The position numbers were made by a program, and so were the translations under genes. A stretch of 64,000 nt of DNA from Owenia fusiformis (lineage: Eukaryota > Annelida > Polychaeta > Sabellida > Oweniidae), in NCBI GenBank assembly GCA_903813345.2, contig CAIIXF020000012.1:2955318-3019317 (forward strand), read 5' to 3'. Below, piece by piece: positions 1-64,000 of this stretch; the stretch's first letter is position 1; each line of letters begins with the position of its first letter. A model generated the notes under the pieces. The model was not told where the DNA came from. It made no database searches and worked only from the letters and a program-made list of their open reading frames with translations.

Positions 1-716
1 TATTAGATAACACATATTAAATATAATCCAAATGAGATTATACTTCATTTCGTGAAATCGATTTCGCAAAAGGACTTAACTGTTCAGGTGTGAAATAAAA
101 ACATTCTCTGCAGAAGTATCGAAATCACTCGTTTTGTGTTTACATATAGTTCCGTTTCCTGCATTTTTGCCACTTATTATTCAAGTGACCTGATAAGATG
201 GTTGAATTTTGTGAAGTGGGAAAATCTAAAAAAAATCTGATTACAAAATAGAGAATTTAGAACATCTTAATATATTTTACATTAGACTAGGGAACAACTC
301 CTCCAAGTAAAGTTTGCAAACGTAACCTGTGAATGTATGTTTAATAAATTATTGATATCTCATGATGTATCATCAGCTACTTTATAGCATTTTAGCGTCA
401 AAACAAATACACCAAGACGGTAGACATCTACAATCTGCAAAACGTTTAATTGTTGAAAGAAACCCGAAGTATTTCTTCTACTACTTTAATTACATGACAG
501 AGATATTCTAGCAATTTATTTCAGGTTTTAAAAGTGGTTTTACATTATTCCTATATCCTGCTCCGCCCCATGGTGAAATGCATCTTATGAAAACTGGTAT
601 AATCAAAAAGTAGCTAAATAATAAATATAGCAAAAGCAAAGATACACTGTTGCCAAAATAATGGTTGCCCTGTAATATTGACATTCATATGTAAAATTGA
701 GTTTTAACCTATTTAA
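1..716. other. Host flank, no gene seen
   Basis: AT-rich DNA left of the giant element. No convincing exon, RNA gene or ordered repeat was seen. If the 31-kb insertion model is right, this stretch was continuous with the sequence that now begins at about 31872, upstream of the Munc13-4-like gene. Confidence 0.5.
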
Positions 717-722
717 CATATA

Positions 723-874
723 ACAGGGTGCAAAACTAAAAGAGAAAATGCAGGTTTCTCTTTTAAAACCATATATTTATTTCCAAATATCTGTGTACTT
801 ATTTTCTAAAAAGCAAGTTGTGGTAGAAGGAATTGCAGAAATGTGATGGTTTGAAATTTGGAAATATGACTCAG
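723..874 (+). repeat. Left terminal inverted repeat of the giant element
   Basis: 152 bp that match the reverse complement of 31716-31867 without an evident indel. About the first 100 bp are almost identical; the inner 50 bp have scattered substitutions. It starts ACAGGGTGCAAAAC after a TATA at 719-722. The inverted match including the flank runs from C717 to G31873 and stops there. Confidence 0.85.
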
Positions 875-940
875 GTCTCTACATGTTTTCTATGTTTTAC
901 TGTTATGCGACTACATGGGTATGTTTTGAAATTAAATTTG

Positions 941-1421
941 GGTGTCTATGGACACCATCCGTGTATGATTCACTAGATATTAATATATTTTGTAATCATT
1001 GGCAAACCTTATCATATGTTGATGAGGCATATGGTGTCTATGGACACTCTTCCGATACTGAGATATAAACACTCAGTGACTGGAATCATTGAAAATAAAA
1101 TAGTGTCCATGGACACCAACATAATATAATTCTTTTGGCAAAGGTGTCTATGGACACCAAGAAAAGCAATCAGTATTTGAAAGCCACAAATTCATTAGGA
1201 AAACATAACGTCTCCAGTATTGTGATAGTGAGGAGTCTATGGACACTCATATGATAGAACCTCCAACGTATACCTACATAATTCCCAAACAATTAAATAA
1301 AGAGTGTCTATAGACACCCTCGAACACAGCATATAATACAGGACGGCGTCTATAGACACTGCGATAACGAACACATGAAACAATAAGGTCTGTATGCAGA
1401 TGAGAGGTGTCTATGGACACT
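941..1421 (+). repeat. Left array of eight 16-bp palindromes (GGTGTCTATGGACACC type)
   Basis: Copies lie at 941-956, 1033-1048, 1102-1117, 1143-1158, 1233-1248, 1303-1318, 1345-1360 and 1406-1421. The core is GTGTCTATGGACAC; the copies at 1303 and 1345 have TATA at the centre, close to a perfect dyad. Spacing is irregular, about 40-90 bp, and the DNA between copies is unrelated. This is a binding-site array pattern rather than a tandem repeat. The left copies mostly read CTATGG at the centre, whereas the right array reads CCATAG, so orientation is mirrored at the two ends. Confidence 0.88.
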
Positions 1422-2190
1422 TACAGAATCAAACATCAGATCTTACCATTTATACTGATGCGTATTTATTACCATATTAGTCATTTATATACAAAGCGTT
1501 TCGTCTCTTCAGATAAAAATTGATCTGTTTCATCATTTGTAGACAATACAGACATATTGACATATTGATGATCAATCACAGTGTGACCATAACTAACGAA
1601 GAACATTCTTGATTCTGGTAAACAGGTGTAACACAAACGTTTGAAAAGGTAAAACAGTTTAGACGTCTAGTCCATATACGCTTGCTACAGATCTTACTAG
1701 ACTTCAAACTTCAACATAATCAAACAAGCTAGCAAACATTCACTTAAGTTGAATTGCTATCTTAGGTTTAACTATTTACAATATACATTATGGGACAAAA
1801 TAATATAAATGTATACAATTTTCTTTCTTAAAATAGACAGATTACATATATGAACATTTATCTATATGGAACCAGTAAGTCAAATAATTACATATTACAT
1901 GTAATGAAATAAATTACTTTAAATGTCTATGATCGTGCGGCAAAAATACAGGAAGTGATTATTATATTTAAACAAGCTAATATGACAAAAAATCAGTATT
2001 TTAATAAGGTATTCTGTGGTTAAGTTTTAGACTTCTCATTGTACTCGTACATGTGCAATGGCAATGTTAAGACAAATGAGTGAGCTGGAGGTGTATGAAC
2101 ACGTATATGATACATAAAACAAATACCAAATTAATCAAGATGGTATGGTCTGAATATGAGTTGTCTGCATGTATACATGTAAACTATTTG
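1422..2190. other. Element interior between left array and gene end, no gene seen
   Basis: About 770 bp of AT-rich DNA between the palindrome array and the 3' end of the minus-strand ParB-like gene. No ORF with coding character and no further palindrome copy was seen. Confidence 0.5.
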
Positions 2191-2196
2191 TTTATT
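2191..2196 (-). terminator. Polyadenylation signal for the ParB-like gene
   Basis: TTTATT on the plus strand reads AATAAA on the minus strand, 73 bp past the TAA stop at 2269-2271. It is a canonical hexamer at a plausible distance; the cleavage site itself cannot be seen. Confidence 0.55.
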
Positions 2197-2200
2197 TATA

Positions 2201-2257
2201 TGTCTGGACATACAAAACAATGTCTGAACATACAAAACAATGTCTGAACATTCAAAA
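2201..2257. repeat. 20-bp tandem repeat, nearly three units
   Basis: The unit TGTCTGAACATACAAAACAA begins at 2201, 2221 and 2241, with one substitution in unit 1 and a diverged end in unit 3. It lies in the presumed 3' UTR of the ParB-like gene. Confidence 0.8.
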
Positions 2258-2268
2258 TGCTCTTTAAC

Positions 2269-5200
2269 TTACAATTTGGATACAATTGATGACAGGCATG
2301 ATATAACCTTTGCTTGGTCTTGCATCAAAGTAATTATAAGGCTATTTTTTGATATATTAAGAAACCCACTCTGGACTACAAAGAAATTTTCAATGGCAAT
2401 GTTGACTCCCACTTTTGCCTGGTCCTTCTTATTAATAAGACACATATTTTTGCTAATTCGGAGTAATTTATTAAACTCGTCTATCTTTGATAGCTGCCGT
2501 TGACAGTAATATATTAAGTCGTCCTCCTTCACCCCTAAAAACACGTAGTCTTCCCACCTAGCACAAACGATCTGCAAAACCAAAACCCACAAATTAAAAC
2601 AAAATCTCTCAACCAACATTTCAAATACATTAATTAATATATTAAGATACTCTTTTTAAAATGTTTAGTATAAATATATATATTAATTAAGGACAGAACA
2701 TACCAAACGATATTTAAAATGCAAATATTTTTCTAATTTTAGTTCTTTGAGTTCGACAATTGACAACTGTGACATGACCTAGGCCATTTGTAAACATTTA
2801 TACACAAGTAAAATTAAAATGTCAAGCAATCAATGCTAAAAATGCGTTAAAGTTTTCCATCCAAAGGTACTTCTTTCACCAGTTGTTTTACAATCAAAGT
2901 ATTTGAAGAAAAGCTAAGTAAGCGCATAAAATATAGCTTCATATTTCAAATTGAAAAATATTTTACCTCTCGAGATGATGTCTTCCCAGACTTTTTCTGC
3001 TGACTCAGGGTAGTGTGCTGAAAGCAAACAGTTTTATTTAAATAAAAATTAAATACTTGACTTCTGCACATTATCATTTCCCCCCTCAATGTATTCCTTC
3101 CATTCAATAAATCAAGCTAGATTCACTTTGTTTAACTTGTTGACAGTCTAATTGCTCCTGGTAGAAACATTAACATGTGAACATCTAGAAGGGGTTCAAG
3201 GAATTGAGACATAACTGATCAAATCTGGTATCATTTAATGAACATAAATCTTTGTAAAGTCTATACTTTCTCACCCCTCTATCTAAAAAAGTTGTGTATG
3301 TTTGTAAAGTATGACACACCACATGGAAGAACTATTCAAGATATGCACAACTATATTTAGAAGTCAAGACAGCACCCCTTTGTCTTAAAGTCTAGTTTCC
3401 CTGAAGTTACCATTCTCCTTTAAAGATTCTTACTTTGCAAATTGTAACAGAACATGGATTTTAGTATGGCCTTCATTAAAAAACAACTATGCATGTGGAA
3501 ATTCTTTCAAAATCCATAGAATCGCTTTGCCGGTTTTGTTCAAAAAAGCTTTTTACATTCAAAAGTAAGATATGTAAATCCAATTAATGCAAGATAGGTA
3601 ACTGAAAGTATCAAAACGTAAGAAGGAATTCATATAACATTAGATGAGGCACATTATCACCCTACATATATAGGCACTAAATGTTACATGACATTAATAA
3701 GACAATGATCATCATTAACAACATCCTTTGCTGAGAAAATCAAGAGTATCAATGACCACTAGAACTGAACAGCAACCAGAAATTCAGGATATTACCCCAC
3801 AAATAAAGAGGAGAAAGTTGAAGAAAGTAAAGTGATATTAAAGTGACTCATTGATTGACTTTAACATTACATAGTATCTATCTTAGATTAACATTTGGAT
3901 TAGAAATTAGCATTAGCTCATTTATGGGTATTTAATTATAGTCCCTTGCTGCAATTTGGTAAGTCAATTTCACTCTCAATTCTTGACGCATTTTATCAAC
4001 AGTTATGCTTTTATAAACACATACACCTTATAAAGATAAACCTTATAAGAATACTGTTACCAAAAGTTTTAAATTGACCCTATCATAAGTTATTTTAAAG
4101 CCACAAAACTGTATTTCAGTCTTAAATAATATGCAAGGGCAATCTACTGAACATCATGTAAATAGCCCTACAGAAATGTCTGCAGCAGTTATAGCCTAAT
4201 AGGCAGATATTTGATATCTTGGTATATCACCGCATATTTTTCCAAATACGCATGTTCTAAAGTCATTCATAACTTTTTGTTTATATGGTACTGTCATGTA
4301 ATTCTTGATGGAAAATATAAAGGATACCTTTATTGTTTTAATCATCAAAAAGTGAATAAATTAAAATCACTACATTCTGAGCATTTAGACTCTAAACTTG
4401 ACATAATTGTAAAAAAGCCCCATGTTACTGAATGGCAGAATAAATCTGAGACTTTGTTTACTGCTGCATGGAGTAAAGCTGGAGATTTGTTTAAAAGTTC
4501 AGTTGGAAACAGCTGTGTCAACTCATAAACAAGTATTAATGTTTTCAAAAATTATTCTTAAATGAGATTCGACAGTTTCAAATTTAGCATAATATTTACC
4601 TGTGCACTTATTGCATCACAGAGCTCATTTGTATTCACATTGTCTATCAAATTATCTGTATCCCCTGTTCTGCAATCTGAAAATATAGACAGTAGCCCAA
4701 CTCACACTACGTATATAATTCCAAGACGTCTTGGCTAAAATGTTTTAGAACATTAAATTTGAGTTTATAGGAATTATAATCGCATTTAAAAATTCAAATT
4801 ATGAAGTTCTAGTGTACAGTGTGTCTCATTATATCCGTCCCCCAACCATAGTCTTTCCGAAAGCACCCATACAGCATTCTATACAGCATATTAAATCTTA
4901 TTTAATTCTTAACATATAGGCCAAATATTGTCATGATTGAACAATGGAAACATAATCTTTGTTATTAGTCACTATCATGATTGGCTTGCTTTATCACGTT
5001 ACTGACATGACATATAGATTAAAAAGAGGAGCGGCTTGCAATTAAATGTATTGTACCATGGACTTTCGACGAGAACGGTAGGCAACTTCCTATATTTCAT
5101 ACATAAGCATTGCCTTGATTTTCAAAATTGGAGAAGATACACATTCCGAGAAAATCTTATTTTGTACTTTCTTGCTCATTTTGAAGGTCTCATGTTATAA

Positions 5201-8200
5201 CACAGAGTTGCATACCCTTATAATTGAAAGCCCATGATTGTACATTTCAAAACAGGAAGTATTTTTTGTCTATCAAAATCGATTTGCACCCTACATCCCT
5301 ACTTCTTACCCAAATATGTTACTAAATAATAGTATAATCTTTGGTTTTACAAAGTATGATATCTGATAACTGTAAATGTTGTTTTTGGAGCATTTTTATA
5401 GCCATTTTGTAGGGATGTACAATCGTTTAATTTAAGTATGACCTGAATCGATTGCAAACATCATTTTTGCACATTTGATGAGATAAACCATTTGTGTCTT
5501 ATTGTGAAATTATTAAGTTTTCAGGCCATAGTGTATTTTGGTGTTTTTGTGATAATCAATGGAAACAAATTGCCTCTATTGAGATCTGATGGCCATGTTA
5601 AGTCGATGGTGCACAGCCCAATGCAATTCAATACAACCTTGCTGAACTACTAGTTGACCCCTATCTCAGCCAAATATATACCCAAAGATTTAAACATATT
5701 CCCAATAATTATGTGACATCATATTCATCATGTTACACCTAAGAATGATTCATTTTGACCATTGGGGTATTTGCCATTTATCGCACCTCATCCTTAGCAT
5801 TTCTATGTCTATCGAATTAAGATGTTAACTCACCTTGAGTTGTTGCCTGCGGATCAATCTGTTGGCCGTACTTAGCTTCCCGTCGTCTTTTTGACTCTGC
5901 AATACGTAAGCAAAATGCCATCAAGTTCCAATTGAAAAATTGCACAAGGCAAAAATCGTACAATTACTATAATTGTATTACATTTGTCAGTATAGAAATG
6001 TAGAATAGGCCTAAAGATACATTTCACTAAAAATGAGACCCAAGTTGCAATTTTTAGTCAAAGCTACATGTATGAATGAAATACCTAAATGACACTATTG
6101 GGGTAAAACGCTACATGGAATTAACAGAATTTTCCATATTCCCCGCTCTCTCATTGGTCTATGCACTACAGTTACAAAAATAAAAGACGTATTCAACAGC
6201 CATGCTTATTACAACCTAAAAAGGGTATTCACCAGTAGAATATATTCGTCCAGTACAGTGTAAATTTGAAAACAAAGTAATGTTCTCCCATTTTCTTGTT
6301 CTTATAAAACATTCCAAATAAGAAAGTGGGGGATACAAATATTCCATACAATTTTCGGTAAATTTCTATTGCATATCATCACTTACTAAATGCGATATCA
6401 ATATCTAGAGCATGTTCATCCGTTTCCGTTCGAGCAACATCTCTACTTCGCTTCACACCAGACGTTCCGCTTTGATCAGTGATAGCCTTAAAATAAAATA
6501 TTATTCTTCTATGGATACGCGTGCAAACATTTTCAGAGTCGAATTGATGAATTATTTCTTTACTGAGTTTAACTGTCATCTATAGTTGATTATACAAAAC
6601 TTACAAGTGATGAGTCGGTTGCAGGAATAATCTCGCTGATATCGCTTACATTGCTTTGTTTTTCATAGCCTTCTGACAACCTTTTAAATTGCTTTTCAAA
6701 ATCTGAAATAAAAGCATTTTTGATAAGCTTTCATTTACCATCCATCCACAGTAGCGACAGCTACGTATTTGGAACCATTTTATTACATTTTTGTTGCATG
6801 CAATTTAGGTCGTATTGTTATTGTATAAACAATATGTTTGCCTGACCTTTTTACACATATCATTCTAGTTCTTATACGTAGCCATAAAATACTACTATGG
6901 TGTATCTTTAAGTAATTATTCAGCCAGTGGTTATACTTGTATGACTTACATAACTTTTCGTTTTTCAGCTGTCGAATAGTTTCTTTGAAATGTTCGTGCT
7001 GTTTCTGATCGAACTCTGCCTCTTTCAACTTGTTTTCAAGACCAGTCAAATCAGTCTTTGCCTTTAAATACAATTAATACAATCGTGATTATACAGATAA
7101 CCAGCTCCCGTACGAGCTGAAGAAACTACCCAAACAATGTAAAACCTTGATGATTAATTCAATTTCTTTCATGTGAACACATACATTTTCTTAACAAATT
7201 AACTATAGGCTATCCTTTTTAGTTTTGAATACAAAAGAAGTATCACCAATAAACTGTTATTTTTCTTGGTTATGAACTCAAACGACTTACCACCGTCATT
7301 GGGATAACTCTTACCAGTATTAGAAACCTACCTTGGTATACATTGCCGTCATAGCAGTAAGATCTTTATTAGATTTCCGAAGGCTGCTTTTCATATCCAA
7401 GTAACTTTTCTCAATCTAAAAACGATATTTTTATTTAGTATTTCAATTGATGTAGAGTTTGTAGGGAATTGTTTATTGAAATAAATAGTATGTAGTATTA
7501 GTATGCTTAAAACAGTCTACACATCAATTAGTCAATTTATCAAGACGTATCTGCAGCAATCAAGTTTTGAGTTTTGAGGGATCGCGTTTTTCTACTATAT
7601 ACCTTTGAGTAGTTATCTGACACTCTCGCCAGGTCATCCTTATATCTCATTGCATTCTGTTCTGCATTGGTCAGTTCCTGCTTACACTGAAATATGGCAG
7701 ATTGAAGAATTACGGAAAATGAACCGACATATCAAAGTGAGAAGTAAACGTAATAAACATTTTTGTATAGTTTATTACATCCTGATGTAACAAGGAAATG
7801 AGCGTTTTAAAACATTCTACGCACAAATCCAACTGAAACATTATCCAAACTCAACCGTAAGCAATTGAATTTCTCAACTAACTTTTGAAATTACTGGTGA
7901 AGGTTTATGCATACATATGTTATGCTATGGCTGGTACACGTCTGATACAATATATAGACAGATAAAGGATTCTTCTAATTGTGATCTGAAGAAGTGGATG
8001 GAAGGGGGATACCTTATTTTCGCTCGAAAATTCAACAAATCTGGGGGCATGGACCAACCCCCTTGGATCTACCGTTTGCAGGGTATACTCTTATATAAAG
8101 TTAATTATGATACTGGCGAATTGGAAAATACCATTCTGTATGGGTATTGATTGAAATGCAATTTTAAATCCAGGTGCCCCTTTGGACACCGAAGTGGAAT

Positions 8201-11200
8201 TTAATATCATGTATTGGACATATAGCATAATATTTTGTACCTGTAAATACTTAGTTGTCATAACTTCCAAGTCGACTTTTAATTTATCCACCACAGTGTC
8301 GTCTTTAGGTCCAGATACATTCTAGCAACGCATATAAAAACAATATTATTTGATATATAAAAGAAATACAATGATTACTTCGAAAATAGTGCTTTTAATG
8401 AAATAATTGGCTACAATTTCACCAATGTCTTCAAGGCATTTTAGCATACTTCCAGCCATTAGGTGTTGTTCTTAAAACTAATTACTCAGTACTACTTGAA
8501 ATAAAATGTGGCTAGAAACATGAATCCGATACCCCATGGTCTGTTATGTTTGTGATATATTGTCTGATATCAATTAACTTTGAACTCTACGTCGTTAACA
8601 CTATTAGAATCATGTAAGATAGTTTAACTAACTTCATGTTCGTCCTGGTTTACAATTTCTTCTATTATATCATCCACATGTTCGGCTCTTGGAGTCTCTT
8701 CTGTCGATGTATTTCTATAATAGAGAAAAAACCAATGAGACTTGTTAGCATGAACATTTCCGACTTTTTAAATGGTATTAGAATCATTTGAAATATACGT
8801 GATTAGCAGACGTATGGATATTTAATATATGCCTTACACTAGAACATCAGTTAGAAATAGTAATTAAAATTTATTAATGTCCAGAATACATTGTATATAA
8901 TGTTTACTTTAAGGAGAAAATTCCATTAAGAAATCACTACACTTTTGATTTGAATTATTGAAAATGGTCATGGGCTAAAAATATTGCTTACGTGCATTTC
9001 AATCGCAATTGATTGTAATCTATCTGTCCATCTATGCACTGCCTGATAATGTGAGTGGCATCCTCCAGTGGTGGGGTCAAGAGGCAAGCTATGTGGTGTT
9101 TTTTCAACACCGTTTTTCTTTTTGGTTGTTTAGGTTGCTTCGTAATCTCACCCTTCCTCCACTTGATGTCAAAGTGTTTCAACTCTTGAAATGATTCTGT
9201 CGGCCATTGTGCAATACGTATTGCCACTCCGTATGAATTATTGAAATCACGTCTCTAAAAGTAAAGGTATATTGTGCAGATAGAACATTTTTTTCTTTTA
9301 TTGCCTAATATATATATAAGAATTTGCAGGATATGAAGTTTAAAAATCGAAATGTCTACAGGGGCGTATCCAGCTTTCAGTCAGGGCAGGGGGGGGGGGG
9401 CGATCACCAAAAAATCCATTTTTAGTCAGGGGATGCGATTGTGGCACAAAAAGCCAACAATTAAGATTTATCTTGAATTTTACAAAAACTTCCTTCATAA
9501 TAAATTGAGGTAGAAGCTTCAAATAAAAAGAATTTTAAAGCTATTTTCTTCTCAATCAATCACCAATTGCACCCCCCCCCCCATGGCTACGCCTATGGTT
9601 TAATTGAATGTAAAAACTCTGTATTGAACTACAAGTATTAAAAGTTGCTTTCACATTCAAATAGCTGATACAGATATGCTATCTACTGAGTATACTCATA
9701 TGAACAGAGATATAGAATTTCAAACTGAAACATTAAGATAATTTGTTCTGTCGCTGAAACAATATTTATGGCCAGCTAAATTTCTGAGAATTTAATGTGT
9801 TTCATTCGTTTACTCCTGGACTATATAATTTCCAAACAAGTTGCCCCGGAGCAGTTTACATAATTGTTCAATATGTAACTGAGGCCTGGGTATACTTTCA
9901 TTAATGAAAAGAATTCTTATCCATAAAAATCGGCACAAATGAATGATAACATGATTAGGTTCGTATTTTACCCAACTTTCACCTGTTTTGTGGTTGAACG
10001 GAATTGAGTTGATGCAATTTTGAAATAGATATAATAAGAAGCTTTAACTTGGGGGAGAACCCCCCCCCCAAACCCCCCTCGAACTCGTTCGCTTCGCTCA
10101 CTCGTGGCGTACTCTCACAAAATACCCACGCTACGCCTCTGCACCACGCATTAATATCTCAGTACACTAGCGGACATTTTAAACATTTTTAACGTATTCC
10201 TGGGCCTCAGATATGGAATTGGTACGCGCGGCCGCGTAGTTGGTGTGTGCCTTGTTAATAACCTTGGTGGCCAGTGCTAGGCACTGCATATGTGTGCAAT
10301 CTTTGGCATAGAAGTCGGAATTTCATCTAATATAAAAGTTCCGTATTCCGCAAAGATATAGTTCAAGTTATTCCTTTTAATTGAAATATGAAATGTCATA
10401 TGGATTGGATATCTGAAGCTCTATATATTGGTAGGTGTCATGCTCATCTATTGCATTGCGTAAATACGGTCCATTGTCTGAGTGATTCATACGTTCGATC
10501 AAATGTTATTTTGGGGTATTAGTTCACCGAGTCATCTTATTGAGATTTTAGATACAACATGTCTGATCTATTTACAATATGTAGATTTATTTATCAATTT
10601 AAAAAATGTAATTCTTATAAGTTTGCATTTTGCTAGATTAAAAAGACCACCTGCATTAAAGTTGATTTATAATTAAAATTAATGAGATGCATATTGGATG
10701 ATCTCAACACGATAAGTACCAAGACCATTAACAGTTAGAATAACACAACCTAATGTCCAAGTGGCAATTTATGAGATAAGCAAGAACATTTACTGTGAAA
10801 TATGGACACTTTGGTGTTGCATTTAATTTACAACGAGTGGTGCCTTACAGAAATTTGAGAACTATGGTGATAAGCGGAGATTGTTTGAGCATTTTAAAAA
10901 CTCCATTTTGTGTAAAAATGTACAAGAACAACATTAAAATGAATGTTTACTTATTTCTATGTTGCTTGTGGACATAGCTTTAGAGTTGATTGATTAAATT
11001 CAAATGTTAACGCAATTTAAATCATAGCACGAGGGACATCATACAATCAAATATTTAAAAAGGCTTTATTTGCAAATATTTTTTTGGCTGAAAATTAGAA
11101 CCTTCTGTTGATGAAATTAATCCATAAACTCTAAAAAAAGGATTAATTATAGCTGTGTAAACAAAATTCATTTCACAGATTGAATAATTAGGATTAAGGG

Positions 11201-14200
11201 TTTAAGCATATTCTCTGACATGTCTCAAAATATTTTTGGATCAGTTTTCTATATCACGCACCAATTTGCTCAAAGCTTATAAGTCAATTTGGTGATAAAT
11301 CCAAAATTTAACACTACGTTAATCATAGCATGGGGGAAATTTCTCTATTTCCAGCTCGTTTTAAATAACTATCAAAGAAATAAAAGTTGGCCTGTCTTGC
11401 TTCTGCGAGATTTGATGATTACAGCTGAGTGTTACTGGGACTGTCAAGTTGCGTCAATGGGTTTTACTAAAACGCAGCGTCTTAAACTGACCATCGTTAT
11501 CCCGGGGATCGCGGTGTATACATTTACACCCCTATCGGCAAGAACCAGCTTATGCCATCTACCAAAACGCACATGCCTTTTTGGCAGAGGGATCAAGGAC
11601 ATAAAAAGCATATTTTACGTAGAGCTTTTAACCTCGGTCATTTTATGTTTCAATAATATAAGCGAAGATATTTTCACATTTCATTAATTACGTAGCCCTC
11701 AATGCCTCCAGAGTGGACCTAACATATCATCGGTTACTTTATCTTTCGACACTCTATTTTTTGAAGTTATACTTTGACATTGTCACTTGACATTAACCGC
11801 TTATTGCATTTCTGAGAATACTTTATATACCATTCATCAATTATACCAAATTTCAAATCTGGGCACTATGCCAGGGCGATCGTACCACCTCCCCATTGCC
11901 AATAAAAAATATAACCATGAGATAAAAGAAGAAAGGAGCTATAAAATGCTTTTTATTTGAAGCTTTGAGCTCAATTTTGAAGGAAGTTGCATCAATTTTT
12001 GTAAAATTCAGGAAAAATCTTAATTTTTTGGCTTGTTTATGCCACAAACGGACCCCCCCTGACTGAAAGCTGGCTATGCCCCTGTCAAGGTTCAGTTGCT
12101 CCACAATAAAATGACGTTTTAGTTATTAATTAATTATAACTAAGTTCATAACTTTATCCCTTATAATTAATAACTAAAACGTCATTTTATTTAGGTAACA
12201 CATGATTTCAGTGGAGCAACTGAACCTTGAGAATCAAGATTGCTTAAACGATCCAGACAAGGCATCGTGGCCAGATTTATAATTTGATAGGTATCCGATA
12301 TAACCTAAATAGTCTTATATGTATGCCGAAAACTTGGTACAGATCTGTACTTGCCTTCAGGCTATTCATTTACTCCTGTTGACACTGTGTTTAGAATAAA
12401 ATAATAAATGGTCCAGATACTGTTTTAGGATCTTTCTTAAATCCAGCCAGAAACTGCACCCAATATTGAATTGCTACTATATCTAGGTTATTTGAAAATA
12501 CACTAAAAAGTGAATACATTAAACATGAGCGTATGCCCATGCATTAAAGAATGATCAAATTCTTATAAATACCAAGATTGCTTTTGTACTGTTTTTCTTT
12601 GGAGAATTAATTTGTTAACTTATTAATCATTACTTGCCCAGGGTACTTGATTAGCAGGTCTGCATAATAACTTTATGATTAGATGAACTTGCACCATTTT
12701 CAATATTAGAATAAAACCTGGATATATCAGAATTTCAGATAATTCTGATATCCGTTAATGTTAATCCAGTGTGGGCAATAAAAAGTAGGAAGGCACTGTT
12801 TTCTTCAAGCAATTTCGGGTGTTAAAAGATTCAAAAAAAGAAAAGCAAAACATTTTGAAAAGTCACAAATTCATAAGAAATTTGATCGCCGCAAAATTTA
12901 AAAAACTGAGAATTAGTGAATATTCATAGCTGCGAAACTTCGAAATTGCAAAAAAGTGAAATATAATAGCGTCAAATATAAGTTAGAGTAGAGTATTATA
13001 TTTAAATTCATTTTGGTCATTTAAACTGTTTATGTTTTCTTATTTCCAAAATTAATAAAATCTAGAAGGACCCCTCCCCTTCTGATATTAATAGCATAGT
13101 TATGTGATAAAATACAAATATAATGATACAATATAATATGAAAGTCAAGTAAACCTCCCCCCCATCCTTATTAGAACAAGCTCCCAGAGATCTTCTTTAT
13201 TTGAACTCATTTCAGATAATGATAATAATATAATTTCAGATTGAAAATCATCAACTTCTAAGATGGTTAGAATGGAACGTTAGGAGTTGAGAATCATGCT
13301 TAGCGATTGAAAGCTTCTAGACAAACTCCTCATACACAGTAGTAGGCTTAAATTTCAAAATCAAAGCAATTAACGATCAGCTGTTTAAGATAAGGTGACA
13401 GCCTCATTAATTTTAGCCAGAGAAAAATCTGAATCTGAAATGTCTTTCTGGGTCTAAATTTGGCGTTTCCATGAAATTTGCGAGGGTTAAAGATGAAATC
13501 AATGCTAAATCGTTTGGTCTTATTTACTACTCACCTTTTGGATACCCCGCACTTGTTGGCACGTCGCCTTCCATGCTTCGACAAGTTTTCTATCATTAGG
13601 TGGGTCAACTGTTGTGGTCTCTATTTCTGACTTGCCCGAGAGTTGATATAGAGCTGCTCTCATTTCGCATATATTTTCCATGTAGGACTCATCCTTGCCG
13701 CTTCTCCGTACAATATTGTGGAGGTTTGCGAGGTGCCTCGCAAGATGGTTTGGCAATCCACAATACACGATTGCATCTCTAAATCGAAACATGTTTTTTA
13801 CATGTTCCGAAATAGTGTCATCGTTTAGAATAGAAAGGAACGCTTCTCTACTATGGTTTCCCCCTATTACTTCTAATATTGTTCTTTCCCTTGAAATCAC
13901 TTCTTTCGTAAATTGTTTGACATTTGGCACATTGACCAGTATAAGGTGAAAATATCCACTTGGGTTTTTGAGGAATGTGTCTTTGAGACTCTGGACATGG
14001 TTTGGATCGGGAGGGCGCACGGATCTTTCCCAAGAAGGGGCAGTCAATTTACGCACATCAACTTTGAAAATTCCACAATAGAAGTCAGACGGGTTCTCTT
14101 TCTCCGATGAGGGGACTTTGTCATCGGGTGTCTTTAACTGGCAATGTTCCTCTATCGCAGTACAAAGTGCTGATCTTGAGGTTCTTTCCCGGACAGTCAA

Positions 14201-14805
14201 GCCGTCAAATATAATTTGACTGTCTTCAGAATTTGGTGTGAACGACTTTAGTAACAGGTATATCGTCGTGTTGTTTACATCTGTTGCCTGGAAACGTGTA
14301 AAAAACGTATTAGAGTGAAAACCAATTCACTGCTTCACACATAAAGTTACGTTCCCAGATTGGGTTAATTCTAAATGGTTCAATTACTCTTTCTCAATGC
14401 ACTATGAAGAAGTATATTTACCTGAACGTTTTTTTGCACGTGCCATATTGTATAAGAAGAAGAATCACACAAACGCCCTTTATACAACATCATACTTATA
14501 AATAACAATAATGAACATTATTGCCACCTTGCCGATCCTTTTTTAGCGTATTAATACAGTTAAGTAGCATGAAACAAAGTGAAATCCTGGACCGGACCTT
14601 CTAGTAAAGCTTTTAATTGCAATTTCAGACAAACTTTTTAAATTAAAAAGCAGACAATCTTATGTTTTACCTTAACGGCAGTTCTAGCGTTTGCAGGCTC
14701 TATTGTTTTTATTTCTATGGCTTCGCTATTTTCCCTCTCTAGCCATATTCGCTCCTCTTTTTGGGTAATCCACCACAAACAAGTGTTTATCATGTTATCT
14801 GCCAT
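2269..14805 (-). CDS. ParB/sulfiredoxin-like domain protein with coiled coil (761 aa, 14 exons), transposon-borne
   Basis: Model, in minus-strand order: 14671-14805, 13535-14287, 8992-9254, 8633-8714, 8241-8321, 7603-7686, 7332-7415, 6950-7061, 6605-6702, 6387-6486, 5834-5896, 4600-4676, 2967-3017, 2269-2571. Each intron is GT..AG and the phases agree throughout, giving 762 codons with the stop and no internal stop. Residues about 118-240 resemble the ParB/Srx fold: a VDVRKL strand, a VQSLKDTF helix, then IGGNHSREAF (G187-A194), comparable to the ParB GxxR box and the sulfiredoxin GGCHR motif, followed by LARHLANLHN where ParB proteins have a helix ending in EN. Residues about 405-560, from several exons of about 84 bp, are heptad-like Glu/Lys-rich coiled coil. 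KSKRRREAK near residue 600 looks like a nuclear localisation signal. The last 100 residues are predicted helical with no recognised family. Known ParB proteins bind palindromic parS sites and CTP. A similar role here is inference. The exon 2-3 join spans a 4.3-kb intron and could hide a further exon. Confidence 0.78.
9358..9599. mobile_element. MITE, family with CAGGGGCGTAGCCAG ends
   Basis: Inverted ends CAGGGGCGTATCCAG and CATGGCTACGCCTATG enclose about 240 bp with poly-G/poly-C tracts near the ends and an AT-rich middle shared with the copies at 11864, 19688 and 34350. Flanks GTCTA and GTTTA may be a decayed 5-bp target duplication. It sits in intron 2 of the ParB-like gene and has no coding capacity. 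Confidence 0.75.
9600..11863. other. Intron 2 of the ParB-like gene, no exon identified
   Basis: AT-rich intronic DNA. A C-rich stretch near 10055-10150 followed by CGCTTCGCTCACTCG-type sequence resembles a decayed transposon end, but no partner end was found. No exon compatible in phase with its neighbours was recognised. Confidence 0.4.
11864..12084. mobile_element. MITE, CAGGGGCGTAGCCAG family, degenerate left end
   Basis: The right end GACTGAAAGCTGGCTATG with CCCCTG, and an internal segment (GGAAGTTGCATCAATTTTTG) shared with the 34350 copy, place it in the same family. The left end (CACTATGCCAGGGCGATCG) is diverged. It abuts the foldback at 12086. Confidence 0.7.
12086..12229. repeat. 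Foldback element, 144 bp
   Basis: The first 19 bases (CAAGGTTCAGTTGCTCCAC) are exactly the reverse complement of the last 19. An inner pair, AATAAAATGACG with TTTTAGTTATTAAT and its inverse, is also exact, separated by a small loop and a 20-bp unpaired segment on one side. It is a typical small non-coding foldback MITE. Confidence 0.85.
12230..13534. other. Remainder of ParB-like gene intron 2
   Basis: AT-rich sequence ending at the GTGAGT donor of exon 2 (13529-13534 on the plus strand). Nothing coding was identified. Confidence 0.4.
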
Positions 14806-14900
14806 GTTAGTTCAGATGAAAAAGGGCAAGTATCCTGGGTTCTTGTGCGCATGCGCTTTGACTGAATTAGTTTGAGACCCACAAGTCATTCTTACTTGCA
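14806..14900. promoter_or_regulatory. Putative bidirectional promoter between the two transposon genes, with NRF-1-like site
   Basis: Only 95 bp separate the start codon of the minus-strand ParB-like gene (14805) from the first in-frame ATG of the plus-strand gene (14901). The gap contains TGCGCATGCGC at 14846-14856, matching the palindromic NRF-1 consensus found in many bidirectional, TATA-less animal promoters. No TATA box is evident. Transcription start sites are inferred, not seen. Confidence 0.55.
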
Positions 14901-17900
14901 ATGGCGTTTCTCTACTGGTTTTTGATATGGCTTTGCCCATCATCTTATTTACTTCCATCCCCTCAAATGGATTTTAAAATCGTCAATGAAACACAAAGGA
15001 GTGAAAATGCTATCGGTGACAAGATGCGACCATCATCTCACGATAAGGAAGACAAACGAAATTTGCCACGATTTTATCCCGGTGACGATGACTTTAAGAA
15101 ACAATGGCCATGGAGACCAATTTTTTATCCTACATCAAACTGGTTTGATGGGGGGGGGGTGTATAGAGGGTCTTGGAAATGCATATACAATATTTTTCAG
15201 CTCTCTTATACCATATACAATATTTTTTCACCATATACAATATTTTTCACAGCTCTTATACCATATACGATATTTTAGGTGAAATACAATATACGATAAT
15301 TTTGAAACTGCTTTTGATTAAAGTTTGGATATTTATAAGGAAATAATATTAGGAGAGAATCCATGTACTAAAGTAAATGTATTATTATAAGGGAAATAGA
15401 CTCCACATACATACCACAATGATTTCATTTATTACATTATGAATAAGACACCATTCGGGTACATCCGCATTTTCAGGTAAACAAGTTGATTTAAAACACA
15501 TTTATGATATAAGATTCATGACTTATCTTTAGTGATTTCACAACCTACTTTGACCAAAAAACTAACTTTAACATTTCTGCAATTTGCTAAAGCCATTAGC
15601 CCATTACCTGTAAAAGTACCATAAAGATATTCAAAATTAGCACAAAACCTGCATCATTAGAATGGGTGGAACTCAGTGTTCCTCTTTCTTATGACCTACT
15701 TTCCCATGACATATTTTAATGTCAATGGAATCCTTCATAGTGAGCCAGGGAAAAAAATCCTTGAAACATAATTGATGCAAAATTGAGAATGTGGAATAAA
15801 AGATCATGTGTTCTATGAAAATAAAGTTTGCTGAGGAAAATATGTATCAGATAGGTAATGAAGATTCACAATGCACAATGATTTTGTAAAGCAGTTACCT
15901 GAAAATATTAAGTATTGAAAACAGTTTCAGAAATAAAGGACTTCACAAACTTCCATGTAGATAATTCATTTTTGATTGGACTCGAGTCTGGAAATTAGAG
16001 TTTGAAATAAAGGCAAGACGAGACTTGATTGTTTAAACAATTGAAACAAGAGACACTTCGGGGTTTCAGATAAGGCAGCCTTAAAGACAGTATAAGTTAA
16101 ATAAAGGTGTGTCAAAATAAAGCAAATTTCCATAAAGTTCAAACCACATGTTTCACGAATGATTTCAAGGCAAAGATGTATTGATGAGAATGAAAACTAC
16201 TCCATGCAACTAGAAATAACTTTCTTTTAAAGGACCACAGACGGTATTGCAACAGATTTCAGTCATATATTGGATTTTGGCTATTTTCTGAGGATTTGAA
16301 CAGGTGCATACACTCCCCTCCATAAGTTTGGCAACCCTTTTTCCCCCATTGAACTACGTGTTAAAGCCTCTTTACCTTTGAATTTTTATTTACTTAACCT
16401 GCATTGAAAATACTTATACTATTGATGGAAACGTAATTTTACTTTAATTCCAATACCTCCAAATTTTCTCAATTTTTTTCCTCAATTACACTAGGTCGGA
16501 AATTGATGATGAATTTGATGAATTTTTGAAAATCGACATTCCCATGTTAACCAATGGGAAATGGTAGGTTTGCCGCAAGTCATATGACAGAATATCCATC
16601 CATCCGAGTCCTTGCAAAAAATATGAGTTAGGCAGGTAATTGAATTTGCTAACTTTATTTAACAAAAAATTGATATGTTTCTTCAGGTTCAACAAAGTTA
16701 TAGGGCTTTAAAGTCAAAATTGTTTTTCAAAAAACCTCTCCCATTGAAATAACACAGGAGGCGAAAAATTCTTTTCAAAAATGACTTTGAAGGGCTGTAA
16801 CTTTAATATTCATCAAATAAACTAAACACTTAGTGTTCAAAAAAGTTAGACAATTCAATTTTCTATATAAACATATTTTTTGCTGAATCTTTTACTGAAA
16901 AGATATCCTGATTTCTGATTTGCCCTGAACCCTCCATTTCCCATTGGATTACATGTGAATGACGATTTTCAAAAATTCATCAAATTTATCATCAATTTTC
17001 GACCTATTGTAAATGAGCAAAAAAATTGAGAAAATTTGGAGGTATTGGAAAAAAAGTCAAGTTACGTTTCCATCAATATTATAAGTTATTTCATCGCCGG
17101 TTAAGTAAATAAAAATTCAAACGTAAAGAGGCTTTAACACGTAGTTCAATGGAGAAAAAAGGTTGCCAAACTTATGGAGGGGAGTGTATGTTAGGCCAAT
17201 GCATTAACTCAAGGACAAGCAATCATAGAGATTATAAAATAATTTGGACTTTAAGTCAGGGAAGGTGCAAATTTGCACCCCATCAACATGTTTTTTCTGT
17301 AATGTTGTCCTGATTTCCAGCCCTTTCCACACCTGTTTTTCAATGTTTGTTGCATCGATCACTCTGTTGCGTTTTAAATGAAAATATGATTCATGCAGGG
17401 GTTTAAAAGATATCAATTTTGAATGACCAAAATTTAGCTGAAAACAATGGATCACATGAGTTTTCCCTATGGGAAAATAACATGGGAAATACATGTACAG
17501 TTTTCCACTTTATCCCAAATAAATAAATAACTGTGTCTCAAAACTGTGTCTCAAAGTGCAACATATTGGTGCATCAAACATTGAAAAAACATATGTGGAA
17601 AGGGCTAAAAATCAGAACAAAATTTCAGAAAAACCTTCCCTGAGTCAACGTCGCCAACGTGCAAATGCCAATGTTTTTGCTATAAATCAAGCAACAATGG
17701 TCTGTACGACCTGTAATAAATATATAAGCAACGTTTTTATCACAAAATTCTTTGCCGGTTTTTTAAAATAATTTTCCAAATGATAGATAAAAATAATCGA
17801 ATAATTGAACGGAGGGGGGGGGAGGGAAAGGAGGGGGGGGGTGGAGTAATATGTCTTTAAGGTGGAAGAGATTTCCACAAATTCGTGTACTTGAAAATTG

Positions 17901-20900
17901 AACTCACTTACTCAGTAACTTGATGTTACAACTCTGAGAAATGAAAAATGTCTTATAGACATATTACTCCCCCCTCCGTTCAATTTTAACGTTAGATTTT
18001 AACGTTAGATTACTTTTTATATAACGTATGGTAACGTGTTTTACAAAACCAATGATGACAAATTTTTGATACAAATGCTGCTGGAGTGCCACTCTTAACC
18101 TCATCCAATGAGTAAAAACATTTTCTTTCAACCCTCCTTTCGACTTGGAGAAAAGAAAGAAAATCACACGGAGCCATATCTAGACTGTAACGTGCCTATG
18201 GTAGTTGCTCAAGGTCAATAATAGTGAAAATATATTGTAGTATTCTTTGTTTCACTTTGATTTCTTTCATGTTCTGCATTTCAGCAGCCATCTTGGAGCA
18301 AAAATGATACCAGAATGTTGGTTGATTGTCTGATGTCATTTTCTTAGAACTTGACATATATGGCCATTGTCATATGTGACATTATGATTAAAACACAATT
18401 AATTGGTTGCCGAGTAACCAAGGAAGTAAACTAACATGGTTTAACATTCAAAATTTAAGAAAAGATAGTGGTCAAGACTTGCAAAACAAGTCAAATAGCG
18501 GCAACATTTAAGGCTGAAAGTTGTCATGTGCGAATACCGTTCCGGGTGGCAGGGTCGCTAAATTAATAACTATCGAGAAAACTACATAAAATATATCATT
18601 TCACCATGAAATTAATACACAAAGTAGTTAGGTTGTTGGTCTTTATTATTGGAAAGTTCAAAGTAATTTTATCAAAAACCAACAAAATTAGAGCAGGGCT
18701 TCCAAGAGTTTTGGATCACCACTCGTATTCCCCCGTCCACTGCGTCTATTCATTTAGCCATTCAATTGTAAACTTTCTCTTGAAAAAATAAATCTTCAAG
18801 ATTTGTTGAATTTTCTACCAAAAATCAGCTAGATCTACCCCCCCCCCCTCCGTTCATTTCTTCTGATCATCCGGCGTGATTCTTATTTGAGACGATATTT
18901 AACACCTCCTGTGAAAATTTGAATGAAAAGGGCACAAAACTCTTAGTTTGAGAAGGATTTTTTCTAAACTTACAGTATTGATTGACCTGGAATGTGGAAC
19001 CAATTAGAGAGACTACTTTTCCATGTTTTTCCAACACGGTTACAGTAAGAGAGTTGGCACAATGGGGAACTTTAGGGTGCAATTTCTTCATAATTAGCCT
19101 TTTTTAATTCTAGATACCATATACCATATATTTTCTATTATACCATATACCATATTTTTTACAGCTCTTATACCATATACGATAAATTTTTCCCCCTCTT
19201 ATACAATATACAATAAATTTTCAGCCTCTTATACGATATACAATATCTCTATACACCCCCCCTTTGATTATGCCGATGATATGTCATTTAAATTAGACGA
19301 GTCTTTTTATTTAATGGAACTCCAAGATGCTCTACCATACGTCTATGCCTTGATAAACTCCGTCGACTTTATGACAGTTCGTAGAAATTTTCGTAAGTTT
19401 ATGATGTACAACGACGAGGATATGATCATTGAAAAACGTTGCACAATAATATTACCAGATGGAGAAAAACTAATCGCTAAAATTCGAGTCGGTATAGATG
19501 TTGCCGAATTCAAACACATCATTCACGACAAGGTTTCCACACATTTAGGAATACCCCAGGAATTACTGCAGTTGTACATCAACGGTAAAATGGTATGTTG
19601 CTTTATATAATACGTTTTGTAATTATTATATGATCTTTTAATTCTCGAACGATAGTGTTTAAGAAGCTTGCAATCGAATACGACAGACAGGGGCGTAGCC
19701 AGGTTTCAGTGGGGGGGGGGGGGGGGGTGCGATCGCCCAAAAATTCGGTTTTCAGTAAACAAGCCAAAAAATAAGATTTAATTTTGAATTTTACAAAAAT
19801 TGATGCAACTTCTTTCGAATTTGAGCAAGAAGCTTCAAATAAAAAGTATTTTAAAGCTCTTATCATTATCATTATTATATTTATATATATGGGGGGGGGG
19901 GTGCGACGCACATATCGCACACACCCCTGGCTACGCCTATGATAGGATACACTGCAACTTACAGTTGTGAAATAGCAGACACAACGCTTATTTATTATTT
20001 TATTGTGTTATGTGTAGTACTAAGCAGCCAAGTAGTTTTTGCAATCATTTACATTGCATTACAGATAATTCATCAAGAGCAGATCGAGCACGATGAGATG
20101 AATATTTACGTCTTGATGGGCTTGAAAGGGGGTGTGCGACAAACATCAACTCCAAGTAGAAGTGATATTTACACCCAACTTGATAGCACCCATGAAAGCT
20201 TCGCTTGCAATTGCAATGGTGCATGCAATTGCCATATGTTTACGGGGAATCTTTCACCTATAACAAATCAGCACAAAGACGACGCTAAAACACGTGCAAG
20301 TTCAAGTACACCATTAAGAGACTCTTTCGTATATGAGAAGTCGCCCAATTTTCAGAGCTCTTCTACAATTCGGGATTCAATCTACTTCGAGCCCTCATCT
20401 CCAATTGATTCCGTTTTCCAAGAGAAGAATACCTCCCGAGATCTGATTAATTTTGAACATTCATCCCCGATCGATTCAAACAATGGTATCAGTCTTTCTA
20501 AAGATCAACATCCACTATATGGTTCCGAGGTCGAAAAACGCCGTAAATATATTAACAATGTTACCCTAAAACGATCATTACGAGAGTCAACACAATTTGA
20601 ATTTTCATCGCCTTTGGAGGAAGATAAGACACTGGTTTCTAATGGCTGTGAAACAAATGTATTTTCATTTGAAAGTGAAAGTGATTCCAGTGTGCGCAGT
20701 TGTCAGAGGGTCGATAAATCTAAATTGAACAAACGACAATTTAAAAGAAAAGTGTCAAAGTCCTTATTCCAGCCAAGACAATCTAATGATAACAACACCG
20801 TTGTTCCACCGTACTTTGTGAGGCTCGAAGAAAGCTCGTCTTCTGAATCAGATTCGTCTGAATCAAGCGTGAATTCCCTTGAGCATGTGGGGTCGGATTT

Positions 20901-23900
20901 GGAAGTAGTTCAACCAAAACTTGATAGGTCGGATGACAAAACAATCGAAGAGGCTGTCGAAATAGGTATGTTGTTTATTTACACTATGAGCACACCATAT
21001 ACCATGGCAAAGTCATATTTTATTCACGGGGCCTCCAAAACTAAAACAGGTGCTATAAATCATACTGGTGCTTGAAATGAAAAAGTATGAAATAATTGTG
21101 ATCCAGTTTAGTAAAAAAACAGTTTGAAAATGAAAATGCATTTTTTAATTGATTGATTTTTCATAGTGCCCTAAGAGCGGTGGCACAGAAATGTATGGTG
21201 CGAATGACAAAAATAATAGATAAAAATACATATCATGGATCAGGCCAAAACGTCCCTTCCTCATTTTATTGGAAAGAAATCTAAGGTACTGGCAACATGG
21301 ATGCAGAAACTACTCCACAAACAAAATCATCAGTATTCCACCCCTACCAGATAATTTCACTCTCTAATTGGTTTTATATCAAAGTAATCTTTCCATCAAT
21401 TAACACCTCATTATGTTAACATGTTTAAGGTCTCTCTTGACCATATTGCACTAATATTTATCAATTTTCTTGCATAGTAAATGAGAATTAAAGTGAAAAG
21501 TTCAACTTTGCCTGTCTGGATGGTGTACACAAATTGAAACTTAAAATAAAAAAACTTGAGATATTTTTTTTTATCATGAATTGAAAGTAGCATTTAAGAA
21601 AAGTTTTCAATTTGGAATAATTAAAAAGTAAAATTAGTAACTCATCAAAATTATTAAAATGATTTTAAAACAGTAGGGTAATAGAAAATAAAATGGATAC
21701 ACATTTAACACATTAAACCAAGCATTTCTCTATAGATTTGAAAGTGTTGATTACAAGTACAGTGAAACTTCAGATGTCTTTCTCTAAATGGTTGATGAGC
21801 ATGAGCCGTTTTCACAATATTAAAGCACAGAATTTCTTCTTTATCATTGTCTAAAAATGAAACATGTGAAAAATACATTAGTATAAATATAATGAATTTA
21901 AGAATTTTATTTAAGAGGTTTAATCAAAACTCTGACCATATCTTAGCAGTGATTACAGTGAGAAGTAAGAGATAAACAACACACAGGCACTGGAAAGTGG
22001 TGTTATTAATCATTTAATCTTCAGCAGAAGCAGATACACGCGGTACTAACTTCGACCGTTAATTTGAATTTTTGACCTACCGGATGTTTGAAAATCAAGG
22101 ATTACGAGTCTCATAATGCACCGTTTTTCTTCAAACTTGTTCCATTCAAAGCATAACAAAAATCCCTTTCTGTTGGTACATTATTCTTCTAAACAGAGTC
22201 CCTTCTTCCAGCGGCATTTTGGTCCCCAGCTGTAAGAAGGCCTTCTAACAGCTGGGGACCAAAACACTGCTAGAACGAGGAACTCTTTACAATACAGTAA
22301 TGCACCGACAGAAAGGCAATTTTGATTTGCTTTTAATGGTATAAGTTTGAAGAAAACGGTGCTGTATGAGACTCGCAATCCTTGATTTTCTAACATCCGG
22401 TAGGTCAAAAATTCAAATTAACGGTCGAAGCTAATACCGCGTGAGATAAGCTTTGAAAAGCGAATGTCCTACTGATATGTGCTGTGCATTATATTCCACA
22501 CTACATTTGAAAGTTAATGGTTCATATAACTGCAAAATTATTTACCGATCTGTAATGGCTTAGAAGACTCCTCGTCAATTATTTAATCGAGTCTAAGTGT
22601 ATAAAGTCTGATAGATGACATACATTTGATGAAACCAACATAGCTGCACACTTCCCTTAGATCAATATTCAAATAGGGTTTCAACAAGTTTGATCACTTT
22701 AAAGTAATTGTACATGTGATAGAGAGATGAAGCCGCTCAATGATGAATTGATTATGAATATAAAAAATCCCAGAAAACAGAAGAGATTTAATCTTCATGA
22801 TATTAATTCCATTAATTGTTGCATTGGTTAATGTAATGATTATTCTTATTAAGGGAACATGGGGCAAAACGGCCCTAAAAATTAATTTTAAGTTGTTCTG
22901 TACGGGGTATTTTCTTATCTGTCAATCATCGCGCACTTTGATGTTCCACTTTATCAATGGTTTGTGGTTTACATTTTTCGAGTGTTTTATACTTGCCTAG
23001 GACTATCTGCTGTGATTTTTCAATGGTCAAAAATATTGTCGAGAGTGGGGCAAAACGGCCCATAGGTGGGGCAAAACGGCCCACCCTCTGTTACATGGGT
23101 ATTAAAACCAAAATTAATCAATTACAAGACTCGTCCATACACTTCTTATCTCAGACGTTCAAATCTTTGACAGATAAAGAATCCTTCACCGCTACCATAA
23201 TTCTAGTCATTCGATATGTGTCGGAGTGAAATAAGGTACAAACCAAATGTTAAAATCGTTATATTTGAAAACCAATTCTACTTGCAAAATAAGATTTTTG
23301 TATGTTATAACATGTGTGGGCCGTTTTGCCGCAAAGACTTTTGTAATTTTCAAATAGACGTCATTTTAATTTGCCTAATATTTGAAGCTCGAAATTTTTA
23401 TAAATAAAGAATAAATGTGCAAGCTCTATGAAAAATGTTAAATCAAAACGATATTCTATTGTTGCCGGATTTTTTAGAGATTCTCGTGGGAGGGGTAATT
23501 TACAAAAAGAGGGTGAAAAATAGAATTACCTCTTACGTAAAGCGAAACGCTGCTTGGTTAAAAATGGGCGGTTGAGAAGGTGGCAGACATTTCAAAATTC
23601 GATTATGTGACTTTTGAAGAACCATCTTTTTATAGTTCAAAAGATATTTCGATGGGCAACTTTGCCCCAGAGGGCCGTTTTGCCCCATGTTCCCCTAATG
23701 ATACACCCCCTTTTCCTTGAGGTAGAATAATGATACTGCAATATGCCATGCAGTATCCGAGGAGGTTTGGGCTCACTGTTTGGGATATCAACAATTATAA
23801 AACTGTGCTACACTTTCATGTATAGAACATGGAAAGTCTCAAGGGGTTGGCCTTGGGAATCTTAACCGTATTTTCTGGGTTTTTAAAAACAATTGCAGTA

Positions 23901-26900
23901 ATTTCAGCAGTGATTCTAATAACGTTGTAAATATTATCGCAGTACTCAAACTGAACTTCAGAACTAAAACTGCTATCAGGATGCAATTTCCAAATCGTCT
24001 GTAACTCTCTTACTTGGCAAGTTTTTGTCTAATTTTAAAGAATTGTATTTTCAAAGACACAGCTCTTTAGAAGAGAACTTTTAATGAAAATGGGATTGCT
24101 TCAACAAGACAAAATATATATGGGCTGTATTCTCATTTGGTTTCAATAAAGCGGGTAATCGTGTCATTTAAAAAGCCGCCTCTTTTGATTAATGTTTGCA
24201 TTCTGCACATGTATTAGTTATCCGCGAAGAATTTCCCGACCATGGTATACATTGGGCACATTTTCGGAAAAATCTGAAAAATCTGTTCAGTGACCTTTCC
24301 CAAGCTCCTACTTTTAGCTATTTTTCAGCTACATTTTCAGAGGGCTGAAAAAGTTATTTCATCATGTTTAGGGTCATTCTGACCGCATGTACATTGTGAT
24401 CCTGGTCATGTAAATGATACGTGGAACTGGTTTAATTGACTGGAGTTCAAAACAGAACTCTGTTATCTTTGTTCAAAAATGTCTTTAAATGCAGCAATGT
24501 TTTGTCACTTCCTGTTTTGTTATTCCCTGTTAAGTACCACTATATATTTTCCCGATAGTTCGAGTTATTTTGTATACTTATATTCAGTAAGTAAGGTTTA
24601 CATTGAATATATTAAACGTCATCCCGTCTTCCAACGTGTTAAATGTTAGAAAAGTAGTTCCAAATAAATCTGTGTATAGCTAACTCTTGCATCTATGTTT
24701 ATTTCAGCAAAGAACAAAGGCGCCAGAACATCAAAAATGCTTATACGAAGTATTCAGGGAGAGTCTATTTAAAGAATTGCATAGCTACAAACCACTGTTC
24801 AAATCGATGTCATGAAATACTGACATTTAATGATATAAAACATGCAAGGGAGTCCTTTTGGACAAAAAACTTTATTCAACGTAACCAATGGTTACTTTAT
24901 GAAATAAGGCTTTCAAAGCATGGGGTTGATAAACAATCGTTTAGAGTGCCAACATCATTATATTCAATAAATGTATGCTCACTTTGCTGGAGAGCAATTT
25001 ACATGATCCCCAAGCATGCATTTTATAAATGTAACAATAAAGTGGCGGAGGGATTTTTAAATTCTGCAAGAAGTTACCGGACCAAGCGGTTTTCAAGGGA
25101 TGCGAAAGTTGCAGCATGGTTCAGCAACTATGTAACATTAGGCGGTTGTCGAATGCCGCACAAGAAAGTAGACGAAATCTGGCTTCCCTACAAGACCGAG
25201 TGGAAGGATATTTACTCAAAATATAAAGAGGACATGGTTAGGAAAGATGAAATTTCTGTTTCTTACAGTTCTTTTAGGAACACAAGAAAGAAATATTTTA
25301 GCCATGTAAAGATTAAAACAGTGAGTCATTTTCTAGTACCAACTCAATGTATCAACTTGTTTGACCACACTTATTTGTTTTTGATCTTTTCAGTCATAGT
25401 ACCTCAGTCGTACCTGTACGCAGATGGTTATTTAACACAGTTAACAAACATTTCTTTCATGACCAGTACATCAGTTATGAAATATAATACAGTCATAGAT
25501 ATCCGACATTCTCAACATTCATCAAGAAATTGTGATGTACTGTATTGTACCTTGTAGGTCTAAGTGCACGTTGGATTAAATCTAGGAGGATTTCATCCTA
25601 GTTCTAAATGCGCACATACTTAAACAAACTAAAAACAATTAATGTTCTAAAAGCCATGTCTTCACCATTTCTGACTTGTTTTGATGTCCACCTTAGTAGG
25701 GTTACTCAACCGTTTGCATTTATGTGCAATTTAGGCAAATAAATTATATAATTATAATGATTTAACATATTCGTATATGTACATTATTTGGTTCCTTGAC
25801 GTTTTTGTTGATGTACTTATAATGAATGATTCCAGACAAACTCTTTTAGTAGATGCGCCAAATGCACCTTATTAGAACGACAGGAAGAGGGTGCGAAAAC
25901 CAAAGAGAGAAAATTGAAAATTGCCAAGAAGCGGGCCCTGCACGATAGACGTCAAAGGTATGATGTGAATTTGCTGTTCATCCCCTTTATTATGCACCCT
26001 GCGCGCAGTCTAGTTATAAACTTCAACGAACCTCTTTTTAAGACATGAAGTCGAACGAATGCAAAGGGTATCAGGCCCGTAGCCAGAATTTTCCAAGGGG
26101 GGAGGTCACTTTTCCAAAAAATTCTAGGGGGGGGTTCACTTTGGCAAATTTGGCCAAAAATCACTCAAAAAATAGTCAGAATGGTGAAAAACTGCATGAT
26201 TTTGAAAGAAATTTTGGTCAGGGGGGGTTCGCCTGGCTACGGGCCTGGGTATTTACAATGCTTTCAATGCTTTTCTCTCTCTCTCTCTCTCTCTCTCTTA
26301 TATGGACCTCATTTTCTGTTCATTATGAGACGGTATTATATACTGTAAATTATGATCTTCAATTATTTTATTCCGGACAGTGAACTGCAGTAGTTGCGTA
26401 AATATAATGGGCAAAATACATTCACAAAATTTTTCTAAAAGCAAGCGTATTTTCAGGCTTGAGAGGGCTGCCTACTATGCGAGACGTGATAAATCAAAGG
26501 AAAATCCTAAGAAATATCTTAGTATTATCATCGATGGAATGGATCAGGCCAAAACGTCCCTTCCTCATTTTATTGGAAAGAAATCTAAGGTACTGGCAAC
26601 ATGGATGGGTTTTCAATAATTATAACTGACTTCAATTTACACAACTGAATACTTCAGTAATTAAACACTCATTTTTACAATTGTTCATGGTCCTAGAATG
26701 TTATGGCACTTAGCAGCTTATAATTCACATTAGCATTACACGTGACCATTATCAACAGCACACTTACCTAAAGGTTAATTGATCAGCTCTGCATTTGAGG
26801 GGTAAAACATTGATTTAGACTTTTCATGTAAGGGAGCAGTAAACATTGGATTGTTACAAACGGCTGCATAGGTTAATTAAAGGGGCAAAGAGGTCTGTAG

Positions 26901-29900
26901 AGAGAAAATTAGTTTTTTACTTTTTCTGAGCTACCGGGGCAACATTTGGCTTAACATCTTCTTTGACATATATGTTTTCTTAATATGTATGGATAATCGA
27001 TCAATTTCAGCATTAAGAAGTGTAAATTCAGTTCAAAGCTTCTTTAAAGGGAGTCCCACTCAAAGATTTTTAAGATCATTCACGTTTCAAGAGGAATATC
27101 AGCTGAAATAAAGTTCATCCAGGATTGTTTTGGAGAAAATTAAAACATATGTTAGCCTTGATGAAATGTCCAAAATTGCATAAATGTTGACACTGGTTCA
27201 TGGTCGTTGAATGGCCCCTCTGCACTAATTGTTAAACCTTTAAATATTCATAGAAAATAAGACTTATTCGTTTGTCCCATTTATTGAAAGTTTGTACAAG
27301 CTGGGGGGGGGGGGGTATACCGTATCCTCAATACATTAAATAATTCGACATTTCGATTTCAGGATTTGAATCCGCAACACTTTCTAAAGGTGCATGTATC
27401 TGGGATCCTCAACCATGGAACAAAGGAAGCATTGACGTATATTGATTTGTTTGAGTATCCACATGATTCCAACTTGGTGATGAATATTTTAAACAAAATT
27501 ATTCTGGATATCCATATGACCAAGGTAATAACGTTTAATCCACACAGAAATTCTCTATAATGGGTAAATCAAGATCTAGAGAAGGCGAACTATATTTCTT
27601 ACATATCATTGTGAAATAATTCCTGGAATAAAGTAAGGACTTTTTAGAATTTTTACAAAATTGACATACCAAGGAATGATATGAGCCCAAAATATAATTC
27701 AATTAAAACACTTTTTGTTTTGCTTGCTCTCTAATATCCGATTCTCTCTCAAATAGCAAACTATAATAATTATATATATCATATTATAAAATAGCCTAAC
27801 ACGAATCACTCTGCATCCGAGAATTACATAATATAATTATGTCGTATAGATCAATGTCTTCATTTTAGGGTTGCCATCCTCCGATATTATACCTACAGGC
27901 TGATAATTGTTATCGAGAAAACAAGAACAAGTATTTGCTAGGATTCCTCGATATGTTGGTACACGCAAGAATATTTCACGAGGTATCAATTATTTTCAAT
28001 TAAAAGTTAGTAGGGATATTTAGGAGAGACTTATATTAAGTTGGACATCCACCCTCCCCCTAAAACTTAATTCTTAAAATATAGAAAATCGGGTCTGAGG
28101 ATTGAAATGAAAAAAAAGTAAAGTTTGCCCAATACATGATGGAAATCGGCAACAAAGTTCAGCAACATTTTTCAAGGATGATGATTAGCTTTTAAATATG
28201 TATATAAATTAGTCATTCCAATGCTACATTTCATGTCGCTTTACTATATTTTTGAAGGCAGTAGAACTCTGATTTTATGAAATTCCCAACATTCATTTTT
28301 CGGATGGAAACATTTCAGTGTTGAACCCATCCCCATTTGTTACGTTTCTAAACAGACTTTGAAATTTTGACGTCTCCCCTTAGCTGACCAGTATTTGTAA
28401 GCTTATTTTGTAACAAAGTCGAATAAGGTTTAGAAGCATAATCATTCATTTAAGTTCTAGAGATTTATTTAAAATGGAAAATCATACACTGCACGGTGCT
28501 TTAAGCAACCTGTGTGTGAATCATTTACCAGTCCTTATCTGGTAAAAAAATTTTTTTATTTATATTTATTTACATTCCTGTGGCCTTGCTACCATTGTTT
28601 GACAAAGCTACTATTTCTGACAAAGAGAATGGGGTTCCGTTTCTCCGACTCTGCCTCTGGCTACGAACCTGCCACCCCATCATGCTATAAATCATTCTGT
28701 TTATGTTCAGTGAGGAAAGTAATATTAACTGAGGATCATTAGAAAATTTCACAGATTGATGCATGTGTATTTGAAACTATCTGTAGACATATTTATAATT
28801 CTTCTTTTTCAGATTCAACTTTCCTTCCTCTATGTAGGCCATACCCACGAAGATATCGATCAACTATTCAGTAAAATAGCAGACAAACTTGTCAAAACAG
28901 AGTGTCAAACGTATGAGGATTTTATGTCACTTTTACCCAAATCACGGCACATAAAAGACATGCTTCTCTTTAGAGAATGGCTTAACCCATATTTAATAAC
29001 CATCAAGAAACATAGCAAAACTGGCATGTTCAGGTTCAGGCTAGACGATACCAACAGTGAAGTTGTAAACGTGTATTATAGAAAAAACAGTAACCAGCGT
29101 TTTAGATTATTAGAAAATGGAATGTTTAAGCGGAACGAACATGGCAATCCAGTAAGACCAACCAATAAACCAGAAATTATGATTCCAAATTATGATGAAC
29201 TCAAATTACATGATAAATTGAAATATTTAGAAGATTGGAAACTTTATTTTGATGACTTTTTGGAGGACACTGAATATATATTATGGAAACGTTTGATTAA
29301 GAGGTATATGTCCCCAGCAGCAACAACAACCACTGTACAACCATTAGTATGTTTTGATCACGTGGATAAATACCGAATGGATGATTTACTGCTGAACAGA
29401 GATCTTGTTGAGCCTGGTGACGAGTTGTTAGATGAAATGCTACAACGGGAGCTTGAAAACCCAGCAGTAAGTAAAACAACTTTTTTGTTTAAACCTCGTG
29501 ACGTCAGTACCATTAAATGCATCTTTTGAAATCGTTGAATAAAAGTGAGACGAATGTGTGTTTATAAATAAGGCTGACCTCATGAGTTCATGAGGTCAAT
29601 ATACCACAAGTTGACGAGTGGCATCTGAGATCGAGGTTCGCTTCTATTTCAAGCTCATGGGGAAAAGTTAATTGCCCCTGATCTTTATAACGGTAGTAAT
29701 GATGGATATTACCCCAAAAATAAATGTAATACTAATTGTATCTTATAATCAAATAATACAATTTATTCTGATTTGGGCAGATATAAGTTATAATAAATGT
29801 AGTTATAATATGTTATGAATATAATATATATATGTTATAATATGTTATGAATTTCCAGATTGAAGTCAGTGCAACAAAAAGACGAAACAATCCAACTAAA

Positions 29901-30041
29901 ACCAAAGCAAACCCAAACTACCAGAAACAACAACAAAAGCAGTCGAACCCAAAGAAAACAATAAATATGTCAAAGAAGAGAAAGAATCCTAAAAATACAA
30001 ATACAGTTGGAAAAGCGACAACTAAAACGAAAGGAAAATAG
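14901..30041 (+). CDS. Ubiquitin-like domain + DUF7869-like transposase protein (about 1149 aa, 9 exons), first exon split by an insertion
   Basis: Model: 14901-15149 joined to 19269-19592 (one exon, split by a 4.1-kb insertion), 20065-20965, 24713-25320, 25836-25957, 26457-26589, 27363-27524, 27869-27982, 28813-29466, 29859-30041. It totals 1150 codons with the stop, with no other break. Residues 139-214 form a ubiquitin-like fold (ILPDGEKL, DVAEFKHII, LGIPQELLQL, NGKM) ending LMGLKGG. Residues 215-491 are Ser/acidic and disordered, with a CNCNGACNCH cluster. Exon 3 is Cys/His-rich (NHCSNRCH, NVCSLCW). The C-terminal part has IIIDGMDQ (D761, D764), LQADNCYRENKNK (D845) and VGHTHEDIDQ (E884, D885, D887), the pattern I associate with DUF7869 and an RNase H-like D-D-E/D core. 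The tail is Lys/Gln-rich. An alternative start at 14967 would avoid the hydrophobic first 22 residues. The exon 3 acceptor is uncertain: an in-frame join needs CAAAG at 24708-24712 rather than TTTCAG just before it. Confidence 0.75.
16311..17186. mobile_element. Foldback MITE, mariner-like ends CACTCCCCTCCATAAGTTTGG, nested
   Basis: It begins CACTCCCCTCCATAAG and ends CTTATGGAGGGGAGTG, bordered by TA at 16309-16310 and 17187-17188. Long stretches of the two halves are inverted copies, for example the GTTCAATGG.. / CCATTGAAC and CTCAATTTTT / AAAAATTGAG pairs. The TA flanks suggest Tc1/mariner-type mobilisation. A second copy lies at 34324 and a fragment near 60121. Confidence 0.85.
17803..17984. 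repeat. Small foldback, nested in the 4.1-kb insertion
   Basis: ATTGAACGGAGG..GGAGTAATATGTC at the left pairs with GACATATTACTCC..CCTCCGTTCAAT at the right, with G/C homopolymer tracts of different length. A lone related C-tract plus CCTCCGTTCA lies at about 18839-18856. Confidence 0.65.
19688..19941. mobile_element. MITE, CAGGGGCGTAGCCAG family, in intron 1 of the Ubl-transposase gene
   Basis: CAGGGGCGTAGCCAGG at the left pairs with CCTGGCTACGCCTATG at the right, with long G tracts inside. The internal sequence is shared with the other copies. It lies within the intron that divides the ubiquitin-like domain (19593-20064), so it is spliced out with that intron. Confidence 0.8.
21235..21303 (+). 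repeat. 69-bp exact copy of an exon/intron junction of the same gene
   Basis: This stretch is identical to 26539-26607, which covers the coding sequence from the DGMDQ motif through the KKSK exon end plus 18 bp of the following intron. Here it lies in intron 2, in the same orientation, and cannot be used as an exon in the present model. Because it carries intronic bases, it was copied from DNA, not from mRNA. Confidence 0.9.
21304..22036. other. Intron 2 of the Ubl-transposase gene, nothing further identified
   Basis: AT-rich intronic sequence between the 69-bp duplicated fragment and the foldback at 22037. No exon in phase with exons 2 and 3 was found. Confidence 0.4.
22037..22444. repeat. 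Long foldback (two arms of about 204 bp)
   Basis: A near-perfect inverted repeat centred between 22240 and 22241 (GAAGG/CCTTC). The arms start and end with CACGCGGTA..TTCGACCG and its inverse, and match through most of their length, with small indels near the outer third. There is essentially no loop. Its length and symmetry suggest a foldback transposon or a recent palindromic duplication. Confidence 0.85.
22852..23695. mobile_element. 844-bp element with GGGAACATGGGGCAAAACGG ends
   Basis: The left end (A)GGGAACATGGGGCAAAAC mirrors the right end GTTTTGCCCCATGTTCCCC, flanked by TA at 22850-22851 and 23696-23697. Internal direct copies of GGGGCAAAACGGCC occur at about 23048-23083, and an inverted one near 23317. 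There is no transposase ORF, so it is a non-autonomous element. Confidence 0.8.
23696..24712. other. Rest of intron 2 of the Ubl-transposase gene
   Basis: AT-rich sequence leading to the exon 3 acceptor. Two candidate AGs exist: TTTCAG ending at 24707 (the stronger polypyrimidine context) and CAAAG ending at 24712. Only the second keeps the frame with exon 2. Confidence 0.45.
26072..26247. mobile_element. 176-bp MITE with CAGGCCCGTAGCCAG ends and 5-bp target duplication
   Basis: Perfect 15-bp inverted ends CAGGCCCGTAGCCAG and CTGGCTACGGGCCTG. GGTAT is duplicated at 26067-26071 and 26248-26252. Ends and G-tracts resemble the CAGGGGCGTAGCCAG family, which also shows a 5-bp duplication at 34350. 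It lies in an intron of the Ubl-transposase gene. Confidence 0.9.
26273..26299. repeat. (CT)n microsatellite
   Basis: About 13 CT units in the intron upstream of exon 5 of the Ubl-transposase gene. Confidence 0.9.
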
Positions 30042-30154
30042 AACTTTTATCACCCACACACTCCAACTCGTTTTTTATGTTTTTATGTTTATTGTTGTTA
30101 TGTTAAAACATCGTCAAACATAAAAATTGGCATGAGTCTGAATTAGCTTGTATT

Positions 30155-30328
30155 CGCGAATGCAACTACATTGTAACGCCTGTTTGCTACCGGATCAACC
30201 TACCTTTTATGATCAACTCATTAAGATATGAACGGAATAGTGGCAGGTACTTTTCATATTTAAATGAGTTGCCCATAGAATAGTAGGTTAATCCGTTAGC
30301 CGGCAAACATTAGTTGCATTCGCGTGCG
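30155..30328. repeat. Foldback element, about 174 bp, in the 3' region of the Ubl-transposase gene
   Basis: GCGAATGCAACTA near 30155 pairs with TAGTTGCATTCGC near 30325. Further in, GGATCAACCTACC and GGTTAATCC, and AACTCATTAAGATATGAA and its diverged inverse, also pair. It lies just past the stop codon, so it may be transcribed within the 3' UTR. Confidence 0.7.
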
Positions 30329-30509
30329 AGTGCCATACTCGGAATACTGTGAACTGTTGACCCAGGGAAATCATGATTTCATTCATCTAACTACCGACCG
30401 CATAATGCGTGCGAGGCATAGACCAATAATATGCATTTTTAGACAGTGTCACATTTTAGAGTGTCTTGAAGTTTTACATTATTGATTTAAACATATGTCG
30501 TTAATAACA

Positions 30510-30515
30510 AATAAA
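30510..30515 (+). terminator. Possible polyadenylation signal of the Ubl-transposase gene
   Basis: AATAAA 469 bp after the TAG stop at 30039-30041. It is the first canonical hexamer I found downstream. The 3' UTR length is inferred. Confidence 0.35.
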
Positions 30516-31069
30516 AAGATGTGGTTTACATGTACAGTACAGGGTGTTTCATATGTATGCACCCCCCTCTAAACTCATACATGCAGCATTGCCACCCTAT
30601 CGTGTTATATATCATTTTGTTCCTTATGTTACATAAGATTCCAGGGGTGTCACTGACAAAAAATATTTCTAGCTATTGTTACCATGGCTCAGAGCTCAGT
30701 CTATATTGCTTTGCCTAGTCATATAAATCCGACCTCTGTATGCTGTTATTTGTTGTTATTTTTTCTTATTTGGATGTTTATAATTCTTATTTTTTGCATA
30801 CTGGGTTCGTAAACATTAGCCGCATCTTTATTGAGGGAAACGCTTTTTTGGTCTGTCTCCCCAACCAAATGCTGTATACTGGTATACGTAATTTTTAAAT
30901 AAATGAATGTCCATAGACGCATGTAAACATAACAAGACTGCATTAAAAACGCCCGCAGATAAGATTTGTACATTGATATATTGATACCTTTTGGAGTACA
31001 CGGTCACTTCTTATTTGTGTAAAAACCAATCAAGTATAACATGAAAAAACGTGTTAAATGTTAGCGTGG

Positions 31070-31678
31070 GGTGTCCGTAGACACCAGGTCTCTACCTTGT
31101 ATATATTATTCTATGAACTATGTAGCTAGTATTAAACAAGCCTGAGTGTGTCCATAGACACCTTTCCAAGCAACAATTCTTGTTTCATGTGTTTTCACAG
31201 TGTCTATAGACACTAGCCTGTTTTTTAGGAATACATTTGTGTACATTTAAAATGTTTATATATTGGACTTGCAGAGTGTCTATAGACACTTTGGGACTTT
31301 TGTGTATAGGGAATCATGGATGTGATATTAATTGATATATATCAATGCGGGTGTCCATAGACACCGTCAACTTCTCATTATTGGGAACTGTATTTTCCAA
31401 TTTATTTGGTGACTCAAATATTTAAATTTCCTATTGGGTGTCCATAGACACTTTGCTCGCAAGCATTTTGTCAAGTGTTATCGTGGTGTCCATAGACATT
31501 TTTGATTTTCAATAAATCAACTAAGTAAGTGTCCATAGACACTTTTATTCTATAGACATGGAAACATTTTCATATTTGTTAGAGGGGTGTCCATAGACAC
31601 CCCTCTTGTAAATATGATGACGTTTTGGGATGATTTGGAAATTGGTGCATTAACGCGTGAGTGGTGTCCATAGACACC
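31070..31678 (-). repeat. Right array of ten 16-bp palindromes (GGTGTCCATAGACACC type)
   Basis: Copies lie at 31070-31085, 31147-31162, 31199-31214, 31275-31290, 31350-31365, 31437-31452, 31485-31500, 31528-31543, 31586-31601 and 31663-31678. Those at 31199 and 31275 are exact dyads (AGTGTCTATAGACACT); most others read GTGTCCATAGACAC, the reverse complement of the left-array form. Spacing is about 45-90 bp with unrelated DNA between. The mirrored polarity supports both arrays belonging to one element. Confidence 0.88.
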
Positions 31679-31715
31679 TCATATATAGTAAAACATAAAG
31701 TAAATAATACTGTAT

Positions 31716-31867
31716 CTGAATCATATTTTCAAAATTCAAACCATCACTATTTCTGTTATTCCATCACCACAACTTGTTTTTTAGAAAATAAGTACACAGA
31801 TATTTGGAAATAAATATATGGTTTTAAAAGAGAAACCTGCATTTTCTCTTTTAGTTTTGCACCCTGT
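31716..31867 (-). repeat. Right terminal inverted repeat of the giant element
   Basis: Inverted partner of 723-874, same length. It ends GTTTTGCACCCTGT and is followed by TATA at 31868-31871. Confidence 0.85.
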
Positions 31868-34323
31868 TATATGAAACATTGCTGTATGAATATGGTGATT
31901 TTTGTTGAATAAATAAGTGACATTGAGTTAGTGGATACGTTTCAAACACTTTATCAGTGATTGCTTCTCGGTAAAAATCAACCAAAAGCGAGACCGAAAG
32001 GTTAAGAAATAACTGGAAGTTCTCCCTTGACCTTCATTAAAAATATGAACTTTCTTTAATGTATATTTTTAAATTCAGGGTAAAATTCTGCGACTGAGGT
32101 TCTAAGAAGTTAGTCACTTGAGGGTGTTCTTACGAAAATAAGAGGTAAATTTACACTTAATGATTGTACAATTGACTTATTTCTACAGTGGAAAAACTCA
32201 TTTGTAGGTTTTGGCCGAGTCTCAGTAATACTGATTTTCATTTTGTACAAGCATTGAGTAGCCTCATATCGTGAGTCAGATAATCTCATGATATTGCCAA
32301 GCAAATCATAACAAAAAGGGTCAATGTGAAGTGATGATCTAAAACAAAACAAACCCATTTATTGCACTGACCCAGATAACCGCCCCCGTTATTTATGATG
32401 AATCTGCAAAATACCCATTTTTGACCTGTCAATTTCACATACATGTACAGGGTGGGCCAAAAAACGTCCACATTTTTGTTTCAGCTTCACATTTTTGATA
32501 TTACAGACAAATGCACGAACCATATATCATTGGAAAGACAATTCAATTCCAACAATATGGTATAAAATTCATTTTATGTTTTTATGTAAATGAATATTTG
32601 TCTTAGAGTTACAGTATCATTTCGATGAACACAGGGGTCAAAATCATGATTTACCAATTACTGAATATAGAATGCTAAGAGCTGACCACCAGAGAGATGT
32701 AACCCCTATGTCAGCTTTGGGGATGAAAATTGTTGATTTATGTACCAACTGAAAGAAAATTGATTTACAAATGCAATATTATTGAGTTATTTTACCATTT
32801 TGATAGGTACTGGTAATATAACCTAAATAATGTTATGAAGTCTGTTTCAAATAATTGAATATTTATTTATTTTCAAGACATTTTGGAGATGCCTATTTAA
32901 GGCTAAAATTATCATGAAAAGGGCAATAATGATGTTGTACTTATATGACGTAACTGACATTTGAAATGGCAGACAATGCAGTTATAGACACCAGAAGAAG
33001 AAATCTAACAATCTAACTTTATAATGAACTACATAGAAATAGGTTCCATGGTTATTTCAGAGCTATAAAATGACTTACAAACAATAAAACTCAACTCCAA
33101 TACTTTTCCTTTATATGTGAAAGCCTAAAAATGTTGATTAAACAATGTGTTATATTATGCAATAAGCTCAAAACATTTATTTAGGCAAGAATGAGGGCGG
33201 GGTCAAAAGTAAAGACTCAACCTGGCATAGGGTTTGCTCTTGGTACTTCATTAAGCGCGGGGATACGCCCCTTTTTATATAGCTTCTTTGGTTTGGTTTA
33301 GCTTCAGATTTTGGCACTTCCTTTGGAAAATATTAAGAGAATTTCAAATACGTATTCCAAAAGGTAACAACAATTAACAAAGTGAATAATTTTTATTTCG
33401 CGAAAATCTGATTTTAATTTACAATAATGGAGAAATTATACTGATAAGACTGAGCTACAGTTTCCCAAAAGAGAACGTGTGCGCGAATGTGTTAAAATAA
33501 TGCGCCTCTAGCTCAAGGGACTGCCTCTCTCCTTTCTGGTATTAACGTAAACCTTGGTTTAATATTCCCAATATTTACTAATCAAGTTAAATTTAAAGGT
33601 ATAAGGAAACGTTTATAATTAGGCATCTGGAAAAAACAATTGAGAGAGGGACTTATCCCGGCCTTGGGGCAATGGTATTAAACGCACACCTCTTCTTAAA
33701 ACGTGTAGCTTGACCTTTAACGTTTTTAAATCCATGACTTGCAATTAAATGTCGAGTCATATGACTGATTAAAGTGATTAGATAACACAGTGCTTGAGAA
33801 AATATTGCTGACAGTGGAGATTGCCTCGAAAATAAGATTAATCAATGACAAAAAATCACGAGACTAGAACAATCAAGTTCCAAAACCACGCAGGATACTG
33901 ACACTACGCTCTCGATATTCTAGAACAGTTTGTGTATTTTTCATCACCCCAAGTTCAGAGGTTAGTTTAAAACAATGAAATGAAGATCTTCTTAAAAGAA
34001 GCTTAGTCAATCTGATGCGAATGGTAATTTTTCATACCAATACGATTTAGGATTGAGTTTGGATGGATGGCGAGTGATACTTGGTCAAGGCAGAAAAGTT
34101 TTCTGCCTTTTTTATTCATCAAGCTCTGCAAAGGGTAAAAAGTTCTTGTGCAACACGTATGCAACAGCTAATTATAATTGTGTGTTGACCTCGGTTTCTG
34201 ATGGAATATTTCTAAATATAAAACATTTTGTTTTCAGGGAACACGATTCTCTTAATTATCTGACCCCATTATGCAACATGATCAATCTCTTATTAATAAA
34301 CATTTTGTTCATTTACTTATCTA
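31868..34323. other. Host intergenic DNA, no gene seen
   Basis: AT-rich DNA between the giant element and the mariner-like MITE. ACAGGGTGGGCCAAAAAACG at 32448 looks like the end of another repeat, but no partner end was found. No exon was recognised. Confidence 0.45.
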
Positions 34324-34799
34324 CACTCCCCTCCATAAGTTGGATATCACATGGGCGTAGCCAGGGGGGGGGGGGGTGCGATGGGTGCGATCGCACCCCC
34401 CCCATAACCTTTGAAAATATGACCATTGGATAGAGGTAGAAAAGAGCTTTAAAATGCTTTTTATTTGAAGCTTCTAGCTCAATTTTGAAGGAAGTTGCAT
34501 CAATTTTTGTAAAATTCAAAAGAAATCTTAATTTTTTGTGTTGCTTATGGCAAAATCGCACCCCCCCCTGACCGAAAACTGAAAAAATTTCGGCGATCGC
34601 ACCCCCCCCTGACTGAAAGCTGGCTACGCCCCTGTATCATATCAAAGCCTAACAATGGTTAGGTTGAATCTTCATTTTGCTCTACGATTCCAACAGTTCA
34701 GAAATTTATTCCTTTGATTTTTTAAATTGCTTTGAACATACGATCGTAAATAAGTGTTCCAGAAGGGGCTTCCGTTTGCCAAACTTATAGAGGGAATTG
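34324..34799. mobile_element. Mariner-like MITE copy containing a nested MITE
   Basis: It begins CACTCCCCTCCATAAGTTGG and ends CCAAACTTATAGAGGG-AATTG, flanked by TA at 34322-34323 and 34800-34801. The body is interrupted by the element at 34350-34634. It belongs to the same family as 16311-17186, with a diverged right end. Confidence 0.7.
34350..34634. mobile_element. MITE, CAGGGGCGTAGCCAG family, nested, with 5-bp TSD
   Basis: Ends CATGGGCGTAGCCAG and CTGGCTACGCCCCTG. TATCA is duplicated at 34345-34349 and 34635-34639. Internal poly-C tracts and the GGAAGTTGCATCAATTTTTG segment are shared with other copies. It inserted into the older mariner-like MITE. Confidence 0.85.
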
Positions 34800-36709
34800 T
34801 AGTTATATTTGCCTCCTTTATTAATTATTATTTCATATTCTATCACAGTTATTTAGGGATGGCCAGATCCTAGAGGTAAGCTGTCATTACCAAATTATCT
34901 GATTAACAATGCGTCGGATTATCTCATGGATAATCTTCCTAGATATTCTGTCAGTCCCAATATGAGTTGTTTAAATAGTTTAGCCTTGTTTGCTGCCGAA
35001 TTTTGAAATCAATAAAGATTAATTGGTAAATTGTACGGACACATGTAGAAACATGATAAGTTAGATAGATCTCTAGTACACACCACTTGGAGTTAATTTT
35101 ATTAATGACATACAAAATACAGTACAGGGAAAAATATTCCAAAACGTACTACTAGTAATCTTAATGTAATAACGCTTTATCCAAATTTTAGAGTACATTA
35201 ACTCAGTTCCTGGAAAGAGGATACCTAATCAAACATGGTGTTATACGACAAGATACGATATCTCCCAGTTATCATATTAGTATTTATTCGTTTATGATTG
35301 CCATATATTATGTGGTTTAATTTGTAAGCACCCTAAAATTCGAAATGATTTAAAAGTCAAGAGTGGATTTCGGTGCCCTTAATCGCAGGCGTACGCCAGT
35401 CGCCAAACAAGCCTGTCAAGTCTCTGTATTTACGAGCCATGCCACGAGAACTACTTGAGAGGGTAAACAAACTAAAAATATGTACTTTTTATAGTTCAGC
35501 ATATACTATAACAATACATAACAACATCGAGATGATAAAGCATGTGGATTGTACAGTACCTTAGCCATGAAACATCGACAGCGTTTTGAAATGTTACTTT
35601 CAATATTCAATCAATATTCAATCGGAGGATCAAATTGATTGCCGGCCATTGGCATGTAAGACTGACTTACCTGATATACCGCACTGTGATGAGCAGCTAA
35701 TTATACATGTTAAACATATCAGTTTAATTAGCTTCGTATAAAATTGGCGATCTACCTCGTTCGATAAATTAGATTAAGTCTTGGACTCGAGGTTCGATAG
35801 GGTGAAAGGGCAAGATTTCAACATCAGGGTTAATTTGAAGAAATAAGGCAATCTGAGTGCAAAGTTCCATCTTTGGGGAAAACAAGTGTCCAGACTGTGA
35901 CACGAGGCCAATATTCGAGGCGACACCTACAATTTCAAGGGAATCTGGAAACACGGTAAAAAATATCTCAGCGCATCGTGCTCGACCAGGAAAATTACAA
36001 AATAATTTATAGAAATCACGTGGCGATAAAACAATCAAAATTGATTGTAAAATTGAGGAAAAATGCATGATTATTCTAAAAATAATTGAGATTGTTATGT
36101 TCTGTTAACCCATATTTAAGATGTTAGCTCGGCAACGTGCAAATAGGAATGGACCCGACAAAGTCTGAAGGCGTAAGGCTCTGCAGTTAAAGACTCGCAA
36201 AATCACTTGTTTTGGCCTTTCCGCTTGTTAAATACCAATGTAATAAAATCAGGAATGTTAAGTTAACCGCATTGAATTAGAACAACTAGGAAAAAGTGAA
36301 ATTCTCTTTATTAAGTTTCCAGAAAGTATCAACTCGAGAATGATTGGCAGTTTACCTGTACTCGTAAGAATCCTTGATTAGCTAGGGAGAAATTTTGGCC
36401 TCTGAGTCATTAGAAAAAAGGCGATGTGAGCTCAGTTTGTTTTGGATACAAAGGTGAATAAACGCATATCAAAGCAAGACGTGTAAAATTGTTAAAGGTA
36501 TAAATGAATGTTTAACTTCATAAAAACAATAATATACATGTAGGATCTACTTCTGGAGACGTTTTGACACTAAGCCTCTATCTAAAGTGGGATAAAATAT
36601 AAAACTTACAAGTTAAGTTATCAGGACATGTTGTAACACATATATTTAATAACAAGTATGATGAATTGATAAAAGCATTGGAGGTTATTAAGTACAATAA
36701 GACAAGACG
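34800..36709. other. Upstream region of the Munc13-4-like gene
   Basis: No exon was recognised. It should contain the promoter and 5' UTR for the first alternative coding exon at 36710, but no TATA box or other decisive motif was seen. Confidence 0.4.
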
Positions 36710-37540
36710 ATGAATGCAATACACGCGTTTAACAATTCTATCGCATTAGCGGATACCAAAGCATCGGGCAGGGACGTGAAGCGTAGCCCATCGATCCCCG
36801 AGCGTGACCACGATGGGCACAGAGGATCTTACTCAGATACTGACGCTAGCCCATCAAGATATTCAGACTCCAATCTTTTGGGATATTTTAAAAGGAAACT
36901 TAGTAAATCAAAGAAATCAAAAAGGCCATCCATTGATTCGGCGTTGTCTTTTCATCTGGATACGTTATTTTGTGAAGAGAAATCGCCGGAACACGAACTT
37001 ATAAGAAGGAAATCATCGAGTGATAAAGTAACGGGTGATGGATTGAGGTCAAGGTCGAGTAAACATTCTCAAAGTTCAAGGTCATTTGATGGAGTTTTTG
37101 ACCGCTTTAAGCACAAGAAAAACTCAGCGGGAACGTTGAAACTTCCCCATGCACACACTGACAAATGCTTAGATCGGTATAGTACGCCATCTCCGACTCC
37201 GAGGCGTGGCCGAAGCGTTTCGGTCGGAATCGTTGACTTAGATAATCTAGCTGATTTCCATCGAAACATCGCTGGAATAGAACGCATAAAACCATGTAAT
37301 AATGGCGACCGAATCTCACCGGAAAATAACGATAATTGTCGGAGGAGTAGTTCTAATGGAAGCTCCGGTTCGTCCAAATCATTCCTCTATTCATCTGATG
37401 GTTTTGACGTTACGCCTGAATTGGATGAAGACGATGTCGGTGAAGAGGACGTGATATTTCCAATAAACGAAGAACAAAAGAATCCAAGTAATGCGTCTCT
37501 GAAGTCTATGAGCGGTCGGCTAGAGAGAACATTTTCAGAG
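36710..37540 (+). CDS. Alternative first coding exon A of the Munc13-4-like gene (277 aa)
   Basis: Starts ATG at 36710 and ends at a GTGAGT donor in phase 0. It is Ser/Arg/Lys-rich and predicted disordered, with basic clusters (FKRKLSKSKKSKR, RRKSSS) and possible phosphosites (RGRSVSV), then an acidic stretch (ELDEDDVGEEDVIF). It has no recognised domain. Its sustained open frame and Ser bias resemble exon B, suggesting a real, fast-evolving N-terminus. It could also be an exon of a longer transcript. Confidence 0.7.
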
Positions 37541-40500
37541 GTGAGTGGATTTCATTTTTTGCTTGTATCAATAATGGAATTAAACCGTAAACGACTTTAG
37601 ATAGTAGAATTGAGAGATAGAAACTGATTTTTCGAATAAATGTCGCAAAATGCCATCTTTATATGAAGATGGTAGATGTATGTGTATAAGTCCTATCGAG
37701 TCGTTATCGAGGTAATTCGTCAACAAGAATCCCGTCTAGTTTCATCAAACCATTATAATATTTCCATAAGGAAATATCCTGCTTTTGTCATTTCTGGATA
37801 TTTTAATGATCCAGGTTTAGTCCATTGGTGACCTATGACCTATCTTAGTAAATTTCATAATATTCAGATTTAATTGAATATAATTAGTGTGCATTAATTC
37901 TCAGATCGTGTCATTTTTTAGAAAATGGCGGCCATTTTAAGTTTTGACATTATAAGACGAGAACCAAAGTATTAATGCAATCATAAGTCTTATAGAATGG
38001 AATACTTAATATCTTAATTTGCAATTAAATAGCTAGCAGACCATGATTTCAAATTAGTTGTTTTTCTGGAAGGTTACTTTGTCGTTGCCACGAGCATCGC
38101 ATGTCGATTAATGATGTGCTTTTATGAATTGTCAATCCTAATGTCATATTCAATTACATCTCTCCGTATCTATAAAATTATCATTTATTATTGATATATT
38201 ATCATAATAATTTGTATTGAAACTATTGTCTGTTAATGATAATACTATATGGACTTGATTAATTATTTATTATTAGTCACTATTTATATTATATGATAAG
38301 GGTCGATCAAAATAAGAAATATGGTCTGGAATAGAGTACTACATTATTGTAACAAAAATACTAAAGAAAATTTTAGAAATGTATATCAACCTCGAAATAA
38401 GTGCTCCTTACCTTAATTTGTTTTTATCTAATGGTTTGTTATTACTTCTTTAAAAATAGAACAATTTTTCTATTTTTAGATTCTCAAGTTTTTCTGATTT
38501 TCACGGAACGATAAAAATCCGATAAAATGGGTATTCGGATATATAGGTTTCACTACATAAACGTCATTTTGATCCATCAATTTGCAATGTATTACATATG
38601 ACGGAAGGAATACTTTGGTTTAACAGTATGCCTACATTTACCTACCGACCCAGTTATTTATTACCAAGTACTTATTTCACACATGGCATTGAAATGGGTG
38701 TGCACGTTCTTTGTGCAATTCGGGCTCATCTCGGTCAATATTAACTAGAATCTCATTGCAATCGAAACATCATAAAGATAAGTCACGAAAGTGGTATCCC
38801 GTAACATTTTTGTGAAGTTCAGCATAGAGTGACGGCGACTTAGGTGTCCGTTTACTTGTTCACATTTTTTCTGGTCGAGAAAAGTTTTTTTTAAGTTGGC
38901 CCTCTTTTATGAATTGGTACAGTATAAGAATAGGTATAAAAGTCATAGATTTAGGATATTCCGGAGGCTCAGAGCTTATTTTGGTCACTATTTCGTTCAA
39001 GTGCGATACCTATAGTCATCGTCAACTGTCGCCACACTGGTGAATTTGAGGTGGATCTTATCTTTGAAGGTCATTTGCAAGGTACAAATGAAGTATCATA
39101 GTTTAAAGGCTACATTAGTTATGTTCTACCAAAGTTTTATTCCACACTTGATTTCCAACAATTTTGAACAATAGTTTTCATGAACATGTTCTGCTTTTGG
39201 GAATTTTCGATTGGTCGTATGCAGTCGTGTGGTTTCGTACGCCAAGTTGCTAACTAATACTAGTTTTGAGCTTTTTGTGGTTTATGAAATGTGTGCGATA
39301 GAATTTAACTTATTAACCGAGTGTTTGGTTTACAAGCCTCAATCAAAGTTTGTCAACAAAAGTTGAAGTACTTGGTTAGATTAATCTAGAAAATATTATA
39401 CAGATGTCGATATATTTCTACTAAATTTGCAATTTTTAAATTTGTAAAGATTCATGATCATATATACCAAATGTAAATTTTGTTTTAGAATGAAGGTTGT
39501 AAACCTTTATTGTATACATGTCCTTTCCGGACGGTATACCTTATACCAGAGATACCTTATAAACCTCCAGTTTTTCATCTTCAAAGTCAATATTGACCTT
39601 AGACCTGTAAATATTTCCGATAACTTGGACATTGTTGGTTAAAGATGGGTGTCTTTAAAGTACACACTATGACACATTAATGAACAACTTAATAATGTGG
39701 GAGATTCTAATAATTTTAATCAGATATAAGCAATAATCAAACCGCCAAGGTGCGCCCATCAAAGTAAGAGAAACTCGGCGATGATTGTACTGTATGTAAA
39801 TTGTAGATACAAACAAAAATAAAGCTGTATCTAAATCTAAACAAGCAGTAGAAGAAATCCATCAACTCATCAACACAAATTGGGGAAATAATTGCCAGGA
39901 AATGAATCAATTAAAATCTCTTTCATCACAAAAGTTGGCCCATAGACAAACAACTGTTTACAATTCATTTCAACTATGAGATTCTTCAACAGGGAACGAT
40001 AATACACAAAGCGAGGATAGCTATCAAGACAGTATCAAATAACCTAACAGAACCCCGGAACAGACCACGTTAATCCGGGCTCTCTGACCCAAACAGCCAG
40101 CAGGGTCAAACCATAACAGCAACCAGTGTACATCGATATATATTATATACAATACCACGTAGTCATTTTTAGAAGAAGCAATACTCCAGAACGAATCAAC
40201 AAAACAAATATGAAGTATAATTGGTAAAAGAATAGCTTTTAAGGATACAACCAGAATAGTCAACAACACTTATAGCCATTTTTGGATACGGATGAAACAA
40301 TGAATTAGGAACGAATGAATTATATAAAACTTAAGGGATTTGATGAAGAAATCGCACAGATTCGATATTACAGCAATACAAACACACACAGTCAGATGAC
40401 ATTTTACATCGAAGTATAAACTTACCGAGACCAATTAACACCAACAGAGGCATATTGAGGCTAACTGAGATACTAATGAACAGCAGATCTAGAAGATCAC

Positions 40501-43500
40501 GTTGACATGGATTAAGAATTGAGAGGGCAAAACGCAAAAGTTTAGTCGTACGTGTTTGAATGTTTTTGCGAAGTTTTAAACTTTGACAAAGTACAAAGTA
40601 CCAATGTGTGTTTACTTCGTGTTCGTTAATAGATCTTGATGAAAATCGTAATGGAAATCAGTTTCATGTTATGTTGTAGCAATACAGCATCGCCATGAAG
40701 TAAATCCGTCAGTTTTTGGACAGTTATTGAAGTGCCAGCGAGTTCAGAGTTAGTAGGGCAATGTACAGTTCAAGAAGCGCCTCAGGAAATTTATGAAGTA
40801 AAATAACGCAGCACTCTCAGTACAAAGAACTGTTTAATAGGCTCTGTACAGAGCCAGTTAGATGACCTTGGAGAAGTCTGCAGTAGCATTTGGAACAGAA
40901 CCACTGCAATTTAAACTGAACTAGGAAAAGTACTTCATATTTACCATCCAATTACCGTCCAATCAAATGCAACTATTAGCAGGATATTAGCTACTTTACA
41001 TTCATTGGGAGACGAACGCTCAAAATATGAGGAATTTACGATGGTTGTCATGGTGACACTGCAACGGAAGTTACCGTAACCAGTAGTCAGAACCAGGAAA
41101 TATTTGGAATTTATCTCATATAACATCGTAGGAGTTTTAATTGACAGTATAATGAATTTGTGATTAAACCACAAGATAACTGCATGGGGTTCAGTTTAAT
41201 CGTTTCCGGTCAAGTGTCTGACGTCAAGGTGGAGTTTGGGTATTTATCGCTTAGTTACCGTGGTTACCAATGGAAGGTTAATAACAAACGACACTGATGT
41301 GGATTAAAATAGACGTTGTATTTAAGAAGATAATTTATGTACTGCTCTGTTGGTTGAATCTGTGGTGGATTATTGGTACTGTTACTATAGTAACGAAGTA
41401 GACAATTGATACGCGTTGCCCTCGAAGTTTGCACTGTGAGACAAAATTATATTTTCGACTTTCTATCGATTTTGATAAGTGTTTTTGACATTGATAGCTG
41501 CCAAAGACTGATAAATCTTGGAACCTCAAAAACCATAAAACATATGTGGACATTCTATGTTTTAAAATTTAGAATTTGTTGTAGACAAATGGGAAGTACA
41601 TTTATCTTAAGGTTAACGTGACCTTGACCTCAAATATTTGGTTGTTATGGAACTTATGACACTGCAGATACTTTAACAAGAGGATTAACGTAAATCTGAC
41701 AGCTCTGATTATAGCTTATAAAACTTGAGGAATTTCGACCTTCAAAGGAAATCGGTTTAGGTACATTATCCATAAATCCAGTTTTAATGAGCCAAAAATT
41801 AATCCATATTGATTATGAATGATACCTAAACAAAGACGGAATAATTTGGACATTATCTCAGAAGATAAATGATATACAAATCCAGACGCTTTCGCTTCTA
41901 TGAAACATTTTGATCTCGTTTGTATGTCGACATTTTTAGGATATTTTAATGTCAAAATAGAAAATGTCAAAGGAATTTGAGAACTCTGCTGCTGTTTTGT
42001 ACGTGGATGACGTTCCACCACATCGTAACAATACAAGTTTGGAAAGAGTTAGGGGAAAGAGCACAGGATTCTCCACAGAACAAGTCCAATATGAGGACAA
42101 TGCGGCTAGCGAATCATTCGAAGCACCCAGCTATAGTTCATCTTCAGAGTCGGCGTCATCTTCGCCTGAATCAAGTTTCGCATTATTTGGTGCACATGGT
42201 ACAAATATACCAACTGAGAGAGGAATAGGAATAAATGGCAAAAATCAAAGTGTATCACCCGGAAAAATGTTAACTGTGAAAAGTGCTTCACTCGGAAGGA
42301 ACGTCCATTTAGGCAGTAGTTTGCCCCTAGAGCAAGATGAGGCTTTCAGTAACATTGATCATTTCTGTGAGACACCAAGGACAAAATGTTGTGGGACATT
42401 TATGTTGGGCAAAAGCGCATCATTGGGGAAAAATAACCCATACGAACAGAGATCTAAAAACAAAGAACTCGCACGAACGAATAGCAATGGTGAATTATCT
42501 TATGGTTTATCTCCACCACGTTTATCCCACGAGCGAATCTCACCAAGTACTTGCTCGGCGTCCATCGACTTAGCTCTCTTGAAGAGGTCCGGCAGTGCCC
42601 CAAGTAGACCAAGTCGGTCCTCAAGGGCAATGCCTATTAGGTCTAAAAGTTCAGTCAGTGGCTCACGATCAGCGAATAGTTCCCCACGAATGAAGCAACG
42701 CCGGGTTGGGGTCGTGTATGACAATACGTCAGGAATTTTCAATCGCTACAGTTTACAGGTAAATACCACATCTTAATTCGTAGTGCTTTTCCAACTCCCT
42801 CTTCAGAGGGCCAATCATAATCTTGTAACTACGTCTATTAATATTTTACTGTTGGCTTATCACAGTTTCCTGTAAAACACTATAAATAATCGGAATACTC
42901 GCTCTTATATTTACGGCAATGGTACTTGACTCATTGGTTAACTCTATAAAATAAATGCATTTTAGACAATTTATGAGATTTTTGCTCCAATATCCCTCCC
43001 TTAGCAGGGGTTTGTCATTTCCCCTTGGCACTATTGCATACATATTTGTTTGTTAATTAGAGAACTTTAAATGTGTAGTTGATGTAGTTAATTTGTAGTT
43101 AATGTAGTTAAATAATTGACCGTGTAAACATAACATATAATATTTTACATATAAATGAATCGGTACACTATGTCTCGCATTTTAGAAATATTTCATAACG
43201 TATTCCTGGACCTCAAACCATGTAGATAAGACTAAAAATAGTCAGAGGATTAAATAATCAAAAAGCTTTCAGGGTATGTTTGTCTGAGGTACTAGCCTGA
43301 GTTTGTTGTGGTAAGCCATAGGTGAAGACCCTTGAAGTGCTGCTGCTAAGAATAGAACTTTCCACATTCCATTTATAATTACCCGATGAATGTATCTTTC
43401 ATCCGCAAATGGCTTCATTCCAATCATTGTTGAAGATGCGCAAAAAATGATGACGTATAACACACTTTCGCAATTACAAATCGATATGAAATTTATATCA

Positions 43501-46500
43501 TGATTTGCAATTCAAATTCTCTTTGTGTGGCCACCCAAAACTGTTCATTTTGAAACCAAAAGGGTGAATAATTGCTATGTTGAAGAACAGGTCGTAAAAT
43601 ATGGTGTTCTTATATCGTGACTTTCAGAAAAACGAAATCAACGTAGATGCATATGTATGAAGATTCACAAGTGAAAAATTCAAATAAAAAAAGCATATGA
43701 TGAATGAAACCGTAATGAATTCGAATTAAAGTATAAATACTCAACTTCTGTCACAAGTTGACATCAAGACACCATTTCTTTTGTTAAAACAAAACGATTC
43801 ACGGGCTGGAAATCATTGCTAATAAAGATCGTCGAGACAAGCTAAACTGTACAAGCACTTTATCACCTTTGCTCCGTAAACTTCAAATATTGAAGAGTAT
43901 TCACCTGAAAAACATTTGCACACCTGTAGATTTACAAATGATGACATTTCACCTGCTTTGGGCACTCAATTGTCAAAACAATCAGACTTTGTGTAATTTG
44001 TATTACTTCTTAGTGCAATGAGCTTTTTAAGGGCTGTTGCAAGTCTGTTCATGATGTTCTCAAATGCATAGTTTAAAACGCAAAGGTATTAAAGTGATAA
44101 TTGTTAAGGCCTATTTTCAGATGTACATGTATATCAATTTATGTGAAGTAAACAAACCAGCATTTTCGGATACTATCCAGAAGCTCATTCGAATCCACTC
44201 ATTAGAATCGTCACTTTTTTTTTATCCTTATATGAAATCCATAAACACATTTAGTATCAGTTATGATTGACAGTTGCAAAGATATACAATGATGCGGAAT
44301 GCAATAAAATTGTATGACGCCCAATAAATGTCAAATTATATAAACCCCTCAAAGATCCTGAGAGAATAACAAAGGTCATTAAAGCCGCAAGAAGGCAATT
44401 GTACTCCATAAAGGTCCTCAAAGTTCCACAAGAGCACAACGAGCCCGCCCGAAAGGCCCTTAGAGCCATACAGACGTTGGATATGTTTTAAATTGCTGAC
44501 TTAATAATGCATCCTAAAAAGAATGCAACTAAGCAACGGAGATGAACTTGGCAACCAATCGTCGTCTAGTCTTCTATCAAAACAATAATAGGTACTGCCT
44601 AGCGATGCTATAGTACCATGTTTAAGACATGTTTGTGTACAAACACTCCCACTACAAGGTTATCATCAAGGAACTACAACTTAAAGGAAGCAGCGTCCCT
44701 GATCGTGCTATATCCATTAAAATTCAATTGTAATCTAATCTTGAATTATTTCTGAACCCTCAATTCAAACATTTTGAAGAATTCTCTCAGTTTGGTATGT
44801 AGACGTAGGAATTTTTAGTGGCATGATGACGTCATTATGCCTGTCTAAGTGAGTTATTATCAATTGTTTATATTGATATATGTTTTGAATACTTTATATG
44901 TTACTACTCATTGGATATCATAATTAATTATATCACTGACGACCCCCTTATAATCACGAATTTTAAGGTTAAATAACAAATATAACTTGGAGGTACAATC
45001 GATCATTTAATTGCTGAAGTTGTCGCTATGATGTCCAAAAGTAGGAAAATCCCAAAAAAGGTAAATAAAGCTGTATGATATTTAAAGAAAGTACTAATCA
45101 TTTGAAATTGAAATACATAATAATAAATTGACGGGTTTATCCTGGGAATTTTATGTTTTTTTTCAATATTGATCTTAAATATCAGGTATAATTTTACAAT
45201 TTTGAAAGTTGATCAGTCTTATTTTTTGCTCTGCAGTACTTAGTTTGTTTTACTTATTCATATCGTGAATATGTGATTCTTTCGTAATTGCTCTACGTGT
45301 TCAGGAAACTAGGCATTTGCATTTTTATAAGTCATACAGAGTCATCTAGAGACACCTGTCAATCGATCAATTAGTAATAGTGTGTGCTGCCATCTATACA
45401 CTGTGTTAGAAAATGTAACAGGTAAAGAAGGATACAACAATGAAAACTATGCAAATAAAAATAGCTCTGTAACTGGGAAATTTAATTGATGAGTTTTCGT
45501 GTGATATGTGATATGTCCACTATAAAGAAATGCACAGGAACTTGTCACAATCCAAAGTTTAAACACTTTGACGTCATCGATTTTCAAAAAAGGTTGTACG
45601 TGTACTTTTAAAATCATACCAACAGGAGATTCCATATGGTACACCTGGAAATACTCAACTTCCGAAAGTACAAGGTATGGTTAAACATTCTTAGTTAGGC
45701 TAATTATACACATATATCAAAACATAATTTACGCACTGATATTGAACCTACACCACCCTTGTTAACATTACAATTTCCTCATGATATATGCCTTAGCATT
45801 TTGCGAAAGAATATATGTATAGCAAAAAGAAGTAATCTCGAGAGTTAAACTTCCGGTTGTAAAGCATTGAAAGATATATACATGTATATTGTTATGTCAG
45901 ATACAATAATTTCGTTAGAAATTGTACTTCATCTTTAGTGCAAACGTAGAGAAAGGGCAGATATGCTTAATAGCACAGTTTCTACAGTATTTTAGCCTAC
46001 TTCACCCATTTAAAAATGTCCATGGTCTTTCATAAAAAGTCAATTATTTACAATTTTTGAAGATCAAATATAAATCAAATAAATATAACGTTGATTGATC
46101 ACACGCTTTATATAGCCATGGAAACATTACTGTATATTTAATTTCCCTTCACGAGGATGATATAGTCATAAAACATTAAAATTGATTTTACATCGGGATT
46201 GTGTCGGGAAAATGAGATCCTCTTTCCATATTTGAAATTGAATGAAACAAGCCTGACCATCTCAGCTTTAAAAGCTTAGACATATTGCACTTATCTACTG
46301 AGTGGGTTAGGCGTAGGTGGCGTGCCCCTTAATAAGTACTTTTCAAGGATGAAATAATGTAACGTACATATGAGAATCAAAAGTGATACCCGACGGGGTA
46401 ATTTTATCGAATCATGACGTCACGATAAGCTCTACAAATTTGAACCAATGAGAAAAGAGGCTCGAACACCTCATGTATAAGATACAAAACCGCAGAAACA

Positions 46501-49500
46501 TATAACCGTCATGCATCAAAGAGATTTCAATAACTGTATAGAAAAATTATATATTGGCTACATATAAGTCTTTAACAAAACCATATTGTAGGAAATGTGT
46601 ATACTCTAATATCCATGGTACTATATCCCCAAAATATATGAGAAAGTCTCGATACTGTCATAGAAGCAAGTATAAAGTGCTGTATGGATACCATTATAAT
46701 GATGCTTTTACAACTGAATACTGACGATCAACTTTCCCTGACTTCATTGACCCAATACATGCCTGTCACCCTTGTAGTGTAGTTCAAAAACAGAATGATT
46801 TTTCCACAGATGGTCCCGATTGTGTCTGATATCATGTCATACCCGTTTACATATTCACACTTTCCATCATAGGTTCAGGATAATCCTGCCTGATAGTCAA
46901 ATAGTGTATTGCAAAGCGAATGTCTAGGTTTATTTTAAAGTTTAAGTTCATCAGTAAGATAAGTTTGATATGTTTGATTGGTTGACTAATTTGTGTATAT
47001 ACAGGCCAGCTACAAAACATATTTCTTTTTTAAGACAAATTGTTTTGGTCAAGCCTTAGATAACTACTGATTACCATTCACTGCCGCCCCCGCCCTCCTA
47101 CTGGAACCTAGTGGCTTTTAAATGCACCCGAGGACATAAAGTGTGCCTCGTAATTTATACTCCAGGATTTTGGAAAGGCATGGACCAGATTCTTAACAGT
47201 TTTATTTATGTGTATATATCATTTACTCTTTGATGAACGATACGACGCAAGGTAGATCATCTCCCAAGGTTTGTGGTGCCGTGACTTACCACTCTAAAAA
47301 TGTATTTCGAATCTTGCAAGTTTCACTCTCTCCAATTGATCCGTACAATTTATATGAATTTCACTCTTTCTTTTAGTTTTACCAACGCTTTGTGCATCCA
47401 ATGCTGTATTACTTAATACTTTATCAAAGCCTCTTGATTGCACTTTCTACGTATAACAAACGTAAACGTACACGATATACGCAGGTTTGGCAAATGAGAT
47501 CCGCCGTAGATCCGCCTTAGAGCATTTGCCTTCTGACTTGCAACTATCAGATTTGGGCTAATGAGTACTCGTGAGATCATGACTTTGCTGGGGGTCAAGG
47601 AAAATATGTTACTCCTGAAGTTTGGCACATAGACAGATCCTGATGAATCATACCCCTCGACTGGTCGTTTATGGCCCTTTAAAACCTCTTGAATACCAGC
47701 TCATTTTTCTTTTTTGCTTGCCTTTGCACAGTCTCTGGTGTTCATTTTGCAAATATAAGTGAACAAAATTACACATATATTTAAATGCATATTTTGTATA
47801 GATCTATCAAGATGTTATAATGTTAAAGCCATTTTAGTAAGAAATTATATTCTTTGATTTATAACACTCTTTGTATTTAAGGTATTAAAAGTGTAGAAAA
47901 TTACATTAAATTAATCTGAAGCAAAAGTAGCCTAAAAATAGATAATTTGTAATAATTTCGTAATACATTCGAGGAAAGGAATCCATAATCTAGAAATTGT
48001 GCTAAAGATCATAATATATTGCGCAATATACGTAACTAAAAGTTGATTTCTAATTTCTTAGTTTATTCAATTTAATTCATGTTATTCTAAATCAAACATC
48101 AGACCCTTCTTATTTCTTACTTAGGAAAATTTAAATCTAAGATATATGAGCAATAATGCAGTAGCAAACTACATGCTTCACACCCTTGTTTGATACCTTT
48201 CAAGTATTATTTTTAAGTGTTTAAAATTTGTTTATATAAAGATCCATTTAAAACCGTTAAACTAAAAAACACCATGATTTTTTACAATTCATTGCAATAA
48301 AAATGCTCACAGTAATATTAAGTGAACAAAATTCTATATTTGAAGATCTATACGATCAATATTTTTTTGTTAATTAAAGGCGTGTCATAGGAAAATACAT
48401 ACATCCGTTTTATTTGAAAGGGAGAAAAATTATGCATTAAACATTAGTATTTTACCTTTATTAACTTCCTCAAAACGTGAATTGGTTCAAGAGGTAGTCT
48501 GAGGAGCATTATTCAATGTTAAGTCTACGTTTGAATCTAGAATCTAGCACGTAAGCCCTCCCAAGGGATACCACGTTTGGAAAAAGATGCGAAACTATAT
48601 TTCCAGGATACGAAACTAAATTTCCAGGATGACTAAATATTCAAATTTTCTAAAGCTGAAAACCAATGAATTTTGATTGAATTCGCATTAAAAGCTTCGG
48701 GCTTTTTTCCTCAATTCTTGTTAATCCTATTTCTTTTTCTTCTTGATTTGTTTGCATTTTTACTGTGACACTGTGGTTACATTCCAATCCTTGCATTACA
48801 AGTTAAGACCCTAGTCCATATTAGCATGGGGACCATATTAGAGAATTTGACTAAAAACAACCTATATTGTACTTAGATGATGTATTATGATTTTAAATAA
48901 GAACATGTTGATTATTTTCTTATGGTGTCTATCTTTCAAGTATAAGTAAGTTTATTTAGGCCAGAATTAAAGTACCTCAAACAATGCCATTCATAATGTA
49001 GACAAGGGACTGATCATAGTACTATACGCGTATGTACACGCGTTCAAAAACAAACTTGATCTACATTTTTTGAACAAGTAACCACTTACCTGTTAAACAT
49101 TAACTTTAACAAAAATGACATCATGGATAAATATATTAAAGATTGCAGCATATTTGAAATTTCCCCATTGATCGATCGTATTTAACCTTTTATTGATCAT
49201 AAGCAACTTCCGCATTGTGTCAATCAGCAATCAAATAGGAATATAACCAGATGAGCATGTAAGGTTAATGGTATATTTTGGCAGATGGGAGTATAAAACT
49301 TGAATGTAGAAAGTGTCTGCTAATATTCTGTTAAGATTCATCGCTAGCTAACAGATAGAGAAACGTTAAAGTACATCAAGGCTTATCACTCAAGATCAAT
49401 TTCAAGTACAGAGTGGGATATAAGATAACATATAAGATAGTCTAGACGTTAAGTATTATCTTAAGATATACAGAATTACAATTGGAAAACATTTATCAAG

Positions 49501-52500
49501 AACGCATTCAAGCATTCACGAAATACACGCCTTGTGTGGGAGAACATTGCCCACTCCTCTCTGGATGGATACTATATAAAATCAATTTGATAATTTGATC
49601 AGAACTTTTCATTTCGATTCACCGGCTTAGGACGCTATTGGATTATATTAGATCCGGATTAAGATCAGGGATTAGGATAAAAGGATTAAACTCATGAAAC
49701 TGATGCCACCACGTATAAGTTGTGTTTGTTGTTCAAAGACAAGTAGATTTAGCTTAAGTAATGCGCCTCTGAGTCCTCCATACATAGAGACAGCACAGAT
49801 AAAAGATTCAAATGATGAGCCACCGAAATTGGGTCAAAAGGACGATCACAATAGTAATCAAACCACCGTTGCCAAAACTGAAGTTCAAACAGAAGAGGTA
49901 ATCTTATAGTTTGAAGTTTTTATGGTAACGAGATTTTATGTGTGTGATTAGAATCGTTTTATTAGTTTCAAGTTCTTTTAATCCAATTTTTTGATCAATC
50001 CAAGTCAAGTGTTAACTAACAAGTTTATATAAATTGCGAATTATAACCTTAATGATAAAGCACGATTCCGGCTTTAGTATAGACATATGTAAAATGTTAT
50101 GTATACGTAATTTATCAAAATGTGCATGTCAGACATGTGCATGTTAAGATCGCGTAAACATATTCAGTCAAAATGGTTTCTTCAAACAGAAAGGTATGTT
50201 TATTTTGGCAAAGGATTTTATTACACTTGGGGATGATTTTAATGGAAATTTTGTAATATTCAAGGTACTCCTTGACAATGTTCTATTTACTTCTGTAGTT
50301 CCGTGTTGAAAAGTTGTCATGTTACTATTTATAATCTATTGCATATATAATCAGTTTAATCTAATGCTATTTTTTTTATTTGTTCCTGTCATTTAAATAA
50401 TACGTGGAAGAATTTATAACAATTCCTAGACAATGTGCTCTTGGTTTTGTTTTAGTTCCGCGTTCTTGGATTTAGCCATGTTACTATATATAATTCATTG
50501 CACATATAATCTATTTAATGAAATTAAATGTTTGGGTGTCAAAAAAAGAATTTTCTTGTGGAGCTACATATATCTTATTACATACTCCAATTACATGGAT
50601 AATATTGGTTTACTGCAGGCAAGGATCGTTAAGTTCAAATACAATAATTGTTTGTTTTCAACAACATAAAATATAATATGATCGTTTTAGACTACCATTG
50701 TGGTGTTTCTTAATGATGCAGCTAATGCAGCTGTCTAATTATAGGATAATTGCAATTGTCTAGTCACAAGATTGCCTGAAGAATCTTCTTTTATAGTTAA
50801 GAGTTCTTAGAAATTAATTGTAACTTTAAATGTCGAAATAGCTTTTCAAACTAGTTTAATTAACTTCATATGAGCTATATTTAATTGCATTATTGTGTTG
50901 AAATTAATTGTTTACCCAAACCTAACCCTATGTGTTGCTCAAAACAGTTTAGCCATATCTGTTCTAGAATGACTGCAGTTATATATGTCGTTTGTTCAAA
51001 ACTTCTTACCTTGTGTGTTTCAGAATGACCACTGTTATAGAATGCTACTCCAGAGTGTCATTAATCCATTGGGTGCAGCAGACACACATCCGGGTTTCCG
51101 GCCTAAGGATCTGGCATCAACTATTAAGCAAGTCTTTCAAATCCCCGGGGAGAAACACGAATTATGGCTGAAAGACGCCGAAAGTAGAAAAGTAAATTTA
51201 TTTTAACATTTTCAACAATTTATTTAACAAACAGTTGTTCAATAAAAAAAAGCTACAATTGTGATAAACTACAATAAAACTTTCCAAGACCGGTGTGAAA
51301 GAAATAATGGGCCCCCAGGGATTATGGTCCCCTTTCTTAACGGCCCTTACTGGACCTGATTGTGTATAAAATAATGAGGGAGAGTTGTATTTAGGTCACC
51401 ATATAAATCAATGGAGAGTAGGACCATTATTTGATAGGACCTCCTACCGTTTTACACCGGCAAGAAACCCGTTTCTTATTTTGGCAGTATCTATCCAAGT
51501 TGCACAGATGCAGAGATTAGGCTTTTGAAATGTGTGTAACAAATCTGGTTTTCCTGAATTATCCAAATTGAACATCACATATTGTACATTAATCGTTTGA
51601 TGTAGAATAGTAAAAACTAACTAAAAATGAAAAACGCTCTGGTATCCGATGGGTTGATAACTGTATTCATAACCCGGGCATGCTTGAATATTCTTAATCT
51701 GTAAAATATTATTTTCAGCCGTCCAATATTGTCCTAAATGTCAAAGTCGTGAGCGCCAAGGACCTAAAACCAATGGATTCAAATGGTAAGTAGCTACAAA
51801 TATCCGTATAGATTTTTAAAATGAGGACTTTGAATTGTTGAATAAATTATGTATAACATACCATATATTCAAATAAACTTTAACTCGAAATGCAATGTAG
51901 AATGAGAAGTTAGAAGTGTATCCATAATTTTTTATAGCCTTCATATCAAATTAAACTAAACGTATGGAATTTTGGAATATTTTGATAATAATTTGATATT
52001 TGACAACATATCCAGCTGTATTGGTATCTTAAATGAATGAAATCACGTGATTGGATTATTTTCTTTACGTTTAAGTTACAAAACATCATGAGATAATCAT
52101 CTAACCAACTATTTCAATATTTGATAGCAAAGGTATGGAATGCTGAATATAAATTCCTTTAGAAAATATAAGGAACTGCTTAATCAATAATGCAGGATTC
52201 AACAATCATGTAACTCAGGTAACTTTACTTACAGGTTTAGCTGACCCATATTGTCTCCTAAGCATAGTCTCAAAGTCCAAGAGCAATAGGAACTCTCCAG
52301 TTAACTCTCCAAGAACATCCCCCAAGCCAAAAAGGAAAAGTCGGCATGGGTCATTGGAAATAGGAGACGTTAAGCGTACGCAGATTATCAAAACTACATT
52401 GTGTCCACGATGGAATGAGGAGTTTGAATTGTAAGTCATCTTACAGACTTTTAACATACAAACTTTCAAATAAACGAAAAGTGTAAATAGAATGTAGTTT

Positions 52501-55500
52501 AGATATACATATCTGGGAAACAGATGACACATGAGGTACAATGCATAACACAAAATGATAGTTCACAACATGTTTTGAAAATATTCTCCTAATCTGCATG
52601 TTATCAATAAAACTACTCATGTTGTATTGCAGAGAGGTGCGGGATGTCCATACACAGGAGTTGCAGGTATATGTCTGGGACTCAGACGAGGGTAGTACGG
52701 TCAGTGAGCAGCTGAAGCAACTCGACAGACCATCAGGTCTGAAAAGGTACATACAAAAAAAGATTAAATACCCCATTTCTTGAAATCGGAACCGTTGAAA
52801 AATATAAAACGTTTATATAGTATTATATAGTAAGTTTTATTGCTATTTAAAGTTTTAGGGTACAGTACAAAAACTAGTACTGTTACAAAAGAAAATTATT
52901 ATAAAAATATCTATAATATTCAGGAGCTCATGGGTCTGTTCTTAGCCATTCATTTCGCAATATCATCGCATTATCTTTTCTTATATTTTTGTATCTTTAG
53001 GAAATATCTGAGCAAACAGCATTTTTGTAGCAATACGTTCCACAATCTGCTTTATGTTTCAGTGTGTTCAGACAAATAAAACAGACATTGGAATTCGGCA
53101 AAGCAGTCGATGAATTCATGGGACAGTTCAAGGTCCCACTAAGAGTGAGTCGATTTATACATGAGTTCAATATTATCGTTATATTGCTTTATGCCTTATT
53201 TCGTTTTCAAATGTTGTTATCCATCCCTTTTAGTTGATTTTTATAGATTTTTTTGTAATTGAATCGAATATAATGTATTGCAAGTATTGTTATAACGGTT
53301 TTCATCACATTAGGCTCATCTTGAAAATTATTGAAAATTATAGAAGGCTTGGGATTTAGTTGTCTGCTTCATTTATCAACCAGCATTATACGCCTTATGG
53401 CGACGAATATATTAATCTAGAATGCGTTAATTTCAGGACATTCCAGCGACTGGGATTGAGACATGGTATGACTTATACGATGTCTCAAAAAAGAAAACTT
53501 CAAAAAGTTTAGGACAGTGTAAATTGAAGTTGAGTCTTGCGCACAAACAGGTTAATATATAATTTAAACATATTTTGTATTTTTTCCATTTGAATACAAA
53601 GCAAACGTGTATTTTTTCCATTTGAATACAAAGCAAACGTGTACATAAAGTTTAAGGATTAATATGCACTGTAAGATATCTAAAACCTAAAATTTATTCT
53701 GTAATATTAAATGTTTAAAATTGAATTGCATAATTGTAGGAAATGGATCAGATAGACTGTGCTGAAAGTGAGCAATGTTCCATCGAGGATTACTACCACA
53801 TAGTAAAACAAATGTATATACACGTATCTAAGTCACTGAATGTAAGTCAATGATAATTTTATTGTTATTTGTTATTAATACATTTGGAATAAAAAACGAT
53901 CAAAACGCTAATAAAAGGGATAATTTTCTAGTAAATGTTGCACAATCAAATAATACAACTAAGCGATTTACCTCGGAAGCGTGATTTACTATTTGTACCG
54001 TGTGGTTTAACATCCTTTGTATATTACATGTATTATACACGATGCATAACTTCATATTACTACACTGTACTATCAAACTTGCTATACTATTATGGTACTC
54101 TATTTCAGAATGATAAGGATGTCCTTCCGCGGTTGAATCAAGTCAGTCAGAGGATATTGGATCAATTTGCTAGTCAGAACCACCTATCAAAATTCAGCCA
54201 AACTCTAGTGTGAGTACTCGATGGTTGTTTGGTATTATGCCTTGGTCACATTTGCTACGATTTTCACTACGGCACCCGGCCGATTGAGTATTTTGTTCAA
54301 AATTGAATTAATATTGAACAAAACACTCAATCGGGCGGGCGCCGGTCGATGGATCGGAGCAAATGTGACCCAGGCATTAGGAATCTATTTGTCCCAATTA
54401 TTCTCAGCGTTTCCTGACAGTTGATGAAATAATGAACATTGCTTTGGTTTTGTTCCATAAGTAAACACGTCTATTCAATAACTGTATCTTCTTCATATCC
54501 TGTTTACACTTATTTTCTGAAATAAATATTATAAAATGATTATGGTCCTTATTGGAAAACACAATGTTTTGATTTTTAATTAATTAATAGATAGAATGTT
54601 CTTGTTTGTAATTCGGTTCTATCATTTTCAGCAATTTGTCTGTCATGTTAGAATGGACAACTAACAGTGAACGCGGAATAATAACTGATGACATCATAAA
54701 GGAGTCTAGTATGAATATGGAAGTAGAATGGTTGAGAACTCAGCTTGATGATAGTGACGCACCACAGAGAGTTATCCTAACAGATACAGAGGTAAATATA
54801 TTATGTGTTGACGATTCTTCAGCAAATATAATTGCGATAATAATATTTCAGATATTCCCTTCACATGCTGATGTTTTGAACTCAAATTGAATTTTGACTC
54901 ATTAATCTGTTAATCAGAGTATATTATAACGTTTCTAGATTAACTTGACTCAGTAAATATCTTTTGATTCTCGTTTAGAGCATTGAATAAGTATGCCATA
55001 CATTGATTGAGATATCCTGAATCCCGATCTTAAAGAATGTGATTGAGATTGTGTTTTCACAAACAGAAGTTGGAATTAACCCAACGGAATTGTGGTGACT
55101 TCTGTTTTGAGTTTTTTGTCTATGTTTATTTACATTGAGTTATTACATGTTACTGCAAGTGAACAAATATTTGTGGTTTGAATACTCGTCTCAGTCTGAG
55201 TACTTAATGAGATCAGACATCTAATATCATTCAAATCCTGGATAGTCAGTTGTTTCAGTATGAGATCATTGAGTTATTTGCTGATTTTGTGGCTTTGGCA
55301 CTGTTCCCCTCTTAAAGTTTTAAAATATGGCTAAGTTCTTTTGGAAGCATATTCGAGTTTTGGATTACTAAGAACCATATCCCAAAATCCTTGTGATATC
55401 TTAGGGTCGAGGTATTTTTTATATTGAATGGTATCTTCATTATTGTATTGTATTGTATTGTATTGTATTGTATTGTATTGTATTGTATTGTATTGTACTG

Positions 55501-58500
55501 TATTGTATTGTATTGTATTGTATTGGATTGGATTGTATTGTATTGTATTGTATTGAATTGTATTGTATTGTATTGTATCTGTTTATGCAGCTTGTCATGT
55601 TTGATGCAGCAGCTACTGGGTACATTCATCACCTGATTAAGGATCTCAACGACATTCCATCATTATTCCCACCAGATGTACAGCACCTCGATGAATTCAA
55701 AAATAAACTCAGGTATGTTTCTTTGAAACGTTGGACCTGGAGTATAATGTTAATTACCTTTGAGGAAACATACAAAATGGAACTACAAGAAGTCATCCAT
55801 ACTTAACACGAAACAGTTTCATATAAGCATTATATTATAAAATCAAAATTTACCAAAATCCTATACTATGAACTGGCGAAATACCTGCACCATTGGAAGA
55901 CTTACGACATTCTGGTAATACTTTACTGCTTAGAAAAAATTGAAAATTATAAATAAGATTTTTTTTTATTAAATTCCAGCATGATAGTAAACCTTTTAAA
56001 TCTCCAACTATGGACCACGAAGGAAACTCTTCGCAAGGATCTCTCATCTCTTATTGTTGAACGTCTCCAAACAGACGTCAGGACATGGACTGAAAATCAG
56101 CTTACATATGTGGAAGTTTCTATGAAAGACACTGTCATACCAGAGACTGCTGCCTTGATTGAAGTGATAGATATGGTGACGATTGCCATCACGCCTGCTA
56201 TGCCTTATGTGCAGTTCTTTAACCGATTGGGAATTGATTACTACAGAGTCGTGTCATTTGGTATTGAATCTAAAGTAAGTGATATAAATGAATGTTGAAT
56301 ATTTATGGAATGATATTGAATACCAGAATTGACGTATCTTGTACAACTATTTTGCCGTTAATTACTCTCAAAGTAAAACAAACATAATGCATAAAAAGGA
56401 TATTTTTTAAAGTATTGGACAGTAGCTACATCATGTAGACATGACACGCTAAATATCATTAAAAATCAGACAAAGTCGCACGAATCATTCAAAGTAGCTC
56501 TCGTAAATATGGAAGCATGAGTGGAAAGTCCCCAAGTTTTGCAAAGAAAAAAGTACAATAAAAAAAACTCAATTTTTCAACCAATGAACTTAAGACACAA
56601 TGTATAACATTAACACATATTTTACATATATGTAGATGTCAAAGCGGGTGCAGGAATTGATGCTTAAGATGGACCAGTATCAGATGAGGTACCAAAAGTA
56701 TCCCCCTAACATCACAGAGAGCAGCAAAGTATCATTGAGACTGTATTTCACACTGAGGAAATTGTTCCAAGTCGTGAAGGATAACATCAACGAAAGGTAA
56801 GATTTGTGTGAGGATTATTTGTGTAATAGATGGAAATTTTGTACAAAGAAATAAAGATGTATGCCTTAAGGAAGGACAACAAAGTAACACAATAGTAGTG
56901 ACAATACTTAACAGATTTTCTTATATCTGAAATTGTTCGACATACAGTAGTTACATGAAAATCTCATTTTCATATTTACGTTCGATACCTTACAGTAGAT
57001 ACAGTTGCATTACTTTTTTCCAGAGATCTATTCAGGCTTAGTCTTGCTAAGTTTCACAGCTGGTTTACAGAATCTCTTGTATTCTGGCTGTCCACATTCA
57101 AAACTGAGGCTGTCAGGCGCATGGAAAAGGCCTTGGAGATCGACAGAGATGTAAGGAAATTGTCCATGTTTTTCGCACTGCCTCCATATTGTTTGCTTCC
57201 GAGCGTTCTTTCCATGGCGATATGTCAAGCTTTAAAAACATAAACAAAAATTATTTCTTAAATCGTTTTGGTCATTTTGACGCTAAAACAGAGGAGTTTC
57301 ATAATAAAGTAATGGGACCTGTTTGATTATTCCATTTGCAATTAAAATAACCCATCAGTTGTAGTAAATTACAACTTATGATTAATTTTCAGTTCACTTT
57401 CATTTATTAGATGTCACTGATGCCCATTTTAGGTTGTACAAGTTACGAGTCTTGTGAAATATTCCAACTCTAGCGTTGATGTACTCTCTTCCTTTGCCAA
57501 GATAACATCCGAATGGAAAGCTATAGATTTCCCTGACCCGGACAACCAAGTCATGGGTGTTACCAAAATAACTGATGTAAGTATACACACAATAAATTTA
57601 TGACTACACTCGTTGATGCATCTTCGTTGATTACAAAATAAGTATTATTTTACTGATATTAGTGCAAAACCCAAGAACGTCTGAGTATTTCACTAGAAAT
57701 GATGAGTACTATGTATATTAGTTTTACGTTTTATGTTTTTTGTACCAACTTGTTTTTTTAATTAAATACGAGAGCTTGTAATTGAATATTTAAATATGTA
57801 TTTCCATATTTTAGACTATCTGTGATGGGGCAAGACTTTATGCTGACAAAATTGGATGTATCTTGGAACGAAATGGGTACTACACAATGAATGAAAAAAG
57901 TCAGGCTACATTTGATGTTACTGACCAGGTATGTCATTTCCGATTGCATTGTGATAAAGATTGGATAATTTTCTGGTTAGATTAATCATTTTTTATCCAT
58001 ACGTATTATGCGTTTGGGATTTGTCTTCTTTATGCCTGGTTGTTGTACCCCTTGTCTTGTTTTATAACATTTTTACTGGTGGTTTCATTTAGGTACTTGA
58101 GCATACATGACTGATTTTATTACTGTTATTTACAGCTTTGTATCACACTTAACAATATTGAGCACGTCCGGCAGTACATTGATGAACTCCCGAATCTCTT
58201 GGAATGGGAAAAAGTTGTCGCTGCCATGTCAACCAAACACGAAGACGAGGCTGTCGGTGAACAGAGCATGCGCACTTTGGCAAAACTTCAAAACACTGCC
58301 CATGATGATGTCAAAATGAAAAGCAGTGTTCTCCTTCAGAAGATCACTGACCGAATGAGCGTTGACATCCGGAAATATACCCTATTGTTTACAAGGGGAC
58401 AGCCATTAAAGAAATCTGTAAGTTGATGATTTCAACTTACCTGTAGCTTGATTAAATTACAAAGTATTTGAATTAAATATTATACAACGGATGTTGCCTT

Positions 58501-60941
58501 TAATAAGCAAGAACATTTTTTAAATGAAACACAAAAGTATAAAACTATAGTCCATATGATACTTATGTAAGGATATTTATCCAAATAGCATCTATAAATG
58601 TAAACAATTAGAATTTCATATTTACTGATATAAAATATTTTACTATTAAAACAACGACATCTATAAATAAAACTAGTATCATAATGTAATGTTATATTTT
58701 GTAATATTTTACTTTTCAGTCTATAGACCCTATATTGGATTACTTAGAGAGCAACCTTCACATCTTATATGAAAAGCTGATGTGTTGCTATTATCCCAAG
58801 ATGCTCGAACACCTTTGGAATGTTGTCTTAACTGCAGTCCACGACACCCTACAAAATGGGGTAAGGTTTGAACAATCATCCCAGACTTTGATTATAGTTT
58901 AATGATATACAGGTGTAAAAAGGGTGCATTTACATATACATTGGATATCCGGTGATTTTGATTTCGGATACTGTTAGGCTATTTATGTAGTATATAACGA
59001 TTACATTATTATATAGTTATGGTTACACGGATCGTTTAATATTAACATTTTTTTTCATATTGATTGATTCGTTTTTATGTTCAACATTTGTAGAATTTTA
59101 TGCGCTGATTGTTCTTTTTATTCTATTCTGACAATTATGTTTCCAGAGAAGACCAGAGTATTACGTTGAGATAGAAAACAAAATGGTGATGTTGAAAGCT
59201 TACTTCTGCAGGGCGAGTTGTATTGACATATCCATGTCAACGTATCTCTATGACAACCTGGACCATAGGCTAAATTTAAACTCTAAATCATCGGAAGAAC
59301 TAGAGCAAGAATACTGGGCGAAAATATGTGATTCAATGGTAAATAATTATAGTTGAAATCATGAATAATGCTAAAACAAGTATTAAAGTAATGCATATAG
59401 TGACCGTCTTAATTTGTGTTGATATGAAAATAAGTACAAAAAGTTTAAAATTGGTCAACGTAGCCTCCTGAATGTGTTTCGAAATTTGCCTTCCTTGCAT
59501 TTTTACCCCTAACATAATGAGTATATTAATTAATCAGATTTATATATTTGCAGTCAACTCCATTGGACTATCTGGGTCATCTTGCAGTAAAGATTGGTTA
59601 TAAGAAAGAGACAGATACTTCAATATCCCTTTATGTTAAAGGTGAGAATTTATAAATAGACCGTTAGTGTAGTATATTAACTCGACCAAGAAGTCTGGCT
59701 ACAATGAGTATAGAGGGTAACATATTTTTAATTAGCTGTATATGTAGATGTATATAAAATGTAGATAATATAATACTCATCAAATAATAATAATACTTTA
59801 TAAAGAATTGTTGTATTCCTTTATTATAGTAATGAATGCAAAGAGCTTACCTGGTCTAAATAGAGCTGGACTTAGTGACCCATTTGTAACAGTGGACCTT
59901 TGTCCAAAGACAAAATTCCCCCACTGTAAGCAAGAACGAACAAAAACTGTGGAGAAAAATCTCAACCCCGAATTTTATGAAAAATTTGTGTAGTAAGTTT
60001 GCATTTACGAATTTGAATAATTAAATGACATTGTACAAAGCATATCTTCTAAAAATGTTATAGCATGATTTAAAATAAGAATGGTACATATTATCAACAC
60101 AATAAACGTTAAATACACTTGCCTCCATTAGTTTGGCAAACGGAAGTTTTTATTTGGTAGTGTACTTCATCCTTTTAATGTATGAATTTTAATTTTGTTT
60201 GCAAAGTGACAAGTTCAATGGTTTTTGTGGGTCACCAAATACAAAGACAGCTTAATTTTTATTTGTTCCACTGATCTATTAGTGGCTGGTTCTTATAATA
60301 AATAGTTTTCCTGTAAGATCTATTATCTGCAGTTTAAACCATTTCTGAAATGCAATCTTTAATCTACTTACAGTGACAACATTCCAATTGGTGTATTAGA
60401 CGAGAAAGGTGCCGTTTTAGTGTTTAGTATCTGGGACAGACAAGCGTTTTTCCCAGACCGCTTTATTGGTGAGGTCATCTTACAACTATCTCATGCCCAG
60501 CCAATGATGACACAGGAAATGCTTGACGTCACAGTAGTCATGATGCCGGTGAAACGACCTCGCGAACCACATGGACCATTCCAGGTAATCTTCATTAACG
60601 TAATACTCCCCTAATAGTTTTCCTACAGCTATGTTTTTATGTCTGACTTTGGTTTTATTATACCATATGCTCAATCGTACTGAAGAAATGATTGTTCTTT
60701 TACTTAATGTACAATTTAAGAAAGAAATTATTCAAAGTTGATTATTTAATTCTTACTTTTCCAGGTGCTTAGAAGTAGAACAACATTTGACAAAGATGTT
60801 AAGACATTTGTGCAACAACGATCCCGGGTCATGCGACATCAACCAGAACGGACTGATAACAAGATAAAAAATTTAACTGGACTAAAAGATTGGTATTCAG
60901 CGTTAAAGGTATTCTATTGTGAACCGGAGGATTACGATTGA
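36710..60941 (+). CDS. Munc13-4/BAIAP3-family vesicle-priming protein (C2A-MUN-C2B), 22 constant exons
   Basis: Members of this family tether and prime secretory granules and endosome-derived vesicles for SNARE fusion, acting at the cytosolic face of membranes. Twenty-two constant exons from 51024 to 60941 all join with GT/AG sites and matching phases and encode 1106 aa ending ..EPEDYD. Three upstream exons, each starting with an in-frame ATG and ending in phase 0, can supply the N-terminus (277, 265 or 68 aa), so isoforms would be about 1383, 1371 and 1174 aa. Human UNC13D is 1090 aa and BAIAP3 1187 aa. The order is an N-terminal helical segment, C2A, MUN with MHD1 and MHD2, then C2B. There is no C1 domain, which separates it from Munc13-1/2/3. 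The C2B wording around KTKFPHCKQERTK favours the UNC13D branch, but BAIAP3 is not excluded. No stop or frameshift was found. Confidence 0.85.
37541..41963. other. Intron between alternative exons A and B
   Basis: AT-rich. No phase-0 exon and no complete transposon was recognised. It probably contains the promoter of exon B. Confidence 0.4.
41964..42758 (+). CDS. Alternative first coding exon B of the Munc13-4-like gene (265 aa)
   Basis: Starts ATG at 41964 and ends in CAG before GTAAAT, phase 0. It is Ser-rich and disordered, with two copies of a KSASLG(R/K)N motif about 48 residues apart and a run of basic/Ser clusters. RSGSAP fits the mode I 14-3-3 consensus RSx(pS)xP. The start Met is the first in frame after an AG, so an upstream non-coding exon is possible. 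It joins in phase to 51024. Confidence 0.7.
42759..49693. other. Intron between alternative exons B and C
   Basis: About 6.9 kb of AT-rich DNA. No exon, RNA gene or complete mobile element was recognised. Confidence 0.4.
49694..49897 (+). CDS. Alternative first coding exon C of the Munc13-4-like gene (68 aa)
   Basis: Starts ATG at 49694 and ends ..TEE before GTAATC, phase 0. It is short and Pro/Ser/Gln-rich, with a CVCCSK cluster near the N-terminus that could be lipid-modified, although that is inference. It is the closest first exon to the constant region (1.1 kb upstream) and gives an isoform near the family's usual length. Confidence 0.65.
51024..53550 (+). CDS. Munc13-4-like gene: N-terminal helix and C2A exons
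   Basis: Exons 51024-51191, 51719-51785, 52235-52430, 52633-52746, 53063-53144, 53437-53550. The first encodes a helical pre-C2 segment (CYRMLLQSVINPLG..FRPKDLASTIKQVF) typical of Munc13-4/BAIAP3. C2A follows: VLNVKVVSAKDLKPMDSNG, then LADPYCLLSI, TTLCPRWNEEFEL, VYVWDSDEG and FMGQFKVPLR. The aspartates of loops 1 and 3 (PMDSNGLAD and VWDSD) are present, so Ca2+ binding is plausible. A Ser/Pro/Lys insertion (SPVNSPRTSPKPKRKS) lies between strands, and an extended loop 3 region is present as in the family. Confidence 0.85.
51290..51460. repeat. Probable small foldback MITE in an intron of the Munc13-4-like gene
   Basis: CCGGTGTGAAAGAAATAATGG at the left, which is about 20 bp, pairs imperfectly with a right half ending TTTTACACCGG, and ATAATGG/CCATTAT recur inside. 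It lies in the intron after exon 51024-51191. Confidence 0.45.
53578..53641. repeat. Exact 32-bp tandem duplication
   Basis: Two identical 32-bp units (53578-53609, 53610-53641), beginning TATTTTTTCCATTTG, in an intron of the Munc13-4-like gene. Confidence 0.9.
53740..59338 (+). CDS. Munc13-4-like gene: MUN region with MHD1 and MHD2 exons
   Basis: Exons 53740-53841, 54109-54209, 54632-54791, 55591-55712, 55980-56274, 56636-56796, 57024-57150, 57433-57576, 57815-57928, 58136-58417, 58720-58860, 59147-59338. The protein is all-helical, as expected for the elongated MUN rod that contacts SNAREs. MHD1 covers about FHSWFTESLVFWLSTF through SSFAKITSEWK and the following two exons (DGARLYADKIG, LCITLNNIEHVRQYI). 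MHD2 covers ILDYLESNLHILYEKL through YYPKMLEHLWNVVL and EIENKMVMLKAYF. The frame is intact throughout. Confidence 0.85.
54239..54375. repeat. Foldback MITE, 137 bp, with GCCTTGGTCACATTTGCT ends
   Basis: Left GCCTTGGTCACATTTGCT pairs with right AGCAAATGTGACCCAGGC. Inner CGATTGAGTATTTTGTTCAA pairs with TTGAACAAAACACTCAATCG. It lies in the intron 54210-54631 of the Munc13-4-like gene. Confidence 0.85.
55441..55577. repeat. (TATTG)n pentanucleotide microsatellite next to a splice acceptor
   Basis: About 27 units of TATTG with a few substitutions run to 55577. The acceptor CAG of exon 55591-55712 is only 13 bp beyond it. The array replaces the usual polypyrimidine tract with T-rich but G-containing sequence. 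It creates long repetitive ORFs on both strands that are not genes. Confidence 0.95.
59554..60941 (+). CDS. Munc13-4-like gene: C2B and C-terminal exons
   Basis: Exons 59554-59641, 59830-59992, 60374-60584, 60765-60941. C2B reads YVKVMNAKSLPGLNRAGLSD, PFVTVDLCPKTKFPHCKQ, ERTKTVEKNLNPEFYEKF and LVFSIWDRQAFFPDRFIGEV. Against the usual loop 1 D..D and loop 3 D.D.....D ligands, I see Asn (GLNRAG), Asp (LSDP), Asp (WD), Gln (RQ) and Arg (DRFIG), so three of five acidic positions are changed. A basic tail follows (QQRSRVMRH), ending CEPEDYD and TGA at 60939-60941. Confidence 0.85.
60121..60165. repeat. Fragment of the mariner-like MITE
   Basis: GCCTCCATTAGTTTGGCAAA with following CGGAAG matches the terminal region of the elements at 16311 and 34324. 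No other end was found. It lies in the intron between the last-but-two exons of the Munc13-4-like gene. Confidence 0.5.
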
Positions 60942-61536
60942 ACGACATAATGCAACATATTGCCTTAAATTCTAGGTGATGTTGATATCTTTCAACTCTG
61001 TTGTCAGTAGGCTATGCCAACAACAATGGTAATACTGCCGTTTAATCGGAGTAAAATGGAGGAGAACGCGCTTACTTATGAACGTGGGTTTGTTCTTGTT
61101 GGGATTGGACATGATGTATGTTGGTGTCAGTGACAAAATAACCAAGCCACGACACAAATCTCAGTTTCAGTTGTCTCTCAAACACTGATACTATCTTGAC
61201 CCACGATCTATTGCAGTAATGATTCATGGGTTTTGCTGAATGGATATTTCTGTGTAATTGTCTGACAGAAAACTATTAAATAGGCTGCTGTGGAGAAATA
61301 TGGAACTGAAAAATATAAATGTCAAACGGGACTACTGTATGCCCTGCTATTTAGGAATTACAGTGCAGGATTAGTAAAATGATGCAAGATGAAATCTGTA
61401 TTTGACATTTAGCTGTCATTGTGTCTTTAAACATGAATGCAAAGATTTGTCCAAACATGAAAGTTGTATTTGACAAACAGTTGACTATCACTGTGCATTG
61501 AATATGTATTGACATCTATTTATTTATTCTATGCAA

Positions 61537-61542
61537 AATAAA
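61537..61542 (+). terminator. Polyadenylation signal of the Munc13-4-like gene
   Basis: AATAAA about 600 bp past the stop. A second AATAAA lies at 61621-61626. Either could end the transcript. Confidence 0.5.
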
Positions 61543-61626
61543 AATGATGAAATGTGCACTCTAGAATTCAAGTGTTGTTCTTTGTTTATGGATTCGTAGA
61601 GATTATCAATTATGTTATTCAATAAA

Positions 61627-64000
61627 TACAGATGCATCTTAAAGTTTGATGATATTGTTAGTCATATGACCTGCCTTGTCTACCTTTGAATTGCCCATGG
61701 ACTTTGCGACCGAATTCTGTCTGTCCCACATCATTTTAGACTGAATTTTTGATGATATGAGTATTTTCTATCAATCTTTTCCTCAATATGTATTGAAATG
61801 ACCTTAGTATGAATGAAATGTCACTTGGTGTTTTAGTTCTGGATTGTGATATTGGCTCACGTTAGATCATGGTTATATTTTCTTATGACAGGTTAACAAT
61901 TAGTTACTTTTCATGCGAGTTTTTGGTCCTCTCCCTTGGCGTTTTTGCTAAGATATGATGGCAACTTTGAACATGCTCTGATGTACATTCATGCAAGATC
62001 ACTAATGGCATCACAGTTTGATATCACATTGTAATAGATACAAAGGGTTAAGAAGACAAAGAAGTAAAATCATACATGTTTCAAAGGTAACATGCATTTA
62101 AACATGATAAATCGGGTCATTCTCGCAAGGTTTTGAGTTGATTTATGCCATAATCACTCGATTTCTGGTCCCTAAATAGCAACCAATTTTTAATAAATTT
62201 TTCTGTTATAAAGAAAACATTTTTTCTGGATAAATCAGTTCAATCATATGATCACCCCTAGTAGTTCCATTTGTTGACTTGCCGCTCTAGACTCTCCTAT
62301 AGACAAGGTCACACTTTACCTTCGTGGTCATATGTCGATCGTCATAAGTCAGGATAAATTCATAATCAACAGTATAATTCGATTTTCAGCCGGATCACCC
62401 CCTGGATATAAAATATTACCTAACATAATAGTCTCTTGAGTACTTCAATGACAACTTTATTTTCACATAAACATATCAATATTATCGTAATACAAAACGT
62501 CTTTGTTTTAATAACGGATATATGTCTATCAAATAGAGAGATGCCAGCGTATTATTACATTGTCAGAATACGATATAAAACAATAATATTAGAAAATGAT
62601 TTATACAAAAGATATATCTTGAAATAACAAAATAGAGAAAAACAACGTCAAAATATTCGGATAACAAAAGCAGTAGGCTGACTCATTGTTGTATGTTTGC
62701 AATCTTCCATCCACAATTGCCAAGAATTATGAAGGATTGGTCAATTCAACAACGATTGTACGACTTAAATACTATGCTTTTTTTACTTTGAAGTATTTAA
62801 TCATAGATTTGTGACCACGCAGTTTTGTTGATCAAACAGTTTTGCAATTACAACAATTCTTTTAAATGTTGATACATGTTATAGAACATAAATCTTAAAC
62901 GAACAGTTGAATATATAATGTTGATATTTAAACTTCAAAGCTTAAAAGTGAGATGTAAATAAAGTACATACTTTATAGAGGGGGTTGACCATGTATTGAC
63001 CATGTATTGAACCGGAACGAGGCCATATAGGTCGTAACAAAAATCAATGGTAAGTGACTGGTTCTCACAGTGTTCTGAAACTTGGCTGGAAATCGAGAGG
63101 CTCGCAGTTAATTTCGGTAGACTTTTGAATGATAACGTTGATTGTTGAATAATTATGAATTTTGCGAGATTCTGCACAAAAAATGTCAACTCCCTTGAAA
63201 CATTTGTAAATACTTGTTATTTCAGGAAAACCAAGTCTATTTGATTAAAAAAATGATATAGTTGTCATCGATAAAATCATAATAACTTATTTACAAAATT
63301 GTGTTACAAAAAGGGTGGCATATTTATGAAAGATCCCAGTGTCTCTGCAAAGGAATAGACGATACATCTTGTGACGCTCATAATGCTACATCTGGTTAAG
63401 CTTATCAATTAAAACTTCTGGTGGAGTTGCTCCAAGGAGCTGTTTAGTTTAATCATAATATTCCCAAGAACAAATCAGAGTTTATGCAGACAAAAAGGGT
63501 GCCACAAAAAGTCATGCAATATTATTTGGATTGGTGGCATTTTTGTGTCAAGCGGCACTTGTTAAGATGTTTCTACTTTTACTATGTTGACTTGAGAATT
63601 AGGCAGAGCCATGGCGGCAGGCTACACCTGTAGTGGTCATTATCCGGTGGTGCAAAATAGTGAAATCTTGCCCAAAGGACCGATTCACTATTTTGCTCTT
63701 TGAGATGATGTTATTGGTGTATTCTTAGTCAAACCTCGTCCTCTACACATAGTCATGGAATTAAAAGCGGCTCGTCGAGAGTCTCGAAATATTATGAGGT
63801 ATGATTCAAGAAATACTTTTAATGGTGCAAATATGAATAGAACCTTTGTCGAGGTTTTATTATAGGTATTACAATTCACGATATTTCGAAAATAAGAGGT
63901 GTAACCTCGCGCGAGGTTTTCAACCATGAGGTATCACAATGAGGTATATCTTTAAGTCATGAATTTAAGTCAAGAATATGTCTACCAGTAACACCATAAC
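61627..64000. other. Downstream intergenic DNA, no gene seen
   Basis: AT-rich. A short hairpin (GCAAAATAGTGAAATC with its inverse at 63652-63697) and a palindromic AACCTCGCGCGAGGTT at 63904-63919 are present. No exon or complete transposon was recognised. Confidence 0.45.

Follow-up and report, generated by a model that had tools for sequence, protein, structure and literature searches.

Does the stretch of Owenia fusiformis DNA between two inverted repeats in our window (the whole 64-kb stretch analysed) constitute a single giant transposon, and how might so large an element bring its ends together? We find that window positions 722–31868 are one 31.1-kb DNA transposon (Table 1). The terminal inverted repeats (TIRs, 717–874 and 31716–31873) give a 94.3% alignment over 159 columns (E = 3e-64), and the ungapped 152-bp end stretches, 723–874 and 31716–31867, match at 134 of 152 positions, in agreement with the inverted 152-bp ends described in an earlier, sequence-only reading of this DNA. 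We set the element boundary by choice, with the start 5'-AACAGGG at 722 and the end at 31868, because a 4-bp target-site duplication (TSD) then results in all three copies of the family; under this boundary the flanking TATA of the earlier reading is corrected to a duplication of ATAT.

A genome search with the TIR, suggested by the same reading, returned nine matches: three complete inverted pairs, spaced 28–31 kb, plus three single ends, of which one is partial. The two further full copies of this family (family A), 28.1 and 28.4 kb long, lie on C3 and C7 and are 96–100% identical to the window copy in pieces; the TSDs of the three copies are ATAT, TTCG and ATTT, all of 4 bp. Around the single ends (C12:25447687, C4:15705519 and C2:16835992; 40 kb fetched at each) we found neither an array nor a second family-A end, and these we take for truncated copies. 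Three collinear copies with TSDs, and a gene pair that recurs across the genome, uphold the earlier call of one large two-gene TIR transposon, and mobility of the element is well supported. The same reading had both genes intact, which is wrong for the window copy: it is not intact because a nested insertion (ends GGGGGGTGTATAGAG / CTCTATACACCCCCC, with the 6-bp duplication TTTGAT on both flanks) interrupts the DUF7869 gene in its 5' exon, which reads through without a stop in the C3 and C7 copies.

Table 1. Features of the element, in window coordinates
Feature	Position	Strand	Evidence or remark
Left TSD, ATAT	718..721	.	flanks of three copies compared
Left TIR, 5'-AACAGGGTGCAAAACTAAAAGAG	722..874	+	
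Left array: 8 palindromes GTGTCYATRGACAC, 0–1 mismatch each	942..1420	.	present in C3 and C7 copies too
ParB-like gene	2272..14805	-	three copies modelled with an ad hoc gene finder; public protein P0121
ParB-like gene, modelled exons	14805-14671, 14287-13535, 9254-8992, 8714-8633, 8321-8241, 7677-7603, 7415-7332, 7061-6950, 6702-6605, 6486-6387, 5896-5834, 4676-4600		final part down to about 2272
Gap between the two divergent start codons, about 160 bp	14806..14966	.	gene models
DUF7869 gene exon 1, 5' part, severed by insertion	14967..15149	+	open in C3 and C7 copies
Nested 4,113-bp insertion	15150..19262	.	without counterpart in the other two copies
DUF7869 transposase gene (predicted), remainder	19263..29529	+	gene models; Pfam on last exon
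DUF7869 gene, exons after insertion	to 19592, 20065-20965, 24708-25320, 25884-25957, 26457-26589, 27363-27524, 27869-27982, 28813-29529		
Right array of 11 palindromes, GTGTCCATAGACAC in most cases, oriented as mirror image of left array	30907..31677	.	
Right TIR	31716..31868	-	
Right TSD, ATAT	31869..31872	.	

The plus-strand gene is recognised by its last exon, which matches Pfam DUF7869 (3e-24) as the sequence-only reading had supposed; the Ubl named alongside it drew no Pfam ubiquitin match on the exon concerned. DUF7869 was alone above its cut-off in a Pfam scan that covered seven ORFs of the element. In our gene model the join of 20065–20965 to 24708–25320 is provisional, and in the C3 and C7 copies the preferred 3' end is a different one, at about 29.8–30.0 kb. 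The protein has a predicted RNase H order with acidic residues D377, D460 and D500/D502, and its identification as a predicted RNase H-fold DDD transposase is well supported. By sequence search DUF7869 occurs in lancelets, molluscs, echinoderms, a coral and a charophyte, as well as in many further sequences, probably metagenomic; a description of it was not found in the open-licence literature searched. Judged by eye, a Branchiostoma homologue (P0003) has a similar N-terminal half.

The product of the divergent gene is laid out as a ParB/Srx-like N-terminal part, a putative DNA-binding part, a coiled coil and a C-terminal domain. Its 3' end was taken from P0121, which represents the C3 copy, and from a relative in the genome; the ad hoc gene finder itself put the end at 1481 and, in the C3 and C7 copies, picked another start. 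The interval between the two start codons is probably a promoter common to both genes. The earlier label ParB-like holds as far as motif and architecture go, and profile searches of Pfam, NCBIfam and PDB returned no significant match to a ParB domain. The sole match in homologue searches was the Owenia protein itself. Alignment to F SopB and P1 ParB with hhalign, shuffled control included, gave nothing significant: with P1 ParB the I-L-D-G-S-R-R motif falls on V-I-G-G-N-H at a probability under 1%, about as in the shuffled control. AlphaFold of P0121 alone was unusable (pLDDT 35). The name remains motif-based because no search gave a significant match, and it is from motif and layout that we infer a ParB fold for this protein.

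The palindrome arrays prove central to the element. Nineteen GTGTCYATRGACAC sites (8 + 11, counted with up to two mismatches) are confined, within the whole 64-kb window, to the two subterminal regions of the element, with a chance expectation of 0.47 on average and at most 2 in 100 shuffles, so that the mirrored arrays reported earlier inside the ends, and given no interpretation there, are borne out. Clustered palindromic sites near a ParB-like gene recall ParB–parS, in which parS is a 16-bp palindrome; they look like docking sites, and we infer that the ParB-like protein binds them. Among the matches listed in the open-licence literature there was no relevant report that connects ParB to transposon ends, palindromic or subterminal.

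The same plan recurs in other families of this genome. A distant relative of 27.7 kb has the TSD TAGA and CATAGAAATTTCTATG at both ends, which brings 4-bp TSDs, with the boundary fitted, to four of the four elements with both ends read. In two more families, D and E, with one end read each, TATAGAAATTTCTATA and close variants of it number 11 and 14; these arrays lie about 4 kb (D) and about 4–5 kb (E) past the DUF7869 exon, and none was found ~2.3 kb past it, the distance at which families A and B end. A ParB-like gene stands 10–23 kb from DUF7869, always divergently, at 14 of the 19 DUF7869 loci found in the genome. The ParB-like locus at C12:30.33M had no DUF7869 match nearby and no repeated palindrome in the about 780 readable bp past the ParB 3' end, after which the flanks are N. 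The terminal pattern AACAN5CAAAACN{0,1}AAAAG, found at family A and B ends, near ParB relics on C3 and at one place on C473, was rejected as a general end signature: its 45 matches compare with 35 for a reversed control, and no D or E end matched.

As the probable reading of these observations, we propose a giant transposon in which a DUF7869 transposase works with a ParB-like protein that binds the arrays and joins the ends. The transposase would act at the AACA... terminal repeats, giving 4-bp staggered insertions, and the ParB-like protein would bind, as a dimer, the palindromes peculiar to each family that lie immediately within the two ends. Spreading or bridging in the manner of bacterial ParB at parS, it would join ends ~30 kb apart and so present them to the transposase; it may additionally repress or mark the element. 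More tentatively, and with the balance of our judgement against it, this could be a true ParB–parS-like machine of animal giant transposons, whose clamp loads at the end arrays, spreads and bridges, with site and protein co-evolving by family.

The ParB-like protein and palindromes might instead serve self-regulation or chromatin marking (repression or anti-silencing) and not end pairing, which would suit the about 160 bp common to the two genes and the proposal (PMC12477816) that algal ParB–DNA-methyltransferase transposon proteins bind and mark their own element. We hold this to be unlikely, if a serious contender: the arrays occupy both ends, in the window copy 13–16 kb distant from the presumed common promoter, and a DNA methyltransferase domain was absent from the ORFs and protein scanned. 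Rather unlikely, too, is that the palindromes are subterminal sites of the DUF7869 transposase and the ParB-like protein has another job. Transposases from several superfamilies do bind subterminal repeats, and the transposase likewise differs by family (32–42%, window exon versus other families); however, dyad-symmetric sites fit a ParB-type dimer, and the accessory gene beside 14 of 19 transposase exons would go unexplained. The irregular array spacing and the recurrence of some spacers between sites, as after local duplication, would be expected of functionless tandem-repeat decay or hairpin MITE insertions, an improbable origin given arrays at all ten ends read of gene-pair elements (six in family A, two in B, one each in D and E) and family-A sites less changed than their spacers. 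That the TIR blocks are separate short elements flanking ordinary host genes by chance, a refuting case named by the sequence-only reading, is scarcely credible despite the three single ends, since two other loci carry the whole 28-kb interior in long, near-identical pieces, bounded by the same ends and flanked by matching TSDs.

How new is this kind of element? Sola elements have a 4-bp TSD and a DDD transposase, and in these two traits, its TSD (with the boundary fitted) and its predicted DDD transposase, ours resembles Sola1. TSDs are 8 bp in KDZ/Zisupton and 6 bp in Polinton/Maverick, unlike the 4 bp of the worm element, whose transposase exon matches DUF7869 and no KDZ model in Pfam; a Pfam scan of seven of its ORFs showed no protein-primed polymerase, retroviral-type integrase or capsid gene of Polinton/Maverick type above cut-off. 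Kolobok and piggyBac differ by their TTAA duplication, absent from the worm elements with their four different TSDs. The bacterial ParB–parS systems (F SopB, P1 ParB, chromosomal ParB) share clustered 14–16 bp palindromic sites and a motif box (GGNH in the worm protein, GxRR-like in ParB) with a helical part after it; they differ in that no significant sequence match links them to the worm gene, which is eukaryotic and intron-containing, no ParA gene was seen, and the sites lie at two distant ends rather than in one cluster. KDZ/Zisupton are alike in size near 30 kb, large transposase and accessory genes (PMC12477816). KolobokP, from the same host species, is alike in its TSDs (3–5 bp for solo repeats of analysed families) and differs in its long direct terminal repeats and His-Me endonuclease, with autonomous families generally >4 kb; ParB has 0 occurrences in the text of PMC9587614. 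ParB, Sola and palindrom- do not occur in a giant-transposon review (PMC6431247). A close likeness in design is to Sola1-1_Ec32 of Ectocarpus, a giant 21.5-kb DNA transposon with a ParB–methyltransferase gene on the opposite strand to the transposase; the algal protein differs by its DNA methyltransferase domain, and the excerpted text mentions no palindrome array (PMC12477816). Given this published Sola-1 element and the Sola-like traits, the kind is not wholly new, and the unrecognised type claimed earlier is uncertain.

DUF7869, a Pfam domain of unknown function, thus gains a probable role as a transposase, and ParB-like accessory proteins, earlier reported from algal transposons, are now placed in an animal. 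How ends are joined in elements of 20–40 kb is an open problem, to which a partner protein and site arrays offer a possible answer: the end arrays may be a means for a large element to unite its ends. Partner protein and arrays vary in concert between families within one genome, and their specificity is therefore testable by swaps. Were the ParB–parS-like machine real, a ParB-type clamp would solve end synapsis, or the segregation of excised circles, for elements of ~30 kb, and eukaryotes would have, carried on a transposon, an equivalent of the partition complexes of bacteria, as well as a transpososome of a new class.

The genome that contains the window (525 contigs, 498 Mb in all) was queried with the left 152-bp repeat. 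This gave nine matches, namely three single ends and three inverted pairs (family A; see table), one of which is the window copy. The window ends themselves (717–874 and 31716–31873) are inverted copies, 94% identical over 159 columns. Internally, the C7 and C3 copies run collinear with that of the window and are 96–100% identical to it in long pieces, with 25,753 and 25,817 aligned bases and 379 and 389 substitutions, respectively. In the window copy, DNA at 15150–19262, within about 22853–23695 and at 26072–26274 has no aligned counterpart in the other two; the C7 and C3 copies carry some DNA of their own between aligned pieces. The element measures 31,147 bp in the window and about 28.1 and 28.4 kb in the other two copies. 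The base A precedes ACAGGG at all nine ends found by pattern, and with the start set at AACAGGG the target-site duplications (TSDs) are ATAT (window), TTCG (C7) and ATTT (C3). The sequence-only reading had proposed a large element bounded by terminal inverted repeats (TIRs) and a genome search with the 152-bp TIR; the collinear C7 and C3 copies with their flanking duplications bear the proposal out, and of the TATA duplication it described, the 4-bp length stands while the sequence becomes ATAT. The element is thus mobile. Single family-A ends lacking a second end lie at C12:25447687, C4:15705519 and C2:16835992; the first two break between the TIR and the expected start of the palindrome array and are perhaps products of abortive repair.

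Two divergent genes were modelled with a simple purpose-written gene finder based on splice matrices. About 160 bp separate their start codons in the window; for C3 and C7 the finder chose another ParB start, overlapping the DUF7869 gene. The ParB-like gene (minus strand) comprises a dozen or more small exons, and its model agrees over most of its length with P0121, a public protein annotated in Owenia fusiformis, which set the 3′ end of the model and was the only database protein resembling the product in a homologue search. The DUF7869 gene (plus strand) has about nine exons, of which the QADN-motif exon was placed by hand. Both genes had been read as intact, which fails for the window: its first DUF7869 exon is interrupted by a 4,113-bp insertion with a TTTGAT duplication, where C3 and C7 read through uninterrupted. 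Since the next two exons have no settled junction, and a 2-bp difference between the copies lies close by, we claim full function for no copy. The insertion, which has short tandem repeats inside each end and, further in, an inverted repeat (16307–17190), is a different mobile element. A hairpin-like inverted repeat (22037–22443, about 400 bp, 85%) occupies a DUF7869 intron, also in C3 and C7. Beside the element, plus-strand exons at 33000–64000, which from open reading frames we guess to resemble a Munc13-type protein with C2/MUN domains (no search hit), apparently belong to a host gene.

The last DUF7869 exon matched at least 19 places in the genome, and ParB-like exon queries gave nine (family A query) and 30 (family C query) matches. 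At 14 of the 19 places a ParB-like exon lies 10–23 kb away on the same contig, divergently oriented in 14 of 14; 2.3 kb separate the C35 match from the start of its contig, and a partner would fall past that start. The pairs were grouped into families A–E according to how similar their matches are. Family B provides a second element (C7:28.72–28.75M): its inverted ends (538 bp, 92%) lie 27.7 kb apart, begin AACACTTTCCAAAACAAAAGAGG, similar to the family A start AACAGGGTGCAAAACTAAAAGAG, have TAGA on both flanks and, as in the window, enclose both the DUF7869 exon and the ParB-like gene. Family-B palindromes and terminal sequence also occur at C10:3925953–3927138. At C3:8.55–8.66M, degenerate fragments of ParB-like genes are clustered together with three AACARAGGACAAAACAAAAG sites and may be what is left of a further related family; at the C3:8.56M locus, a near-perfect (97%) 890-bp palindrome (117–1007 of L033) adjoins ParB-like relics.

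Features of the element, its relatives and their gene pairs in the Owenia fusiformis genome
Feature	Location	Strand	Details
Family A inverted pairs (three copies)	C12 (window); C7:31727506–31755888; C3:4157371–4185445		Genome search with left 152 bp
Insertion absent from other two copies	Window 15150–19262 (4,113 bp)		Ends GGGGGGTGTATAGAG / CTCTATACACCCCCC; TTTGAT 6-bp duplication
Family B	C7:28.72M
Family B DUF7869 exon	C7:28722957	minus	Exon search
Family B ParB-like gene	C7:28742229	plus	Exon search; about 700-aa model
Family C	C12:19.33M
Family D	C4:29.79M and four more
Family E	C1:13.15M and three more
DUF7869 without ParB-like partner	C35; C46; C12:35.37M; C11:25.77M; C6:23.58M
ParB-like without DUF7869 match	C12:30.33M; C144; C4:28.97M; C3 fragments at 8.56, 8.62 and 8.65M

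Within the window, GTGTCYATRGACAC (up to two mismatches) occurs 19 times, eight at 942–1420 and 11 at 30907–31677, and nowhere else, against 0.47 expected and at most 2 after shuffling, a figure that describes clustering and is no blind test, the pattern having been derived from the same sequence. Judged by their non-symmetric bases, most left and right sites are mirror images. The arrays recur in C3 (8 + 10) and C7 (8 + 11), and 20 of 24 scanned loci, those without a complete-copy end, have no GTGTCYATRGACAC. When the window and C7 copies are compared, no substitution is seen in the 266 bp of sites (probability 0.02 at the overall rate) and 14 in 1034 bp of spacers; the comparison with C3 gives 1 and 16, with indels removing one site. 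C3 and C7, sharing many changes, are not independent, and exons are likewise below average in substitutions. In family B, the two ends hold 10 and 7 copies of CATAGAAATTTCTATG (up to two mismatches), mostly within the TIRs. From this layout, an array was expected beyond the DUF7869 3′ end in families D and E; the regions examined first, about 0.4–2.9 kb beyond the exon, held none. Further out, family D has 11 perfect cores (C4:29782784–29783322; as 16-mers, ten TATAGAAATTTCTATA and one with one change) and family E 14 perfect TATAGAAATTTCTATA at the place predicted from D, one end of each being read. Without any preset pattern, 917 windows (1.2 kb each) were scanned for at least three copies of one perfect 12-bp palindrome; 10 passed, all in B, D and E ends, and 630 shuffled windows reached at most 2. 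Family A falls short of this cut-off, its sites being mostly imperfect.

Families A–E and C144 share the ParB-like motif E-[VI]-[IL]-G-G-[NH]-H with an A further on, V-P or similar before and H-N-x-V after, which by eye we take to resemble a ParB/Srx domain; none of the HMM or profile methods tried confirmed the ParB identity. In the proteins modelled for families A, B and C, the motif is followed by a coiled coil and then a C-terminal domain. Identity to the family D protein is 84% (E), 49% (C), 47% (C144), 46% (B) and 25% (A), and the B, D and E palindromes have TAGAAATTTCTA in common, from which those of A differ. This change by family would fit the ParB-like protein as binder, and would equally fit the transposase, since it also diverges.

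Most likely, the DUF7869 protein would cut and join at the terminal repeats, as predicted from fold and residues, and the ParB-like protein would assemble on the arrays and pair the ends, as suggested by the dyad symmetry of the sites, their location at the two ends and the conserved gene pair. A real alternative, compatible with end pairing, is that the system represses or marks the element.

Sola transposons have 4-bp TSDs and DDD transposases; the element likewise has 4-bp TSDs and a predicted DDD transposase. A survey of Ectocarpus covers giant elements of the KDZ, EnSpm and Sola-1 types; one of them, the 21.5-kb Sola1-1_Ec32, encodes, opposite in strand to its transposase, a 1104-aa protein that combines ParB-like and DNA methyltransferase parts, and the survey reports similar proteins in green and red algal transposons (PMC12477816). 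In the literature searched we found no description of a palindrome array at both ends, or of its changing in step with a ParB-like protein. Taking these Sola traits together with the ParB-like protein of the algal Sola1-1_Ec32, we suggest that the Owenia element could be a Sola-type transposon.
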